Shown here: positions 1 through 64,000 of the stretch, piece after piece
Numbering within the stretch: the stretch's first letter is position 1
How the letters are laid out: every line of letters starts with the position of its first letter
Source: Mytilus galloprovincialis
Taxonomy: Eukaryota > Mollusca > Bivalvia > Mytilida > Mytilidae
Direction of reading: 5' to 3'
DNA length: 64,000 nucleotides
Assembly: GCF_965363235.1 (NCBI RefSeq)
Contig: NC_134838.1
Location: forward strand, 7,011,001 to 7,075,000
Position numbers and translations under genes: made by a program
The notes under the pieces: model-generated
What the model saw: the letters and a program-made list of their open reading frames with translations, nothing else
Database searches by the model: none
Told to the model about the DNA's origin: nothing

Positions 1-250
1 TGTAAGAAGATGTGGTATGAGTGCCAATGAGACACCTCTTCTTCAAAGTCACAATTTATACAAGTAAACCATTACAATAGGTCAAAGTAAGGTCTTCAAC
101 ACTGAGCCTTTCGTCCCAATTATATTCAATATAGAAATGTTTTTTTTAATGGCATTCTCTAGTTCTTGTATGTTGTGTAAACGGACAGATAGATGGACAC
201 ACTGAGAATGATATACATTATAATACCATATGTCCCATCTATGAAGAAAG
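1..250 (-). repeat. Dispersed mussel-type repeat, family A
   Basis: This stretch carries the motif 'gatgtggtatgagtgcca' followed by 'atgagac' and, about 50 bp on, a segment reading 'gtaaaccattacaatagg'. Related copies lie at 2880-3170 (opposite strand), 14540-14800 and 27780-28010, with short end pieces at 16725-16760 and 63270-63310. I recognise it as a very abundant bivalve dispersed repeat. I see no open frame or clear Pol III promoter, so its class (SINE or MITE) is unresolved. Confidence 0.6.
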
Positions 251-324
251 CAAATTAATTAACCCAGTAATTGTGGTAAATTCTTTCTGATACCAGTATA
301 TTAATCCGCATGTATCTTTTACAG

Positions 325-435
325 GGACGTGAGGTACCTGTGAGAGATCATAATGATTTTGCCAACCAAGGATTTAAGGAAAGGAAAGTACTTCTAGGAG
401 GAAAAACTAGTTTTAACTCTGATGTTGTCATTTAA
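325..435 (+). CDS. Last coding exon of an unrecognised gene
   Basis: A clean acceptor (polypyrimidine tract ending ttttacag at 324) is followed by 36 open codons and a TAA at 433-435. The peptide starts GREVPVRDHNDF, continues through NQGFKERKVLLGG and ends SFNSDVVI. It is charged and has no membrane segment or obvious domain. The rest of the gene lies left of the window, so the product cannot be named. The reading frame, acceptor and non-repetitive composition between repeats on both sides support a real exon. It could be a C-terminal tail of low conservation. Confidence 0.6.
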   Translation, partial: GREVPVRDHNDFANQGFKERKVLLGGKTSFNSDVVI

Positions 436-699
436 TTATTGACATAGACTAGATTGTATTTAAAATTTATAATTGTTGAAGTATGAGTGTACAATTAAAG
501 TATGTTATTAAAAGATATGCTACAATTCTCCTTTATATGATAAACTTTTGCAGCTTGATATATTGTATTGATAACAGTGTATTTTGGCATCCATGTATCT
601 TGTGTTCTTGTATAATTGGGTTGTTGTCTGATCGAAGTGTCTACCCCACATTCATTCCAAAATGTATTTATAAAATGGGTGATCAAAAATTTGTTACTT

Positions 700-975
700 T
701 TTATGCCCCACCTAGGGGCATTTTTTTTCTTTGGTCTGCATCCGTTTGTCTGTCCTGCATCATGTGCATCAGGTTTAAGTTTTTGGTCAAGATAGTTTTT
801 GATAAAGTTGAAGTCCAATCAACTTGAAACTTAGTGCACAGGTTCACTATGATGTGATTTTTTTACTTAAAATTCTGAATTTTGACCCCAATTTCACCAT
901 CCACTGATCATTGAAAATGATAGTGCGAGTGGGGCATTCATGTACTATGGACACATTCTTGTTAGTTTTTATTCT
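700..975 (+). repeat. Dispersed repeat with ATGCCCCAC ends
   Basis: The copy begins 'tatgccccaccta' and ends with 'gcgagtggggcat' and a tail reading 'ggacacattcttgttag'. The outer 9 bp (ATGCCCCAC / GTGGGGCAT) are inverted repeats. The internal text 'ttttggtcaagatag' and 'gaagtccaatcaactt' recurs at 31230-31508 on the same strand. I recognise the family as common in bivalves. No coding capacity is seen; it is probably a non-autonomous DNA element. Confidence 0.55.
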
Positions 976-2879
976 TAACTGTAAAAAATGACAAGAACAT
1001 GTTATTATCAATTTCCTTGCAGATAAAAATGTTGCTAAATTAAATCCGTCTTTAACCAGAAATAATTATCCAAATACAGTAGCACCACTTGGGAAATCTA
1101 TTTTATTAGAATGTCAAGGATACGTTATCCATAGTCATATACAGCTTATTAAACCTTCAACTTACGAAAAGTATAAATATATTTATTAAACAGCAACCCC
1201 ATGAAAGAGAAAACCAATAGTCACACATCTATTGTGTAAAATAGGTGCAAATTTATTTCGGTTCTTGTAGAACATCTAGAATTACAATGTAACTAGAAAC
1301 ATATTAAAGATAAAAGGCACACCTCATGCTTATAAGCTGATTAATATTACATTGTACTAACGTCTATTCAGGACACTAATAGAATTACATATAATACTAG
1401 AAGGTCTACCCATGATGCTGATAAGACAACCAAATATTGGTAATTGAAACTCCTTCAACATGGTTTATTGTATTTACTTGAACCTTATTACATTTTTGAA
1501 TCCTGAAACAGATGTCCATGTAGGTAGGTCGTTTGGGTTGATTGAGTTTTTGTCGAGCCTGCATGTTTTGTGGCAGAAAGCTTGACATAGGGATAGTGTA
1601 GTGGCGGCATTAGCAAGCTTTATATTTTAGAAGGTTAGAGACCTGAATGCTATATAAATATTATTTAGATGTCTCATGTTATGAATTTTCTGTCTGTTAT
1701 ATGTCCATTGTCATTGGCCTAATACTGTATGCAATAGGTCAACTATATTTAGCTTATGAAAATATTTAACAATGTACATGTCAGTCTACCATGTTTTATT
1801 TTACGTTGACCTCATTTTTACGGTTACTTGCTCAATGTGTAGTTTTTGTTTTTTGGTCTGTTTTTATTAATACCATAGGCAATATGTCAACTATATTTGG
1901 TGTATGAAATGATTGTATGTGTATATGTCTGTCTGGCAAATATCATCTGACCATGAGTCGACCTACCTTTCATGGTTCATAGGTCAATCTTTAGTTTTCC
2001 TGGTTAAGTTTTTTCTAAGATGCTATATTTAAAATGTCAACTATAATTAAAGCATGTAAAATGGGAAAAATTGGAGAGTGAAAATGTCTGTCAGGCAAGG
2101 TTCACCTGACCTTGGTAAGTTGGTCTCATTTTCTCGGTTCATTGATCAATGTTAACTTTTCCTGGTTAAGTTTGTTTCTTAGATGTGCAAAAGGTCAACT
2201 ATATTTCAAGCATATAAGGTTCATTTGTAGGATTTATTATATTTTGTGGTTTTGGTTTGGAGATATAATTTTTTCATAAATGAGAATATTAGATCCAGAA
2301 AAAGGTTGGTTGACTGATGCCTTTTGTGAAGGATGAGACACTATTAGTTTTTATGATATTGTCAAAGATTTTAACTCTATGCAAAGTTGACATAAGATGG
2401 TTCGTAGGTGTACTTCTGCCAATCTCTATAAGCTTCATGTTACTGTTGAAGTTGATTTAAGAAAATTTGTATTCATGGACAAAAGTTTGTTTGTTTTACC
2501 ATAACTATTGAAGAGATTGATATTTGACATGCAGTAGATGTTACCTGCAGATCAGGATAACATATGCCTTCCATCAGGAAAACTATCATAGGTACTGGTC
2601 AACAGAAGATATAAACAGCAAAGACAATCATCAATAAAAGATATACATATTTGTCTATAATATATACATGCAGTAAATTCATAATTGATTGTGGGATATC
2701 AACTTTTGTGGTTTTTTGGGTAAAGGTATACCATATATTTAAATGTTTAATGAACGTAACTATTTTCTTAGACATGTGTGCAGACTGGCAAATCCACATA
2801 TTTAAATATCCAAGAAAATACAAGTTTACATCAATCCACAATAAATTGCTTTGCTGAGCACAGCTGGATATGACCCCTG

Positions 2880-3170
2880 AACAATTGGGGCAAAAATTGA
2901 CATGGTCCCAAGTCAGGAGCCTGTAATCCAGTGGTTGTTGTTTGATTATGTGTCACATATATGTTTTTGTTAACATCAATTGCTGTTAGTTTTCTCGTTT
3001 GAATTTTCTTACATTGTCATTTCAGAGCCTTTTATAGCCGACTATGCGGTATGGGCTTTGTTCATTGTTGAAGGCCATACACTGACCTATAGTTGTTAAT
3101 TTCTGTGTCATTTTGGTCTCTTGTGTAGAGTTGTCTCATTGGCAATCATACCACATCTTCTTTTTATAGG
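2880..3170 (+). repeat. Dispersed mussel-type repeat, family A
   Basis: Forward copy of the family at the left edge of the window. It contains 'ttttatagccgactatgcgg', 'gacctatagttgttaat' and ends 'ggcaatcataccacatc' plus a T-rich tail. It is the longest copy here with its 3' tail preserved. Confidence 0.55.
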
Positions 3171-4110
3171 GCTGGGATTGATTTTGGGGATGATAGTCCC
3201 AAAACAAGCATTTTTCTACTTTCAGGATATCATCTTGTGTATAAGTATTTCAATTGCTCTGAAATTGTACCACAATGTTTCATACCACAGGTAGAAGGTT
3301 TGAATTGAATTTGGGTATTATGGTCCCAATGGTTTAGGAAGTTGGGGCCAAAAAAAGGGGCCCAAATAAGCATTTGTGTAGTTTTTAGTCAATAACTTGT
3401 CCGGACAATAACTTTTGTTTAGTGAATGGATCTCTATGAAATTTAATAAGAAGGTTCAATACCACTAAAAGAAGGTTGGGATTGATATTTGGGGTTATGG
3501 TTCCAGCCGTTTTATAATTAAGGGCCCAAAAAAGCATTTTTGTATTTTCCAGACAATAACTTGTGTTTAAGTGTATAAATATCTCTGAAATAATACCACA
3601 AGTTTCCATACCATGAAGGGATGGTTAGTATTGACTTTGGCGGGTCATTTCTGAAAATGTTTTGGAATTAGGGGTGAAAGGGCCAAAAAAGGGGGAAAAA
3701 CTAGGTTTTTCTGGTCAGTGGAAAATTAAGACAATTTAAATAAGCAGTGTAAGGGAGGTAACTCAAGATCATTTAACATACAATCTTGGGTATGTTCAGA
3801 TTTACCTTCCTTACGCTTCTTGTAAATTATGTCTAAAGAAATGTTTTGGACTAATTGCTAAAAAAAAGGGGCTGGTAGTAGTTTTCAATTTTTTTTCCAA
3901 ATTTCTTAAAGTTTGAAGAAGAAATCTTTAATTGCACAATATTGTGCAATAGATTTGTAAGATCTTGACATTTGTTTTGTGCCAGAAACTCATATTATGT
4001 CAAAAATTTTATCACAACCCAAATGCAGAGCTGTATCAAGCTTGAATGTTGTGTCCATACTTGCCCCAACTGTGTTGGGTTCGACCTCTGCGTCGTATAA
4101 GCTGCGCCAC
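3170..4110 (-). repeat. Degraded reverse copy of the TTTATACGACCGCA element
   Basis: Read on the minus strand, the sequence begins near 4095 with 'cagcttatacgacgcagagg', matching the left end of the element at 6212, and runs into degenerate repeats of 'gggccccttttttggcc' like those at 6960-7450. It also has one 'gcacaatattgtgc' palindrome (3935-3950) like the array at 6475-6665. The far end is not clear. Confidence 0.45.
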
Positions 4111-4657
4111 GCGGAGCACCTGGTATTATACTTGCATAAATTTTTTTTTAAATTCCTTAGAATTGTCTTTTAACACTATAACAGACAAACAGATAGACAG
4201 AATCTGAAAATAGCAAAAAAAAATCTTGTCAAGAATATACAAGACCTACAAAAATAAAGAGCTACTGAAACTAATTATTGCCTACTCATGCTCATAGTTC
4301 TCAATTTTTTAGTTATTTTGAAAACAGTTATTGATACACAGAAAGTTTAGGCAACAAAAAGCAATAAAAGATCCATAAAATGAAATTGAAAAATTAACAC
4401 ACAAAAAGTCTTGTCCTGATTTCATTAATATGGCATACATTCTTTAGATCTGCCATCAATATTAAAACAGGGAAACAACAACCTAAAAGATTTATAAACC
4501 ACTAACAATATGTAAGTTAGTTTTCCATATCCTATTTAAAGATATCTGTGTTCATTACAAAGCAATACAATAAATAGTATCTAATTTTTTTTATATATAA
4601 ATACATGTACAAGTACGTAGAAATTTAATTTAGAGGCATGATATATATGTAAATGAG

Positions 4658-5092
4658 TTAAGTTTGTTCAACAGAATCTTCCTCGTCTTCCATCTCTTCA
4701 TCTCCAGCGTTAGATGCTTCTTTTGTTACGTTATATTTTGTTATGATTTCTAACAGCTGATAAATCTGGTCTTCTGTTAAACGTTCTTCACTTTCTTCTA
4801 TAATCAATTGAATTTCAACAGCTGATGTTGGGCACTGATTCAAAATTTGTAGTTTTTCTGCTTTTGTTAAATTAAATGCTTGCAAATCAGTCATGATGTT
4901 TTGAATAAGTTGTGGACTTTGATTTTTGCAAGGTGTATTTTCTAGATATTTAACAGTTTCATAGGTAATAGTTGCAAGGTTTTTCTGGTGCTTGTTTGGT
5001 TTGATTTGTCCTCTTCCAGTGTGAATGTCAGACAGGAGTTGTAGAACTTCATAATTACTCAGTATGGCAGAGTTGTCATTTTTCACCTCCAT
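4658..5092 (-). CDS. CRCP: DNA-directed RNA polymerase III subunit RPC9 (CRCP)
   Basis: A complete 144-aa frame from ATG (5090-5092) to a stop at 4658. RPC9 (yeast Rpc17) pairs with RPC8 to form the stalk of RNA polymerase III, which takes part in initiation at tRNA and 5S genes; in vertebrates the same protein was named CGRP-receptor component. Family hallmarks are visible in order: start MEVKNDNSAILSNYEVLQLL, then NLATITYETVKYLENTPC, LTKAEKLQILN, AVEIQLIIEESEERLTEDQI and an acidic tail ending DEEDSVEQT. Length matches the family (about 148 aa in human). All coding sequence sits in one exon, whereas the vertebrate gene is split; a splice acceptor lies 122 bp upstream, so this is more likely an intron-poor gene than a processed pseudogene. 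An N-terminal Kozak context (aaaATGG) is present. Confidence 0.95.
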   Translation of the reverse strand: MEVKNDNSAILSNYEVLQLLSDIHTGRGQIKPNKHQKNLATITYETVKYLENTPCKNQSPQLIQNIMTDLQAFNLTKAEKLQILNQCPTSAVEIQLIIEESEERLTEDQIYQLLEIITKYNVTKEASNAGDEEMEDEEDSVEQT

Positions 5093-5115
5093 TTTACTAT
5101 AGTATGATTTATAAT

Positions 5116-5214
5116 CTATGAGGTTGGGAACTGCTTTTCTAATGTCCTGATGGATATAAATCTACCAGCAGCTATAACATATACCCAGGAAAGCAACACA
5201 ATCACAGCTAGTAA
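5116..5214 (-). CDS. End of a second small reading frame in the CRCP exon
   Basis: After an acceptor (attttcag; AG at 5216-5215) 32 codons are open and end with TAG at 5118-5116, 23 nt before the CRCP start codon. The peptide is a hydrophobic segment (LLAVIVLLSWVYVIAAG) followed by a short basic/polar tail (RFISIRTLEKQFPTS). It looks like a last membrane helix plus tail. The protein is not recognised and its earlier exons were not found. Either this is the last exon of a small membrane protein sharing a bicistronic transcript with CRCP, or the open frame is chance within the CRCP 5' leader. The first 50 nt are copied seven-fold in the adjacent array. Confidence 0.4.
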   Translation of the reverse strand, partial: LLAVIVLLSWVYVIAAGRFISIRTLEKQFPTS

Positions 5215-5708
5215 CTGAAAATAAAAAAAAAACAAAATAAATCTACCAGCAGCTTTAACATATACCCAGGCAAGCAACACAATCACAGCTAGTAACTGAA
5301 AATAAAAAAAACAAAATAAATTTACCAGCAGCTATAACATATACCCAGGCAAGCAACACAATCACAGCTAGTAACTGAAAATAAAAAAAACAAAATAAAT
5401 TTACCAGCAGCTATAACATATACCCAGGCAAGCAACACAATCACAGCTAGTAACTGAAAATAAAAAAAACAAAATAAATTTACCAGCAGCTATAACATAT
5501 ACCCAGGCAAGCAACACAATCACAGCTAGTAACTGAAAATAAAAAAAAACAAAATAAATCTACCAGCAGCTTTAACATATACCCAGGCAAGCAACACAAT
5601 CACAGCTAGTAACTGAAAATAAAAAAAATAAAATAAATCGACCAGCAGCTATAACATATACATACCTAGTCAAGCAACACAAACACAGCTAGTAACTTAA
5701 AATTTAAA
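5154..5708 (-). repeat. Tandem array, 7 x about 79 bp, with splice acceptor
   Basis: Copies begin at spacings of 81, 79, 79, 79, 80 and 79 bp (marker 'taccagcag' at 5163, 5244, 5323, 5402, 5481, 5561, with a diverged 'gaccagcag' near 5640). Read on the minus strand each copy is T-rich tract, tttcag, about 50 nt of the exon described at 5116-5214, then GTAAATT or GTAGATT. Each unit therefore resembles a mini-exon with its own acceptor and a possible donor. The copy nearest CRCP is the one continuous with the coding exon; the outermost copy is the most diverged. Confidence 0.9.
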
Positions 5709-5943
5709 AAAAAAACATGTTTATTTAGGAAAAAAGTTCTCATTTCAATGTATAGAAAATTAAAGTGCTAATCCTAAATTGTTTTTAGTTTTACTATCAT
5801 GATTATGGTCATTTTGAACTTCCCAACTGACTCTTTATCTTTAATTGTTTGTTTATCATAATTTATGACAGAAGTCAATCTAAAATATATTGTATTGTAA
5901 CTGGAGAGAATGAATTTCATTACAAAATTGCTCGTCTCCACCT

Positions 5944-6005
5944 AGACGCGAAACTGGGACCTCTGTGTTGCTAGGCAGTGTGTTAAATGACTGAGCTAAA
6001 GAAGT
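5944..6005 (-). repeat. tRNA-like SINE fragment
   Basis: On the minus strand the segment has an A-box-like 'tagctcagtca' and, about 40 nt later, a B-box-like 'agtttcgcgtc', the spacing of a tRNA-derived Pol III promoter. It does not fold into a complete tRNA by eye and lacks a clear body. It is best read as the head of an old tRNA-derived SINE. Confidence 0.4.
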
Positions 6006-6211
6006 ACTTTCTTAGCTCAACCGCTTACAGCTGACTTAGTATCTACCAAATGTTTTAATGGACGAAGAAATCCTGTCACAGTATATTAGAAAAGAAAATA
6101 TATTGGTATACCGGTACAATATAAAAAATAAGATAGAGTATAATTGTCAATGAGAAAACTCTCCACATGAGACCAAATAACAAATAAACCAGATGCTCTG
6201 CAGGGCACAGC

Positions 6212-7635
6212 TTTATACGACCGCAGAGGTTGAACCCTGAACGGTTGGGGCAAGTATGGACACAACATTCAAGCTGGATTCAGCTCTAAATTTGGATTGT
6301 GATTAAATAGTTGACACAGCATAGGTTTCTGACACAGAATGAATGTGGTCTAATGAACTTAAAATATTTTTTTTGCCTTTGAGCAATTCACTTTGCTGTT
6401 GAATATTAATCCTCTCAAAAAAATGTCTGAAGAAATTTTCTTTTTATTTATGAAATCTGAAATGAGAAAAATTATTGCGTAATACTGTGCAATTGAAAAT
6501 ATTTGCTATTGCACAATACTGTGCAATTGTTGAAGATTTCTTGCTATTGCACAATACTGTGCAATTGAAAATTTCTTGCTATTGCACAATACTGTGCAAT
6601 TGAAGATTTCTTGCTATTGCTGAATACTGTGCAATTGAAAATTTCTTGCTATTGCACAATACTTAATATAATAATTTTGGATCTTGATTTGAACCAACTT
6701 GAAAACTGGGCCAATAATCAAAAATCTAAGTACTTTTTTAGATTCAGCATATCAAAGAACCCCAAGGATTCATTTTTTGTTAAAATCAAACTATGTTTAA
6801 TTTTGGACCCTTTGGACCTTAATGTAGACCAATTTGAAAACGGGACCAAAATTTAAGAATCTACATACACAGTTAGATGCGGCATATCAAAGAACCCCAA
6901 TTATTCAATTTTTAATGAAATCAAACAAAGTTCAATTTTGGACCCTTTGTGCCCCTTATTCCTAAATTGTTGGGACCAAAACTCCCAAAATCAAACCCAA
7001 CCTTCCTTTTATGGTCATAAACCTTGTGTTTAAATTTCATAGATTTCTATTTACTAAAGTTTTGGTGCGAAAACCAAGATTAATGCTTATTTGGGCCCCT
7101 TTTTGGCCCCTAATTCCTAAACTGTTGGGACCTCAACTCCCAAAATTAATCCCAACCTTCCTTTTGTGGTCATAAACCTTGTGTTTAAATTTCATTGATT
7201 TCTATTTACTTATACTAAAGTTATTGTGCGAAAACCAAGTATAATTCTTATATGGGCCCTTTGTTGGCCCCTAATTCCTAAACTGTTGGAACCAAAACTC
7301 CCAAAATCAATCCCAACCTTCCTTTTGTGGTCATAAACCTTGTGTCAAAATTTCATAGATTTCTAGTCACTTAAACTAAAGTTATAGTGCGAAAACCAAG
7401 AAAATGCTTATTTGGGCCCTTTTTGGCCCCTAATTCCTAAAATGTTGGGACCAAGACTCCCAAAATCAATCCAAACCTTCCTTTTGTGATCATAAACCTT
7501 GTGTTAAAATTTCATAGATTTCTATTCACTTTTACTAAAGTTAGAGTGCAAAAACTAAAAGTATTCGGACGATGACGACGACGATGACGCAGACGCCAAC
7601 GTCATACCAATATACGACCAATGCGGTCGTATAAA
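6212..7635 (+). mobile_element. Non-autonomous TIR element with internal tandem repeats
   Basis: The ends are a perfect 14-bp inverted repeat, TTTATACGACCGCA at 6212-6225 and TGCGGTCGTATAAA at 7622-7635. Inside are, in order, a block beginning 'gaggttgaaccctgaacgg', an array of palindromic repeats (6475-6665), four or so degenerate units of about 140-170 bp based on 'cctaattcctaaa' and 'caaccttccttttgtgg' (6950-7550), and a terminal 'gacgatgacgacgacgatga' block. No transposase frame is seen. A target duplication was not identified. I recognise the family as a common bivalve repeat. Confidence 0.65.
6475..6665 (+). repeat. Palindromic tandem array, about 36 bp x 6
   Basis: The unit contains 'attgcacaatactgtgcaat', an 8-bp perfect inverted repeat around a 4-bp loop, separated by 'gaagatttcttgct'. 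Markers at 6481, 6515, 6553, 6589 and 6623 give spacings of 34-38 bp; the last copy is broken at 6658. Each unit can form a hairpin or cruciform. Confidence 0.85.
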
Positions 7636-7890
7636 AAAATTAACAACTATAGACCACCAGTACAGCTTTAAACACTGAGTTAAACAAATACCTACTAGTC
7701 AGCTATAAAAGGAGCGATATGACAGATATAAAACAATTAAATCAAAGTGAAAACTATTGGCCTGCAAAAAGTACAAAAGGCCTAAAAACTGTGCTTTTAT
7801 TGTTGAGCATAAGGTGACATTGTGACCATTCAACAAACAGCAAAAACTCTCACCTCAGAGCAAGTTTAAGGTGGGCACTAATGTATAAGT

Positions 7891-9127
7891 CAGGGTCGTA
7901 ACTACATTGAGGCAAATGACTCATGTTGGAAATTTAAAAAAACAAAACTGAAACAAAAGATTGTCTTCTTATCAAATTGTTTTCACGGAAAGTGTCTTGT
8001 AATCTGAAGCAAGTTCTCTTCACTCTCTGATGTCGCACCTGCATGTTTTTCGTGATCCATGTTTCTATTTTACTATTAGTTTTCAGATTTGATGGTCTAT
8101 TGTTTGTACTTCTGTGTCCTGGGTTTGTCTTTTGTTCATTTATTGTCCTACTTTATGACGATAGTATGAGTGTTGCTTTTCATTTGTAAACGTGTGGTTT
8201 TGCAATGTTGCATGTCCACCGATGCCCAGACATTGTGCTAAATATTTTGAGAATACATGATGCTACTGGACACAGAAAAAAATGGTCGTTTCTGCATTGA
8301 GAATTGAACTTGATTTCAAAGAATACAAAACTGTTTTTTTTGTGTAGATAAAACTAGATAGCTGACATGGTATAAATTAAAGTAAGACCACCAATTTTCC
8401 AGTATCAAATCATCTACTAAAAAAACATCAATGTATTACCATATGACCTTTTCATACATTGACGGATTAAACTTGCATTAAGTCGTGTTCAGACCCTTTA
8501 ACAGAAAATAAAGGAATGTGTAGTAAACTTGCACAGGACCTAATCTCACACATAGTCAATTCAGAGAAAAATACAAATGATCAATGGTCAAAGTTTTTAT
8601 TCCTGCTCTTCATCTTGATAGTTGCTGGGGGTCTTCAACAATAAAAGAATCATTAGTAACCTAAATCAAGGTCAAGATGGTCCTTAGTGTCGACTTAAGC
8701 AGAACCAGTACTTAAAGTATAATACTGCACTGTCACTATATTTAAATCTAGTCGTAAACAAAGCACAATACAAGACAAGAACAGACAGATCCGATTTTAA
8801 TTATAATGAGAATTACGATTTTTGCTTAATCCTACATATCGGTCTACCTTTAAAGCTGTCCACGTAAAACCTAATTCTTAAATTACACTAAATCTATGTT
8901 TTTGCCTTGAGACAAGAATATTGTTAAAAAAAAATAGCTAAAAATTGATTTCGTTTTAATGTAAGAAAAAGTCTGGAAAACCCTCAGAATGCACGATTTT
9001 GAGGCTTTTTTTCAGAGCTTCTGGTGGCCTTGAGTGGCCCCCAGACCCCTTGCCAAAATTTTTCCACATAGCTATGCTAGGTGAATATATTTTGCTTCAC
9101 TATTATAAGAGGCTAGTTACGGACCTG
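7891..9127. mobile_element. hAT-like non-autonomous element, 5-bp TSD
   Basis: It begins CAGGGTCGTAACTA and ends TAGTTACGGACCTG, an imperfect inverted repeat, and is flanked by TAAGT on both sides (7886-7890 and 9128-9132). No transposase frame is visible in the 1237 bp. The ends resemble those of the element at 11216-12773, which carries a hAT-like transposase fragment and also has a possible 5-bp duplication. Confidence 0.55.
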
Positions 9128-9135
9128 TAAGTTCA

Positions 9136-9208
9136 TTCAACCTCGGTGTTGACTGGCTAGCGATTACAGTAGTAACTACTTAGACCACTCGGCCACAGAG
9201 GCCCCTGG
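9136..9208 (-). repeat. tRNA-like SINE head
   Basis: On the minus strand it reads 'ggggcctctgtggccgagtg', with an A-box-like TGGCCGAGTGG, and ends with a B-box-like 'gaggttgaatg' about 45 nt on. This looks like a Ser/Leu-type tRNA-derived SINE head. It is not a functional tRNA: the anticodon arm and the acceptor pairing are not convincing. Confidence 0.4.
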
Positions 9209-9780
9209 CATCATATGACAAAACTCTCATAATAAATCTGAAATGTGTATAAATCTGAACAACTAAATGAATTTTGTAAAATGAATCTAAAAAAATCGAG
9301 TTATAACACGTTTATGTAACTCATTTTTACATTAATTAAAGGATGTTTGATTAATCAATAATGATGCTTACAAAATTTAATAATCCGTGTATGGTGGTTT
9401 TACTGACAACAATCATTTTTATCTAATATTGACACACAGACTTCATTTACAGAATCTAAACATTTCATTTGTTTTACTGCAAATTCTGTTGTAAAAAGAC
9501 GGAAGTCGGATATGGAAAAGTAAATATCGATCTTAAAAATATTAACGGGGAACAACGAAATATTTTACGCATTTTACTTTTGCAATTGTTCTTAAAAATA
9601 CAATAACAATGCTGTCTTCATATTTATTTTTAATATTCTCGCGTTATAATTTATGAATAAATGTATTTTTACAATTTTTGTTGGGAAGTATTGATTCTAT
9701 GCAATTTAATAGCAATTATCCGGATTACGATGTAATTAACGCGAAACTCGATTTCCTTGTTAGAATTTCACTGTAAATCG

Positions 9781-9793
9781 ATTGGTGACGTCA
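9781..9793. promoter_or_regulatory. CCAAT (ATTGG) plus full CRE palindrome
   Basis: ATTGG (inverted CCAAT box) at 9781-9785 is followed directly by the 8-bp CRE TGACGTCA at 9786-9793, in a locally CpG-containing stretch between two divergent genes. Such a pair is typical of NF-Y/CREB-type promoters. Function is inferred only from the motifs and the position. Confidence 0.3.
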
Positions 9794-10320
9794 GATGATG
9801 CTGACAGCAAATTAGTTAACCAGTTTCTTCTATTTTACTCGAAAATGCATTAACGCTGATTTTTTAAATTACGGTAAAAACATGCCTAACACCAAGTGGA
9901 AAATAGTGATGGTCGAAATTTTTTATCTAATATTTTTAAAAGTAGCAAAAATCATGTCATCTGCAAAATTATTATTCTACCAAATTATTTACCAGATCGT
10001 CGTTTAATAATGTACAGTCAAACCTGCTTTAATTGTCACCTTGTTTCAGCGGTCACCTGCCTCTATAGCTCACTTTCAGATCCTTCTAAACAATTTCACT
10101 AAATATACATGTACATGTAACTCTTCAGCGATGACTGAATCCAGGTCCGTTCACCATGATTCACGTTCGATTAGATTCATGTTTGCCCTGATTCGCTTTT
10201 GCCCTAGTACCTGTTCGCCCTGATACATGTTCCCTCTGGGTCCACTTTCCCTGATTTTATATGTTTTCCTTTTTTGCTGTCTAGTGCATAATGTTTATTA
10301 TCTGAACAGAATATGTTTAA

Positions 10321-10610
10321 CCCTCTTGCTGCCATATGTTTTTCAGTGTTGCATTTCATGTGCCAGGAAAGAGGACTGCTCAATGTTTGTGATGTGACAT
10401 GCCAAACAATGACGTCATTCGATATATGAAGTCATGTCGTAATGATCATTACATTTGAGAGCCATTGCAGAAACATATTGCACTTTTTAATTTTTTTATT
10501 TTTAAAGAATTTCATCAATGATGAGAAGCTTGCATAAATTAGAACATGGACATATATGTCCCTATGGCACAGTCGGTCTGGACATATGTGTCCCTCTGGC
10601 AGCAAGAGGG
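10321..10610. mobile_element. piggyBac-like MITE, TTAA target site
   Basis: Inverted ends CCCTCTTGCTGCCA (10321-10334) and TGGCAGCAAGAGGG (10597-10610) are perfect over 14 bp and flanked by TTAA on both sides (10317-10320, 10611-10614). The 290-bp interior has no transposase. TTAA duplication with CCCT-type ends points to the piggyBac superfamily. Confidence 0.8.
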
Positions 10611-11215
10611 TTAAGTGTGTTGAAATATTTGCCAAATATTTGTATTGCTGCAACCAATTCATTAGTTTCCCTTTGATATGCATAGATTAGTAGAATATAT
10701 TTATTGATGTTTGTTAACAAAAATATTCTTTACACCTTACCGCTATTCCCAGCTGACTAGAGAATCTGTCCCGCTTGAACTATTGACGTCGTACAACAAT
10801 CACTTTTCCCAGGTCAGATATTTTGTATTATTGATGTCAAAATTTTTCAGGAACCTGTGTGATGTCCAGTAATATCAGACGAATACCAATAAGGTGTATT
10901 CAGTCACTATATGCAGTATAACTGAGACTACTATAATACATGTTTTATGAGTATAATAATAAAGTTGGGAGAACAAAACAAAGGCAAACTAATTCAGGGC
11001 AAATGGACCCAGGTCAAACATGTAATCAGGGCGAACAGACCCGATACTGTGATGACATTTCTAACACCTGGTCCAAAATTTGGTTGCTGATATAGGGATT
11101 CCCTGAATCATGACTTGAACACCCCCCCCCCCCCCCCCTTTAAGGTCAGTCAGCGGGCCCCCCTTATGAATAGTTCTGGATCCGCCACTGTGGTCTGTTC
11201 ATGTTCACTCCCATC

Positions 11216-12773
11216 CAAGGCCGTAGCTAGACATCTTATCTTAGTGAGGCAAAATAATTGAAAATTTTTTTGGAGGGTATGAAATGAATGGTGCAAAATC
11301 CTGCATTCTAGGCATTTTTAGAGAGTTTGATAATGTTTTGAATTTGGACACTTTTTATATATTTTTTTTAATATTTTAAGACTTTTACTAACACCAAATT
11401 TTTAACAACTTTATTTAAATTTACATGTAAGATAATCATCCAAATATCACTGATTTGAGTCTGCTGCCAGAACATAGAACAAACATCGATTCAGTAGAGT
11501 TTGCCAAATTTTTCTATGGCTGGCCGGTTCAGTCAACTCGTTTCAGAATCATAATTTGGTCTGCTGATATCCTTATCGTGATGAACATGGCAAGCCCGCA
11601 CAATCTCTCGCCACTCATGCATGCTCTTTTCCAAGTTTTCAGTCGTTTTAGGGCATTCTGTGTTTCTAAAGGAAGCACATTATCAGCAACACAATGATCA
11701 ATGTCTTCTTCCAATTCCTTCTGTATCAGCAATTTGGTAGCAGCATCGGTAGTAACAGTTTTGTTTGCAAAAGGGAATTAAGCTTTCCTGTAAGCACCAT
11801 CATACAGTTGCAGTTACAAAATATTAAACTGGCTTTTATGCTGACAAAGAGTAGACAAACTAGGGATAGAATGAGATAAGATAAATGTATATGATTCTAT
11901 CTATAGAGTATATATGATATGGGTACAGGGGAATTGGAATGGAGTTTTTGATGTTTACATGTAGGTCCATAATTTCAAATTATTTCTGGAAATAGTTGGT
12001 GGTATTTTAGTTCCAGAATCTATAAATTTAGGGGTATGGGGTGTCCGATTCTGAAAACCCGAATATAAAGAAACGAAATTCCGTAGTCCCGAATAAGTAA
12101 AGACAAAATCCTGTGTTAAAGGTTCTACCATTCCTCAATAATATCAAATTGGAATATATGGGATATTCTTTCAATTTTTAAGGTTAAAGAAACATGGATA
12201 GAAAGTAATACATGCATGTTTCATATCATTTATATTTTATTTATCTGTAAAGAGAAAGATTAAAGTTCGTGAAATGAATACGCAGACAGGACTGCCCCCT
12301 TGCGATGACTTGATTTGTCAAAAGTTGGTTAAACGGAGAAAGAATATGAAGACAGAACTGTCCCCTTCCGAATACCAGTACTTGATTTGTCAGTCTACTT
12401 ATCGTTTTTGGATTGTTCTTATGAAGTTATATACAATACTCAGAGTCTGTTCACAAAAAAAACTAGTTTACTAGAACTATTCCTTCTTTACCTTCAGTGT
12501 CGCTTTTCCTTTTCTGCAAAAGCCTGTTTTTAACTAGAGATCCATGATGATTATCATTACTAGGTTAATGTTATCGAGAAACATCACCCGTTGAGATGCT
12601 GAGTTATAACCAGGAAGAATAGTTTAAAAGGAATGATGACAAGTTATATGGAAATTAAGGTTGAGACAGAACAACAAATGACTATTATATTGTATATGTA
12701 TAAAAAAAATAATCAGTGTCGAAATTTGAGTGAGGCAATTGCCTCACTTGCCTCAATGGTAGCTACGGCCTTG
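11216..12773 (-). mobile_element. hAT-like transposon remnant
   Basis: Ends are CAAGGCCGTAGCTA and TAGCTACGGCCTTG (inverted repeats), flanked by CCATC on both sides (11211-11215, 12774-12778). Near both ends lies 'gtgaggcaa'-type sequence. Inside, on the minus strand at 11529-11732, is a fragment resembling the C-terminal dimerisation region of hAT/ZMYM1-type transposases, with the motif ERLCGLAM. The transposase is otherwise broken up. Confidence 0.6.
11529..11732 (-). pseudogene. hAT-type transposase C-terminal fragment
   Basis: About 65 codons are open and contain LKTWKRACMSGERLCGLAMF, which matches the pattern of the hAT dimerisation region (an RL-GLA core after a short helix). The upstream part is not open as one frame, so this is a decayed fragment of the element at 11216-12773. 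Assignment rests on the short motif only. Confidence 0.5.
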
Positions 12774-13405
12774 CCATCACTCCTTCCAATTTGCACTCTA
12801 CAGGTTGGAATCTCACAATCATTCACAGCCTTTTTTTTATTCAATTTTATGTTGAATACGAAGATGTTTATATTTTTATGAATTCATGATTTTTTTAAAT
12901 GAAATGTATTTTTGTGATTAGATGATATATTATTACTTGTAATTTATTAAGGATACTGTTCATTGGTATTTACAAAGCCAATTTGGTATTATTGTTATGT
13001 GTTCCATGTAAAATAAAATACAATTTAGCTTGGTAGAAGTAAAATGAAAATAGTCATTATCCATTTCGTTAAAATAATTCACAAAAAAAAAAGTGTTAAT
13101 GTTTTTAGAATGTCATCTTTTATTTCACTTGTTTAAAGCAAAATCTTAAAGGAGTGGCACACAAAATAACAGCCAGATTAATGCACAAATATGAACAGAA
13201 ATAAAATGATATACAGCATCAAAAGACAACCACTGCAACAGCTGGTTTCTGACTTGGAACTGGCTTGAGTTTATAAAGCCAGATCGAGCTTGGACAAAAT
13301 ATATTTGACAGTGGAATGATAATATATTAATTTTTAAATGTACAAATGTACTAAGATGACATTAAATTGGTGTTTATTTTCAGTTGCAGATTCCATAATG
13401 ATAGA

Positions 13406-16400
13406 ATGAGTGCAGGTCCCCTTGTTGTTGAGATTATATGTACGTGTTGTTTAGCTGCATTTTTATTACATCGCTATGGTGACCTAAGGAAGAATCACGC
13501 ATTGACAACATTAGCAACATTTGTGGCATGGTACTTCTCCTTCCTGATAGTGTTTGTTTTACCTTTAGACGTTTCTTCAGTAAGTATCACTTTCACATAA
13601 GTTACAAATGAATTGTAAATAGATATAAATTTGTTTATTTACAAATGTATGCAATAATGCAATTATCTTCTCTTGTTGATGACAGATAATAGTTTTTTAA
13701 CCTATGTACAATGAATGTATGGAGCTTTAAAAGATACTAACTTTAAATGTTCAACACATTTTGTACCTTACTTGTACAGGTAAAAATAATATATATGTAC
13801 TATTCAGATTTTAATTTGACCAAATTTGCAAGATGGAAAACATAATTATGTATAATTATGTTTGGCAACATGAATAAAGACAAACTATGATTCTCAAGAA
13901 CTTCTCTGTTAAACCTTGAAGTTTGTTTTTGCTGTCTGTCCCAATTTTTTCAGAGCCAACAATTATTTTTCAAAATAGTGTATATGATGTATATATATTA
14001 AGTTTTTAAATCGTTAAGTTTATAGAGAGCCCTTGTAATAAACATGTAACTTTTCATTATTTCAGACATTTTACAGACAATGCCTTCAGGACAACCAGCC
14101 TCCTGCAGTGACAACTCCAATCCCATCTAATACCACTGATACCACAAATGCGACTACAACACCAGGACCAACACCTTCACAGAAATATAGTGCAGAATCT
14201 TCTCCATGTCAAAAACCTCTCAGTCATGTACCAGATAATGTTTTACCTGCACTTTGGCATGTTGTATATTGGTCGTCTCAATTCCTTACATGGTAAGATT
14301 CTGTAGATTCATTATTATTTGTTGGATACCAATTTTCATGGAACCAAGAAATTAAATGTTGTACGAATGACAAATTTTCTATATGTAGGCTTGTATGCAG
14401 ACTTTGGCAAAACCACAAAATAAAATATCCACTGAATAAGTAAGGTTTCCATAATCCACGAAAATTAGTACCCACGACAATAGATGAATCCACAGTAGAT
14501 AGATTATATTTTCTGTCATAAATATCTTTGTGAGATGTGTTAACATAAAAAAGAAGATGTTGTATGATTGCCAATGAGACAATTCTCCACAAGAGACCAA
14601 AATGACAGAAATTAACTATAGGTCACTGCACTGCCTTTAACAATAAGAAAAGCCCATACCGCCTAGTCAGCTATAGAAGGCCCCAAAATAACAATGTAAA
14701 ACAGTCTGGTTCAAGAAAAATCAGAACATGTATGCACAGTTTTAATTATTTGTTTTTAATCTTCAAAAGCACACAAGAAAACTAATCAAAGCAAAAATTA
14801 TCTGCACAACCATTTGTTTTACTCTTTTTTAAGATCCTTTAAGTATGTGCTTTCAGTAAAATGCTAACTTAACGACTACTTAAAAGAAGACACATTCACA
14901 TTTACTTTACTTTAAATGTTTATAAGGGTATTAAGAAGTACATGTACGATGTAGGATTAGCTTTACAAATAATTTAATCAATGTGCTTTTTTTCTATAGA
15001 TTTTGATGTCTTTTGGCTTTTTTATGCCGCCATCTTGCTTTTTCATTTTACATCTCTTTTTATTTGAAGATGATTTAGATTGAGTATATTACTTACCTTA
15101 GATTTGTTTTTATCGTAGGCTACTATTACCGCTGATGCAGTCCTATTCAACGGCTGGAGATTTCAGTGTAGCAGGAAAGATAAAGACAGCTTTGATAGAA
15201 AACGCCATATACTATGGAACCTACCTATTAATATTTGGAATTTGTTTGATTTATGTAGCAGCAAGACCTGACCTTCATATTGATGCGTAAGTTTAATAGA
15301 TTTACTTTCAAATAGAAAATAAGATGGTGCAATGTTAAGTATTATATTTGCTGATTTGGTATTTATTGCTTAGGATTAACATATATTCATTAGCCAAACT
15401 GACATGTATTGCTGAGGTGTCAATAATTTTTATGCAACAGCAGTTTTCATAGCTAGCAAGAAGGTTGATAGCTAAGGCAAGTAAAAAATTGTTTGGTCAG
15501 TATACAACTATTGCTGTTTATTGGATGTCTAGTAAATAATATATTGTAAAAATGTTTTTCAGGCGAGTAGTTAAAAAAAATTGTAAATACATCAATGCTT
15601 ACTATAAAACACGAGTCAAGTACAATTCTGTAGGATTTTCTTATTTAAGAGTTAATGCAATTTTACCTATTTTTGGTAGCTCTTGTTTGTGTATCTGTGA
15701 GAAAAACATCAATTTATTAATGCAGATTCTAAGATTCTAGTGCTTGAATAAAAGATCAAACATTTAAATTAAAAAATTGAAATAAAATAAAACGTAGTTG
15801 ATTTATATCACCTACCATTTTAAGCATGCTTGCTTAAAAAATTCAGGGGGTACTATGTTCAAGAAAGATTTAGCAGCAAGGTAATTGAAACAGCTTTAGA
15901 CTAATAAATTAGTTATCATTATAAAAGAAAAAAAAATATTCAGAGGGAATTTAAAAGTGATCTGACAGAATAACAGCTAGTAATTCCTGGGGTTTGTTCT
16001 TACTTGTATTTTAGAGAGAAGTTAAAAGTGATCAAACAAATGTCTAGATATATACCTTGGGTTTATTTTTACTTGTTTTTCAGAGAGAAGTTAAAAGTGA
16101 TTGGAATAACAGCCAGTAATACCTGGGGTTTGTTCTTACTTGTCCTGTTACTTGGTTATGGATTAGTAGAAGTCCCTCGCACTGTTTGGAATAGTAGTAA
16201 ACATGGACATATGTTGGGAAGGACACAATTTAAAATTTCTAAACTTAGCACAGAAAAAACAGAAGCAGAAGAAAATCTTGAAGATGTACTTGAGGTTAGT
16301 GAAATGCTTAACGAATTACTATTTCAAATATTATTTTGTAATTTTTTTGTATGAATTTTTTTATCATATCAAATATTGTTTATGAAAATATCTTTAAAAA

Positions 16401-19400
16401 TTGAACTTGGAAACGATATTCCCCCTTCTACTAGTTTTAAGAAAGTTTTCACAATTATTAAAAGTTTACACTAAGGATATATTATGTATATCAATATTTA
16501 TGTTCCATATAATATAAGTAGACTTTATTAGGTATGATTTGATCATACATATAATTGTAATACCACCCTTCTATTACAGGAGATAAAGCAAGTGTCTGAC
16601 AAAGTACGTTACAATAATCCATTGAGACAACATGTGGATACAGTCTTATCTAAGGTAGGGTTTGTTTGTTTGTTTTGTTGGCCTATACTGGTTTACTTTT
16701 ACAAATTGTGATTTGAATGAGAGAGTTGTCTCATTGGCACTCATACCACGTCTTCTTATATCTAAATTATGATATATGATTGGTCCCTTTATGCATCTGC
16801 ATAATTAAAACCAAACCATTCATCTTCAGTATAAAATGAGGTTGAACTTGAGATTAGATTTAATACTATAACAGGGTGTTTTTTAAAGGATCGTATAACA
16901 ACACTCTGTTTAGGGTTCTTCATACTTTATTAATATTCAGGAAATATAATAAATACAGCCCTGAAATAATAATAACAAATATATAATAAAGTTATTAATT
17001 ATCACAGTTACATATGAAGTAATCACATATTTGCATTTATAAAAGCTGACGTCATTTGATGAATACAAAGTTAAAATATCATAGCCATAACGAACATAAA
17101 CGTAGTAATAAGTATATGATCTACATTTGAATATAACTATCAAACATTCTATTAACATATATCAAGGTACTATAGTACAGTGAAACCTGGGTAAACCGAA
17201 CCCTGATAAAACCGAATTTCAGTTTAAACCGAACAATTTTCAAAGTCCCACACAATTTCCCTATCAATTAACGTTAATCTAACCTGAAATAACTGAACCC
17301 TGTCAACACAGAATTCCGAACACCTTTTGAAGGCTCGTTAGTAAATATGAATTAAAATATTACCTGTCAAAAACGTATTTTTAATTGTTTGCATGATTTA
17401 ATTAAACATACACAGGATGACAGAGTATCCCCGAGGGTATTTGAGGTTAAATTAATTGGTGAGTTGTTATTACAAATTAATTAGCTTGTTTGTGTCCATG
17501 TTTTCAGTGACAAAGGATTTTTTTGTAAAGAAACGTTAAACTTGTCAACTGCCCCCATCACCGATAAAGACAAGAAAGTAACTATCCGTTAGATCAATTA
17601 AATGCACGTTAGAGGCCCTATATATATATAATTCAGATGCTCCTAGAGACTTCCGTTAGCTATTTAGCAACGATAAAGTCCGAGAATAACTGGACCCCTG
17701 CTGTTGTTTCACTCTTATCTTGTGGCGAAGTATCAATCAGCGGGTGGCCAGTTTAGTCCGAGAACTCGTGTGTACAATGACAATCTCGATTCAACTACAG
17801 ATCGTCATTTGACAGTGACTGGGAATCTAAATTGGTTAGTGAATTAACGGCTGAGAAAATAATTATAAAAGCAAAATCGCTCCATGCCGGACATTATTAA
17901 AGGATTTATAGTTTCTAAACGACGAGCGTGATCGACAAGTTGGCGTTTTATTTATAAACAAAAATGAAGCAATACGTGTATCTTCATCTCCTGATATTTT
18001 TACATTTTCATCTAAATCAACATGAAAAAAAATGTTGTTTGTTGTGTCACCTAGCTATTATCCCTTGTCAGTAAGTGCGAAAATTATTTTGGTGTCGACT
18101 TCCATTTACCTCTACAATCCAAACACCTTTGAAAACCGAACAAAACGCAAAGTCCCGTGGGTGTTTGGTTTGGACAGGTTTCACTGTATATCAATAATAC
18201 GTATATAAATAAAGATCAAGATAAGCCTTACCAATTTGTGGAATCAGGCTATACATAACATCAACAGCATTACATTAGCATTATAACCAATGCTCTACTT
18301 CTATCATCAATATATGTCTGTATGATCAATGGGTCCTACAAACAATGTACAACACAATAAGTATTCAAATACACATTATAGTTCCATATAATCAAAGCAT
18401 TACAACATTTTTTATAATCAATTACAATAGTAATATAAACTTCGTTATCATATATTAAAATTACTGGCTATGACGTAGTATCAATATAAAGCAATGTGAC
18501 GTATAAGACTCATGACATAAAGGTCAAAGGTCATTCTCATAATCATTCAAAAATCTATCTCCCTACTTACAAACTACGCTTTCATATAGATCATACTCTG
18601 AATCAACTCTTTTACACACATTTACATAATATAGAGATATAGGGTTATACCTACCAAATAGGGCTTAAAGCGTTACATACAATTCATTCATCTCTCATAC
18701 AACTCAAAGTAAATAAAGTGCATTCTTACCTTATAAAGTGAATATACTAAATTCCATATGTCCAAAATACTGCAAATGACTATCAATGAAATATCATTCC
18801 ATTCCAAACAATATAGATATGGCACAAACTAAAGTAAATATAAATTCTCCATTTTTCTCAAACAATATACCTATTTCAAATCTGGGGGTATGTCCCAATT
18901 AACCAATGAGAACACAGATAATTTTGACCACAGAGAAATTCACCTGAGCTTTCTAACTAATGATATATAAATTGTACAGGTAGAAACAGTTACCAATGTG
19001 CGGTCAAGCACAGCTGATTAATACTAAATACTCTAATGATTAAATAATACATAGATAAACTGATCAATAAGTAATAATGATAAACTATACAGAGAAGTGA
19101 TTAAAATAATAAAATCAATGAAAATCGTCTCTACCACATTCTCCCCCTTCTGAGAAAATGTCTTCCATGACATCAAATATTTTAAAACATCCATATCAAC
19201 TGTCTTCCCCCTGTCTGAAGGAAAAGACGTCCTCGTCTAAAACAAAATCACCTCAATATCCTCAATCATCTGACTTCGTAATTAACTTCAGCATGGCCTT
19301 CGAAACATCATCGCCGTATTTTGAGAAAATTCCCGAAGACACAGCTGACTTCAGATATTCTGCTCATATCATCCAATCTGTTTTCTGAGCACTCTTTGTC

Positions 19401-22400
19401 ACAAAATCTTTGTACTTAGTAGTTGCTGTCGATGTTTTCATTCTGGTGGATCGTCTCACTACATTGTCGCTTGTTTCATCTTCTTCTTCTTCATCTTCTG
19501 TTTCTGATTCCTCTACTGGAGCATCTTGGACAAAACTACTTGCTTCGTCGTTTTCTTCATTTTGATCTTGAGTCTGTAATTAATCATCAGCATCGTGAGC
19601 GTCCTCTACTGAATCAGAATCCGGTTCGCTGGTGCAGACTTGATCGTCATCAACGTTACCAGGAACGTCAATTTCATCAGGAACAGTATCAATTTCATCG
19701 TCTGATGGTACGATGACATCTGTCTCCTTTTCACTTTCTGGTTCATTCCACATGACCACAAAAGATTCATCCTCACTGTCCGTGACAGTTTCAACGTCTG
19801 ATATGACCTTGGTTGGAGTCTCTTTTTGTGGTTGATGTGGAAATCGTCTCTACCACAATACTGTATTCAGTTGATTTTGTTGTGACAGTGTACTGTTATT
19901 TTTATATTTATATTGATTTCAGTGTCCAGAATCTTTGAGAAAGTCTGTTAAACCCAATGTAGATGATTACGAAGATTACAATGCTGCTCAAGATGTCATT
20001 AGTGAAAAAGCTCTTGTTAAACTACACAAACGTGTGATACAGGCCAGCCAGACACACAGACGTACACAGATTCAATGGAATAATTTAATGGAGAAGGCAT
20101 TCAATCTAGAGGATGAGGAAATGAATAGAAATAGTCCAGAGAGAAGGTTCAAAAGGTCATTTATGGTGGAAAAGGGGTGGTGGCGTAGTATTTATACACC
20201 AACTGTTGGTAAGATTGTTTAATGTATTGCTCTATCGAAACAAAATACTTCTTTTGATGAAAAATATTGTGTATTAAGATTTTGTTTAGAGTTTGAGTTC
20301 TCACAACTTTTTTTAGTGAATGTATAAGTCTAAGCTTGATTCCTTGTTTACATCTAAATTGTTTGTATATTGGTCATGTTGATATATATTCTTTGAGATT
20401 GTTTATTGGGTACATGATATTTGAGTTTTTTGTAAATTTAAATTATGTAATTTCAGAATGGTATTGGAAATGTTGGGCACGACCATGGACATTTCGAGTT
20501 GTCACTGTTATTTTAGCAATTTTCTCTTTCATGGTCGTCTGGTCAGAATGCTTATTCTTCATTAAATCTCCGGTCCTATCATTATTTGCTGTGTTCCTTA
20601 ATGTAGCCAAGCACAACTATGATTATGTATACATTGAGGTGAGTTTTCAATTTAGACTTGTTTACATTGAGGTGAGTTTTCAATTTAGACTTGTTTACAT
20701 TGAGGTGAGTATATGTACAATAATGTATAAAATGTAAAAGCATGATCAGTGTCAAAAGAGACATGTGTCTAGTATGAAACATGTTTGATTATATAACTCA
20801 ATAGAACAACCAGATTCAGATTGTTGGTTTATTTCTGTAGAGTCTACTTAAAAGAAGGGTAAAAGAGATCTAAGGAGTATATGGCAATGAGACAGCAACC
20901 AAACAATGTAATAAATCAAAAGACATCTAGAGGTCAATTTACACTTTCAACCAGAGACAGGTCTTTCCCGCCCTGAAAACAGTATACATTTAAAAAGTGA
21001 CTATCAAGACTTGCCATCGACACCAAATATTCCATATGAGAAAAATCTATTAAGATGACAAAATAAATCACCTTTCAATGAGGTTCTTGACTTTTAACAA
21101 GCATATGAAGATGCTGCAGGGTTGAACAGAGAACTTTTTTTTAATACATGTACGGAAAATAAGGAGATTTCTTTTAAACCTTAAGAAATTGAAAGATAGT
21201 TATTTTTAAGAAATAGATTTTGCATTCTAATTTTATCAATTTATCAATGATCATGGATAAAATCAATACATTTGTACCTCATTTCCAACTGCATTCATCA
21301 AAATAATGATAAATACATTTCTTTACAGCTGGCTTCAATTATTACAATAGCCTATTTGTGTTTCTGTGCCTACTACAGTGTGTTCCAGATCAAGATACTT
21401 AACTTTTACTACATTGCTCCCCACCACCAGACAGATGAATACAGTTTAGTATTCACTGGAATGTAAGTTTCTTGTCACAGATATATCCATGTCTATAAGA
21501 TTGAGATATTGTTGTTAGTTGGCAATTTTCAAATGTTTACTGCATATTCATGTGAAAAAGTGTATAGGCAAGCTGTATAAGCTAAATGAATTTTAAAGTA
21601 GTAAATACTTTAAAACCATAAAACTTTCAATAAAGGTCATGATTGTTTTTAAATATAAAAATTGAGTTCAAAGCATGTATAGTTCTTTTTAAATAATACA
21701 GGGGGCTGGGTCAGAAACAAACGACAGGATAAAACACAACAAAAGCAAATGAAAAATGGTATGTGTAGGAGGAATAACTAAACAATGTGATATATTGAAA
21801 AACCTGAAAGGTACATTTAATCATTTAATTTCAGCTCATATAGAGAGTACTTAATGGACTATGTTTTATACATGTATTTTTACAGGATGCTTTGTAGACT
21901 TACTCCACCACTTTGTTTGAACTTTCTTGGACTAATTCATCTGGATAGTCATATAACATATGATGAACGCTTGCAAGAAACCTCATACACTCAGGTAAAT
22001 ATTGTTATACATGTATAGTGATATCCTTTCAAATATTGTGCATGTATCAAAAGAAAGTGTAAAGATACATTTAATGGAGAGATTTCAAATCAAAAATGAA
22101 ATAAAGCAGGAGGATATCAATTATGAAAAGTAATATTTCATAAAATTGAGAATGGAAATGGGAAATATGTGAAAGGGACAACAACCCGACCAAATAACAG
22201 CTGAAGTCCACCAATGGGTCTTCAATGCTGCTCAGCTGGCCCCTAAATAAAAATGTGTACTAGTTCAGTGAAAATGGACGTCATATTAAACTCCAAATCA
22301 TATAAATGAACTAAAATTTAAAACAAACAAGACTAACAAAGACCAGAGGCTCCTGACTTGGGACAGGAACAAAAAATGTGATGAGGTTAAACATGTTTTG

Positions 22401-24258
22401 TAAGATCTCTAGCCAATGTAGAATAAAGAAATGCAACAATACACACTATATTCCTTAAAAAAATCTCTATTTCCAGATAATGGGACACATGGATGTGATA
22501 TCTATAGTATCGGATGGATTTAACATTTACTTCCCAATCATGATAGTGCTGCTGTGTATATGTACCTACTTCAGTCTTGGAAGTAGAATCCTACATTTCC
22601 TGGGATTCCAACAGTTTATAGGAGATGATGATATGACACAGGAGTTTATAGATGAGGGAAAGAATATTATAAGTAGAGGTAAGTTAAAGACTATTTAGAT
22701 TTATATTAAAACCTTTTGTGAGTGGAAATTGTTGTTTACATCAATAAGGCAGCAACCCTGTAACACAAATTTAACAGAAACTATGAAAGTCTGCCCTCAA
22801 CAACAAATGTAAAAAATAATACAAGAAACACTAACCTATAATCAAAGTAAACCAATTACAAGGTTCCTGACTTAGGACAGGCACTATATTATGTGAGGGT
22901 GTCAAACTAGATTTTGATTGGTACTAAGCACATCCCCCCTTTTTACTGATCAGTGGACAAAAAAGAAAGTAAATCAAAATCATTTCAGTAAATGCACTTT
23001 ACTCTCTCATATATGGGTTATACAGCTGACATAAAATCTGTGCTAAATACCACTTATGGTTTCTGGAAGCAGGATTTAAGTACTTTATCTGATCAAAATG
23101 AAAATCATATTTTATACTGTAGTATGAATTAAATGTATCAATACAAGACAACGGTTTTATGATTACAACAAATTTGAAATTTAAGAATGTTAATGGAAAC
23201 ATTTCACTTGAAACTTTTTCTTTGAAATCAGAAAAAAGAAAACTAGAGAGAAAGGCAAATAGTGACGAAAGAAAAAGAGAATGGAGTGAAAAGTTTGGTG
23301 TTGACTGGTCAAGTAGTTCTAGAAATGCAACAGCCAGAAAAGAGGTAGAAACTGCTGGAGATTTCCAAATGAATAGAGGTAGGTTTAGTTGTACATTAGA
23401 ATTAAGACGTTAAGGAAACATCAATCAATCAATCAGTCCATTCAATTTAGGTTTAATCTCCATCTCAAGCTTTTATGCCCTGTCACTACATTCAAAATAA
23501 ATAAGAATAAAATATAGGAAAGGAAATTTATTTTAGCTGTTTTATTATTTACTAGGTATGTCCCTTTTCTACCTTAGGAATAGATTACCTTGGCTGTATT
23601 TGGCGAAACTTTTTAGGAATTTTTGGTCCTCAATGCTCTTCAACTTCGTACTTTATTTAGACTTGAGATTCGAGCGTCACTAATGAGTCTTTTGTAGACG
23701 AAACGCCCGTCTGGCCTAAATATAAAATTTTAATTCTGGTATCTATGATGAGTTTATTTGAACATTCAAAGATTTCTAATTACCTTACCCAGTTCACTAT
23801 CTGTAACTTTTTTCTTGATCAAGTCAAGATACTTATGATAAAGAGATTTGACTATGATAAAAATATAATACAGTGAAACCTGTCCAAACCGAACACCCAC
23901 GGGACTTTGCGTTTTGTTCGATTTTCACGTTTGTTTGAATTGAAGAGGTAAAAGGAAGTTGACACCAAAATAATTTTGACACTTACTGACAAGGGACAAT
24001 AGGTTTCACTGTAGATGATTTTTTTTTTCAGCCAAACAGTCTGTTGCTAGAAGTCCAGATGAGAATGATAAAACTGGACTTCTACGTGAAGCCGAACCTT
24101 TGGACTATACAGCTGAGTTAGAGGTAGAGGACTTTAATACTAACAGAATATCACAAGGGTACCAGTCTAGTAGACCAGGAACTACATCCAGTAGATACGG
24201 ATCATCAAGTGGATCTTCTAGACCTCGGCCACCTAAAGGAATATTTGATGATATTTAG
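13406..24258 (+). CDS. LMBRD2: LMBR1 domain-containing protein 2
   Basis: Twelve coding exons, all with GT-AG sites and consistent phase: 13406-13579, 14066-14292, 15119-15286, 16084-16294, 16580-16654, 19923-20208, 20457-20638, 21329-21462, 21886-21994, 22477-22678, 23232-23378, 24032-24258. They encode 713 aa (human about 695). LMBR1-like proteins are multi-pass membrane proteins; LMBRD2 has been linked to beta-2-adrenoceptor signalling. Family landmarks include [11 protein letters not shown] and [13 protein letters not shown] near the N-terminus, [20 protein letters not shown] text at the exon 2-3 junction, [39 protein letters not shown], a cytosolic EENLEDVLE coiled region, [48 protein letters not shown] and [14 protein letters not shown]. 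The soluble tail is Ser-rich and ends FDDI. The start ATG is 22 nt inside the exon beginning at 13384; a 5' non-coding exon is implied. Introns carry transposons and two splice-site duplications described separately. Confidence 0.97.
14540..14800 (-). repeat. Dispersed mussel-type repeat, family A, in LMBRD2 intron 2
   Basis: Copy containing 'tgattgccaatgagacaatt', 'aactataggtcactgcac' and 'ctagtcagctatagaaggcc'. It is reverse-oriented relative to the copy at 2880-3170 and opposite to LMBRD2 transcription. Confidence 0.55.
15944..16160 (+). repeat. Diverged triplicate of the LMBRD2 exon 4 acceptor region
   Basis: Three similar segments start after an AG at 15944, 16015 and 16084 (spacings 71 and 69). 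Each begins like 'agagaagttaaaagtgat' and runs through a 'cctggggtttgttcttactt' or diverged equivalent into a T-rich tract ending ag. Only the last continues as coding exon 4. The first two are decayed copies upstream in intron 3, each still with a recognisable acceptor. Confidence 0.8.
17178..18186. mobile_element. pogo-like TA element, 1.0 kb, LMBRD2 intron 5
   Basis: Ends CAGTGAAACCTGGGTAAACC and its complement ending CAGGTTTCACTG form inverted repeats, flanked by TA (17176-17177, 18187-18188). No transposase frame is seen. The right end shares 'cccacgggactttgcg'-type sequence (in complement) with the short element at 23871-24011, so the two belong to one family. TA target and CAGTG ends suit the pogo/Tigger branch of Tc1/mariner. 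Confidence 0.75.
19122..19857 (-). pseudogene. LTR retroelement remnant, antisense in LMBRD2 intron 5
   Basis: On the minus strand from about 19838 to a TGA at 19262-19264, one frame encodes an acidic, Ser/Thr-rich tail with [19 protein letters not shown], a style typical of the end of retroelement polyproteins. It is broken by TAA (19580-19582) and TGA (19364-19366). It is followed by a purine tract 'cagaagggggagaa' and then TGTGGTAGAGACG (19138 downward), an LTR-like start. The 17-bp 'aaatcgtctctaccaca' recurs at 19841-19857, flanking the frame. The LTR outer limit (perhaps near 16900) is unclear, and the pogo-like element at 17178 lies inside it. Confidence 0.5.
20630..20711 (+). repeat. 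Three 33-bp copies of the LMBRD2 exon 7 donor
   Basis: 'tacattgaggtgagt' occurs at 20630, 20663 and 20696, each copy with the same exon end (GAG) and GTGAGT donor. The unit is 33 bp, exactly 11 codons, and contains no stop. The first copy ends exon 7 at 20638. Use of the second or third donor would add [11 protein letters not shown] once or twice between two membrane segments. Confidence 0.9.
22150..22400 (-). repeat. Dispersed mussel-type repeat, family B, in LMBRD2 intron 9
   Basis: The segment contains 'gtgaaagggacaacaacccg', 'caccaatgggtcttcaatg' and 'gaggctcctgacttgggaca'. A related, more diverged copy lies at 22750-22910 in intron 10. I recognise it as a common mussel repeat; no coding capacity is seen. 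Confidence 0.5.
23672..23716 (+). ncRNA. Decayed hammerhead ribozyme motif
   Basis: In LMBRD2 intron 11 the order is stem I 5' strand gcgtca (23674-23679), core ctaatga (23680-23686), stem II gtct/agac (23687-23690 with 23696-23699, 5-nt loop), core gaaa (23700-23703), a minimal stem III, and a gtc cleavage triplet (23709-23711) followed by tggc, which pairs back with stem I. This is the hammerhead layout. Two changes point to loss of activity: the conserved CUGAUGA core reads CTAATGA, and stem III reads cgc/ccg. Hammerheads of this minimal-stem-III type are known in bivalve retroelements. Confidence 0.65.
23871..24011. mobile_element. Short pogo-like MITE next to the last LMBRD2 acceptor
   Basis: Begins CAGTGAAACCTGTCCAAACC and ends GGTTTCACTG, flanked by TA on both sides (23869-23870, 24012-24013). 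At 141 bp it is an internally deleted relative of the element at 17178-18186. Only 20 bp separate it from the exon starting at 24032. Confidence 0.8.
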
Positions 24259-26780
24259 ATACCATGTCTGTTTTAAGTTTAAATGAAATATCTCTATGGT
24301 TGTGTACGAAAGAGTGTAGTTCAAGGATGCAATGAAAATAAGATTTAAAAATAATTTATGCACTTATGGTTATATTCTATTAGGATTAGTATTTATCTAG
24401 TACTTAGTCAAGACGTTTCATTCACATTATCATCATCACACTTTTCTAAGTCGTGATATGGAAATTAAGATATTCTGTCCTTTGTTCAACATACTGACCT
24501 TAATTTTTTGCCCAACACATGCGCTAATGAAGTAATATAATGGTGTAAAAACCAAATACTTTAACAGACTGATAATGATTGAAATAAAGGGTATTGATCA
24601 TTCATTAATTATAAATTTGATATCACATTTATAAAGATGTCAAGTTGTTAAAACCGCACAAGTATATGTTCAGAAAAATATGAAAAACTCCAGAGGATCA
24701 TGTATAATAATTTTAACCTGAAAAGCAGAAATAAGATAAATAAAGGGATTATTGACATTTGTGTTCTTGTTATTAAAAATTAAAAGTAATGAAACACAAA
24801 TTGTATAGGAATGGCATATTGTAATTCAGGATGTTCCACATGTTTTCTCTTCAACATTATTGATATGTTTCATCAATAGAGTTTCATATTGAATGATACT
24901 GATTTGAATTTGTCGGGTTTTTTAAATTTTTAAATATTTTGGATATCATTTTCAAAAATATAGCCCAATTTTTAAAAATTGTTCACTATTTTATAACTTA
25001 AAATTATAGCCTGTGACCTGACATTTTTTTAGTTTGATATTTAAAACTACCATTAGTTCTTTAAATGTTAGAATTATAAAGTGATGATGGAGTTTCTAAT
25101 TTCTTAAATGATATTTATATGTTGTTATATTTGATCACTAATTTATAGACTCATTATGACTATTAAAAATTTGTTACTGTTGCAAAGGGGTATGTATGTA
25201 TATTATACTGGTCAATATATTATTTGTATTAAAGATAGTTATATACAGAAACCTGTTAAGACTGAACCTCTTCAGGACCAAACATTTTGTCTGGTATAGG
25301 TAGTTGTTCCATTTACATAGGTTAAAGAACATCCTGAAATAAAAATTCAGTTTTTTTTAATCCAGGGTTCAGTTTAAACAGGTTTCACTGTAGTCATATG
25401 AATAATGTGGTAGTTATATATAAAGTTATAGGCAGGTGCCTGTTATAAAAATGTCATGGAGATAACAATTGTCGTAGGGATTTTCAGTTTGATCTTGTTG
25501 ATATTATTGATTCAAACATATTTAGTAAACCAATCAAACAACATTGTCCTTTCAGATTAACAGTGGTAAATGTTATCGTGTATCCCTTAATTATTTTGTC
25601 CATAGAACTAGAATTAATATAGTTATTTCTCAAAGTCTAATTCCATAAAATTTACCAAAGTCCTTTTTTCCCAAAGGGATCACTATTTTTGAATACTAGC
25701 TTTTAAAATGACTGTTGGCAGTAGAAAACAGTTACCTGCAACATACCACTTACAAGTTCTCAGTATATATGAGTCACACCTGTTGACCCATGGTCAGTCT
25801 GTGTAAATGAAGACATTGAATAATCACCATTTTTCTGTGAAGTAATAACATATGTATTTTGATATAGGAAATGTATTTGAAAACGCATGAATACATTGTC
25901 TTCTATTTTTTTTTTTAGAAAATGTTTGATTATGAGTATCTACTACAATTCAATTACATTTTCAAATAGAACACCAAGAATTTTTAATGTGATAGAACCT
26001 AGAATTTATTATATGCACTTTACATACTATATTTACACAATTAGATCTTGATCATTATTTCTTGTAACTGCATGATCAATGTTTGTTATTAAGTAAGCAT
26101 TTTTGTATGAAAGTTTATAATTGAAACATTTTGTGAGTATGAATTGTAAAATGCATTTTATTTCAAGAGATGGTAGACCTGAGGCTATTTAAATTGTTTT
26201 GTCATGTTTAAATTATCTTATCTTGTTTAAAATGAAAAACATGTATAGGTTTTAATTTTCAAAGCTGCACAAAATATTTGATCTTTTATCCTAAGATTTT
26301 GTTGAACTGTCATTTCAATGTAGAATCTGGAAGTTGAAGCATAATAGTAAACTGTTATTTACACCTTTTAAATGGTCACTTTTATTGCAAAGATAGTTGC
26401 ATGAACAATATTACTTTATGGTATAACATGTACTTTTGTGTTTAAACACTAGCACTTAAAGGTAGAGCTTTAAATATCCAAAAAGCTTTTAAATGGTTGA
26501 ATAGAGAGATGTTTTTCTTATTAAATCTTATTTAAATGAGACCCAGATAGCTACACATCACTGAAGTATTTGATCTGCTGTTGTGTAGCTTATCAATTCA
26601 AAATGTTAGATAATTTAACTCTTTGATGGTTCCCTTAAAGGCAATCAATTTGATTCCAAATGAGCAATACTAGCTTACAAGAGCCTCTAGTTGGTGCACT
26701 AATGCTCTCAAATTAGTGTAAGTCTAGTGACAATTGGACTCTTCGCCTGGAATGATCAGTTATGATCTGGTATATATGGA
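24259..26780 (+). other. LMBRD2 3' UTR and downstream intergenic DNA
   Basis: AT-rich, non-coding. Possible polyadenylation hexamers aataaa occur near 24583 and 24738. One pogo-like MITE lies at 25246-25390. I see no exon or RNA gene in the rest. Confidence 0.5.
25246..25390. mobile_element. Short pogo-like MITE
   Basis: Begins CAGAAACCTGTTAAGACTG and ends AACAGGTTTCACTG, with TA on both sides (25244-25245, 25391-25392). It is a 145-bp member of the same family as 17178-18186 and 23871-24011. Confidence 0.7.
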
Positions 26781-27529
26781 AGACTCAGATTGACTTCCCG
26801 TCTCTAATCGATGTCTGTTCCTCAAATCGATGTCCAAATCTGACGTCACAATAGAATAACAATCCAAATCGACGCCCAATGTTATGCCTATCAAATTGAC
26901 GTCCGTTTTTTGGCTTCTCTAACTGACGTCCAATTTTTAGCTTCTCAATGTCCGTCCAATCAATGTCCGTTTTGGACACAAAAAACAAAATTGAACTGAA
27001 CAGATAGCAGCTGAAACCTTTAGACCTTCAAACATATTATGTGTGACAAATAAGATATATTTAAAAAAATATAGATTTATTACATACTTGATTTTAAAAG
27101 TATGTAAACAGGTTGTGATATCAATTTTTAAAATTTTAGAGAATATATTAAAATTAGGAGCTGTGGTATATTTCCATTCTATCCACCAGAGTTCAAATAA
27201 AGTGGAGCAATTATAGACAACAATGATAAAAGCATACTGCAAAGGCTATAAAAGTTCACAACATGAATAATGTAAACAATTAAGATTTGAAAATTAACGG
27301 TTTTATTTATAAAAAGAAAACAATTCTGAAAAACAAATATGACAGACATAAACCATCGAAAATACTTCACTACAGGCCCATATAGAATATGTTGGGGGAG
27401 GGAGGTTAAACATGTGTTAGAGCACTAAACCTAGAACAGGGTGTAACAGAAAAACATAAAAACATAATGCCAACTTTTTTGGCATATACGTTTCACTCCA
27501 GGTGTAAAACTCGGAAATTTGTTGAAAAA

Positions 27530-28010
27530 TATCTGAGATCATCCCCATATTTGGTGGGGTTTGTGTTGCTTATTCTCTAGTATTATATGTTTTGTCATAT
27601 TTACTATTGTTTGTCTTTTTGTCCTTTTCATTTTAAGCCATTGCGTTGTCAGTTTATTTTCGATTTATGAGTTTGACTGTACCTCTGGTATCTTTTGTCT
27701 CTCTTTTACAGAGTCCGAATTATAATACTCTCAAAACAATTGGCTCAGAGTACTTCTTTATTTTGTCTATTGTTGAATAGATATAGGAAGATGTGGTATG
27801 AGTGCCAATGAGACAACTCTCCATCCAAATAACAATTTATAAAAGTAAACCATTATAGGTCAATGTACGGCCTTCAACACAGAGCCTTGGCTCACACCGA
27901 ACAAGCTATAAAGGGCCCCAAAATTACTAGTGTAAAACCATATAAGCAGGAAAACCAACGATCTAATAAATGCTTCTATTATATGTCGTTTGGTTTGCTT
28001 TGTCTTGGGT
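27530..28010. repeat. Dispersed mussel-type repeats, families C and A
   Basis: 27530-27710 contains 'cattgcgttgtcagtttatt' and 'tatgagtttgactgtacctc', which I recognise as a common mussel repeat (family C, plus orientation). 27780-28010 is a family A copy containing 'atgtggtatgagtgccaatg' and 'caagctataaagggcccc'. Both lie inside the element at 26781-28482. Confidence 0.55.
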
Positions 28011-28299
28011 TGATTTCTCATTATTAATAGAAATGACACACTATATGTAGATCGATTGGATTGACATTTTATCAAGATAAGTATGCATGTTACCTATTTT
28101 GGGTTGAAAAATCTATATGGAAAGTATGTATAAATGTTTGAAAATTTAGTTGTCATAAGAACCCTAAAAAACATGTACATGTATAAGTGTAAATTTAGTC
28201 CAGTAGTATATTATTAATTGATATTGGACATCGATTTAAGACTACAACCAATCAGGCGTCGTTTTGGCAAAACATGACTTCAAATTAGACGTCGATTTT

Positions 28300-28441
28300 G
28301 GTCGTCGATTTGAGAATGAGCAGTCAGATTTGGACGTCGATTTGAGAATGAGCAGTCAGATTTGGACGTCGATTTGAGAATGAACAGTCAGATTTGGACG
28401 TCGATTTGAGAATGAGCAGTCAGATTTAGACGTCGATTTGA
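28300..28441 (+). repeat. 32-bp tandem repeat, 4-5 copies
   Basis: Units read 'gacgtcgatttgagaatgag' then 'cagtcagatttg'. Copies start at 28333, 28365 and 28397, with partial units on either side. The array forms the right inner arm of the element at 26781-28482. Confidence 0.85.
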
Positions 28442-28492
28442 GGAACGGACATTGATTAGAGACTGATCCTTAATCTGAGTCTAACATAGATA

Positions 28493-29468
28493 CTGAGCTA
28501 AAAAAGTTTTGCAACAAAAATATAAAATTTTATTTTATCACAAAATCATAAAAACATAATTTTAATAATAACAAAATTGAATTAAGACATGTCAGAAAAA
28601 ACATGCATGTTTATCACTCACATTCACTAGTTATTTCTTTGTATGGAGTGCATTAGGGTCAAAATGCAGAAATGAGTATAGTGTCATTCAAAATGGATTT
28701 CTCGTCCATGCTCCTTGTGTATCGATAACAGATTGGCAAACACTCCAGTATCTGCCCTTAGTCTATGCACTACTTGTGTGGCCGGAATAAAGTTGTCACA
28801 TGTTGACGTTAAGCGAAGGTAGCCCTCCTCCATTGACGTTAGTTTTTTAGATCTTGGCCTATCCTGTGCAGCTGCAATTTGTCGATATTTGTTTGTTAGT
28901 CTCTTAACATTTGACCTATGCACATTAAATTAAGCCTCAACGTCGGCAACACTCATTCCGGCATCAACCATTCCAAGAGCTTTCTGACGGTCATTTTCGG
29001 GGACGACTGGTTGACGCCCAATGCATTTTTTTTTCTAACTAATGGTGTGTCTCTGAACATTAGTGAAAACAAAATTTCAAATTTCGTTCTAAAAGAACAG
29101 GTAGAGAAGGTAAAACATCAAATACATGTGCAAAGCTTAAATGGTGCGAAATCAATCACCAGGGAAAAAAGTATGACTGTTTAAAATTACAGGTAGACCT
29201 TAGGTTTATGAGGGTCTGGATGGGGGGTCTGTCATTCTGTAAACATTTAATTTTCATCCCTTTTTTCTCTAATCTTCAAAAACTTAGACCAAGCATTTCT
29301 CTAATCTTCATTTTGTTTGCCCGTTATTTTTTAAGGGCATTATTCTTTAATCATTTAACCCCATCCAAACCCTCGTTTATATCAATGATGTTTTTTAAAA
29401 AAATTTTGGCAGAAACAACCAAAAAAAAAAAGTGAAAAAAAAAGTGTTGCTAAACTTTTTTGGCTCAG
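28493..29468 (-). mobile_element. Tc1/mariner-type transposon remnant
   Basis: Ends CTGAGCTAAAAAAGTTTTGC and its near-complement 'aaacttttttggctcag' are inverted repeats, flanked by TA (28491-28492, 29469-29470). Inside, on the minus strand, lies a decayed Tc1-type transposase N-terminus. The element starts 10 bp after the end of the neighbouring TIR element. Confidence 0.75.
28684..29010 (-). pseudogene. Tc1-like transposase N-terminal fragment
   Basis: The frame reads PENDRQKALGMVDAGMSVAD, then VEA, a TAA, then FNVHRSNVKRLTNKYRQ and QDRPRSKKLT. This is the paired helix-turn-helix DNA-binding region of Tc1-like transposases, whose second motif is typically V-R-VKRL--KYR--G---DRPRSG. One in-frame stop is seen, and the catalytic DDE part is missing from the element. 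Confidence 0.7.
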
Positions 29469-31229
29469 TATATGTCACTGACCTCAATCAAATGCATGCA
29501 GGGACTCGGGTCCAGATCTAGTATTGGACTGTTTTCAGAAGTTGATAAAAGTTGAAAAATTGAAGAATTTTACATGCACATGTCTATTGTGATGAGGCTT
29601 GGTATCATTAAAAGAAGATAAAGGCAAACTTTGCTTATAGAACACTTCATTAAGTAAATCACATCTGGCCAAAAGTAGGTTAGTCTGAATCATATTTCAT
29701 ACTCCATCTTCTTATGTGTTAAAAAAATGCACAAAAGCTCTAGGCTTGAACGAAAATGTGCATCTTAGAATTCTGAATCAAAGTAAAATTTAGTAGGGTA
29801 ATGGAAGTAGAGGTAACTTAGATGTAGGACCCTGAGGGCTGATATTAATAAGTTAGTTGGTAGCTTATAGCTTTTTGGGCTTCACTGACTATGATTAATG
29901 TTTAAAGCACCAAATGATGTCCTGCCTTGGAACATTGCATAATATGATGTAACATGGTAGAGTTATTGGTGCTAATTTCATTGAATTTATATTCATAGAT
30001 TAATTGATATGGCTATAAAATAATTTTCTGTAGTTCAGCAGGGAATGGGTAAGCAATGTCAATTTTAAATGTTATAAAAAAAATCCAGGAGGTTTGATTA
30101 AAACATTTATTTTCTTAGCTGATAAAGAGTTATGTTTGCTCTTAGATTGAAATAGTGGCTTGAAATGCTTAATATACTTTCTTTTGAACTTTGCTCAGGA
30201 TATTTGTATACTTAATTTGATACACACCATAAGTATCTTTATCTGTTCTTATTATTGTTATATTTTATAGTTTTTTTTTGTTGTTGAATACATTTAAGCA
30301 ACTGTTATTGTGTTAACACATACATATAGTGTAATTCAATTTTCACAGCTGTGTTAGTAACACATATTTGCAAGAATTATTGTTCTAAAATATATTTAGT
30401 TTTGGTTCAGTGTTTTCAGTTTACCATTAAGACATTTATTCATTCCAAAGATCTAAAAATCCAATATCAAAGATGCAAAAGTTTTATTTTATTCTAAAGT
30501 AGCAATTTCATTTGGTATTTAAATGGAAATAGAATAACAGTACTTATGAAAGTAGACTGTATTTAGTGTTATCCTTCGGAAATTTAAAAAAAATGGGGAA
30601 AAAAAGTTGTATACATGTATGAGTTAGAATTGAAATAAAATTGGACATTATATTTTGTAATGACTTCATTATCAGCTGTCATACATTGTATTTATATAAC
30701 CCCTTCACATGGACACATAAACAATGGCATTACTTCAAACTGATATAACCGTAGTTACAGATGTAGACTTTACTTATGTTATTCTAAAGGTGATATAGAA
30801 TGGTATGGTTAGTGTGTTTACTTGGGATTTATTTACATATATATATTAATGTTGTATTGTTAACACTTGAAATGAATAAAATGTTCAAATATTACTGATT
30901 TTCATTACAATGCCACCAAAATGACAAGTTGACTGGTTTAAGTCAAAAATCTAGTTCTTATATTAAAAGCATTTTTAGGACAAAAATAATTTGAAAAGGA
31001 ACACTGCTTTGCACAAGACCAACATGATGAGTCAGATGAATATAAAGTTCCAATTTCTGCATAAAGACTTGTCACTCTACTGGAACTCTGGGCTGTCCAA
31101 TCTTGGTTCATACTCCTTAATATCTTGTGCTATGGGGAAAGCAGCAAATACCCATTTGAAAACTTTTGATTTAACCTGGCTGAGCATAGAACCCATGACT
31201 TCTGGACTCTTGTTGCTTATGAGATGATC

Positions 31230-31508
31230 TTTCTAATTTTTAAGCCAAATTAGACTTTTGACCCCAATTTCACAGTCCACTGAACATAGAAAATGAAAGT
31301 GGGAGTTTCAGGTTAAAGTTTTTGGTCAAGGTAGTTTTTGATGAAGCTGAAGTCCAATCAACTTCAAACTTAGTACACTTGTTGCTTATGATATGATCTT
31401 TCTAATTTTAATGCCAAATTAGATAATTACCCAATTTCACGGTCCATGGAACATGGAAAAGGATAGTGCGAGTGGGGCATCCGTGTACTTTGGACACATT
31501 CTTGTTAG
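31230..31508 (+). repeat. Dispersed repeat with GTGGGGCAT end
   Basis: Second copy of the family at 700-975. It contains 'tttttggtcaaggtagtttt', 'gaagtccaatcaacttc' and ends 'gcgagtggggcatccgtg' plus 'ggacacattcttgttag'. A duplicated inner block 'gatgatctttctaattttta' appears twice (about 31224 and 31393). Confidence 0.55.
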
Positions 31509-33982
31509 GAAATTACATCTTCAGTAAATTTTGAATAAGAGTAATCTCCTATTTTATGTTTTCTGATATTTTATCTACGGTAGTGTTCCTTTATCCAAAT
31601 AAAAAATATGATATCATGCTGTAAAGTTTGACATGTGCTTGTTATTCCATCTCCTTAGGAAGTAAAATAGATAAACTCAAACTGGGAGCAAATATGTTTG
31701 TGACATTGATATGTAAATATAGTTTATCAGGTCAGAAGTAATCTTTTGCTTTTTATGGTGGATATTGCTGTGAAAATGTTAAATTATCAAACAGATTATA
31801 ATTTTAAACTGGTTAGTGATGAAGTATAATAAGAGACACGTGACCTTGAGCAAACTCATATTAGTTGTCTTGTGTACTTATTTAAAAGAAAAGTGCATAG
31901 TAACCATACAATTTTGGCATCCATGTATAGTAAGCCAACATCAGTGAATTTTCTTTAAACAGGAAATTATCTCTTAAATTTAGAGAAGACCTTTGATTTC
32001 TTAATTTTATATCATGGTGTGTTGTTCATGACTTGAGTTGGTGTGAAATATAAACTAAGTGATATTACACATTATATTAACAGATTTACAGCTCAGAAAA
32101 GTAACGTCAATAGACCACTTTCGAGTTTGTCCTTCATCGGAAAAAAATTATGCACGCCTTTGTGACGTCATTTACCAGTTAGAGGGAATTCCCTGTATCC
32201 CTGTACTATTAACGTTCATCAAGCATCTTAGTGATAGTCATTATGAAGGATAAACTAGAAATAATGTTTGTTCGTAGGTACCTTATGACAATTCCCTAAT
32301 GACAGCAGAGCTGAAGGTCAATTATGAAAATTCAATTTGCCGAATAATTCATACAATATAGCATCATAATTTTGCAACCTCTTGCTCAACATTGGAACAT
32401 AAGTGATGATGCCCCTGAATGCATGAATAATGTTCACTAAAACCAAAGTTTTTGACAGAAGTGCATCAAAGGTTGTCTATTTTTCATTGTTTCATGAAAG
32501 AAATTTTCAAAAGAATTTCAGATAAAAAGATTTTTATTCTTGGTAACAAAAATATTATAATATGAGGTTAAAAATATGTAACACAAGCAAAAAAACAAAA
32601 TTAAAATATAAAACAAAAATATTACAGGTACAAATATCAGATCAGCTGATCTTAAAACAAAAACTATAAAAACAAATGACCAGATTGTATATAGACACAT
32701 TATTTTTATAAATTGAATCAAAAACTTCAAAGAGGACTAAATAATATCTACTAAATATATCAAATGGTTTTGAAGTGATCATGTAGACTTTAAGACATTA
32801 CTTACAGAATATATTTCATTAACAAAATTCTGAAAATTAATGCAAAATTCCATGACAAGGTTAGCCCTGGATTCTGCTGGATTTCAAATCTTATATGGGA
32901 ATAGATACTAGAAAAAATAATAACGGTAAAGAAACCTAAAGGATTCAAATTTAATGTGTTCATCACCAAATGATTTTTTATGGTTTAAAAAAAACGAAAA
33001 ATTATAAGTGGGGCAATTTTTTTCATTTGACAAGTCACAAGTCTGCAATATACAATATCGTTAGCTACTGAGAATTTGTAATTATTTCAGATTCTGGGAG
33101 AACAGCTTTAATATGAGAACATTTAGATTAATTTCTTATTATTAATATCCTTAACACTTTGGACAAGCCTGTTAAACGTCAACATTAATCATTAGAAAAA
33201 TAAAGTGCTATTGTATATACAATATGATCTTTTTGGCAGATTATGTTCGGGAGAGGATCAATTTCACCATTGTCTGAATACATTAAGAAGTTAAAATAAT
33301 AAATGCAACAATGATATAAAGGGTAACCAACATATCAAATACCCGTAAAAACTAGTACAGGATTAAACATCTATTATAAAGCATTTTAATACTGACTGAT
33401 ATTATATAACAAAGTGATGATACCCCTTTGTTGTTTAGAGGGTTCAAAAGGTCACCTGATCAAATATTTGACCATAATAATTAAGGCAAGTAAATTCTAT
33501 AAATTACTACATATGGTGCTTTGCATCATTTTTAATAACACAGTTTATAAAAGTAATCATTTGGTTAATGCCCACAAAGCAAGCATCTAGCTTGGGAGAA
33601 GAAAAAAAAATGTCCAGGTTGTTCTGTCAGTTGTAACTGTTTTATTTTCGTGTCTCTGATTATGTCGCTTCTTGAAGATGAATCAAACATAAGGAATTAT
33701 TTTTGTGAATTAAATCAAAATAATGCCCTCATCATAATTTCTCACTTTACCTTTCTGTAAATTCAAAAATTACTGCATGCATTTTTTTATGGCGATTTTT
33801 GAAGAATTGACAATAATGCAAGATTATTTATTGCGATTTCAGATAAAGCTACATGCAGATGTATGCATCAGATATCAGAATATGAGTTCTTACTTTTGCG
33901 CTGCTCAAACAGTCGCAATATTCAGATTAATAATAATTTCTGAATTTACAGTATCTAAATACATATAGTGTATATGTACATT

Positions 33983-34262
33983 TTATACAGTTATATTTAT
34001 CTTGCCTCTACAAAACAGATAACAAAAATAACTAAGAAACACATACATGTACATTTTACAGTTATTTATCTTGCCTCTACAAAACAGATAACAAAAATAA
34101 CTAAGAAACACATACATGTACATTTTACAGTTGTTTATCTTGCCTCTACAAAACAGATAACAAAAATAACTAAGAAACACATACATGTACATTTTACAGT
34201 TGTTTATCTTGCCTCTACAAAACAGATAACAAAAATAACTAAGAAACACATACATGTTCAAT
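33983..34262. repeat. 69-bp tandem repeat, 4 copies
   Basis: Units contain 'cttgcctctacaaaacagat' and 'aactaagaaacacatacatg'. The period, 69 bp, is a multiple of three, so both strands stay open over the array; the resulting 92- and 111-codon frames are repeat artefacts with no support as genes. Confidence 0.9.
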
Positions 34263-36915
34263 TTTCATGTAACACTTTTATCAGTTTTCTTTGGTTTAAG
34301 TGAATCATAAAAATAAATGTTGTATAAACTTTATTAAAACAAAGATGAACAGGATTTCAATCAATTTAATGGATTGTAACAAAGGCACATTTTTCACACA
34401 CAGCTTGCCCTGCTAAACCGGATCCTTTTGAAAAGATTTAATTGTTGTGATTTTGTAAGATTTCCACATGAAACATTGGATATCATGTTTTTAATTGATT
34501 GACAGCAACCCAACAATAATAAATACAAAAGTTAAATGACTCAAGTTTAGATAGCTAATTTAATTGACTAAAATACACTGTTATGATTTATATAAAATTA
34601 AGTAGATGTGGTGTGAGACAACTATCCACCAATACTTTAGAAAGGCTTAATAACAGATAATGCAAGATACATTAAGGTTTTCTTTTGTTGTGAGTATACT
34701 GTTTAGAACAAAATTTAATCATACTGGTTACCTGAGATCAATAGTGTTAACAGTTGTAATTTATTTGGTTTATTATGTAAAAAATATGACACATACAAAT
34801 ATTTCTATAAATTCTGTAATACTAGCAGATACAAATATAATGGCAAGCATTTGTAGTTTTATCAAACGTTAATATACAAAAATAATTAATACTGATACTT
34901 TTAAGCAACATTTCTAATTAGACTGTATTTCATAAGTTGATGTATTATACTTTGGTTTTCTCATTGTTATCATATTTTCAAAAATCTCTTTAATTTCCAT
35001 CATGAATTTTGCTACAGCCTTTTCTTTTCAAGATACTGGACCAAAACGCTATCAAGTTTTAACTTTGATGGTTTACCCAGAAATTCCCAGTGATCAGAAA
35101 CCGTATTTAAAGAACATAAATTTAAAAGAGATTTTTAACCTGCTTTTTTGTGTGGCATGCAGGATTTTGTAATTTTGTTTATCTAATTTTGATTTGAATA
35201 TAATTACTAAGTATTTTATTTTTTCCTGTTTTGTGTCATACAATATTTTGTTGTATTAATTTTTAAATTTTCATGCTATAGAAGGACTTGTTATAATTTG
35301 GTTATGTTTAGCAAAAGTTTTTGGTAATATGTTGATGATGTGGGAAGGTCATAAGCTAAACAGGCTTAAAAAATGCCTTTGTCAATTTACAACTTGCATA
35401 TCATACTTTAACCAACACAGATTTTAATTTTCCATTTGTAGGCAGAAAAATATCCAATTAGGTTTCAAACATGTCATCATATTCTTACATGGCACAATAG
35501 TTATTAATAAATTACACCCCATCTAACAGTTTAATTTATAAATATTTTTTCTTTCTCATAAATAGGCATTTGTAAAAGTACCTAACATTATCTAAAATGA
35601 CACAAAAGCGAATCATAATCAATAATCAATTCTTAAGTATAACTATAAATTACATTGAATAAAACATAACAATTCTGAAGGTTATTTAGTTGGTGTACCA
35701 AGCAAATACAAATATAAATGAAAATATCCATTAAAAGAAAGAGGTAAAATATAAAATTAAAAAAAAAACCTTTCTTTTCATGATTATGAGTTCACATTTA
35801 TCTAAGATTGAGAATTCTGTTTGTTAATAAAACTAATGTACAATGTCCATGTTGTCTTAATTTCTTTCAATGTACCAACAATGGAAATAACTTGAAGTGT
35901 AGCAAACCTTAGGTTATCAACCTCAATTTATATACAGGTTTGTAAATTATTTGTAGACATTGTTTTAAAAAAAAATAATTTGAAATAAATTTACATGGGA
36001 AGAGTAATCAGGAGAGTAACTCTATATTCGCTAACATGCACCGCATCTGATCACAGAAAATTTTGAGAAATAAAAAAAAAATTCTTCAACCCTTTTCATT
36101 ATTTGGGCATCAACATTATATGGACCCAGCTATGCCCCTGGTATTTTCATTTCAATTTATCATTTAAAAAAAATATCTTTTTACAATATTTTTTCAATAC
36201 CTACTGGCCAAGTACCCATGAAGTAAACAGATCAGTAAAGATTGGTTTCACAGCATAAACTAAAACTTATGTCATAGCATAAAAATATAGGAATGTTTGA
36301 AACATCAATGGAAATATTAACTCCAAAAACCAGTACTAAATTTATTATATGCTACTTTTATACAAGTTTACTGTAAACTCAGAAATTATTGCAATGTTTT
36401 TATAATGGTGAAAATTGCTACAGGGTTATCATCAAAATGATTAAATCTTGCATTTTGAAATTTTTTATGTGAAACAAACAAGATTTTTCTGAATATCGCA
36501 AAAATAAAAATCGCATTTTAGTCTAAAATGACAAAATCGCAATAATAAATGCACGCAATAATTTCTAAATTTACAGTATTCTTAATTTGTGATGTTATTC
36601 TTCTATTTAAAACCCATGATACTATCATCTATGGCAAGGCCATCATAAAATTTCACAAAATAAAATAACTTCCAACAAAGTCAATATATACTCTCATATC
36701 GGTAAGCAGAGGTCTACGAACTGAGAATATAATAATAATATGCTATTCAACAAATGTATAAGGTATGCATACTAGTGTTTTGTTAAACTTTAAAACTAAT
36801 ATCAACATTTTTTCCAAAATGTATATAAGCATATATCACAAGAAAACTTTACCTTAATATGCTAGTCATATTACATAAAATTTGGTGTATTTGCTGACAT
36901 TTTATCATTGTACAT

Positions 36916-39900
36916 CTAGGAAACAGAAACAAGAACATCATGTTTGTCCTTTGGTCTTACAGCAGACTTGACAAGGTCATCTTCTTCTTCTACTTGATTC
37001 AAATCATAAAATACTTCTAATAAACACCCAACACTCCAAGCCTGGGCAGCACAACTGTCTCGACAATACTGAAAAAGGAAAACTATTTTAAGCATACAAA
37101 TAAAAAAAAAAAACATCACAGCATTTTTATATTTATTTTACATCAAACATGTTCCTTTTAATAATGATTTAATCATCTTGAATTAACTTAAATATACACA
37201 ATGATAAAGGGATTGCATTAAACATTACCATAAAACTACAAACTGAAGGATCAAGAAAAATCGAAGAGAGAATACATTCAATTATCAATTTATATTGATT
37301 ATTATCCTCCATTTAAAAAAATGAAAACTTTTTTTTTTCACAATTAAAAAAATGGAAAACAAACAGAATTAAAAGCCATCTATTTTAAATCCCCACTTGA
37401 TTAATAATACATACAGATCCGTGTGAATTAGTTAATTCTGGTAATGATTGCCATGGAGAACCTGTAAGATGCTCAAAATGTACTGTCATTTTAGATTTGA
37501 TATATCCCATAGTCTGTTTCCTTATTCCTGGTATTCTCTTTTCTAGTTTGTCAGCAAAGATTAATTTAGCTCGTAAGAAGTAACCCATCAGCCAAACCCA
37601 TTCCTACAAAATATGTAATAGAATATATATTTACATTTAAGGAAACAATTGTTTTTAGGAATGATAACATTGCTATCCAAATTTTTGTGTCTGAAAGATG
37701 GAAGGGGTATTATAAAGGCTATATATGGCCCCTAAAGTGGCAAAAATAGAAAAGTTCTTCTTTCCTTTCAAAATCATGTTAGTTTTACTATTAGAAAAAT
37801 AAATGGGTTTATTTAATCTGGACACGTCAGTTCCTGTGATGTCATAATGATTCCATACACTTGTTAAAATTAACATGTCTTAAATGAAATGGATATTTTT
37901 TACACATAGTTTTTGGCATAATTAGTAATGAGACAAATCCTAACTCCAAAAGTATTCTATCAACATTAACACCTTTGTATAGAACTTGTGTAGCAAAATA
38001 TTTTTGTGGTAAAACCTTGACCCATATCATTATTTAAATGTAAATTTTTTTTAAATTGAGCTTTTTGACATATTTGTCAGTTTCGCATGAGTACACGAGT
38101 TTTGTGTAAATGTTTTCCTTTGGTGTCATTATGGTTCTTGTACCTATATGTTGTAAATGTGTGTTTTGGTTATTTCCAAGTAAAGGAACATTGTTATTAT
38201 TATATTAAGAGAGTTTATACAAGTTGTCAGAAGTTATTTCTAGTATTTAGTATATTGAATGAGTAATTAACGTACGTTTTACTTTATGTTATTAGCTGTA
38301 TCGATAACGTCGTATATGGCGCAACTTTGTCATGTATTGTTCAGAACGTTACCGTTGGGTCAATATTTTAAGCGTGAACCCAAAAGTGTTCATTTATGAG
38401 TTCTTAACTGAAAGAATTGATATGTCTAGATTTGTTTATTTATAAGGTTGTATTATTATAAGCATTTTGAGTCGAGGACTCCTATATTTTATGTAAGCGT
38501 TTTCCGTTATGTTACGTTATGTTTTTCTTCCTGCTTAGAATATTTACTTCCGGTAATTTGAAATAAATACGAGTGCAACGTCACGTTCGTCAGTCTTTGC
38601 TGTGTTTACTTTTGGCTTGCAGCAAGGCTCGTCCCGGGGGTTCCTAGAGGTAAGAAGCAGCGCATTAGCTGTATGCCTCGCATTTTATATTACAAGTAAG
38701 GGTTATAATTTAGAGGTAAGAAGCAGCGCAGATAGCTGTATGCCTTGCATATTTATTTATATTGTCAAGTTAATCCCAGTTGGTCCGTACGAAAATACAA
38801 GTAAAAGACTATTATTTTAGTAGCTCCGCCCGTATGTAAATTATATATATTATTGTTGGAATATTGTACTTGTATGGAAATATATCGGCTGTTTAATAAA
38901 AGTATCATTTTTACTATTGACTAGTTATTCACGCTACCAATGATGAGAGAGAACAGACAACAGTTTTGACGTCCGTATTTATTTATTACCCCGTGCATTT
39001 ACTAGTTTTATGAGATATTCGTATTTGCTGGCTTTATAACTATATCAAAACATAGCAAGAAGCAGAAATTACGACAATGGTGGCAGCGGTTTAGTTCTCA
39101 CGTTTCAAGGAATTTGGCACGTCTATTTTTAGAAATATTACTGTGTATGGAACACAGTAAGTGACATATATTGTGTATGGAGTGCATTTCGCTCTATACA
39201 TTATACTGTGATAAGTGGCTTATTTTGGAAAATACAGAAGTGCATTTAGCTTCTGATTTTTTTTTTTAAATATATTAAGGAGGTGCATTTAGCTTCCTAG
39301 AAAGAAAAAAGAATATTTAAAAAGGAGGTGCATTTAGCTTCCTAGAAAGAAAAAAGAATATTTATAAAGGAGGTGCATTTAGCTTCCTTGGCATAATTTA
39401 TTATTGTTTGTTTTAAACATGGATCTTAGAAATAGAAAATTCCCAGCTCCAATTTTTGGAAGGGGGGAAAGTATGAAAAATGTGATTATTTCACAGAGCG
39501 GAACTGTTGAGACCTGTAATTTAATGGATTTGGTCATAGAAGATGATGTTAATTTATCCACCTCCAGCCCCACAGTAAGTCCTATGACCTCGCCTGTGCA
39601 GAATACGGTTGAGGAAAGTAAGACGAATTTGAATGATAACGATATTATTGCGATTCTAATGGACATTCAGAGACAATTAAAAAATCAAAATGACAGATTT
39701 TCTGAGATGAGCACGCAAGTTAAGCTAAATCAGGAAAGTATAGCTCAGTTAGTAATTGCAAGGGGTAACCATGTGGCTGAAAATAACACCAATACTCAGA
39801 ATTTTAGTCAAAATAGCATAGGCCTTAACATGACCACAACTGAACAAACTAACCAGGTATCAGTGACCCAACAGTTAGCAGCTGGTCCAAGTACCGATAA

Positions 39901-42900
39901 CACTTATACACCACGCCCAGTTAGTACACATGATGTAAGAGAAAGTAGTCGTGTTCAGCAACTACAAAGGGAAGAACCAAAACCTAGAAGTCCACTCTTT
40001 GATGGTAAGGGGGATTTCAAGGCCTTCTGGACACAGTTTAGGTTATTGGGTAGTAGGTTCAATTGGTCCAGCGACAGACAAGTAGAGGAGCTCATTTTAA
40101 ATAGTCTTAGAGATGACGCCTTGGTATTTGTAAATGAGCTTCCTGTTGCCTTTCACAGAGACATACAACAAATACATGATGCCATGTCACAGAGATTTGG
40201 GGATCACATTTTACCAGAGACGTATATGACCAATTTGCAGTTTATCAAACAGGGTCAGAAAGAAAGCATACAAGAATATGCTTCTCGTGTTGAGTGGATG
40301 GTAGGTAAGGCATACCCTGATGTAAATGACTCAAATTTGCTGGACCGTTTTAAAACAGAACACTTTATTAAGGGTCTGCCAGACCAGTCACTATCATATG
40401 AAGTCCTCATACAGAAACCAGCAACATTGCAGGATGCAATAAATATAGTAACATGGCACGCAAGTTGTAGAAAAAATGTAGGCAAAAATTGTAATGTCAG
40501 ACAGGTAAATACTTATGAAAATTTCACAGCACAAGGGAAAACGGAAGACTTCGAGGTATGTAGGACAGAGAGTCCAAACCAATATGTAGCTAATGCAGAA
40601 TTTAAAACGGGCTTAGACGAGTTGATTGATTTTGAAGACATTAAGAAAGACCAATTAAATGCAAACAGCAGTTACCGAGTAAATACATGTTACTCATGCC
40701 ACCAGGAGGGACATTACAGCAGAGATTGTCCTTTCTCAAGAGGAAAAAGAGGGAAACCAGAAAATATGAATACTTTCGGAGGGAACCCGCAGTTTGGATT
40801 TATAAGTCAGGGTTATCAGAAATAGTTAGGACTATATAGCAGATAAGCCTACACTGGCCAAATATCAGAGTATTTTTGTGTAGATTCAGATTTTTTATAA
40901 TGTTGATATGGAACTTGTGTGATTTTTTTTGTTATTGATAAAATGTATAAGTGATTCATGTTTTATTGACAAGACTTGTAATATTAGTTTATACACTGAG
41001 TACATTAAGCACAAATATGTAGAGTATACAGTATTATAGATTTTTACACTTTTGAAATATATTGTGGTATTGAAATTGTTTTTGAGATTTTCAGAAAACA
41101 GGTTATTTTTTATCAGAATCTGGAATTTGATGGTCCTATTGAATTGTTGTTGTTGTTGCAGTAAAGATTGTTTAATACTATTTTGGTGGGAAGCTGCTTT
41201 CGGTGGGTGTATATTGGCAGTTGGGATACTTTAGGTGCCATTTTTGTTTTGGTGCGAGAATAAGTTAAGGCTAATGATTAGTCTAGATTGCAATATACAT
41301 TTAGGTTACACCATGGGTATGCTGAGCTATAGTCTACACCATTTTAGATATTTCTCGGGGAATACAGATGACCATTTTTTATTCTTTTGTACTAATTTTT
41401 ATACTTATGTTTGTATGGTGCATCAGTATCGAGGTTGTGTATATATTTATACACGGTGGTACCCTTGACTGTGGTATAGTACTAGATAGGACATCTGTAG
41501 GCTTATAGTTTATAGCCGGTTGTTTAGATGAAGTTTAGCTTCATAATGTTTTATAATTCCAGCGTCTGATAGAATTGAGAATTTTGGATTGAACTTTTAA
41601 TGGAGTAACTGTATATTAGTGCTGTAACTGGATGAAAAAAAAGAACTTTGTTTTTCATGATTCTTTATTGTTATATAAATATAAGAGAAGATATTTATAC
41701 ATGTTATACATTGAAGGAAATTTTAAATAAAACGTGTGTTTTGCCTTTAAAGTATTAACAGGCGCATTAGTTTGTTGACGCAGATATTGCTTTTTAAGAT
41801 AACATTAACAGGCGCAGTAGTTTGTTGATGTATGTTTAAGTTTAAAGTTAGCTTAAATATTTGTTTGTTTTTTATAAATTGGAGATGAGCAAAAATTGTT
41901 TTATTTTCATGATAGAGTATTAATGTGAAAAGAATTTGTAAATGTACTCTCAGAATTGACAAGACATATTTCGAGGACGAAATGTATTCTGGGGGAGAGG
42001 CAGTGTTGTAAATGTGTGTTTTGGTTATTTCCAAGTAAAGGAATATTGTTATTATTATATTAAGAGAGTTTATACAAGTTGTCAGAAGTTATTTCTAGTA
42101 TTTAGTATATTGAATGAGTAATTAACGTACGTTTTACTTTATGTTATTAGCTGTATCGATAACGTCGTATATGGCGCAACTTTGTCATGTATTGTTCAGA
42201 ACGTTACCGTTGGGTCAATATTTTAAGCGTGAACCCAAAAGTGTTCATTTATGAGTTCTTAACTGAAAGAATTGATATGTCTAGATTTGTTTATTTATAA
42301 GGTTGTATTATTATAAGCATTTTGAGTCGAGGACTCCTATATTTTATGTAAGCGTTTTCCGTTATGTTACGTTATGTTTTTCTTCCTGCTTAGAATATTT
42401 ACTTCCGGTAATTTGAAATAAATACGAGTGCAACGTCACGTTCGTCAGTCTTTGCTGTGTTTACTTTTGGCTTGCAGCAAGGCTCGTCCCGGGGGTTCCT
42501 AGAGGTAAGAAGCAGCGCATTAGCTGTATGCCTCGCATTTTATATTACAAGTAAGGGTTATAATTTAGAGGTAAGAAGCAGCGCAGATAGCTGTATGCCT
42601 TGCATATTTATTTATATTGTCAAGTTAATCCCGGTTGGTCCGTACGAAAATACAAGTAAAAGACTATTATTTTAGTAGCTCCGCCCGTATGTAAATTATA
42701 TATATTATTGTTGGAATATTGTACTTGTATGGAAATATATCGGCTGTTTAATAAAAGTATCATTTTTACTATTGACTAGTTATTCACGCTACCAATGATG
42801 AGAGAGAACAGACAACAGTTTTGACGTCCGTATTTATTTATTACCCCGTGCATTTACTAGTTTTATGAGATATTCGTATTTGCTGGCTTTATAACTATAT

Positions 42901-45900
42901 CAAAACATAGCAAGAAGCAGAAATTACGACACTATATCTGGATTTGCATCATGCTTAAAATGTGTCATTTTTATGGGCTTAAATGTTATTTCCAATATAC
43001 TCACAGGACCATTATGGTAGTTAAAACCGTGAGCTACTTTAGGATCATTAGAGTCATTGCTGTTATCATAATCTGCTACATATGACCAGTCACTGTAATA
43101 CATAAAACTTATCATAATCTGCTACATATGACCAGTCACTGTAATACATAAAACTTATCATAATCTGCTACATATGACCAGTCACTGTAATACATAAAAC
43201 TTATCATAATCTGCTACATATGACCAGTCACTGTAATACATAAAACTTATCATAATCTGCTACATATGACCAGTCACTGTAATACATAAAACCTTTATAT
43301 ATAACAAATCTGCTACATATGACCAGTCACTGTAATACATAAAACCTTTATATATAACAAATCTGCTACATATGACCAGTCACTGTAATACATAAAACCT
43401 TTATATATAACAAATCTGCTACATATGACCAGTCACTGTAATACATAAAACCTTTATATATAACAAATCTGCTACATATGACCAGTCACTGTAATACATA
43501 AAGCCTTTATATCATAATCTGCTACATATGACCAGTCACTGTAATACATAAAACCTTTATATATAACAAATCTGCTACATATGACCAGTCACTGTAATAC
43601 ATAAAACCTTTACATATAACAAATCTGCTACATATGACCAGTCACTGTAATACATAAAACCTTTATATATAACAAATCTGCTACATATGACCAGTCACTG
43701 TAATACATAAAACCTTTATATATAACAAATCTGCTACATATGACCAGTCACTGTAATACATAAAACCTTTATATATAACAAATCTGCTACATATGACCAG
43801 TCACTGTAATACATAAAACAAAGCCTTTATATATAACAAATCTCAAGTGAATGACATATAAAATATTTTGAGAAGTATCTAGAAATTATCTAAATTCAAC
43901 GTTATATATCATTCTGATGTTATCTAAGTTGATTCATCTAAACAAAATACCGAACTTTTAAAGAACTTTTTTTTTAATTCAAACCTTTTAATAAATCATT
44001 TAAAATGATCCAACTATCATGTAAACTGAAGGTTTTATTATTAAGTAAAATCTGGTATTTTCATTACCTTGGATCTAATGTTTTGACACCTAAAGGTCCA
44101 ACTAGAATATCCTGTGCTTGTTTCAGAGCAGTCCATGCATTTTCTGGAGTAAATAGTTCTGGTGCCTGAAACAGATCAATATATCAAAGTAACTCTAAAG
44201 GAGCAAGCTTGATATCTTACATTGATGTATAATTGTTTATACAAAATTGTCCATTTAAAAAACATAGAAGCTAATATTGTGATGTAATATACTCAATCCA
44301 TTCATTGAACTACGAGTACATGCAGTGATATACTCAATACTGGTACACATTTCTTTTTAGATGAACAACATCAATACATACTTTTCTACTATGACCTTTT
44401 AACATTATTAGTTGCAGACATGAACTGAGTCTTAAGTGCTTCTTGTTTTGAACAAATTCATTATTTCACAGAATTAGACAAGGAAGATTGTCAACATTTC
44501 TAAATGCTTTTATAACCATGATGTCATTGTCTTACTTTTCACAGTTAGTCTGAAATCAACATATCTTATTACTCAGTGTCTGTATTGTAGTAAATCTATT
44601 TTAAAAACTCACCACGGCCATAGCCACAAAGAAATTTGGTCTTAATTGAAAATCTGCAAAGAATGGTTTGGCAAAGTAAGAATCTTTATAGATCCCTCGT
44701 TTGTTTATCAGTTCTGGGTGAGGTTCCCTGTCAGGCATTGGTGTAGAGTTGATCCAAAAAAATTCTTCAAAATTAGATTGTATCTTTTCTTCCCATTCTT
44801 TGAATGTAACTTTTACATCAGCACCTGAAACAATATAATGTAACTTTGAAGTAGAAGTGAAACTGACATTTTTATTAAAAGCCATCTTATAATACATTCT
44901 TGCCCCACGTAGTAGCTGGGACATAATATCTTTTTTTCAAAAGACGTTTCACAATTACAGATCAAGGATGACATAATAAGCAAAGAAAGTAGAAACTAGT
45001 TTTTGGCCCCTCAATTTTGAAAAATATAAAGTACTATTAAATCTATTTGCATTATCTTAGCATTTTAAAGTATGCAACACTGAAAGAAATCAATTCTAAA
45101 AACATTTTTATTGATTTGAGTTTAATGTACAGTGGCAAATGTTACATGTATATTATGGTGAGAACATGTCTATGTGGTATGCATATAAATTTCTTATCTA
45201 GACTGACACATTGGAACTGTTTAAGAAGTCATAATGTTGTATGGTGACATCAGAAGAAGAAATAATTGCACTGATACTTAAAAATAAATATAAAATATTT
45301 CATTTACAATTAGATTTATACAATTTTGTCATACTATTTGTTGAGCATTTATTACACAAATTAAAACTAGTATAAAAAAATTCAAGGGAAGAAATACTTA
45401 CCATTTATTTTAGCATTTACAGAATCATAAGGATATTTGCTTTTTGCTTTCATTTCTTGAAGCCATCTAACTGCTGATTTACTGAGGCCAACAAGTTCAA
45501 CAGCTGACCCATTCCTGTAACATATCACATTCATTCATTGTCAAAAATCAGAATAATCCTCAATATACACATATATGGTACATATGTGTGGCTGGGGTTA
45601 AACCACAAACATTCAAATATAGAAGTTCCCAAAAGTCCTTAACCACACATTTATTTAAAAGCAAGTCATATTATAATCAGATATAAGATGTGAAACTATT
45701 ATCTTACTTGTGTTAATAATTGTTTACCACTACTGTTTGATATATGCCTGTTTGAATGGTTTTACACTGGTAATATAGGAAATATGTTCCACTGGAATTT
45801 ATATCACAGAAAACATGTTCCAGCACTGGAAAATTTGTCACGAAACTATTTTTTTACCAAATGTGAAATAAGTTCCAGAACAAAAATCACAGCTCCATGA

Positions 45901-48900
45901 ATTTTGTGCCAATATTTACAGTGACTTGACTGTTAGTGTTGCTATCCACCAATTGCAATTCATTCAAAATTTTGACCAAATTGCAATTTGTTTTATTAAA
46001 CCAAATTGTTCAACTGGTCAGAAATTTGAACCAACTGCTGTAGAAAACCACAGTCAAGTCGTGAAAGTGCAAGGTGATAAAATAAAACATACTTACAATC
46101 CTATAAGACTTTAACTCCACTTTATTGATGGTATTACTTAATCAGTCTATCAATCTGTATAGTTACATTATAGCCATTACCATACTAAAGGTGAACTGTT
46201 TTATTTTTAATTGCTATAAAAATGTCCAAACTAAGCTTTTATATAGTTTTTCTTTTGAAAAGTATTCTATATTCATAAGAATCACACATGATGTGAATAA
46301 AAACATTTCATATTCAGTAAAATATTTGTGAAATTGCAATATGTTTGTAGGAAGGGGAGATAATCTTTTTTGGTTTCAAAAAATCTTCATTCAAAAGAAT
46401 AGTATTTTAGGTTATCTCCCCAAGGAAACTTATCAATAGCATATTGTTATTTCACACGTATTTTACTGAATATATGATGTATTATTTTAAATGATATATG
46501 ATTCTTATAAATATAAAATCCTTTTCGAAAGAAAAACTATATAAAAGCTTAGTTTGGACATTTTTATAGCAATTCAAAATAAAACAGTTCACCTTTAGTA
46601 TGGTAATGGCTATAATATAACTATACAGATTGATAGACAAATTTAGTAATAACATCATTTAAGTGGAGTACAAGTCTTATAGGATTGTAAGTATATTTTA
46701 TTTTATCACCTTGCACTTTCACATTTTGACTGAACAATTTGTTCAATATTCTGACCAGTTGAACAATTTGATTTTATAAAACAAATTGCAATTTGGTCAA
46801 AATTTTGAATGAGTTGCAATTGGTGGATAGCAACACTAACAGTCAAGTCACTGTAAAAGTTTTTATAAGTGAAATATTCGTTCCTGTGATAAAAGTTTTG
46901 AATAAACAATTTTCATAGAAATCAATGAATAAGTTCCAATTAAAACTTTTTCACAGAATATAAGTATTTATATTATTATGATAGCTGAATGCTGTACTAT
47001 GCTTGCATGGGTACACATGATTTGCAATTGAAGGCATTACTGAAACCATAGGATGAAGATATGATATCATAATTTATATTCATGTTTTATGTGGTATTCC
47101 TCTATTTTTCTGGTTAACAGTCATGGTTGTTCTTTATATACATGTACTTAGGTCATGGCACAGTTTCAAAAGATTGTGACTTTTGTTTCTTTATGTCTTT
47201 TAATATAATTGATCAGTCACTTTGTCCCTTTCAAATTAACTTAGTACAAATGTTCATCATTAACTATACTGTTTCTTCTTATTAGTAATGGACTTCTGAT
47301 TTCATACATATCAATATAGTACATGTTTTTATAATGTACTTGAATGATAGCTTTAAACTCACTGAAGACAAATGCTCAGTTTATAAGATAACAGTGGAAT
47401 ACATTTTACAGACAAGTAACTTATTTCACCAGGTGAGGATCATATCTCACAAATCCAGAACTTATTTCACCAGGTAAGAAACATCTGTCACAAACCCAGA
47501 ACTTATTTCACCAGGTAGGAAACATATGTCACAAACCTAGAACTTATTTCACCAGGTAAGAAACATATGTCACAAACCCAGAACTTATTTCACCAAGTAA
47601 GAAACATATGTCACAAACCTAGAACTTATTTCACCAGATAAGGCACAAATTTCACCAACTTGGAACTTATTTCACCAGGTAAACTAAAGTGTCATTGTCA
47701 AAAATCACAATAATCCTCAATATACAAATATATGGTACAGATATGCAGATGGGACTAACATTTAAATATTGAAGTTCCCAAAAATTCTTACCCAGACCTA
47801 TAATTCATTGAGAGTCATATTAGAACTCATACCAGCGGCATGTTTGTTTATACCTTCATATGGTTCACTGATGGATACCCAAATCTCTTTTCTCTCATGA
47901 GAACTTTAAAAATCCCACATTCTTTAAAACCTATCTACTTCTATTTTCAAGACTAAAAGTAAAACCCATAAAATAGATATCAAAGCAAATCCACTTAACC
48001 TGTTTCTAGTTACATATGATCATGAACAAGAAAAGAAAAATTTCCTGCAGCCATTGTTTTCTCAAAATTTGACTTGTAGAATAGATCACTTTATACAATC
48101 CCTTGTTTCTATAGATAATCTAATCTTTGCTTAAGTCTTAAATTCTATTATAGGCAACAACAATATCAAAATGTTAGCTGGAGAATATTTAATCAAAAAA
48201 TTAATCTAAATTATCTTACAAACATGATAAAGCTACTATAGAACAGTATTTGACATAACATTTTGGTATTTTTGGTTATTAATGCTCTTTGACTTAAAGC
48301 ATCACGTAATTGTCTTTTTTAGGCAAAACATGTGTCTGAACTACCAAATTATATGTCTTGTATTTTTGATGAGTTTTTAAATTTTGTAGCTAATTAGGCA
48401 TATATAACCTTGGTGTTGCTGGTTTTCCTTTGTTGCCAGCTTTCTCAGAACTTCCCATTTTATCCATCCATGTTCCACAGTTCCACTCATTACCACCAAA
48501 CACAAAACCATTTTCCCAGTTCACACCAATCTCATTGTTAAAACCTATAAGTAAAACCAGGAATCAGTTGTATTTCTTCTGAATTTTGGAGTTTCTCTAT
48601 TTCAGTTTTACACATAATACTAACAAACATTGTCAATAAAAGTCTGGTAATTTCTGTATGTGCTTTTTAATTTAATATGTATAAATATTGTAATTGTTAA
48701 ATACAGAAAGACTCGACAATAATTAAACAGTGTAAGCATCACCTCTCTAAATGCATCAACTGACAAATGAAAACTGTAACAATAGGGAATAGGACATAAT
48801 TTTTAACTTACTTATCTTATATTACAGATCAGACAACTTTTCTTGTGTCTTGAGATCAAAACAGGAATGTAAACATGATTAAGTAAGAAGTTATAAAAAT

Positions 48901-51900
48901 TAATATTTCAAATATAAAGTTAAAAATTTACTTTGAAAGGGTGTGTTTATATAATAAAATAAAAAAGTAAAAGTAGCTTATTCATACCTGGATCAATCAT
49001 CTGACTATCTATCTCTGGACCAGCTTTAAACTCTCTGTACTTCAGACCTACCTGGATCAATCATCTGACTATCTATCTCTGGACCAGCTTTAAACTCTCT
49101 GTACTTCAGACCTACCTGGATCAATCATCTGACTATCTATCTCTGGACCAGCTTTAAACTCTCTGTACTTCAGACCTACCTGGATCAATCATCTGACTAT
49201 CTATCTCTGGACCAGCTTTAAACTCTCTGTACTTCAGACCTACCTGGATCATTCATCTGACTATCTATCTCTGGACCAGCTTTAAACTCTCTGTACTTCA
49301 GACTTACCTGGATCAATCATCTGACTATCTATCTATGGACCAGCTTTAAACTCTCTGTACTTCAGACCTACCTGGATCAATCATCTGACTATCTATCTCT
49401 GGACCAGCTTTAAACTCTCTGTACTTCAGACTTACCTGGATCAATCATCTGACTATCTATCTCTGGACCAGCTTTAAACTCTCTGTACTTCAGACCTACC
49501 TGGATCAATCATCTGACTATCTATCTCTGGACCAGCTTTAAACTCTCTGTACTTCAGACTTACCTGGATCAATCATCTGACTATCTATCTCTGGACCAGC
49601 TTTAAACTCTCTGAGCTTCAGACTTACCTGGATCAATCATCTGACTATCTATCTCTAGACCATATTTAAACTCTCTGTACTTCAGACCTACCTGGATCAA
49701 TCATCTGAATATCTATCTCTGGACCAGCTTTAAACTCTCTGTACTTCAGACCTACCTGGATCAATCATCTGACTATCTATCTTTGGACCAGCTTTAAACT
49801 CTCTGTGCTTCAGACCTACCTGGATCAATCATCTGAATATCTATCTCTGGACCAGCTTTAAACTCTCTGTACTTCAGACCTACCTGGATCAATCATCTGA
49901 CTATCTATCTCTGGACCAGCTTTAAACTCTCTGTACTTCAGACTTACCTGGATCAATCATCTGACTATCTATCTCTGGACCAGCTTTAAACTCTCTGTAC
50001 TTCAGACTTACCTGGATCAATCATCTGACTATCTATCTCTGGACCAGCTTTAAACTCTCTGTACTTCAGACTTACCTGGATCAATCATCTGACTATCTAT
50101 CTTTGGACCAGCTTTAAACTCTCTGTGCTTCAGACCTACCTGGATCAATCATCTGAATATCTATCTCTGGACCAGCTTTAAACTCTCTGTACTTCAGACT
50201 TACCTGGATCAATCATCTGACTATCTATCTCTGGACCAGCTTTAAACTCTCTGTACTTCAGACCTTCAGCGTGTCTTTGTAATGCTTCTTGCATCACATC
50301 ACATAATGGCTGATCCTGCAAAACAGTACAAATTTAGTGGAGTCACACTTAACAATAAACAGTTTAGATTTTACTGAAGTTTTATTATACTGTTCAATAG
50401 AAACATGAGATCTTATAACCAGAACCTTTAACTAGTTTAAACATATTTTATTGTTCAAAAGGACAAAAGTTTTGGACATAAATTTTTCAACTTAGTAATG
50501 TCTTCTACAATACATACATAAATATGAGTGGACATTAAAGGTATATCTGACATTAACAACAACAAAAATTTAACGTAAAAACTAAGTCCCCAACTCCCTG
50601 TTTAATTAATCTGTGACAGCCGCTACTGCAAATATAAATTTAGGCAAAAACAATTAACCAAGAAGCATGATTTCATAACTTACAAAACAGCCTGGTTCTT
50701 GAACTTCTGGACTATCTGAAGGATATAATCTGTGTACTATATCATGTAAAATACTTGTACCATCTGGGACAATTTGGCAGTAGTCTTGTATTGCCTGCAG
50801 CCACCACCAAACAGCATCACGACAGTTAAAACGAGCTCCTTTTCCCTCGTTCAATAAATTAGGTATAAGACCATGACGTAAACATCCACCATATGCTAGT
50901 ATTATAAACCTACAAAATAAATCATTTATTAGAACAAAAATGACTCAATAGTCACATAAACTTGAAGCTCTCAAGAGCCTATGTCGCTCACCTGACTATA
51001 CTTGGGTTTTTGAAATCATATAAAAAAAGATAACAAAGCACCAACACTTCATCAGCACCTCATAAGGAGCATTTATGACATTTAAAGTTTCATTCCAAGC
51101 AGTAGTTCTCTAAGAGAAGACATATGTATGCATTTTCCATAATGTCCAATGTTTAAACTATTTCCCCCAATGTTGGCCATCTTAGATGATGGTTCAGCTT
51201 CAAAGTATCAACACATGGCCAGCATGTCATAAGGACCATTCATGCTAGGTTTGGTTTCATTCCATTCAGTGGTTCTCTAAAAGAAGTCATTTGTATGCAT
51301 TTCCCATAGGGTCCTATGTTAAACTAATTCCCCCGCTGGCCGACATCTTGGATGATGGATCGGCGACAAAGTAACAACACTTGATCAGCATCTCAAAAGG
51401 ACCATTCACCCTAGGTTTGGTTTCATTCCATTCAGTGGTTCTCTAAAAGAAGACATTTGTATGTATCTCCCATAGGGTCTTATCTTAAACTAAGTCCTCT
51501 GCTGGCAGCCATCTTGGATGATGGATCGGATAAAAAGTAACAACACTTGGTCAGCACCTCATAAGAAACATTTATGCTATGTTTGGTTTCATTTCATTCA
51601 GTGGTTCTCTAAAAGCAGTCTGCATGGTTAGCCACTAGTCCGATGCCCCAGACTAGTAAAATTTCATTCTGACTAGTAAGTTTTTGCAAAACTTTGTTTG
51701 GACCAATAAAAAAAATGTCAGGATATTGGTCTTCGGACTAGTAGTTGAAAAAATTTTTGGTGCAGACTGTAAAAGAAGACATTTGTATGTATTTCCCATA
51801 TGGTCCTATGTAAAACTTAGTCCCCCGCTGGTGTCCATCTTGGATGATGGATTAACTTCAAAGTAATAAAACTTGGTCAGCACCTAATGTGGAACATTCA

Positions 51901-54900
51901 TGTTATGTTTGGTTTCATTCCATTCAGTGGTTCTCTGCAAGAAGACATTTGTATGTATTTCCAATAGGGTCCTATGTTAAACTAAGTCCTCCCCTGGCGG
52001 CCATCTTGGATGATGGATCAGCAACAAAGTAACAACACTTGGTCAGCACCTTATAAGGAACATTCATGCCATGTTTGGTTCTATTCCATTTAGTGGTTCT
52101 CTAGAAGAAGTTCAAAATGTCAAAAGTTAACGTCGGAGGACGACGGACGCCAAGTGATGAGAATAGCTCACTTAAGGGCCAGGTGAGCTAAAAACATAAT
52201 TGAATTCATTATAAATTAAACCTACATTAAACATTTTATAACCTAGTCATATGTAGATGGCTGCTAAAACAAGACAATACAGATTAAATATTAAAGGATA
52301 AAAAAGACATAAAGTATTTTATTGGACATGCTGGACAAGAAAATATTTTACAGTGAGTTGACTATGGGTGTTACTGTAAAACTTTACCTATAGCTCAACC
52401 TGTTTTTAAAATTGACAATACAATAGGGACATTTAAATTGACCAGTTGGTATTGTTAGATTTAAATCTACCTTGATTCTACCTGTAGTTTTTTATTTACC
52501 AGTTCCAACCTTACAGCATGCTTTTTTCATGAATTTTTCTTTACCTAAGATTTTTCTTTTTGATAGGGAAGAAAAAAGTTTTGGTTTTCATTGTTTTAAA
52601 TCCCCAATATATATGATTTATCTATATTTTACCTAAAACTCTAAATCAGTAAAAGATTTGATAAATATTTCTGTGTGATTTAAAAAAAAAAATCACTTTT
52701 CAAGTTTTTCGTTTGAGAATCCTTAAACAAGTAAAAGCAAATAAACATTGCAATTACAATCTTTTTATTATTGAAATGAGTGTATTCCTAGAAGTAATTG
52801 GTCATACAATTGCCAAAGAAACAATATTCAGAAGGAAATAGAGAGATTTTAATTTTACTGTCATTTAAAATATTAGGAGTGATCAAGTCAAACAAGAATG
52901 TCTATATGTTATTTTCTTGCAGTGTATTTAAAATTGCATGGCCTAAAACTCACTACACTTCATCTTAATGTTTACATAGCCAGATACTAGCAGTGTTTAA
53001 TACCCCGAATAATCCAGTCGTAATATTTCACTCACTTTAATGGCTACATTATTTCATTTGTATTGTTGAAAAAAACCTTCTTTTTTTATCTTTCTTTGGC
53101 CTTTTCTAATTGGAGATAACTCAATATAATTTGCTTTTGCTCTTTTGGAAATCTTAATAAATATATTATTTCAATAGGTTGATGAATACTTATTGACATG
53201 TTCCCTGTACAAATTGTTTATGCATATTGAAATCGGCGCGGGACGTTTGCGCTTTTTCATAGGACATTTGCGCTTATTTTTTTGGACACTTGCGCTTCAA
53301 ATCATAGGACATTTGCGCTTTTTAAAAAAGGACATTTGCGCTGTTAACATAGGACATTTGCCCTTTTGCAATATTGGATTTTTATGACTATCATATCTTC
53401 CTCTTTAATACTGGCAGAATAATATTTTTTCTTTATGGTTAAAGGTTTAAAAAAATCATTTAATAGCACATTTCATAGCACATTCATTTCATAGCACATT
53501 GATATGTGTTTAAAAGTCTATATACACTGAGCTAACGGTAAACATTCTAAAGACCAAAAACACGTACAGTCATCACAGGTCAGTTTTCGCTTGATATATG
53601 AAGACCAAGGATTGGACAAATTTAGCTCTGTTTATCTGTTCAGACTGGCATTTCGCACACATTTCAAATATATATTCAATATTCTCTTTCCCAATTCTTG
53701 ACAGGGGTGCCTGTTCATCAATATAACGAATCTAATGTGATTCACATACTGTTGTTCAATGATGCTCTTTAAAAAGATAAAAATATCAGGATGAGTCGAG
53801 TAGAACTGTTCATTATAATGTACAGGGAATGATTCTGGACCATTTGTCGTACTAATGCCAAATATAAGTTAAATTTATTTACGCAATAATTACTTCTCTT
53901 TAAAATTACAGATAGACGACAATAGGTGCAAAAGCGCAAATGTCCGGTCAATTTAATACTGGTGAATCAAAATTTAAAGCGCAAATGTCCATAGTATTTG
54001 AAGCGCAAATGTCGTATCGTTTTACAGGTAAAAAAGCGCAAACGTCCTGTGCCCATTGAAATATCAAAATCATAGTTGAATAAACAATTTTATTTATTTA
54101 TTGACACTGATATTTGACATCTCATCCAGAATTCCAAAGATTTTAAATAATTCCCAATTTTATTCATTTTTCACAGAATCTTTACATAATTCAGAATCTT
54201 GTAATTTTTTTTTGTCATTTCCATTACTATATTCCAAATAGTTATCCTCACTTTACAAATATTTTGTTAAATATTATTCATATGGTTGCTATATCACTTG
54301 ATTATAATATATCCAAAGTGTACATTTTTATTTCATTTCCTATGATGAATTTCCAAATTAAACAATATTTGATCCAGAATTTTATAATGACTATTTCCAA
54401 TTTCACATTCACTTAAAACATATATCCTCATGTTAGGAATATTTTAGAATATTTTACTTTCATTTTTCACTTTATCACTAGATTAAGACTATATATATCC
54501 ACTGCATTAATTCAACTTTTATTTCATTTCCAAGATCCCATTTAAATGGTGAATTATCTTAAGTTTGTAATAGATCCCAAAATTAATAATGAATGTTTTT
54601 AAAATCACATTTAAAGCCACAGAAACATGTTGGATGAACTCACACTATATCTCCTACTTGAATTCCAGTTTTGAATTTTTTTAATCTTTAACATAACTAA
54701 ATCCCATCTTATGAAAATTGAATTTCCTTGTGTGAACACAGCATTTTATGCACTAATGTCCTACTAATATAATAGTAGATTTCAAAGAAAAAACACTGCA
54801 AGGTATACTCCAAAGTTATTTCGAATGAATTATTTCTCCTTGATCCCTTCCTGGCAATAAATTCTTGAATAAAACAAATCACATTTTAAGAAGCAAAATT

Positions 54901-57900
54901 ACTATAAAAAGTCTGAGAAGTGAATTTAAATCAAATAAATCCAATGTATGCACAATGATACCAATAGATTTCAAACATTGCAAATAATTAATAATCCAAA
55001 ATGGAAATCTTGAAGGGTCATGAGAAGAAATGAACAACATATGCATCTGAAAATTTAAACTGTAAACACCTGAACAGCTATTTCTTGTTTCACTGGCAGC
55101 TGGACAATATTATGTATAAGGGTTCGAATTTTAAAGAAAGATTTAGCATGTAAAAGCAGTTTAAATTTTCAAACATATTAACTCGTAGTTAATTTAATCT
55201 TTTACTGATTTGGAAATTTAGGTAAAAATTAGATAATTCATATATCAGGGATTTAAAACAATGTAAACCAAAACTATTTTCTTCCCTATCAATTTTTGAA
55301 TAGAATAATCCTAGGTAAAGAAAAACTTCATGAAAAAAGCATGCTGTAAGGTTGGAACTGGTAAATAAAAAACTACAGGTAGAATCAAGGTAGATTTAAA
55401 TCTAACAATACCAACTGGTCAATTTAAATGTCCCTATTGTATTGTCAATTTAAAAAACAGGTTGCGCTATAGATAAAGTTTTACAGTAACCTCATAGTCA
55501 ACTCACTGTAATAAAAGCTTCAATTGATATGCAGTAAAGAGATATGGTAAATGCCTTTGCCAAATTAGACCTATAACAGTCAATTACTAACTGTTGCCAA
55601 TGGTGATAAGTTATTACAACCACCCACCAAAAGAAATACCAGTGATAGAAATGTATTCCTTCCCAAATTAACATACCTGGATTCTTGATATCTACCAGTT
55701 ACCAGTAATAATCCTCTCAATGAAATAAATGTATCCCTTCCCCAATTAACTTACCTGGCTTCCTGATATCTACCAGTTACCAGTAATAATCCTCTAAATG
55801 ATATAAATGTATCCCTTCCCCAATTAACTTACCTGGCTTCCTGATATCTACCAGTTACCAGTAATAATCCTCTCAATGAAATAAATGTATCCCTTCCTCA
55901 ATTAACTTACCTGGCTTCCTGATATCTACCAGTTACCAGTAATAATCCTCTCAATGAAATAAATGAATCCCTTCCCCAATTAACTTACCTGGCTTCCTGA
56001 TATCTACCAGTTACCAGTAATAATCCTCTCAATGAAATAAATGTACCCCTTCCCCAATTAACTTACCTGGCTTCCTGATATCTACCAGTTACCAGTAATA
56101 ATCCTCTCAATGAAATGAATGTGTCCCTTCCCCAATTAACTTACCTGGCTTCCTGATATCTACCAGTTACCAGTAATAATCCTCTCAATGAAATGAATGT
56201 GTCCCTTCCCCAATTAACTTACCTGGCTTCCTGATATCTAACAGTTACCAGTAATAATCCTCTCAATGAAATAAATGTATCCCTTCCCCAATTAACTTAC
56301 CTGGCTTCCTGATATCTACCAGTTACCAGTAATAATCCTCTCAATGAAATAAACGTATCCCTTCCCCAATTAACTTACCTGGCTTCCTGATATCTACCAG
56401 TTACCAGTAATAATCCTCTCAATGATATAAATGTATCCCTTCCCCAATTAACTTACCTGGCTTCCTGATATCTACCAGTTACCAGTAATAATCCTCTCAA
56501 TGAAATAAATGTGTCTCTTCCCCAATTAACTTACCTGGCTTCCTGATATCTACCAGTTACCAGTAATAATCCTCTCAATGAAATGAATGTATCCCTTCCC
56601 CAATTAACTTACCTGGCTTCCTGGTATCTACCAGTTACCAGTAATAATCCTCTCAATGAAATGAATGTATCCCTTCCCCAATTAACTAACCTGGCTTCCT
56701 GATATCTACCAGTTACCAGTAATAATCCTCTCAATGAAATAAATGTATCCCTTCCCCAATTAACTTACCTGGCTTCCTGGCATCTACCAGTTACCAGTAA
56801 TAATCCTCTCAATGAAATGAATGTATCCCTTCCCCAATTAACTAACCTGGCTTCCTGATATCTACCAGTTACCAGTAATAATCCTCTCAATGAAATAAAT
56901 GTATCCCTTCCCCAATTAACTTACCTGGCTTCCTGGCATCTACCAGTTACCAGTAATAATCCTCTCAATGAAATAAACGTATCCCTTCCCCAATTAACTT
57001 ACCTGGCTTCCTGATATCTACCAGTTACCAGTAATAATCCTCTCAATGAAAAAAATGTATCCCTTCCCCAATTAACTTACCTTGCTTCCTGATATCTACC
57101 AGTTACCAGTAATAATCCTCTCAATGAAATGAATGTATCCCTTCCCCAATTAACTTACCTGGCTTCCTGATATCTACCAGTTACCAGTAATAATCCTCTC
57201 AATGAAATAAACGTATCCCTTCCCCAATTAACATACCTGGCTTCCTGATATCTACCAGTTACCAGTAATAATCCTCTCAATGAAATAAATGTGTCTCTTC
57301 CCCAATTAACTAACCTGGCTTCCTGATATCTACCTATAGATGATAGTTCAGGCAACGATATTACAACAACTGTTCAGCCATTACATTTAATATACAAGTA
57401 CGTATTTCCGCCCAAGGCGACGTCACTGACAATACGACGTCGACAATAGACATGTACAATAGTTGGAACGTTATGTTCCCGCGATAATCTCAACACTACC
57501 AGTTACCAGTAATAATCCTCTCAATGAAATAAATGTATCCCTTCCCCAATTAACTTACCTGGCTTCCTGATATCTACCAGTTACCAGTAATAATCCTCTC
57601 AATGAAATGAATGTATCCCTTCCCCAATTAACTTACCTGGCTTCCTGATATCTACCAGTTACCAGTAATAATCCTCTCAATGAAATGAATGTATCCCTTC
57701 CCCAATTAACTTACCTGGATTCCTGATATCTACCAGTTACCAGTAATAATCCTCTCAATGAAATAAATGTATCCCTTCCCCAATTAACTTACCTGGCTTC
57801 CTGATATCTACCAGTTACCAGTAATAATCCTCTCAATGAAATAAATGTATCCCTCCCCCAAATAACTTACCTGGCTTCCTGATATCTACCAGTTACCAGT

Positions 57901-60900
57901 AATAATCCTCTCAATGAAATGAATGTATCCCTTCCCCAATTAACTTACCTGGCTTCCTGATATCTACCAGTTACCAGTAATAATCCTCTCAATGAAATGA
58001 ATGTATCCCTTCCCCAATTAACTTACCTGGATTCCTGATATCTACCAGTTACCAGTAATAATCCTCTCAATGAAATAAATGTATCCCTCCCCCAAATAAC
58101 TTACCTGGCTTCCTGATATCTACCAGTTACCAGTAATAATCCTCTCAATGAAATAAATGTATCCCTTCCCCCAATTAACTTACCTGGCTTCCTGATATCT
58201 ACCAGTTACCATTTATAATCCTCTCAATGATATAAATGTATCCCTTCCCCAATTAACTTACCTGGCTTCCTGATATCTACCAGTTACCAGTAATAATCCT
58301 CTCAATGATATAAATGTATCCCTTCCCCAATTAACTTACCTGGCTTCCTGATATCTACCAGTTACCAGTAATAATCCTCTCAATGATATAAATGTATCCC
58401 TTCCCCAATTAACTTACCTGGCTTCCTGATATCTACCAGTTACCAGTAATAATCCTCTCAATGAAATAAATGTATCCCTTCCCCAATTAACTTACCTGGC
58501 TTCCTGATATCTACCAGTTACCAGTAATAATCCTCTCAATGAAATAAATGTATCCCTTCCCCAATTAACTTACCTGGCTTCCTGATATCTACCAGTTACC
58601 AGTAATAATCCTCTCAATGAAATAAATGTATCCCTTCCCCAATTAACTTACCTGGCTTCCTGATATCTACCAGTTACCAGTAATAATCCTCTCAATGAAA
58701 TAAATGTATCCCTTCTCCAATTAACTTACCTGGCTTCCTGATATCTACCAGTTACCAGTAATAATCCTCTCAATGAAATGAATGTGTCCCTTCCCCAATT
58801 AACTTACCTGGCTTCCTGATATCTACCAGTTACCAGTAATAATCCTCTCAATGAAATAAATGTATCCCTTCCCCAATTAACTTACCTGGCTTCCTGATAT
58901 CTACCAGTTACCAGTAATAATCCTCTCAATGAAATGAATGTATCCCTTCCCCAATTAACTTACCTGGCTTCCTGATATCTACCAGTTACCAGTAATAATC
59001 CTCTCAATGAAATAAATGTATCCCTTCCCCAATTTCTCATATATCCAGCACCAAAGTGAGAAAAGCCTAAAACAGAAAAAGTCTTCCGTAGAGAATACAA
59101 AGCTTTTATGTTTGTCAAGATACTACAAGATAAGCACAAGTTACTTATAGATTACCTACAGCTTAGTATACAAGAGAGTTACTTGGCTACAATCTCATTT
59201 AAGGGGGATAGATTGTTCTCAAGTCTGAAGATCTAAGATAATCTGTTTACTCATATTTTCCTAGAGATTTTCCTAGGCTAGGTCAATGATTTTGGCTTAT
59301 GACATCATAGTGATCTCACTCTACATGACTATGAGAAAAAAAATTCGCAGTGGAGAAGCATAATATGGAAAATTACCACAAAAAATAATTAACTCAGAAT
59401 TTGAAAAAAAGGGAATAAATGTTTTTATCTATGGGTGTGTATTGTGGTAGTTAAATTTTATCATCAATAGGTACTTAAGACTTTAAAAATATGTCATGAT
59501 AATCAATAAAATAAAATACAAACATGACAGTCACACATACCAGCTGCTAACGATAATGTGGCCTCTTTGTCATCTTCATCTACAGGTGGTTTAGGTAGTG
59601 ATAAGTTAGGGGACAAGGGAGGCAACTTAGATGTCTTTACAAAGCCACAAAATTGAACAGCTCCCATTGCCAATATCTTAAGAAAAGTGGATCCATCTTT
59701 AATAAAACTAAAATAAAGCAAGTAATAATTATCAATAAAGAAAAGTATTTTTGTCACCATTTGAAGTACATGTTCACTTATTTTCAATTTATACCACTAC
59801 CCTCTTAGCCATGCTGTGTAAAAAGCATAGCAGAAGTTATTAAAAATACATATCTCTTAATCAAAGAAAAGTATACTGCTAGAAAACCATAAATTATGAA
59901 TATTTTATGCTATCAGGTATAATTATTCACAAACTTATAAGGAAATATTGGTGAATAGACAAATTTGACTAAACATGACAACATTTTTTATTTGAGGGAC
60001 TTTTATTATAAAAAATCTTTATTTTAAAATAAGATCATCATATTTGAAGAATCTGCACTGTCAATTTGGAATCCTATGATCTTATGATCTATATAAAAGC
60101 AAAGGCACTTACTCCGACATCTGTTCTACAACCCTGCTACGAAGCACAATGAAGGATCCCATTATAATAGTGTCAAAGTAACATGGAACCAGAGACCTTG
60201 GCACATTGTACAGATGTTTAAATACATCATCAAACCACTGTCCTAGCTGTAAATAAAAAAAAGTGAATCTTTCAAGTCAATTTCTAATAAAAACTATAAA
60301 GTAGTCAACTTTACTTAATTGCTACATTTTCTCTTATTTAAATTAATTTCTTTTTCATTTAATGTTAGAAAATTCAGTTAAGATTTGCATTTTCACAGAT
60401 AAATCATTAGACATAAAAAGTACAAATTTGTACAACTTTATCCCCTCAACTACAACAGTAATCCCCTATTGATAGTAAATACAACAAGTGAAACTATGAG
60501 CTACTGCTCACTGATAATTTCCCAGCTGCAAGCGGATAATTTGAATAGTGTAAAATGATACAAGTGTTCGGTAAACAGGAAGTTGTTTGAGTGATGAATC
60601 TGAAAATGCATTAAACGGTATAACTGACTCCTATAAACCCTGAAACCAAATTTCAGAAATCCTTGTTATGTAGTTCCTAAAAAAGATGCAGCAAAAAATA
60701 TTCATTGGACAGAAGGACAGACTGACAGACTGATGGACGGACAGACAAAGTTAAAACAGTATACCCTCTCCTTTTTAAAGTGGGGGTATAAAAGTTAAAA
60801 CAGTATACCCCCTCTTTTTCAAAGTGGCGGTATAAAAATCTGTGTAAACCCTTGAATTTTAAGGTTTGAACATTTAACCAATGACATTTCATTATGAGGA

Positions 60901-62276
60901 ATATTGTAATCAACGAGATGTTGAAGTAGGCATCCATATGTATATCAATATAAGTTTATAATGATAAAGATAAAACTTAACCTACAACTTTTGTTCCTTC
61001 TTTGACTTTAAGTCTGTTAGCTATATACTGAGGAAGCCAGTTCCCCTCTCTGAGATTTCCACAAACAGCATGTCCTAGATCATTTCTTTCTCTCATTTCA
61101 TTCAAAACAGCAACGATACCTTGAAATAAATAGATTTCAAAGTGGAATACTAAAAAAATTACTCATACTGACAAAAATTACATCAATCAATGAAATTCTG
61201 AAAATGTGTTAGACATTCCTTTTTCCCCTAATAAAGTTATTTATCAAAGTGATAGGAGTTTAAATTCAAAATAAAAATAACAAACCTCTAATACCACAGT
61301 AAACAAAAGGACCATGTCCTGGCACATCATAGGCACCAAAACCATTGCCATCAGATTGTTCTTCAGCATCACAGCGATACAGAACATGATTGAGATCTGT
61401 CAAGGAAAGTTTCCCAACAATGGCCTGGAAATTAGTGGTGTCCCATGATTCATCGTATGTTTTACGACCACTGTAAGATCTCATCAGATAGCCAAACTGA
61501 CCACAGAATTGTCGGATCTTTAATATTGCTTTAGAAGCAGAATTAGATAAACCACACCTACAAAATATAAGTTGCATTTAGAAATATGTTGTTTCCAATT
61601 TGAATTTTGAATTTTTGAAATGTTCCTCTATGCATGATTTGAATTAAATGTTTTAGTTGATTAATTGTTAGTTGTTTGTTTAGTCTTAGGACAGTCACAT
61701 ATATAGAATTTGAAAGTGGTTTAACATGTGTGTGAGCACTCAATCCTCCCCTATCATGGGAAAGTGGTTTACCTTTTATGTATCATTTCTTTTAAACTAT
61801 ATTACTTTTTCAATTGAAAACATTAGGATATATGAAAAACAATCATCTGACATCTTTCATTTCAAGTATAACGATTCAACTGATTTCCTAAACATGCAAT
61901 ACTGCTTATAAAACTTTTCTATTTGACAATAAAATAGGGATGTATAACAAATGTCTTAACATATCAGCACTTTATTTCTGATAAGTATAATTTAGTGTAT
62001 CCACAAATTGTAAAAATGTCTTCATCCAAAATAGAAATTAGGATACCTACTGAATAATTACAACACTTCCAGGTGTAAATTGTTTAAATGATATTTGTGT
62101 AGTTTCTCCACTTTCTGATAAGGTAATATCCACCATTTTAGTTTGTTTAGGATCAAAGTTCTGTCTCATTTCCAGGTAATAATTAGGTAAACCATTAATG
62201 TATTCAGTATCTTTGACATATGTGAATTCTTTAGCTTCTAGAACTCTTCCTTCAAACAACACTTCCTTAACTCGTC
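36916..62276 (-). CDS. AGL: Glycogen debranching enzyme, 3' half of gene
   Basis: Fifteen exons in minus-strand order, with consistent phase: 62051-62276, 61286-61557, 60982-61119, 60113-60242, 59541-59707, 58964-59066, 50684-50909, 50204-50315, 48409-48544, 45402-45514, 44613-44824, 44068-44165, 43005-43092, 37415-37603, 36916-37068 (TAG). About 787 codons. AGL is a cytosolic enzyme with an N-terminal 4-alpha-glucanotransferase half, off the right edge, and a C-terminal amylo-1,6-glucosidase (GH133) half, present here. Landmarks: [163 protein letters not shown] and [23 protein letters not shown] and LPELTN are expected to hold active-site acids of the glucosidase. No frameshift or internal stop is seen. 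Confidence 0.97.
38149..39076 (+). repeat. 5' LTR
   Basis: Contains an ETS-like acttccgg (about 38547), a TATA-like 'aaataaatac' (38561) followed by 'aacgtcacg', and a polyadenylation hexamer aataaa at 38895. An internal 30-35-bp repeat, 'agaggtaagaagcagcgca', occurs twice (about 38647 and 38712); each copy contains a donor-like AGGTAAG. Confidence 0.9.
39279..39391 (+). repeat. 45-bp leader repeat, 3 copies
   Basis: 'aaggaggtgcatttagcttc' recurs with a 45-bp period (about 39279, 39324, 39369) in the untranslated leader just before gag; a related 'gtgcatttagcttct' lies at 39240. The last unit ends about 30 nt before the gag start codon. Confidence 0.85.
39419..40825 (+). CDS. Retrotransposon Gag-like protein
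   Basis: 468 aa from ATG at 39419 (context aacATGg; an upstream in-frame TTG at 39404 is not a likely start). The first 180 residues are low-complexity and polar. Residues about 190-365 resemble the Retrotrans_gag core ([16 protein letters not shown] start, then [14 protein letters not shown] and a [15 protein letters not shown] stretch). A single zinc knuckle of CX2CX4HX4C form is at C424, C427, H432, C437, followed by a basic tail. Gag packages element RNA in virus-like particles. It is intact, yet no pol follows, so reverse transcription would need a partner element. Confidence 0.9.
   Translation: MDLRNRKFPAPIFGRGESMKNVIISQSGTVETCNLMDLVIEDDVNLSTSSPTVSPMTSPVQNTVEESKTNLNDNDIIAILMDIQRQLKNQNDRFSEMSTQVKLNQESIAQLVIARGNHVAENNTNTQNFSQNSIGLNMTTTEQTNQVSVTQQLAAGPSTDNTYTPRPVSTHDVRESSRVQQLQREEPKPRSPLFDGKGDFKAFWTQFRLLGSRFNWSSDRQVEELILNSLRDDALVFVNELPVAFHRDIQQIHDAMSQRFGDHILPETYMTNLQFIKQGQKESIQEYASRVEWMVGKAYPDVNDSNLLDRFKTEHFIKGLPDQSLSYEVLIQKPATLQDAINIVTWHASCRKNVGKNCNVRQVNTYENFTAQGKTEDFEVCRTESPNQYVANAEFKTGLDELIDFEDIKKDQLNANSSYRVNTCYSCHQEGHYSRDCPFSRGKRGKPENMNTFGGNPQFGFISQGYQK
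40826..42003 (+). other. Non-coding 3' region of the retrotransposon
   Basis: No long open frame or pol motif. A short duplication around 'taacaggcgcattagtttgt' occurs twice (about 41756 and 41808). The last 30 bp, with 'catatttcgaggacgaaatg' and the purine tract, look like the 3' end retained from a larger Ty3/gypsy-type parent. Confidence 0.7.
42004..42931 (+). repeat. 3' LTR
   Basis: Same length as the 5' LTR and nearly identical: differences seen are aacattg/aatattg near the start and ccagttgg/ccggttgg about 600 bp in. Flanked on the right by CTATA. Confidence 0.95.
43065..43845 (-). repeat. Array of 15 units at the acceptor of AGL exon 43005-43092
   Basis: Marker 'ctgctacatatgaccag' recurs at 43073, 43119, 43165, 43211, 43257 (46-bp period), then 43310, 43363, 43416, 43469, 43519, 43572, 43625, 43678, 43731, 43784 (mostly 53-bp period). 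On the minus strand each unit is 'gtattacag' plus the first 25-30 nt of the exon (TGACTGGTCATATGTAGCAG). The true exon is the leftmost copy; 14 decoy acceptors lie upstream of it in the intron. The 46- and 53-bp periods are not multiples of three. Confidence 0.95.
45919..46853. mobile_element. Fold-back (giant hairpin) TA element in an AGL intron
   Basis: Ends CAGTGACTTGACTGTTAGTG and its complement, flanked by TA (45917-45918, 46854-46855). Inverted similarity continues through nearly the whole element: for example 'gctataaaaatgtccaaact' (about 46214) and 'agtttggacatttttatagc' (about 46551), and 'ggggagataa' (46356) with 'ttatctcccc' (46413). Arms are about 445 bp with a loop of about 45 bp. 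The RNA would be a very long hairpin within AGL pre-mRNA. No coding sequence is seen. Confidence 0.85.
47418..47690. repeat. 41-bp tandem repeat, 7 copies
   Basis: 'aacttatttcaccagg' recurs at about 47418, 47459, 47500, 47541, 47582, 47623 and 47663. Units also contain 'gaaacatatgtcacaaa'. The array is wholly intronic in AGL and includes no exon sequence, unlike the neighbouring arrays. Confidence 0.85.
48985..50266 (-). repeat. Array of 20 x 64 bp at the donor of AGL exon 50204-50315
   Basis: 'tacctggatcaatc' recurs every 64 bp from 48985 to 50201. On the minus strand each unit is the last 50-odd nt of the exon (from CTGAAGTACAGAGAG to GATTGATCCAG) followed by GTAAGT, GTAGGT or, in the last unit, GTATGA. 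The rightmost copy is the real exon end (donor after 50204); 19 decoy exon-end/donor copies follow in the intron. 64 bp is not a multiple of three, so retention would shift frame. Confidence 0.95.
50970..52190. mobile_element. Repeat element with internal tandem units, AGL intron
   Basis: Six or so degenerate units of about 165 bp, each containing 'tttggtttcattccattcag', 'ggttctctaaaagaagacat' and 'ccatcttggatgatggat'. The left border is 'gagcctatgtcgctcacctg' and the right border 'cgacggacgccaagtgatga' then 'gggccaggtgagct'; borders share an inverted 'gctcacctg'/'caggtgagc'. It is a non-autonomous element built on tandem repeats, reminiscent of bivalve pearl-type elements, but the class is not established. 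Confidence 0.5.
52351..55508. mobile_element. Large fold-back TA element in an AGL intron
   Basis: Ends CAGTGAGTTGACTATG and CATAGTCAACTCACTG, flanked by TA (52349-52350, 55509-55510). Inverted arms of about 340 bp can be followed, for example 'aaattgaccagttggtattg' (52435) against 'caataccaactggtcaattt' (55407). The interior is AT-rich and unique and contains a nested element (53234-54054). Terminal CAGTGA-TTGACT resembles the fold-back at 45919-46853, suggesting one family. Confidence 0.8.
53234..54054. mobile_element. Nested element with 8-bp TSD (hAT-like)
   Basis: Flanked by ATTGAAAT on both sides (53226-53233, 54055-54062). Inverted ends share GGACGTTTGCGCTTTTT (from about 53241 and to about 54046). 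The subterminal regions repeat 'ggacatttgcgctt' five times on the left and its complement 'aagcgcaaatgtcc' three to four times on the right. No transposase frame. The 8-bp duplication and subterminal repeats suit hAT-like elements. Confidence 0.75.
55674..59040 (-). repeat. Array of about 41 x 78 bp at the donor of AGL exon 58964-59066
   Basis: On the minus strand each unit is the last 68 nt of the exon, encoding [20 protein letters not shown] then QEA and a split Arg, followed by about 10 nt of intron beginning GTAAGT in most copies. The rightmost copy is continuous with the exon's unique 5' part and is the true exon end. 78 bp is 26 codons, so copies stay in frame, but the usual GTAAGT puts a TAA in frame at each junction; variants GTTAGT and GTATGT remove it, for example near 57230 and 57310. 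The array is interrupted at 57331-57496. Copies are nearly identical. Confidence 0.95.
57334..57495. other. Non-repeat interruption inside the 78-bp array
   Basis: About 160 bp with no similarity to the unit break one copy between 'gatatctac' and 'taccagttacc'. It is richer in CpG than its surroundings ('cgcccaaggcgacgtcactg', 'caatacgacgtcgac'). It may be an inserted mobile-element fragment or an assembly join within a collapsed array; the ends show no clear inverted repeats. Confidence 0.5.
60470..60850. repeat. Dispersed bivalve-type repeat in an AGL intron
   Basis: Contains 'gagctactgctcactgat', 'gtgttcggtaaacaggaagt', a 'ggacagactgacagactgat' tract and two copies of 'aagttaaaacagtatacccc' ending in 'gtataa'. 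I recognise it as a widespread bivalve repeat. No coding capacity is seen. Confidence 0.5.
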
Positions 62277-64000
62277 CTGTAAAAAACAAATGAAGCATTA
62301 TTATTAAATTTATTAGTAACACAGAATATAGAGCAACATATGGACCTCGAATCCAGCTTGAAAACAAGTGATGACAACTTTATACAATTAATTGTATATT
62401 TAAAACAAAATGTGACGTTATAGCAGAAAATCAAACGAATTTTAAAATTTCTTTTTATAGAATCTACTTACTATAGTAAAACATTTTAGTTTTTGTTTAA
62501 TAGTTTCCTTTTCATGGGATATATTTTTTATAACATGTCAATGCAATCAAATACATTATACTAACTTTCCATTAGAGACCTTCAAGAAACCTTTAGACAA
62601 TGGACAGTAATTAAAAGGCTGTTCCGTTGAATTATCACATATATATATATATATATATCACCAACTATATATCATCAGATAAACTGATTTAAAGTCATAT
62701 AAATGAGTGATTGGTGAAACATGATGTTAATCCAATTCTTGAACCAATGCATGTATATATCATTAAAACTTAATCTTAAAAATTTTGTCATATTTTACGC
62801 TTCAATATTGTATATGTAAATGCTCCTTTGTTCGGACGTTGAAAAGTTCAGTGCAGAAAGAACTTACTAAAGTTCCACCGGAACAAAATGACTAGTTGAA
62901 AAGTTCCAACGGAACATATCAACTAGTTAGAAAGTTCCTTTTTGCCAAATTAGTCAAAACCGGATCTAACAAACTAGCCCAAAAGTTCCAACGGAACTTA
63001 GGGCTATTCCAGTAAAAATTATCCAGGGGGGGTGGAACGCCACTTATTTTTTGACCCCCCACCTATGGAAAAGATTAAAAAAATACACCCCCACCTAGAA
63101 CATGTATTTTCTTCCAAGACCCCCTACCTAGAGAAAAAAAATAAAAGTTAGCTAGTTTTTTAAAGTATACAAAAATGTTGCATCCTGTCAAATAAATGTA
63201 AAATTTGTTGGTTTATCTATTTCAGTGCATCCAAAAAGAGGGGGCCCTCTGGCCCCCCCTAAATCCGCCTCTGGTCTCAATGGCAATCATACCACATCTT
63301 CTTTTTTATACTAGCTATGTTGCTATTAAAATATAAAATGAAACATGTAACAATGTTATGGAGCAGCAGACGACAGATGCAACATGACGGCAATAGCTCA
63401 CAGTGACCGAAAAAGGGGGGTGCGATTTTAATTATGGCCCATTTTATTTTTAAAACTGTCAATAACATGTTCAGGTACGACATATTCTTCAGGTGGGGAA
63501 ACTGGTTGGCACCAACCATTTGATGTTTCAGAGTTTAGTTTGAGCCATAAAATATTTTTGGTAGGCACAATGTAATTCTTTTTTTATTTTTTGTATTTCT
63601 TATATACATTTTTTTTTCAATAGGCAAATGTTGAGGAAGATGATATACTCTCCTGTGTAACAAGGCCATATTTTTCCGCAAAAATTAGGCCATTTTTTTC
63701 CTTCAATACCACCCACGCAACATGCGCAATAAAAATCTAATTGTCTGTGCCAAATATAAATTTTTTTTTATGGACCGCATAGTTTGGATGTCACCCACAC
63801 ATATTTTTTTGTGGGGAGACGGTATACAAGGGAGAGGGTACTTGAAGTTGTTATAAACTGTATGCAATAAAATATTATTTGGGACAAAAATTGCAAAGAA
63901 TTGGCCAGTCCACCTTATTAAGGACATATTCTTTGCAAGGAAAGAGATTTAAGTACAGCAAATTCTGCCATTTCAATTTCAATGAATATACAATAACTTC
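62277..64000 (-). other. AGL intron, repeat-rich, no exon seen
   Basis: Holds a short (AT)n tract (62639-62658), a block repeating 'aaagttccaacggaac' in inverted forms (62840-63000), a C-rich 'gaccccccacctatgg' block (63020-63250) and a family A end piece (63270-63310). The exon preceding 62276 must end one nucleotide into a codon and lies beyond the window. Confidence 0.5.

Follow-up and report, generated by a model that had tools for sequence, protein, structure and literature searches.

Exon-intron boundaries of conserved genes in the mussel Mytilus galloprovincialis are spanned by short tandem arrays, which we believe are probably 'mirage' minisatellites, that is, local tandem duplications that are tolerated since one intact junction remains. 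We class the mussel arrays as a molluscan member of the kind known from amphioxus. While an earlier note on this DNA regarded the pattern as a phenomenon in need of a name, such arrays are already called 'mirages' in the available parts of two amphioxus studies (PMC3087553, PMC3902484).

Tandem arrays at exon-intron boundaries in the window

All six tandem arrays reported in the earlier note were recovered by TRF where they had been claimed in the window, as we call the whole 64-kb stretch of DNA analyzed. At the sequence level, the boundaries in AGL exons f, h and m and in LMBRD2 exons 4 and 7 (5/6) were confirmed by exon chaining and homology, while for the sixth array, upstream of CRCP, we infer an acceptor boundary from the acceptor sequence. 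The affected junctions comprise three donor and two acceptor arrays that are confirmed, plus the putative CRCP acceptor.

5156-5715, minus strand: array upstream of CRCP, 79 bp x 7.0 (TRF), putative boundary
4658-5092, minus strand: CRCP coding sequence, 144 aa, one exon (sequence and Pfam)
15939-16143, plus strand: LMBRD2 exon 4 acceptor array, ~69 bp x 3.0 (TRF)
16084-16294, plus strand: LMBRD2 exon 4, retained copy (exon chaining and homology)
20626-20710, plus strand: LMBRD2 exon 7 donor array, 33 bp x 2.6, 3 donors (TRF)
20457-20638, plus strand: LMBRD2 exon 7, retained copy (exon chaining and homology)
43070-43843, minus strand: AGL exon m acceptor array, 15 copies (TRF and unit analysis)
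43005-43092, minus strand: AGL exon m, retained copy, 88 nt (exon chaining and homology)
48985-50265, minus strand: AGL exon h donor array, 20 donors (TRF and unit analysis)
50204-50315, minus strand: AGL exon h, retained copy, 112 nt (exon chaining and homology)
55649-59034, minus strand: AGL exon f donor array, 41 donors (TRF and unit analysis)
58964-59066, minus strand: AGL exon f, retained copy, 103 nt (exon chaining and homology)

The repeat unit is different at every site in the window and corresponds to the local exon-intron sequence. The 78-bp unit of AGL exon f joins 71 nt of exon end to 7 nt of intron start, and the retained exon ends ..GAAGCCAG|gtaagtt; in exon h, a 64-bp unit (~59 nt of exon end plus 5 nt of intron start) is repeated 20 times, and the 33-bp unit of LMBRD2 exon 7 combines 11 nt of exon with 22 nt of intron. 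The AGL exon m array holds 15 acceptors, the true one plus 14 decoys, in units of 53, 50 and 46 bp that reflect three types of junction, which makes repeated cutting at this boundary probable. The distance between unit breakpoint and splice site varies, being 5-31 nt on the intronic side and 11-71 nt on the exonic side. Because the breakpoints do not coincide with splice sites and the units are all local, we rejected an RNA-mediated or mobile-intron origin; nor did we find the same element at many sites, as expected of introners and mobile introns. The earlier note had also invoked intron gain by AGGT tandem duplication. This comparison did not hold, as existing junctions were copied, no new intron from a duplicated exonic AGGT segment was seen, and the full protein needs no extra intron.

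An assembly artefact, through repeats that were collapsed or expanded or through joined haplotypes, could in principle produce such arrays. The arrays are known here from one assembly, and the amphioxus BflGb6 mirage itself seemed aberrantly assembled in the draft genome, according to the available text of PMC3087553. Nevertheless, we find an artefact highly improbable: the copies carry point differences in mixed order, a unique insertion of ~166 bp sits inside a single AGL f copy (near 57330-57500), and, with LMBRD2 exon 4 copies being 75% alike and graded old, the arrays at 75% and 77% are too diverged for recent artefacts. At the array edges, the last partial AGL f copy appeared more diverged by eye, with a score that includes unique intron, and the far-edge CRCP copy showed 11 mismatches to the sixth copy versus 5-7 for the others; edge-divergence rank correlations in the AGL f and h arrays were weak and opposite in sign.

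Reading frames at the array junctions

Chaining of 15 AGL exons yielded an open reading frame of 786 aa, which aligned without gaps at all three array junctions to the glycogen debranching enzyme structure 8zeq_A. The 12 chained LMBRD2 exons yielded an open reading frame of 713 aa, identical at 702/713 positions to a protein named Mytilus californianus. In our frame analysis, the exon-proximal copy keeps the reading frame open at all five confirmed junctions. The claim that the outermost copy preserves the protein is thus borne out as a reading-frame statement, and so is the idea that a duplication can be silent via a spare junction, the frames being intact with the retained copy.

Use of an AGL decoy copy would lead to an early stop in every case (f, 40/40; h, 19/19; m, 14/14; total, 73/73); copy 2 or 3 of LMBRD2 exon 7, if used, adds 11 or 22 aa in frame. 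The first decoy unit has a stop codon in 7/9 exons, which is not clearly above chance. No double-length unit, which would betray a lost splice site, occurs among the AGL f, h and m arrays.

We propose that a short local tandem duplication may by chance straddle an exon-intron border, as the anatomy of the units indicates, and that the resulting allele would be nearly silent because the unique part of the exon keeps one complete junction beside it, as seen in the intact frames. The spliceosome would use this junction, the array would grow through slippage or unequal exchange into near-identical copies, and selection would maintain the exon-proximal copy only. Mis-spliced AGL decoy forms, with their early stops, could be removed by NMD.

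Alternatively, spare splice sites could have a selected function, buffering splicing or tuning it via alternative use. The GT is unchanged in 38 AGL f and 19 AGL h full copies (0 changes versus 2.1 expected, a weak difference), and in-frame variants are possible in LMBRD2. We nonetheless hold such a function to be very unlikely, given the stops encoded by the AGL decoys, the three LMBRD2 proteins of relatives that carry no inserted peptide at the array junctions, and the variation of copy number and unit from site to site.

As for CRCP, its coding part matches Pfam RNA_pol_Rpb4 (1.5e-28), and the unit upstream of its ATG contains a strong acceptor, tttattttcag|TTACTAG (score 12.0). The first exon of a putative small protein upstream of CRCP was looked for and not found, a near-identical form of this putative peptide gave no Pfam match, and Rfam had no match anywhere in the window at gathering scores.

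Enrichment of arrays at junctions

Junction-spanning arrays account for 6/20 arrays in the window, versus 0.95 expected under uniform placement (P=1.9e-4). The corresponding values are 5/20 versus 0.92 for confirmed junctions only (P=1.5e-3) and 5/12 versus 0.97 under a gene-body null (P=1.3e-3), all three P values being post hoc because the pattern was picked from the same window. With about one boundary array predicted and five to six seen, plain tolerance with duplications arising at an even rate fits poorly, and the junction excess suggests, with one control motif behind its genome-wide side, something beyond uniform tolerance.

One reading of this excess is a mutational focus, whereby junctions would duplicate more often, through R-loops, GC or nucleosome contrast or splice-consensus microhomology, in addition to being tolerated. 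We consider this possible but doubtful. Several junction types are found at a single acceptor (AGL m), and a 5-bp match between exon and flanking intron, AGATT, lies at one AGL m breakpoint. On the other hand, breakpoints lie away from the splice site, and an equal excess could arise if arrays lasted longer where selection on the exon copy anchors them. The 14 non-boundary arrays of the window are not enriched in splice signals (Fisher p=0.61), a result by which we also rejected the splice consensus alone as the driver of duplication, since that predicted splice-rich non-boundary arrays. Furthermore, arrays occur at 5/52 boundaries in the window, and when decayed copies were sought, the other 47 had no clear ones, which counts against a mutational focus and against our preferred reading alike. 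A value of p<0.05 was obtained at 6/52 boundaries: the five with arrays, plus the acceptor of AGL h, whose signal (p=0.01 among 52 boundaries) chance can give.

Within the window, the earlier statement that boundary arrays are the longest survives as a trend (Mann-Whitney p=0.016), with seemingly TE-derived arrays of 1078 and 619 bp outranking some of them. It fails in the flanking 200 kb, which holds arrays of 1405, 1641 and 1916 bp; a crude test revealed no clear exon at these. Strong splice signals were noted in two non-boundary arrays, at 39277-39388 (acceptor, 11.8) and 47418-47682 (donor, 9.1, antisense).

Junction arrays elsewhere in the genome

Genome-wide, tandem CAGGTAAG gave 817 overlapping matches versus 285 for the reversed motif, the one control motif on which this comparison rests and a limit on what it can say for a mutational focus. 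On contig C1, CAGGTAAG arrays occupy 16 loci and fall into 15 unit families, whereas the reversed motif yields 2 such families, in line with our preferred reading as well as with a mutational focus. This difference has P=0.0012 assuming that both words are equally common, and P=0.044 or 0.16 if CAGGTAAG is twice or thrice commoner than the control. Single occurrences in array-masked 264 kb numbered 4 for CAGGTAAG and 5 for the control word (7-mers, 28 and 39), and genome-wide counts of GGTAAG and GAATGG beside ATG or GTA were 6890 versus 6626.

We sampled 16 arrays picked by motif alone, 15 on contig C1 and one on C2. Homology-confirmed coding exons adjoin 6/16 of them, with the match ending 1-12 residues from the first donor, and at these exons the unit is again the local exon-intron sequence; flanks were inspected for CAGGTAAG arrays only, so the 6/16 share does not by itself prove a preference. 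Five of the 16 had no convincing exon. NCBIfam gave no match for the exons of L023, L024 and L034. A mechanical rule, which has faults, scored 9/16 arrays as exon-like versus 83/946 background sites (P=2e-6); one locus exon-like by this rule, L030, was not counted, as its 36-bp unit is open in frame and may be a coding repeat. In a gene-first sample of myosin genes, 1/46 match edges carried an array, an old donor array. Compared with the 5/52 boundaries of the window, this suggests that the window is probably richer in such arrays than the genome at large. Altogether, homology shows that junction arrays are not confined to the window and that further exons are affected in the same Mytilus genome, so the suggestion that the pattern extends beyond this locus was upheld by the motif-drawn and myosin samples.

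These results bear on whether the window is a chance cluster, in which ordinary minisatellites of uniform density happen to place six arrays here. The pattern was selected post hoc, the crude test revealed no clear exon at 13 comparable arrays from the adjacent 200 kb, and the myosin yield was low. Such a cluster is already weakened as an explanation, and we judge it unlikely, considering the homology-confirmed exons at 6/16 motif-drawn arrays (15 on C1, one on C2) and the far rarer tandem occurrence of the reversed motif.

Discussion

Our preferred reading remains that of mirages arising by local duplication and tolerance. Literature searches on mirage minisatellites found no mollusc case (judged by title), and the available excerpts of the M. 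galloprovincialis genome paper (PMC11183127) make no mention of introns. In the papers found, mirages are known only from lancelets, and the mussel arrays extend the kind to a mollusc. Several conserved mussel genes carry such arrays, the largest with 41 consecutive intact donors, which points to a recurrent way in which exon ends can be remodelled. The arrays provide natural test cases for how the spliceosome selects a single site where dozens are identical, and for a possible contribution of junction duplications to intron gain. They also warn annotators and users of short reads that bivalve exon ends may sit within minisatellites. Were tandem duplication in Mytilus truly focused on junctions, which we regard as the lesser prospect, bivalve and lancelet would share a convergent genome-wide mirage engine; a measurable share of exon ends (1/46 myosin edges, 5/52 window boundaries) would be becoming splice-site arrays, on which intron sliding and intron gain could draw.

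Among known systems, tandem arrays in bivalves are also carried by Helentrons, whose satellite-like arrays are likewise short and dispersed in the genome (PMC7492417), but their unit is mobile-element sequence, whereas the mussel unit is local exon end plus intron. The tandem duplications in potato RdRp and ATP2A1 include splice signals as well (PMC4974935; reviewed in PMC3443670), and the potato case similarly crosses an intron-exon boundary (PMC4974935); unlike these, the mussel copies lengthen an existing intron, with no new intron shown. Internal tandem repeats in human segmental duplications are also minisatellites at exon-intron boundaries, with units of ~30 bp on average, but are tied to recent gene duplicates and RNA-supported novel introns (PMC2812944), while the mussel arrays lie in single conserved genes. 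The closest counterparts are the amphioxus mirages of Adh3, the globins BflGb6 and BflGb9, TnC and PGBD5 (PMC3087553, PMC3902484). As described in the available parts of these studies, they share with the mussel arrays the minisatellite-like repetition of exon boundaries, 5' or 3', with AG/GT in many copies, and leave transcripts or protein unaffected, which in the mussel is known as an intact reading frame. They differ in host, a cephalochordate rather than a mollusc; in size, BflGb6 having 3-6 units of 150-160 bp while the mussel arrays reach as many as 41 copies and a length of 3.4 kb; and in the evidence reported, RT-PCR, length polymorphism and somatic instability in amphioxus as against the sequence of a single assembly here.

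Genes and boundary arrays in the window

The window, 64 kb of the 1.385-Gb Mytilus assembly (contig NC_134838.1, hereafter C1, 7011001-7075000), carries three genes:

AGL, minus strand, 15 exons within the window
LMBRD2, plus strand, 12 exons
CRCP, minus strand, one coding exon

AGL and LMBRD2 exons were placed by splice signals and then chained, giving open frames of 786 and 713 residues, respectively. AGL aligned with the glycogen debranching enzyme 8zeq_A over all three of its array-bearing junctions (exons f, h and m). LMBRD2 matched PF04791 (1.1e-196) and was 98% identical to a protein named M. californianus, while CRCP matched RNA_pol_Rpb4 (1.5e-28).

All six tandem arrays that the earlier note had placed across exon-intron boundaries were recovered by TRF. 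Five of them lie on junctions that we could confirm:

AGL exon f, 78-bp unit (last 71 nt of exon plus 7 nt of intron), 41 donors
AGL exon h, 64-bp unit (about 59 nt of exon plus 5 nt of intron), 20 donors
AGL exon m, units of 53, 50 and 46 bp, 15 acceptors
LMBRD2 exon 7, 33 bp, 3 donors
LMBRD2 exon 4, 69 bp, 3 acceptors, copies 75% alike

The two LMBRD2 arrays are smaller than those of AGL. Junction sequences differ among the 53-, 50- and 46-bp units of AGL exon m; one acceptor has therefore probably been duplicated, or cut anew, at differing end points. The sixth array, proximal to CRCP, carries a strong acceptor, and for this one we infer that it adjoins an exon.

On its exon side (window 5100-5215, minus strand), the array near CRCP reads LLAVIVLLSWVYVIAAGRFISIRTLEKQFPTS followed by a stop, a membrane-type peptide directly upstream of the CRCP start, which we take to resemble vertebrate SMIM27. 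A near-identical form of this peptide had no Pfam match, and no first exon for it was found. One of the 41 copies in the AGL f array holds a unique insertion of ~166 bp (~57330-57500, minus strand), perhaps a small mobile element. By eye, AGL introns also contain a long imperfect inverted repeat (~45950-46900) and two near-identical direct stretches of several hundred bases each, flanking a retroelement-like stretch (~38160-42990). Read along the AGL strand, an array inside the latter region (39277-39388) includes a strong acceptor; another intronic AGL array (47418-47682) contains the strong donor word CACCAGGTAAGA in antisense.

Effect on the reading frame

It had been proposed that the outermost copy leaves the protein intact, and reading frames agree: the exon-proximal copy, beside the unique part of the exon, does so in 5/5 confirmed arrays. 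As computed from the frames, use of the other copies (decoys) leads to a premature stop throughout AGL (40/40 in f, 19/19 in h, 14/14 in m). At LMBRD2 exon 7, splicing from copy 2 or 3 would lengthen the protein by 11 or 22 residues with the frame kept; exon 4 has one in-frame and one out-of-frame decoy. Inserted residues at these two junctions were found in none of three LMBRD2 proteins of relatives.

Overlap with junctions against chance

With each array's unit placed at random in the window, 6/20 arrays spanned a junction against 0.95 expected (P=1.9e-4, post hoc). Likewise post hoc, confirmed junctions alone gave 5/20 against 0.92 expected (P=1.5e-3), and a gene-body null 5/12 against 0.97 (P=1.3e-3).

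Further long arrays are present in the flanking 200 kb (264 kb when joined with the window, including 300 N). A crude exon test on this unannotated flank, by which boundary arrays may be missed, found none clearly exonic among 13 arrays (period 28-120 bp, at least 2.8 copies); in four of them a donor or acceptor passed the score cut, and the open frames there span just 22-37 residues. Over C1:7162393-7193611 (loci L017-L020), paired 15-bp arrays recur at intervals of ~2348 bp, one gap being longer, which suggests that a 2.35-kb unit is itself tandemly repeated over a long stretch.

Genome-wide donor-word arrays

Three copies of the donor word CAGGTAAG spaced 30-60 bp gave 817 matches (370 + 447) in the genome, against 285 (192 + 93) for the reversed motif, our one control; matches overlap, with many per array. 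Among the matches listed (first 100 in order, which take in contig C1), C1 held 16 CAGGTAAG loci in 15 unit families, and the reversed pattern 2 families on C1, one being a dispersed unit at three sites. The difference in families has P=0.0012 assuming equal word abundance, and P=0.044 or 0.16 if CAGGTAAG were two or three times as common as the control; for loci (16 against 5) P=0.013, two places 0.9 kb apart being split for the control only. As single words in the array-masked 264 kb the two motifs have nearly the same frequency: CAGGTAAG occurs 4 times against 5 for its reverse, and AGGTAAG 28 times against 39 for GAATGGA; genome counts beside ATG or GTA were 6890 for GGTAAG and 6626 for GAATGG.

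We took the 5' flanks of 16 arrays, all of them donor-word arrays: every C1 locus but one, whose unit is shared with a sampled locus, and one locus on a second contig (C2). At six of these 16 arrays the adjoining open frame has a coding part confirmed by homology, and the match stops 1-12 residues short of the first donor:

L021, voltage-gated calcium channel, Ca_chan_IQ 1.4e-8
L028, HSP70, 4e-4 (just under the Pfam cut-off; 2e-5 in a further search)
L029, M1 peptidase, 1.3e-10
L032, otoferlin, 6e-13
L033, SZT2, 6e-6
L034, cytosolic carboxypeptidase 5, 1e-27

L023, L031 and L035 look like exons, judged by frame and acceptor. The L024 flank, by look presumably an EDEM-type mannosidase, had no match in Pfam, PDB or NCBIfam. 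L030 (C1:118398198-118398457), a 36-bp CAGGTAAG array with a frame open across the unit tested, may be a coding repeat carrying donor words; the flanks of L022, L025, L026, L027 and L036 were unclear or non-exonic. A mechanical rule, a rough guide only, called 9/16 arrays exon-like against 83/946 AGGT sites in the flanks. It finds L021, L032 and L034 among the confirmed exons and misses L028, L029 and L033, also marks L026, L027, L030 and L036, none counted as exons, and at L023, L024 and L027 scores another AGGT adjoining the array's donor.

Starting from genes, we sampled the first 23, in table order, of 93 Pfam Myosin_head exon matches. One of their 46 match edges had an array within 25 bp, a match edge not always being an exon end and some genes being close paralogs. 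This is L049, an old three-copy array over the donor after ..PTIDLLEK (by eye). From this small sample, boundary arrays may thus occur at ~2% of edges, a rate below that of the window (5/52).

Origin and maintenance of the arrays

How far the two ends of a unit lie from the splice site varies among arrays, which fits neither a reverse-splicing nor a mobile-element origin. One AGL m breakpoint has AGATT common to exon and flanking intron, and the AGL h breakpoint at most one base in common, making initial duplication by end joining or short microhomology plausible. Arrays would then grow through slippage or unequal exchange, since copies are near-identical and mixed, and selection would maintain the exon-proximal junction.

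By eye, the final, incomplete copy of AGL f looks more diverged, although unique intron enters into its score. At the far edge of the CRCP array, the copy differs from the sixth copy at 11 positions (other copies, 5-7), and along AGL f and h the trends are weak and run in opposite directions. GT is intact in all 38 (AGL f) and 19 (AGL h) full copies checked; as merely 2.1 changes were expected, this says little on selection upon decoys.

Comparison with known systems

Tandem repeats at exon-intron boundaries have been described in human (PMC2812944), and duplication across a boundary with intron gain in potato (PMC4974935). Mirages, minisatellites straddling an existing exon-intron boundary, were named in amphioxus, where PMC3902484 adds TnC and PGBD5 to the mirage genes. 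The mussel arrays are like them in that the unit straddles an existing boundary, both exon ends are affected and the copies carry AG/GT. On these three firmly tested features we file the mussel arrays, from their sequence, as mirage minisatellites in another phylum.
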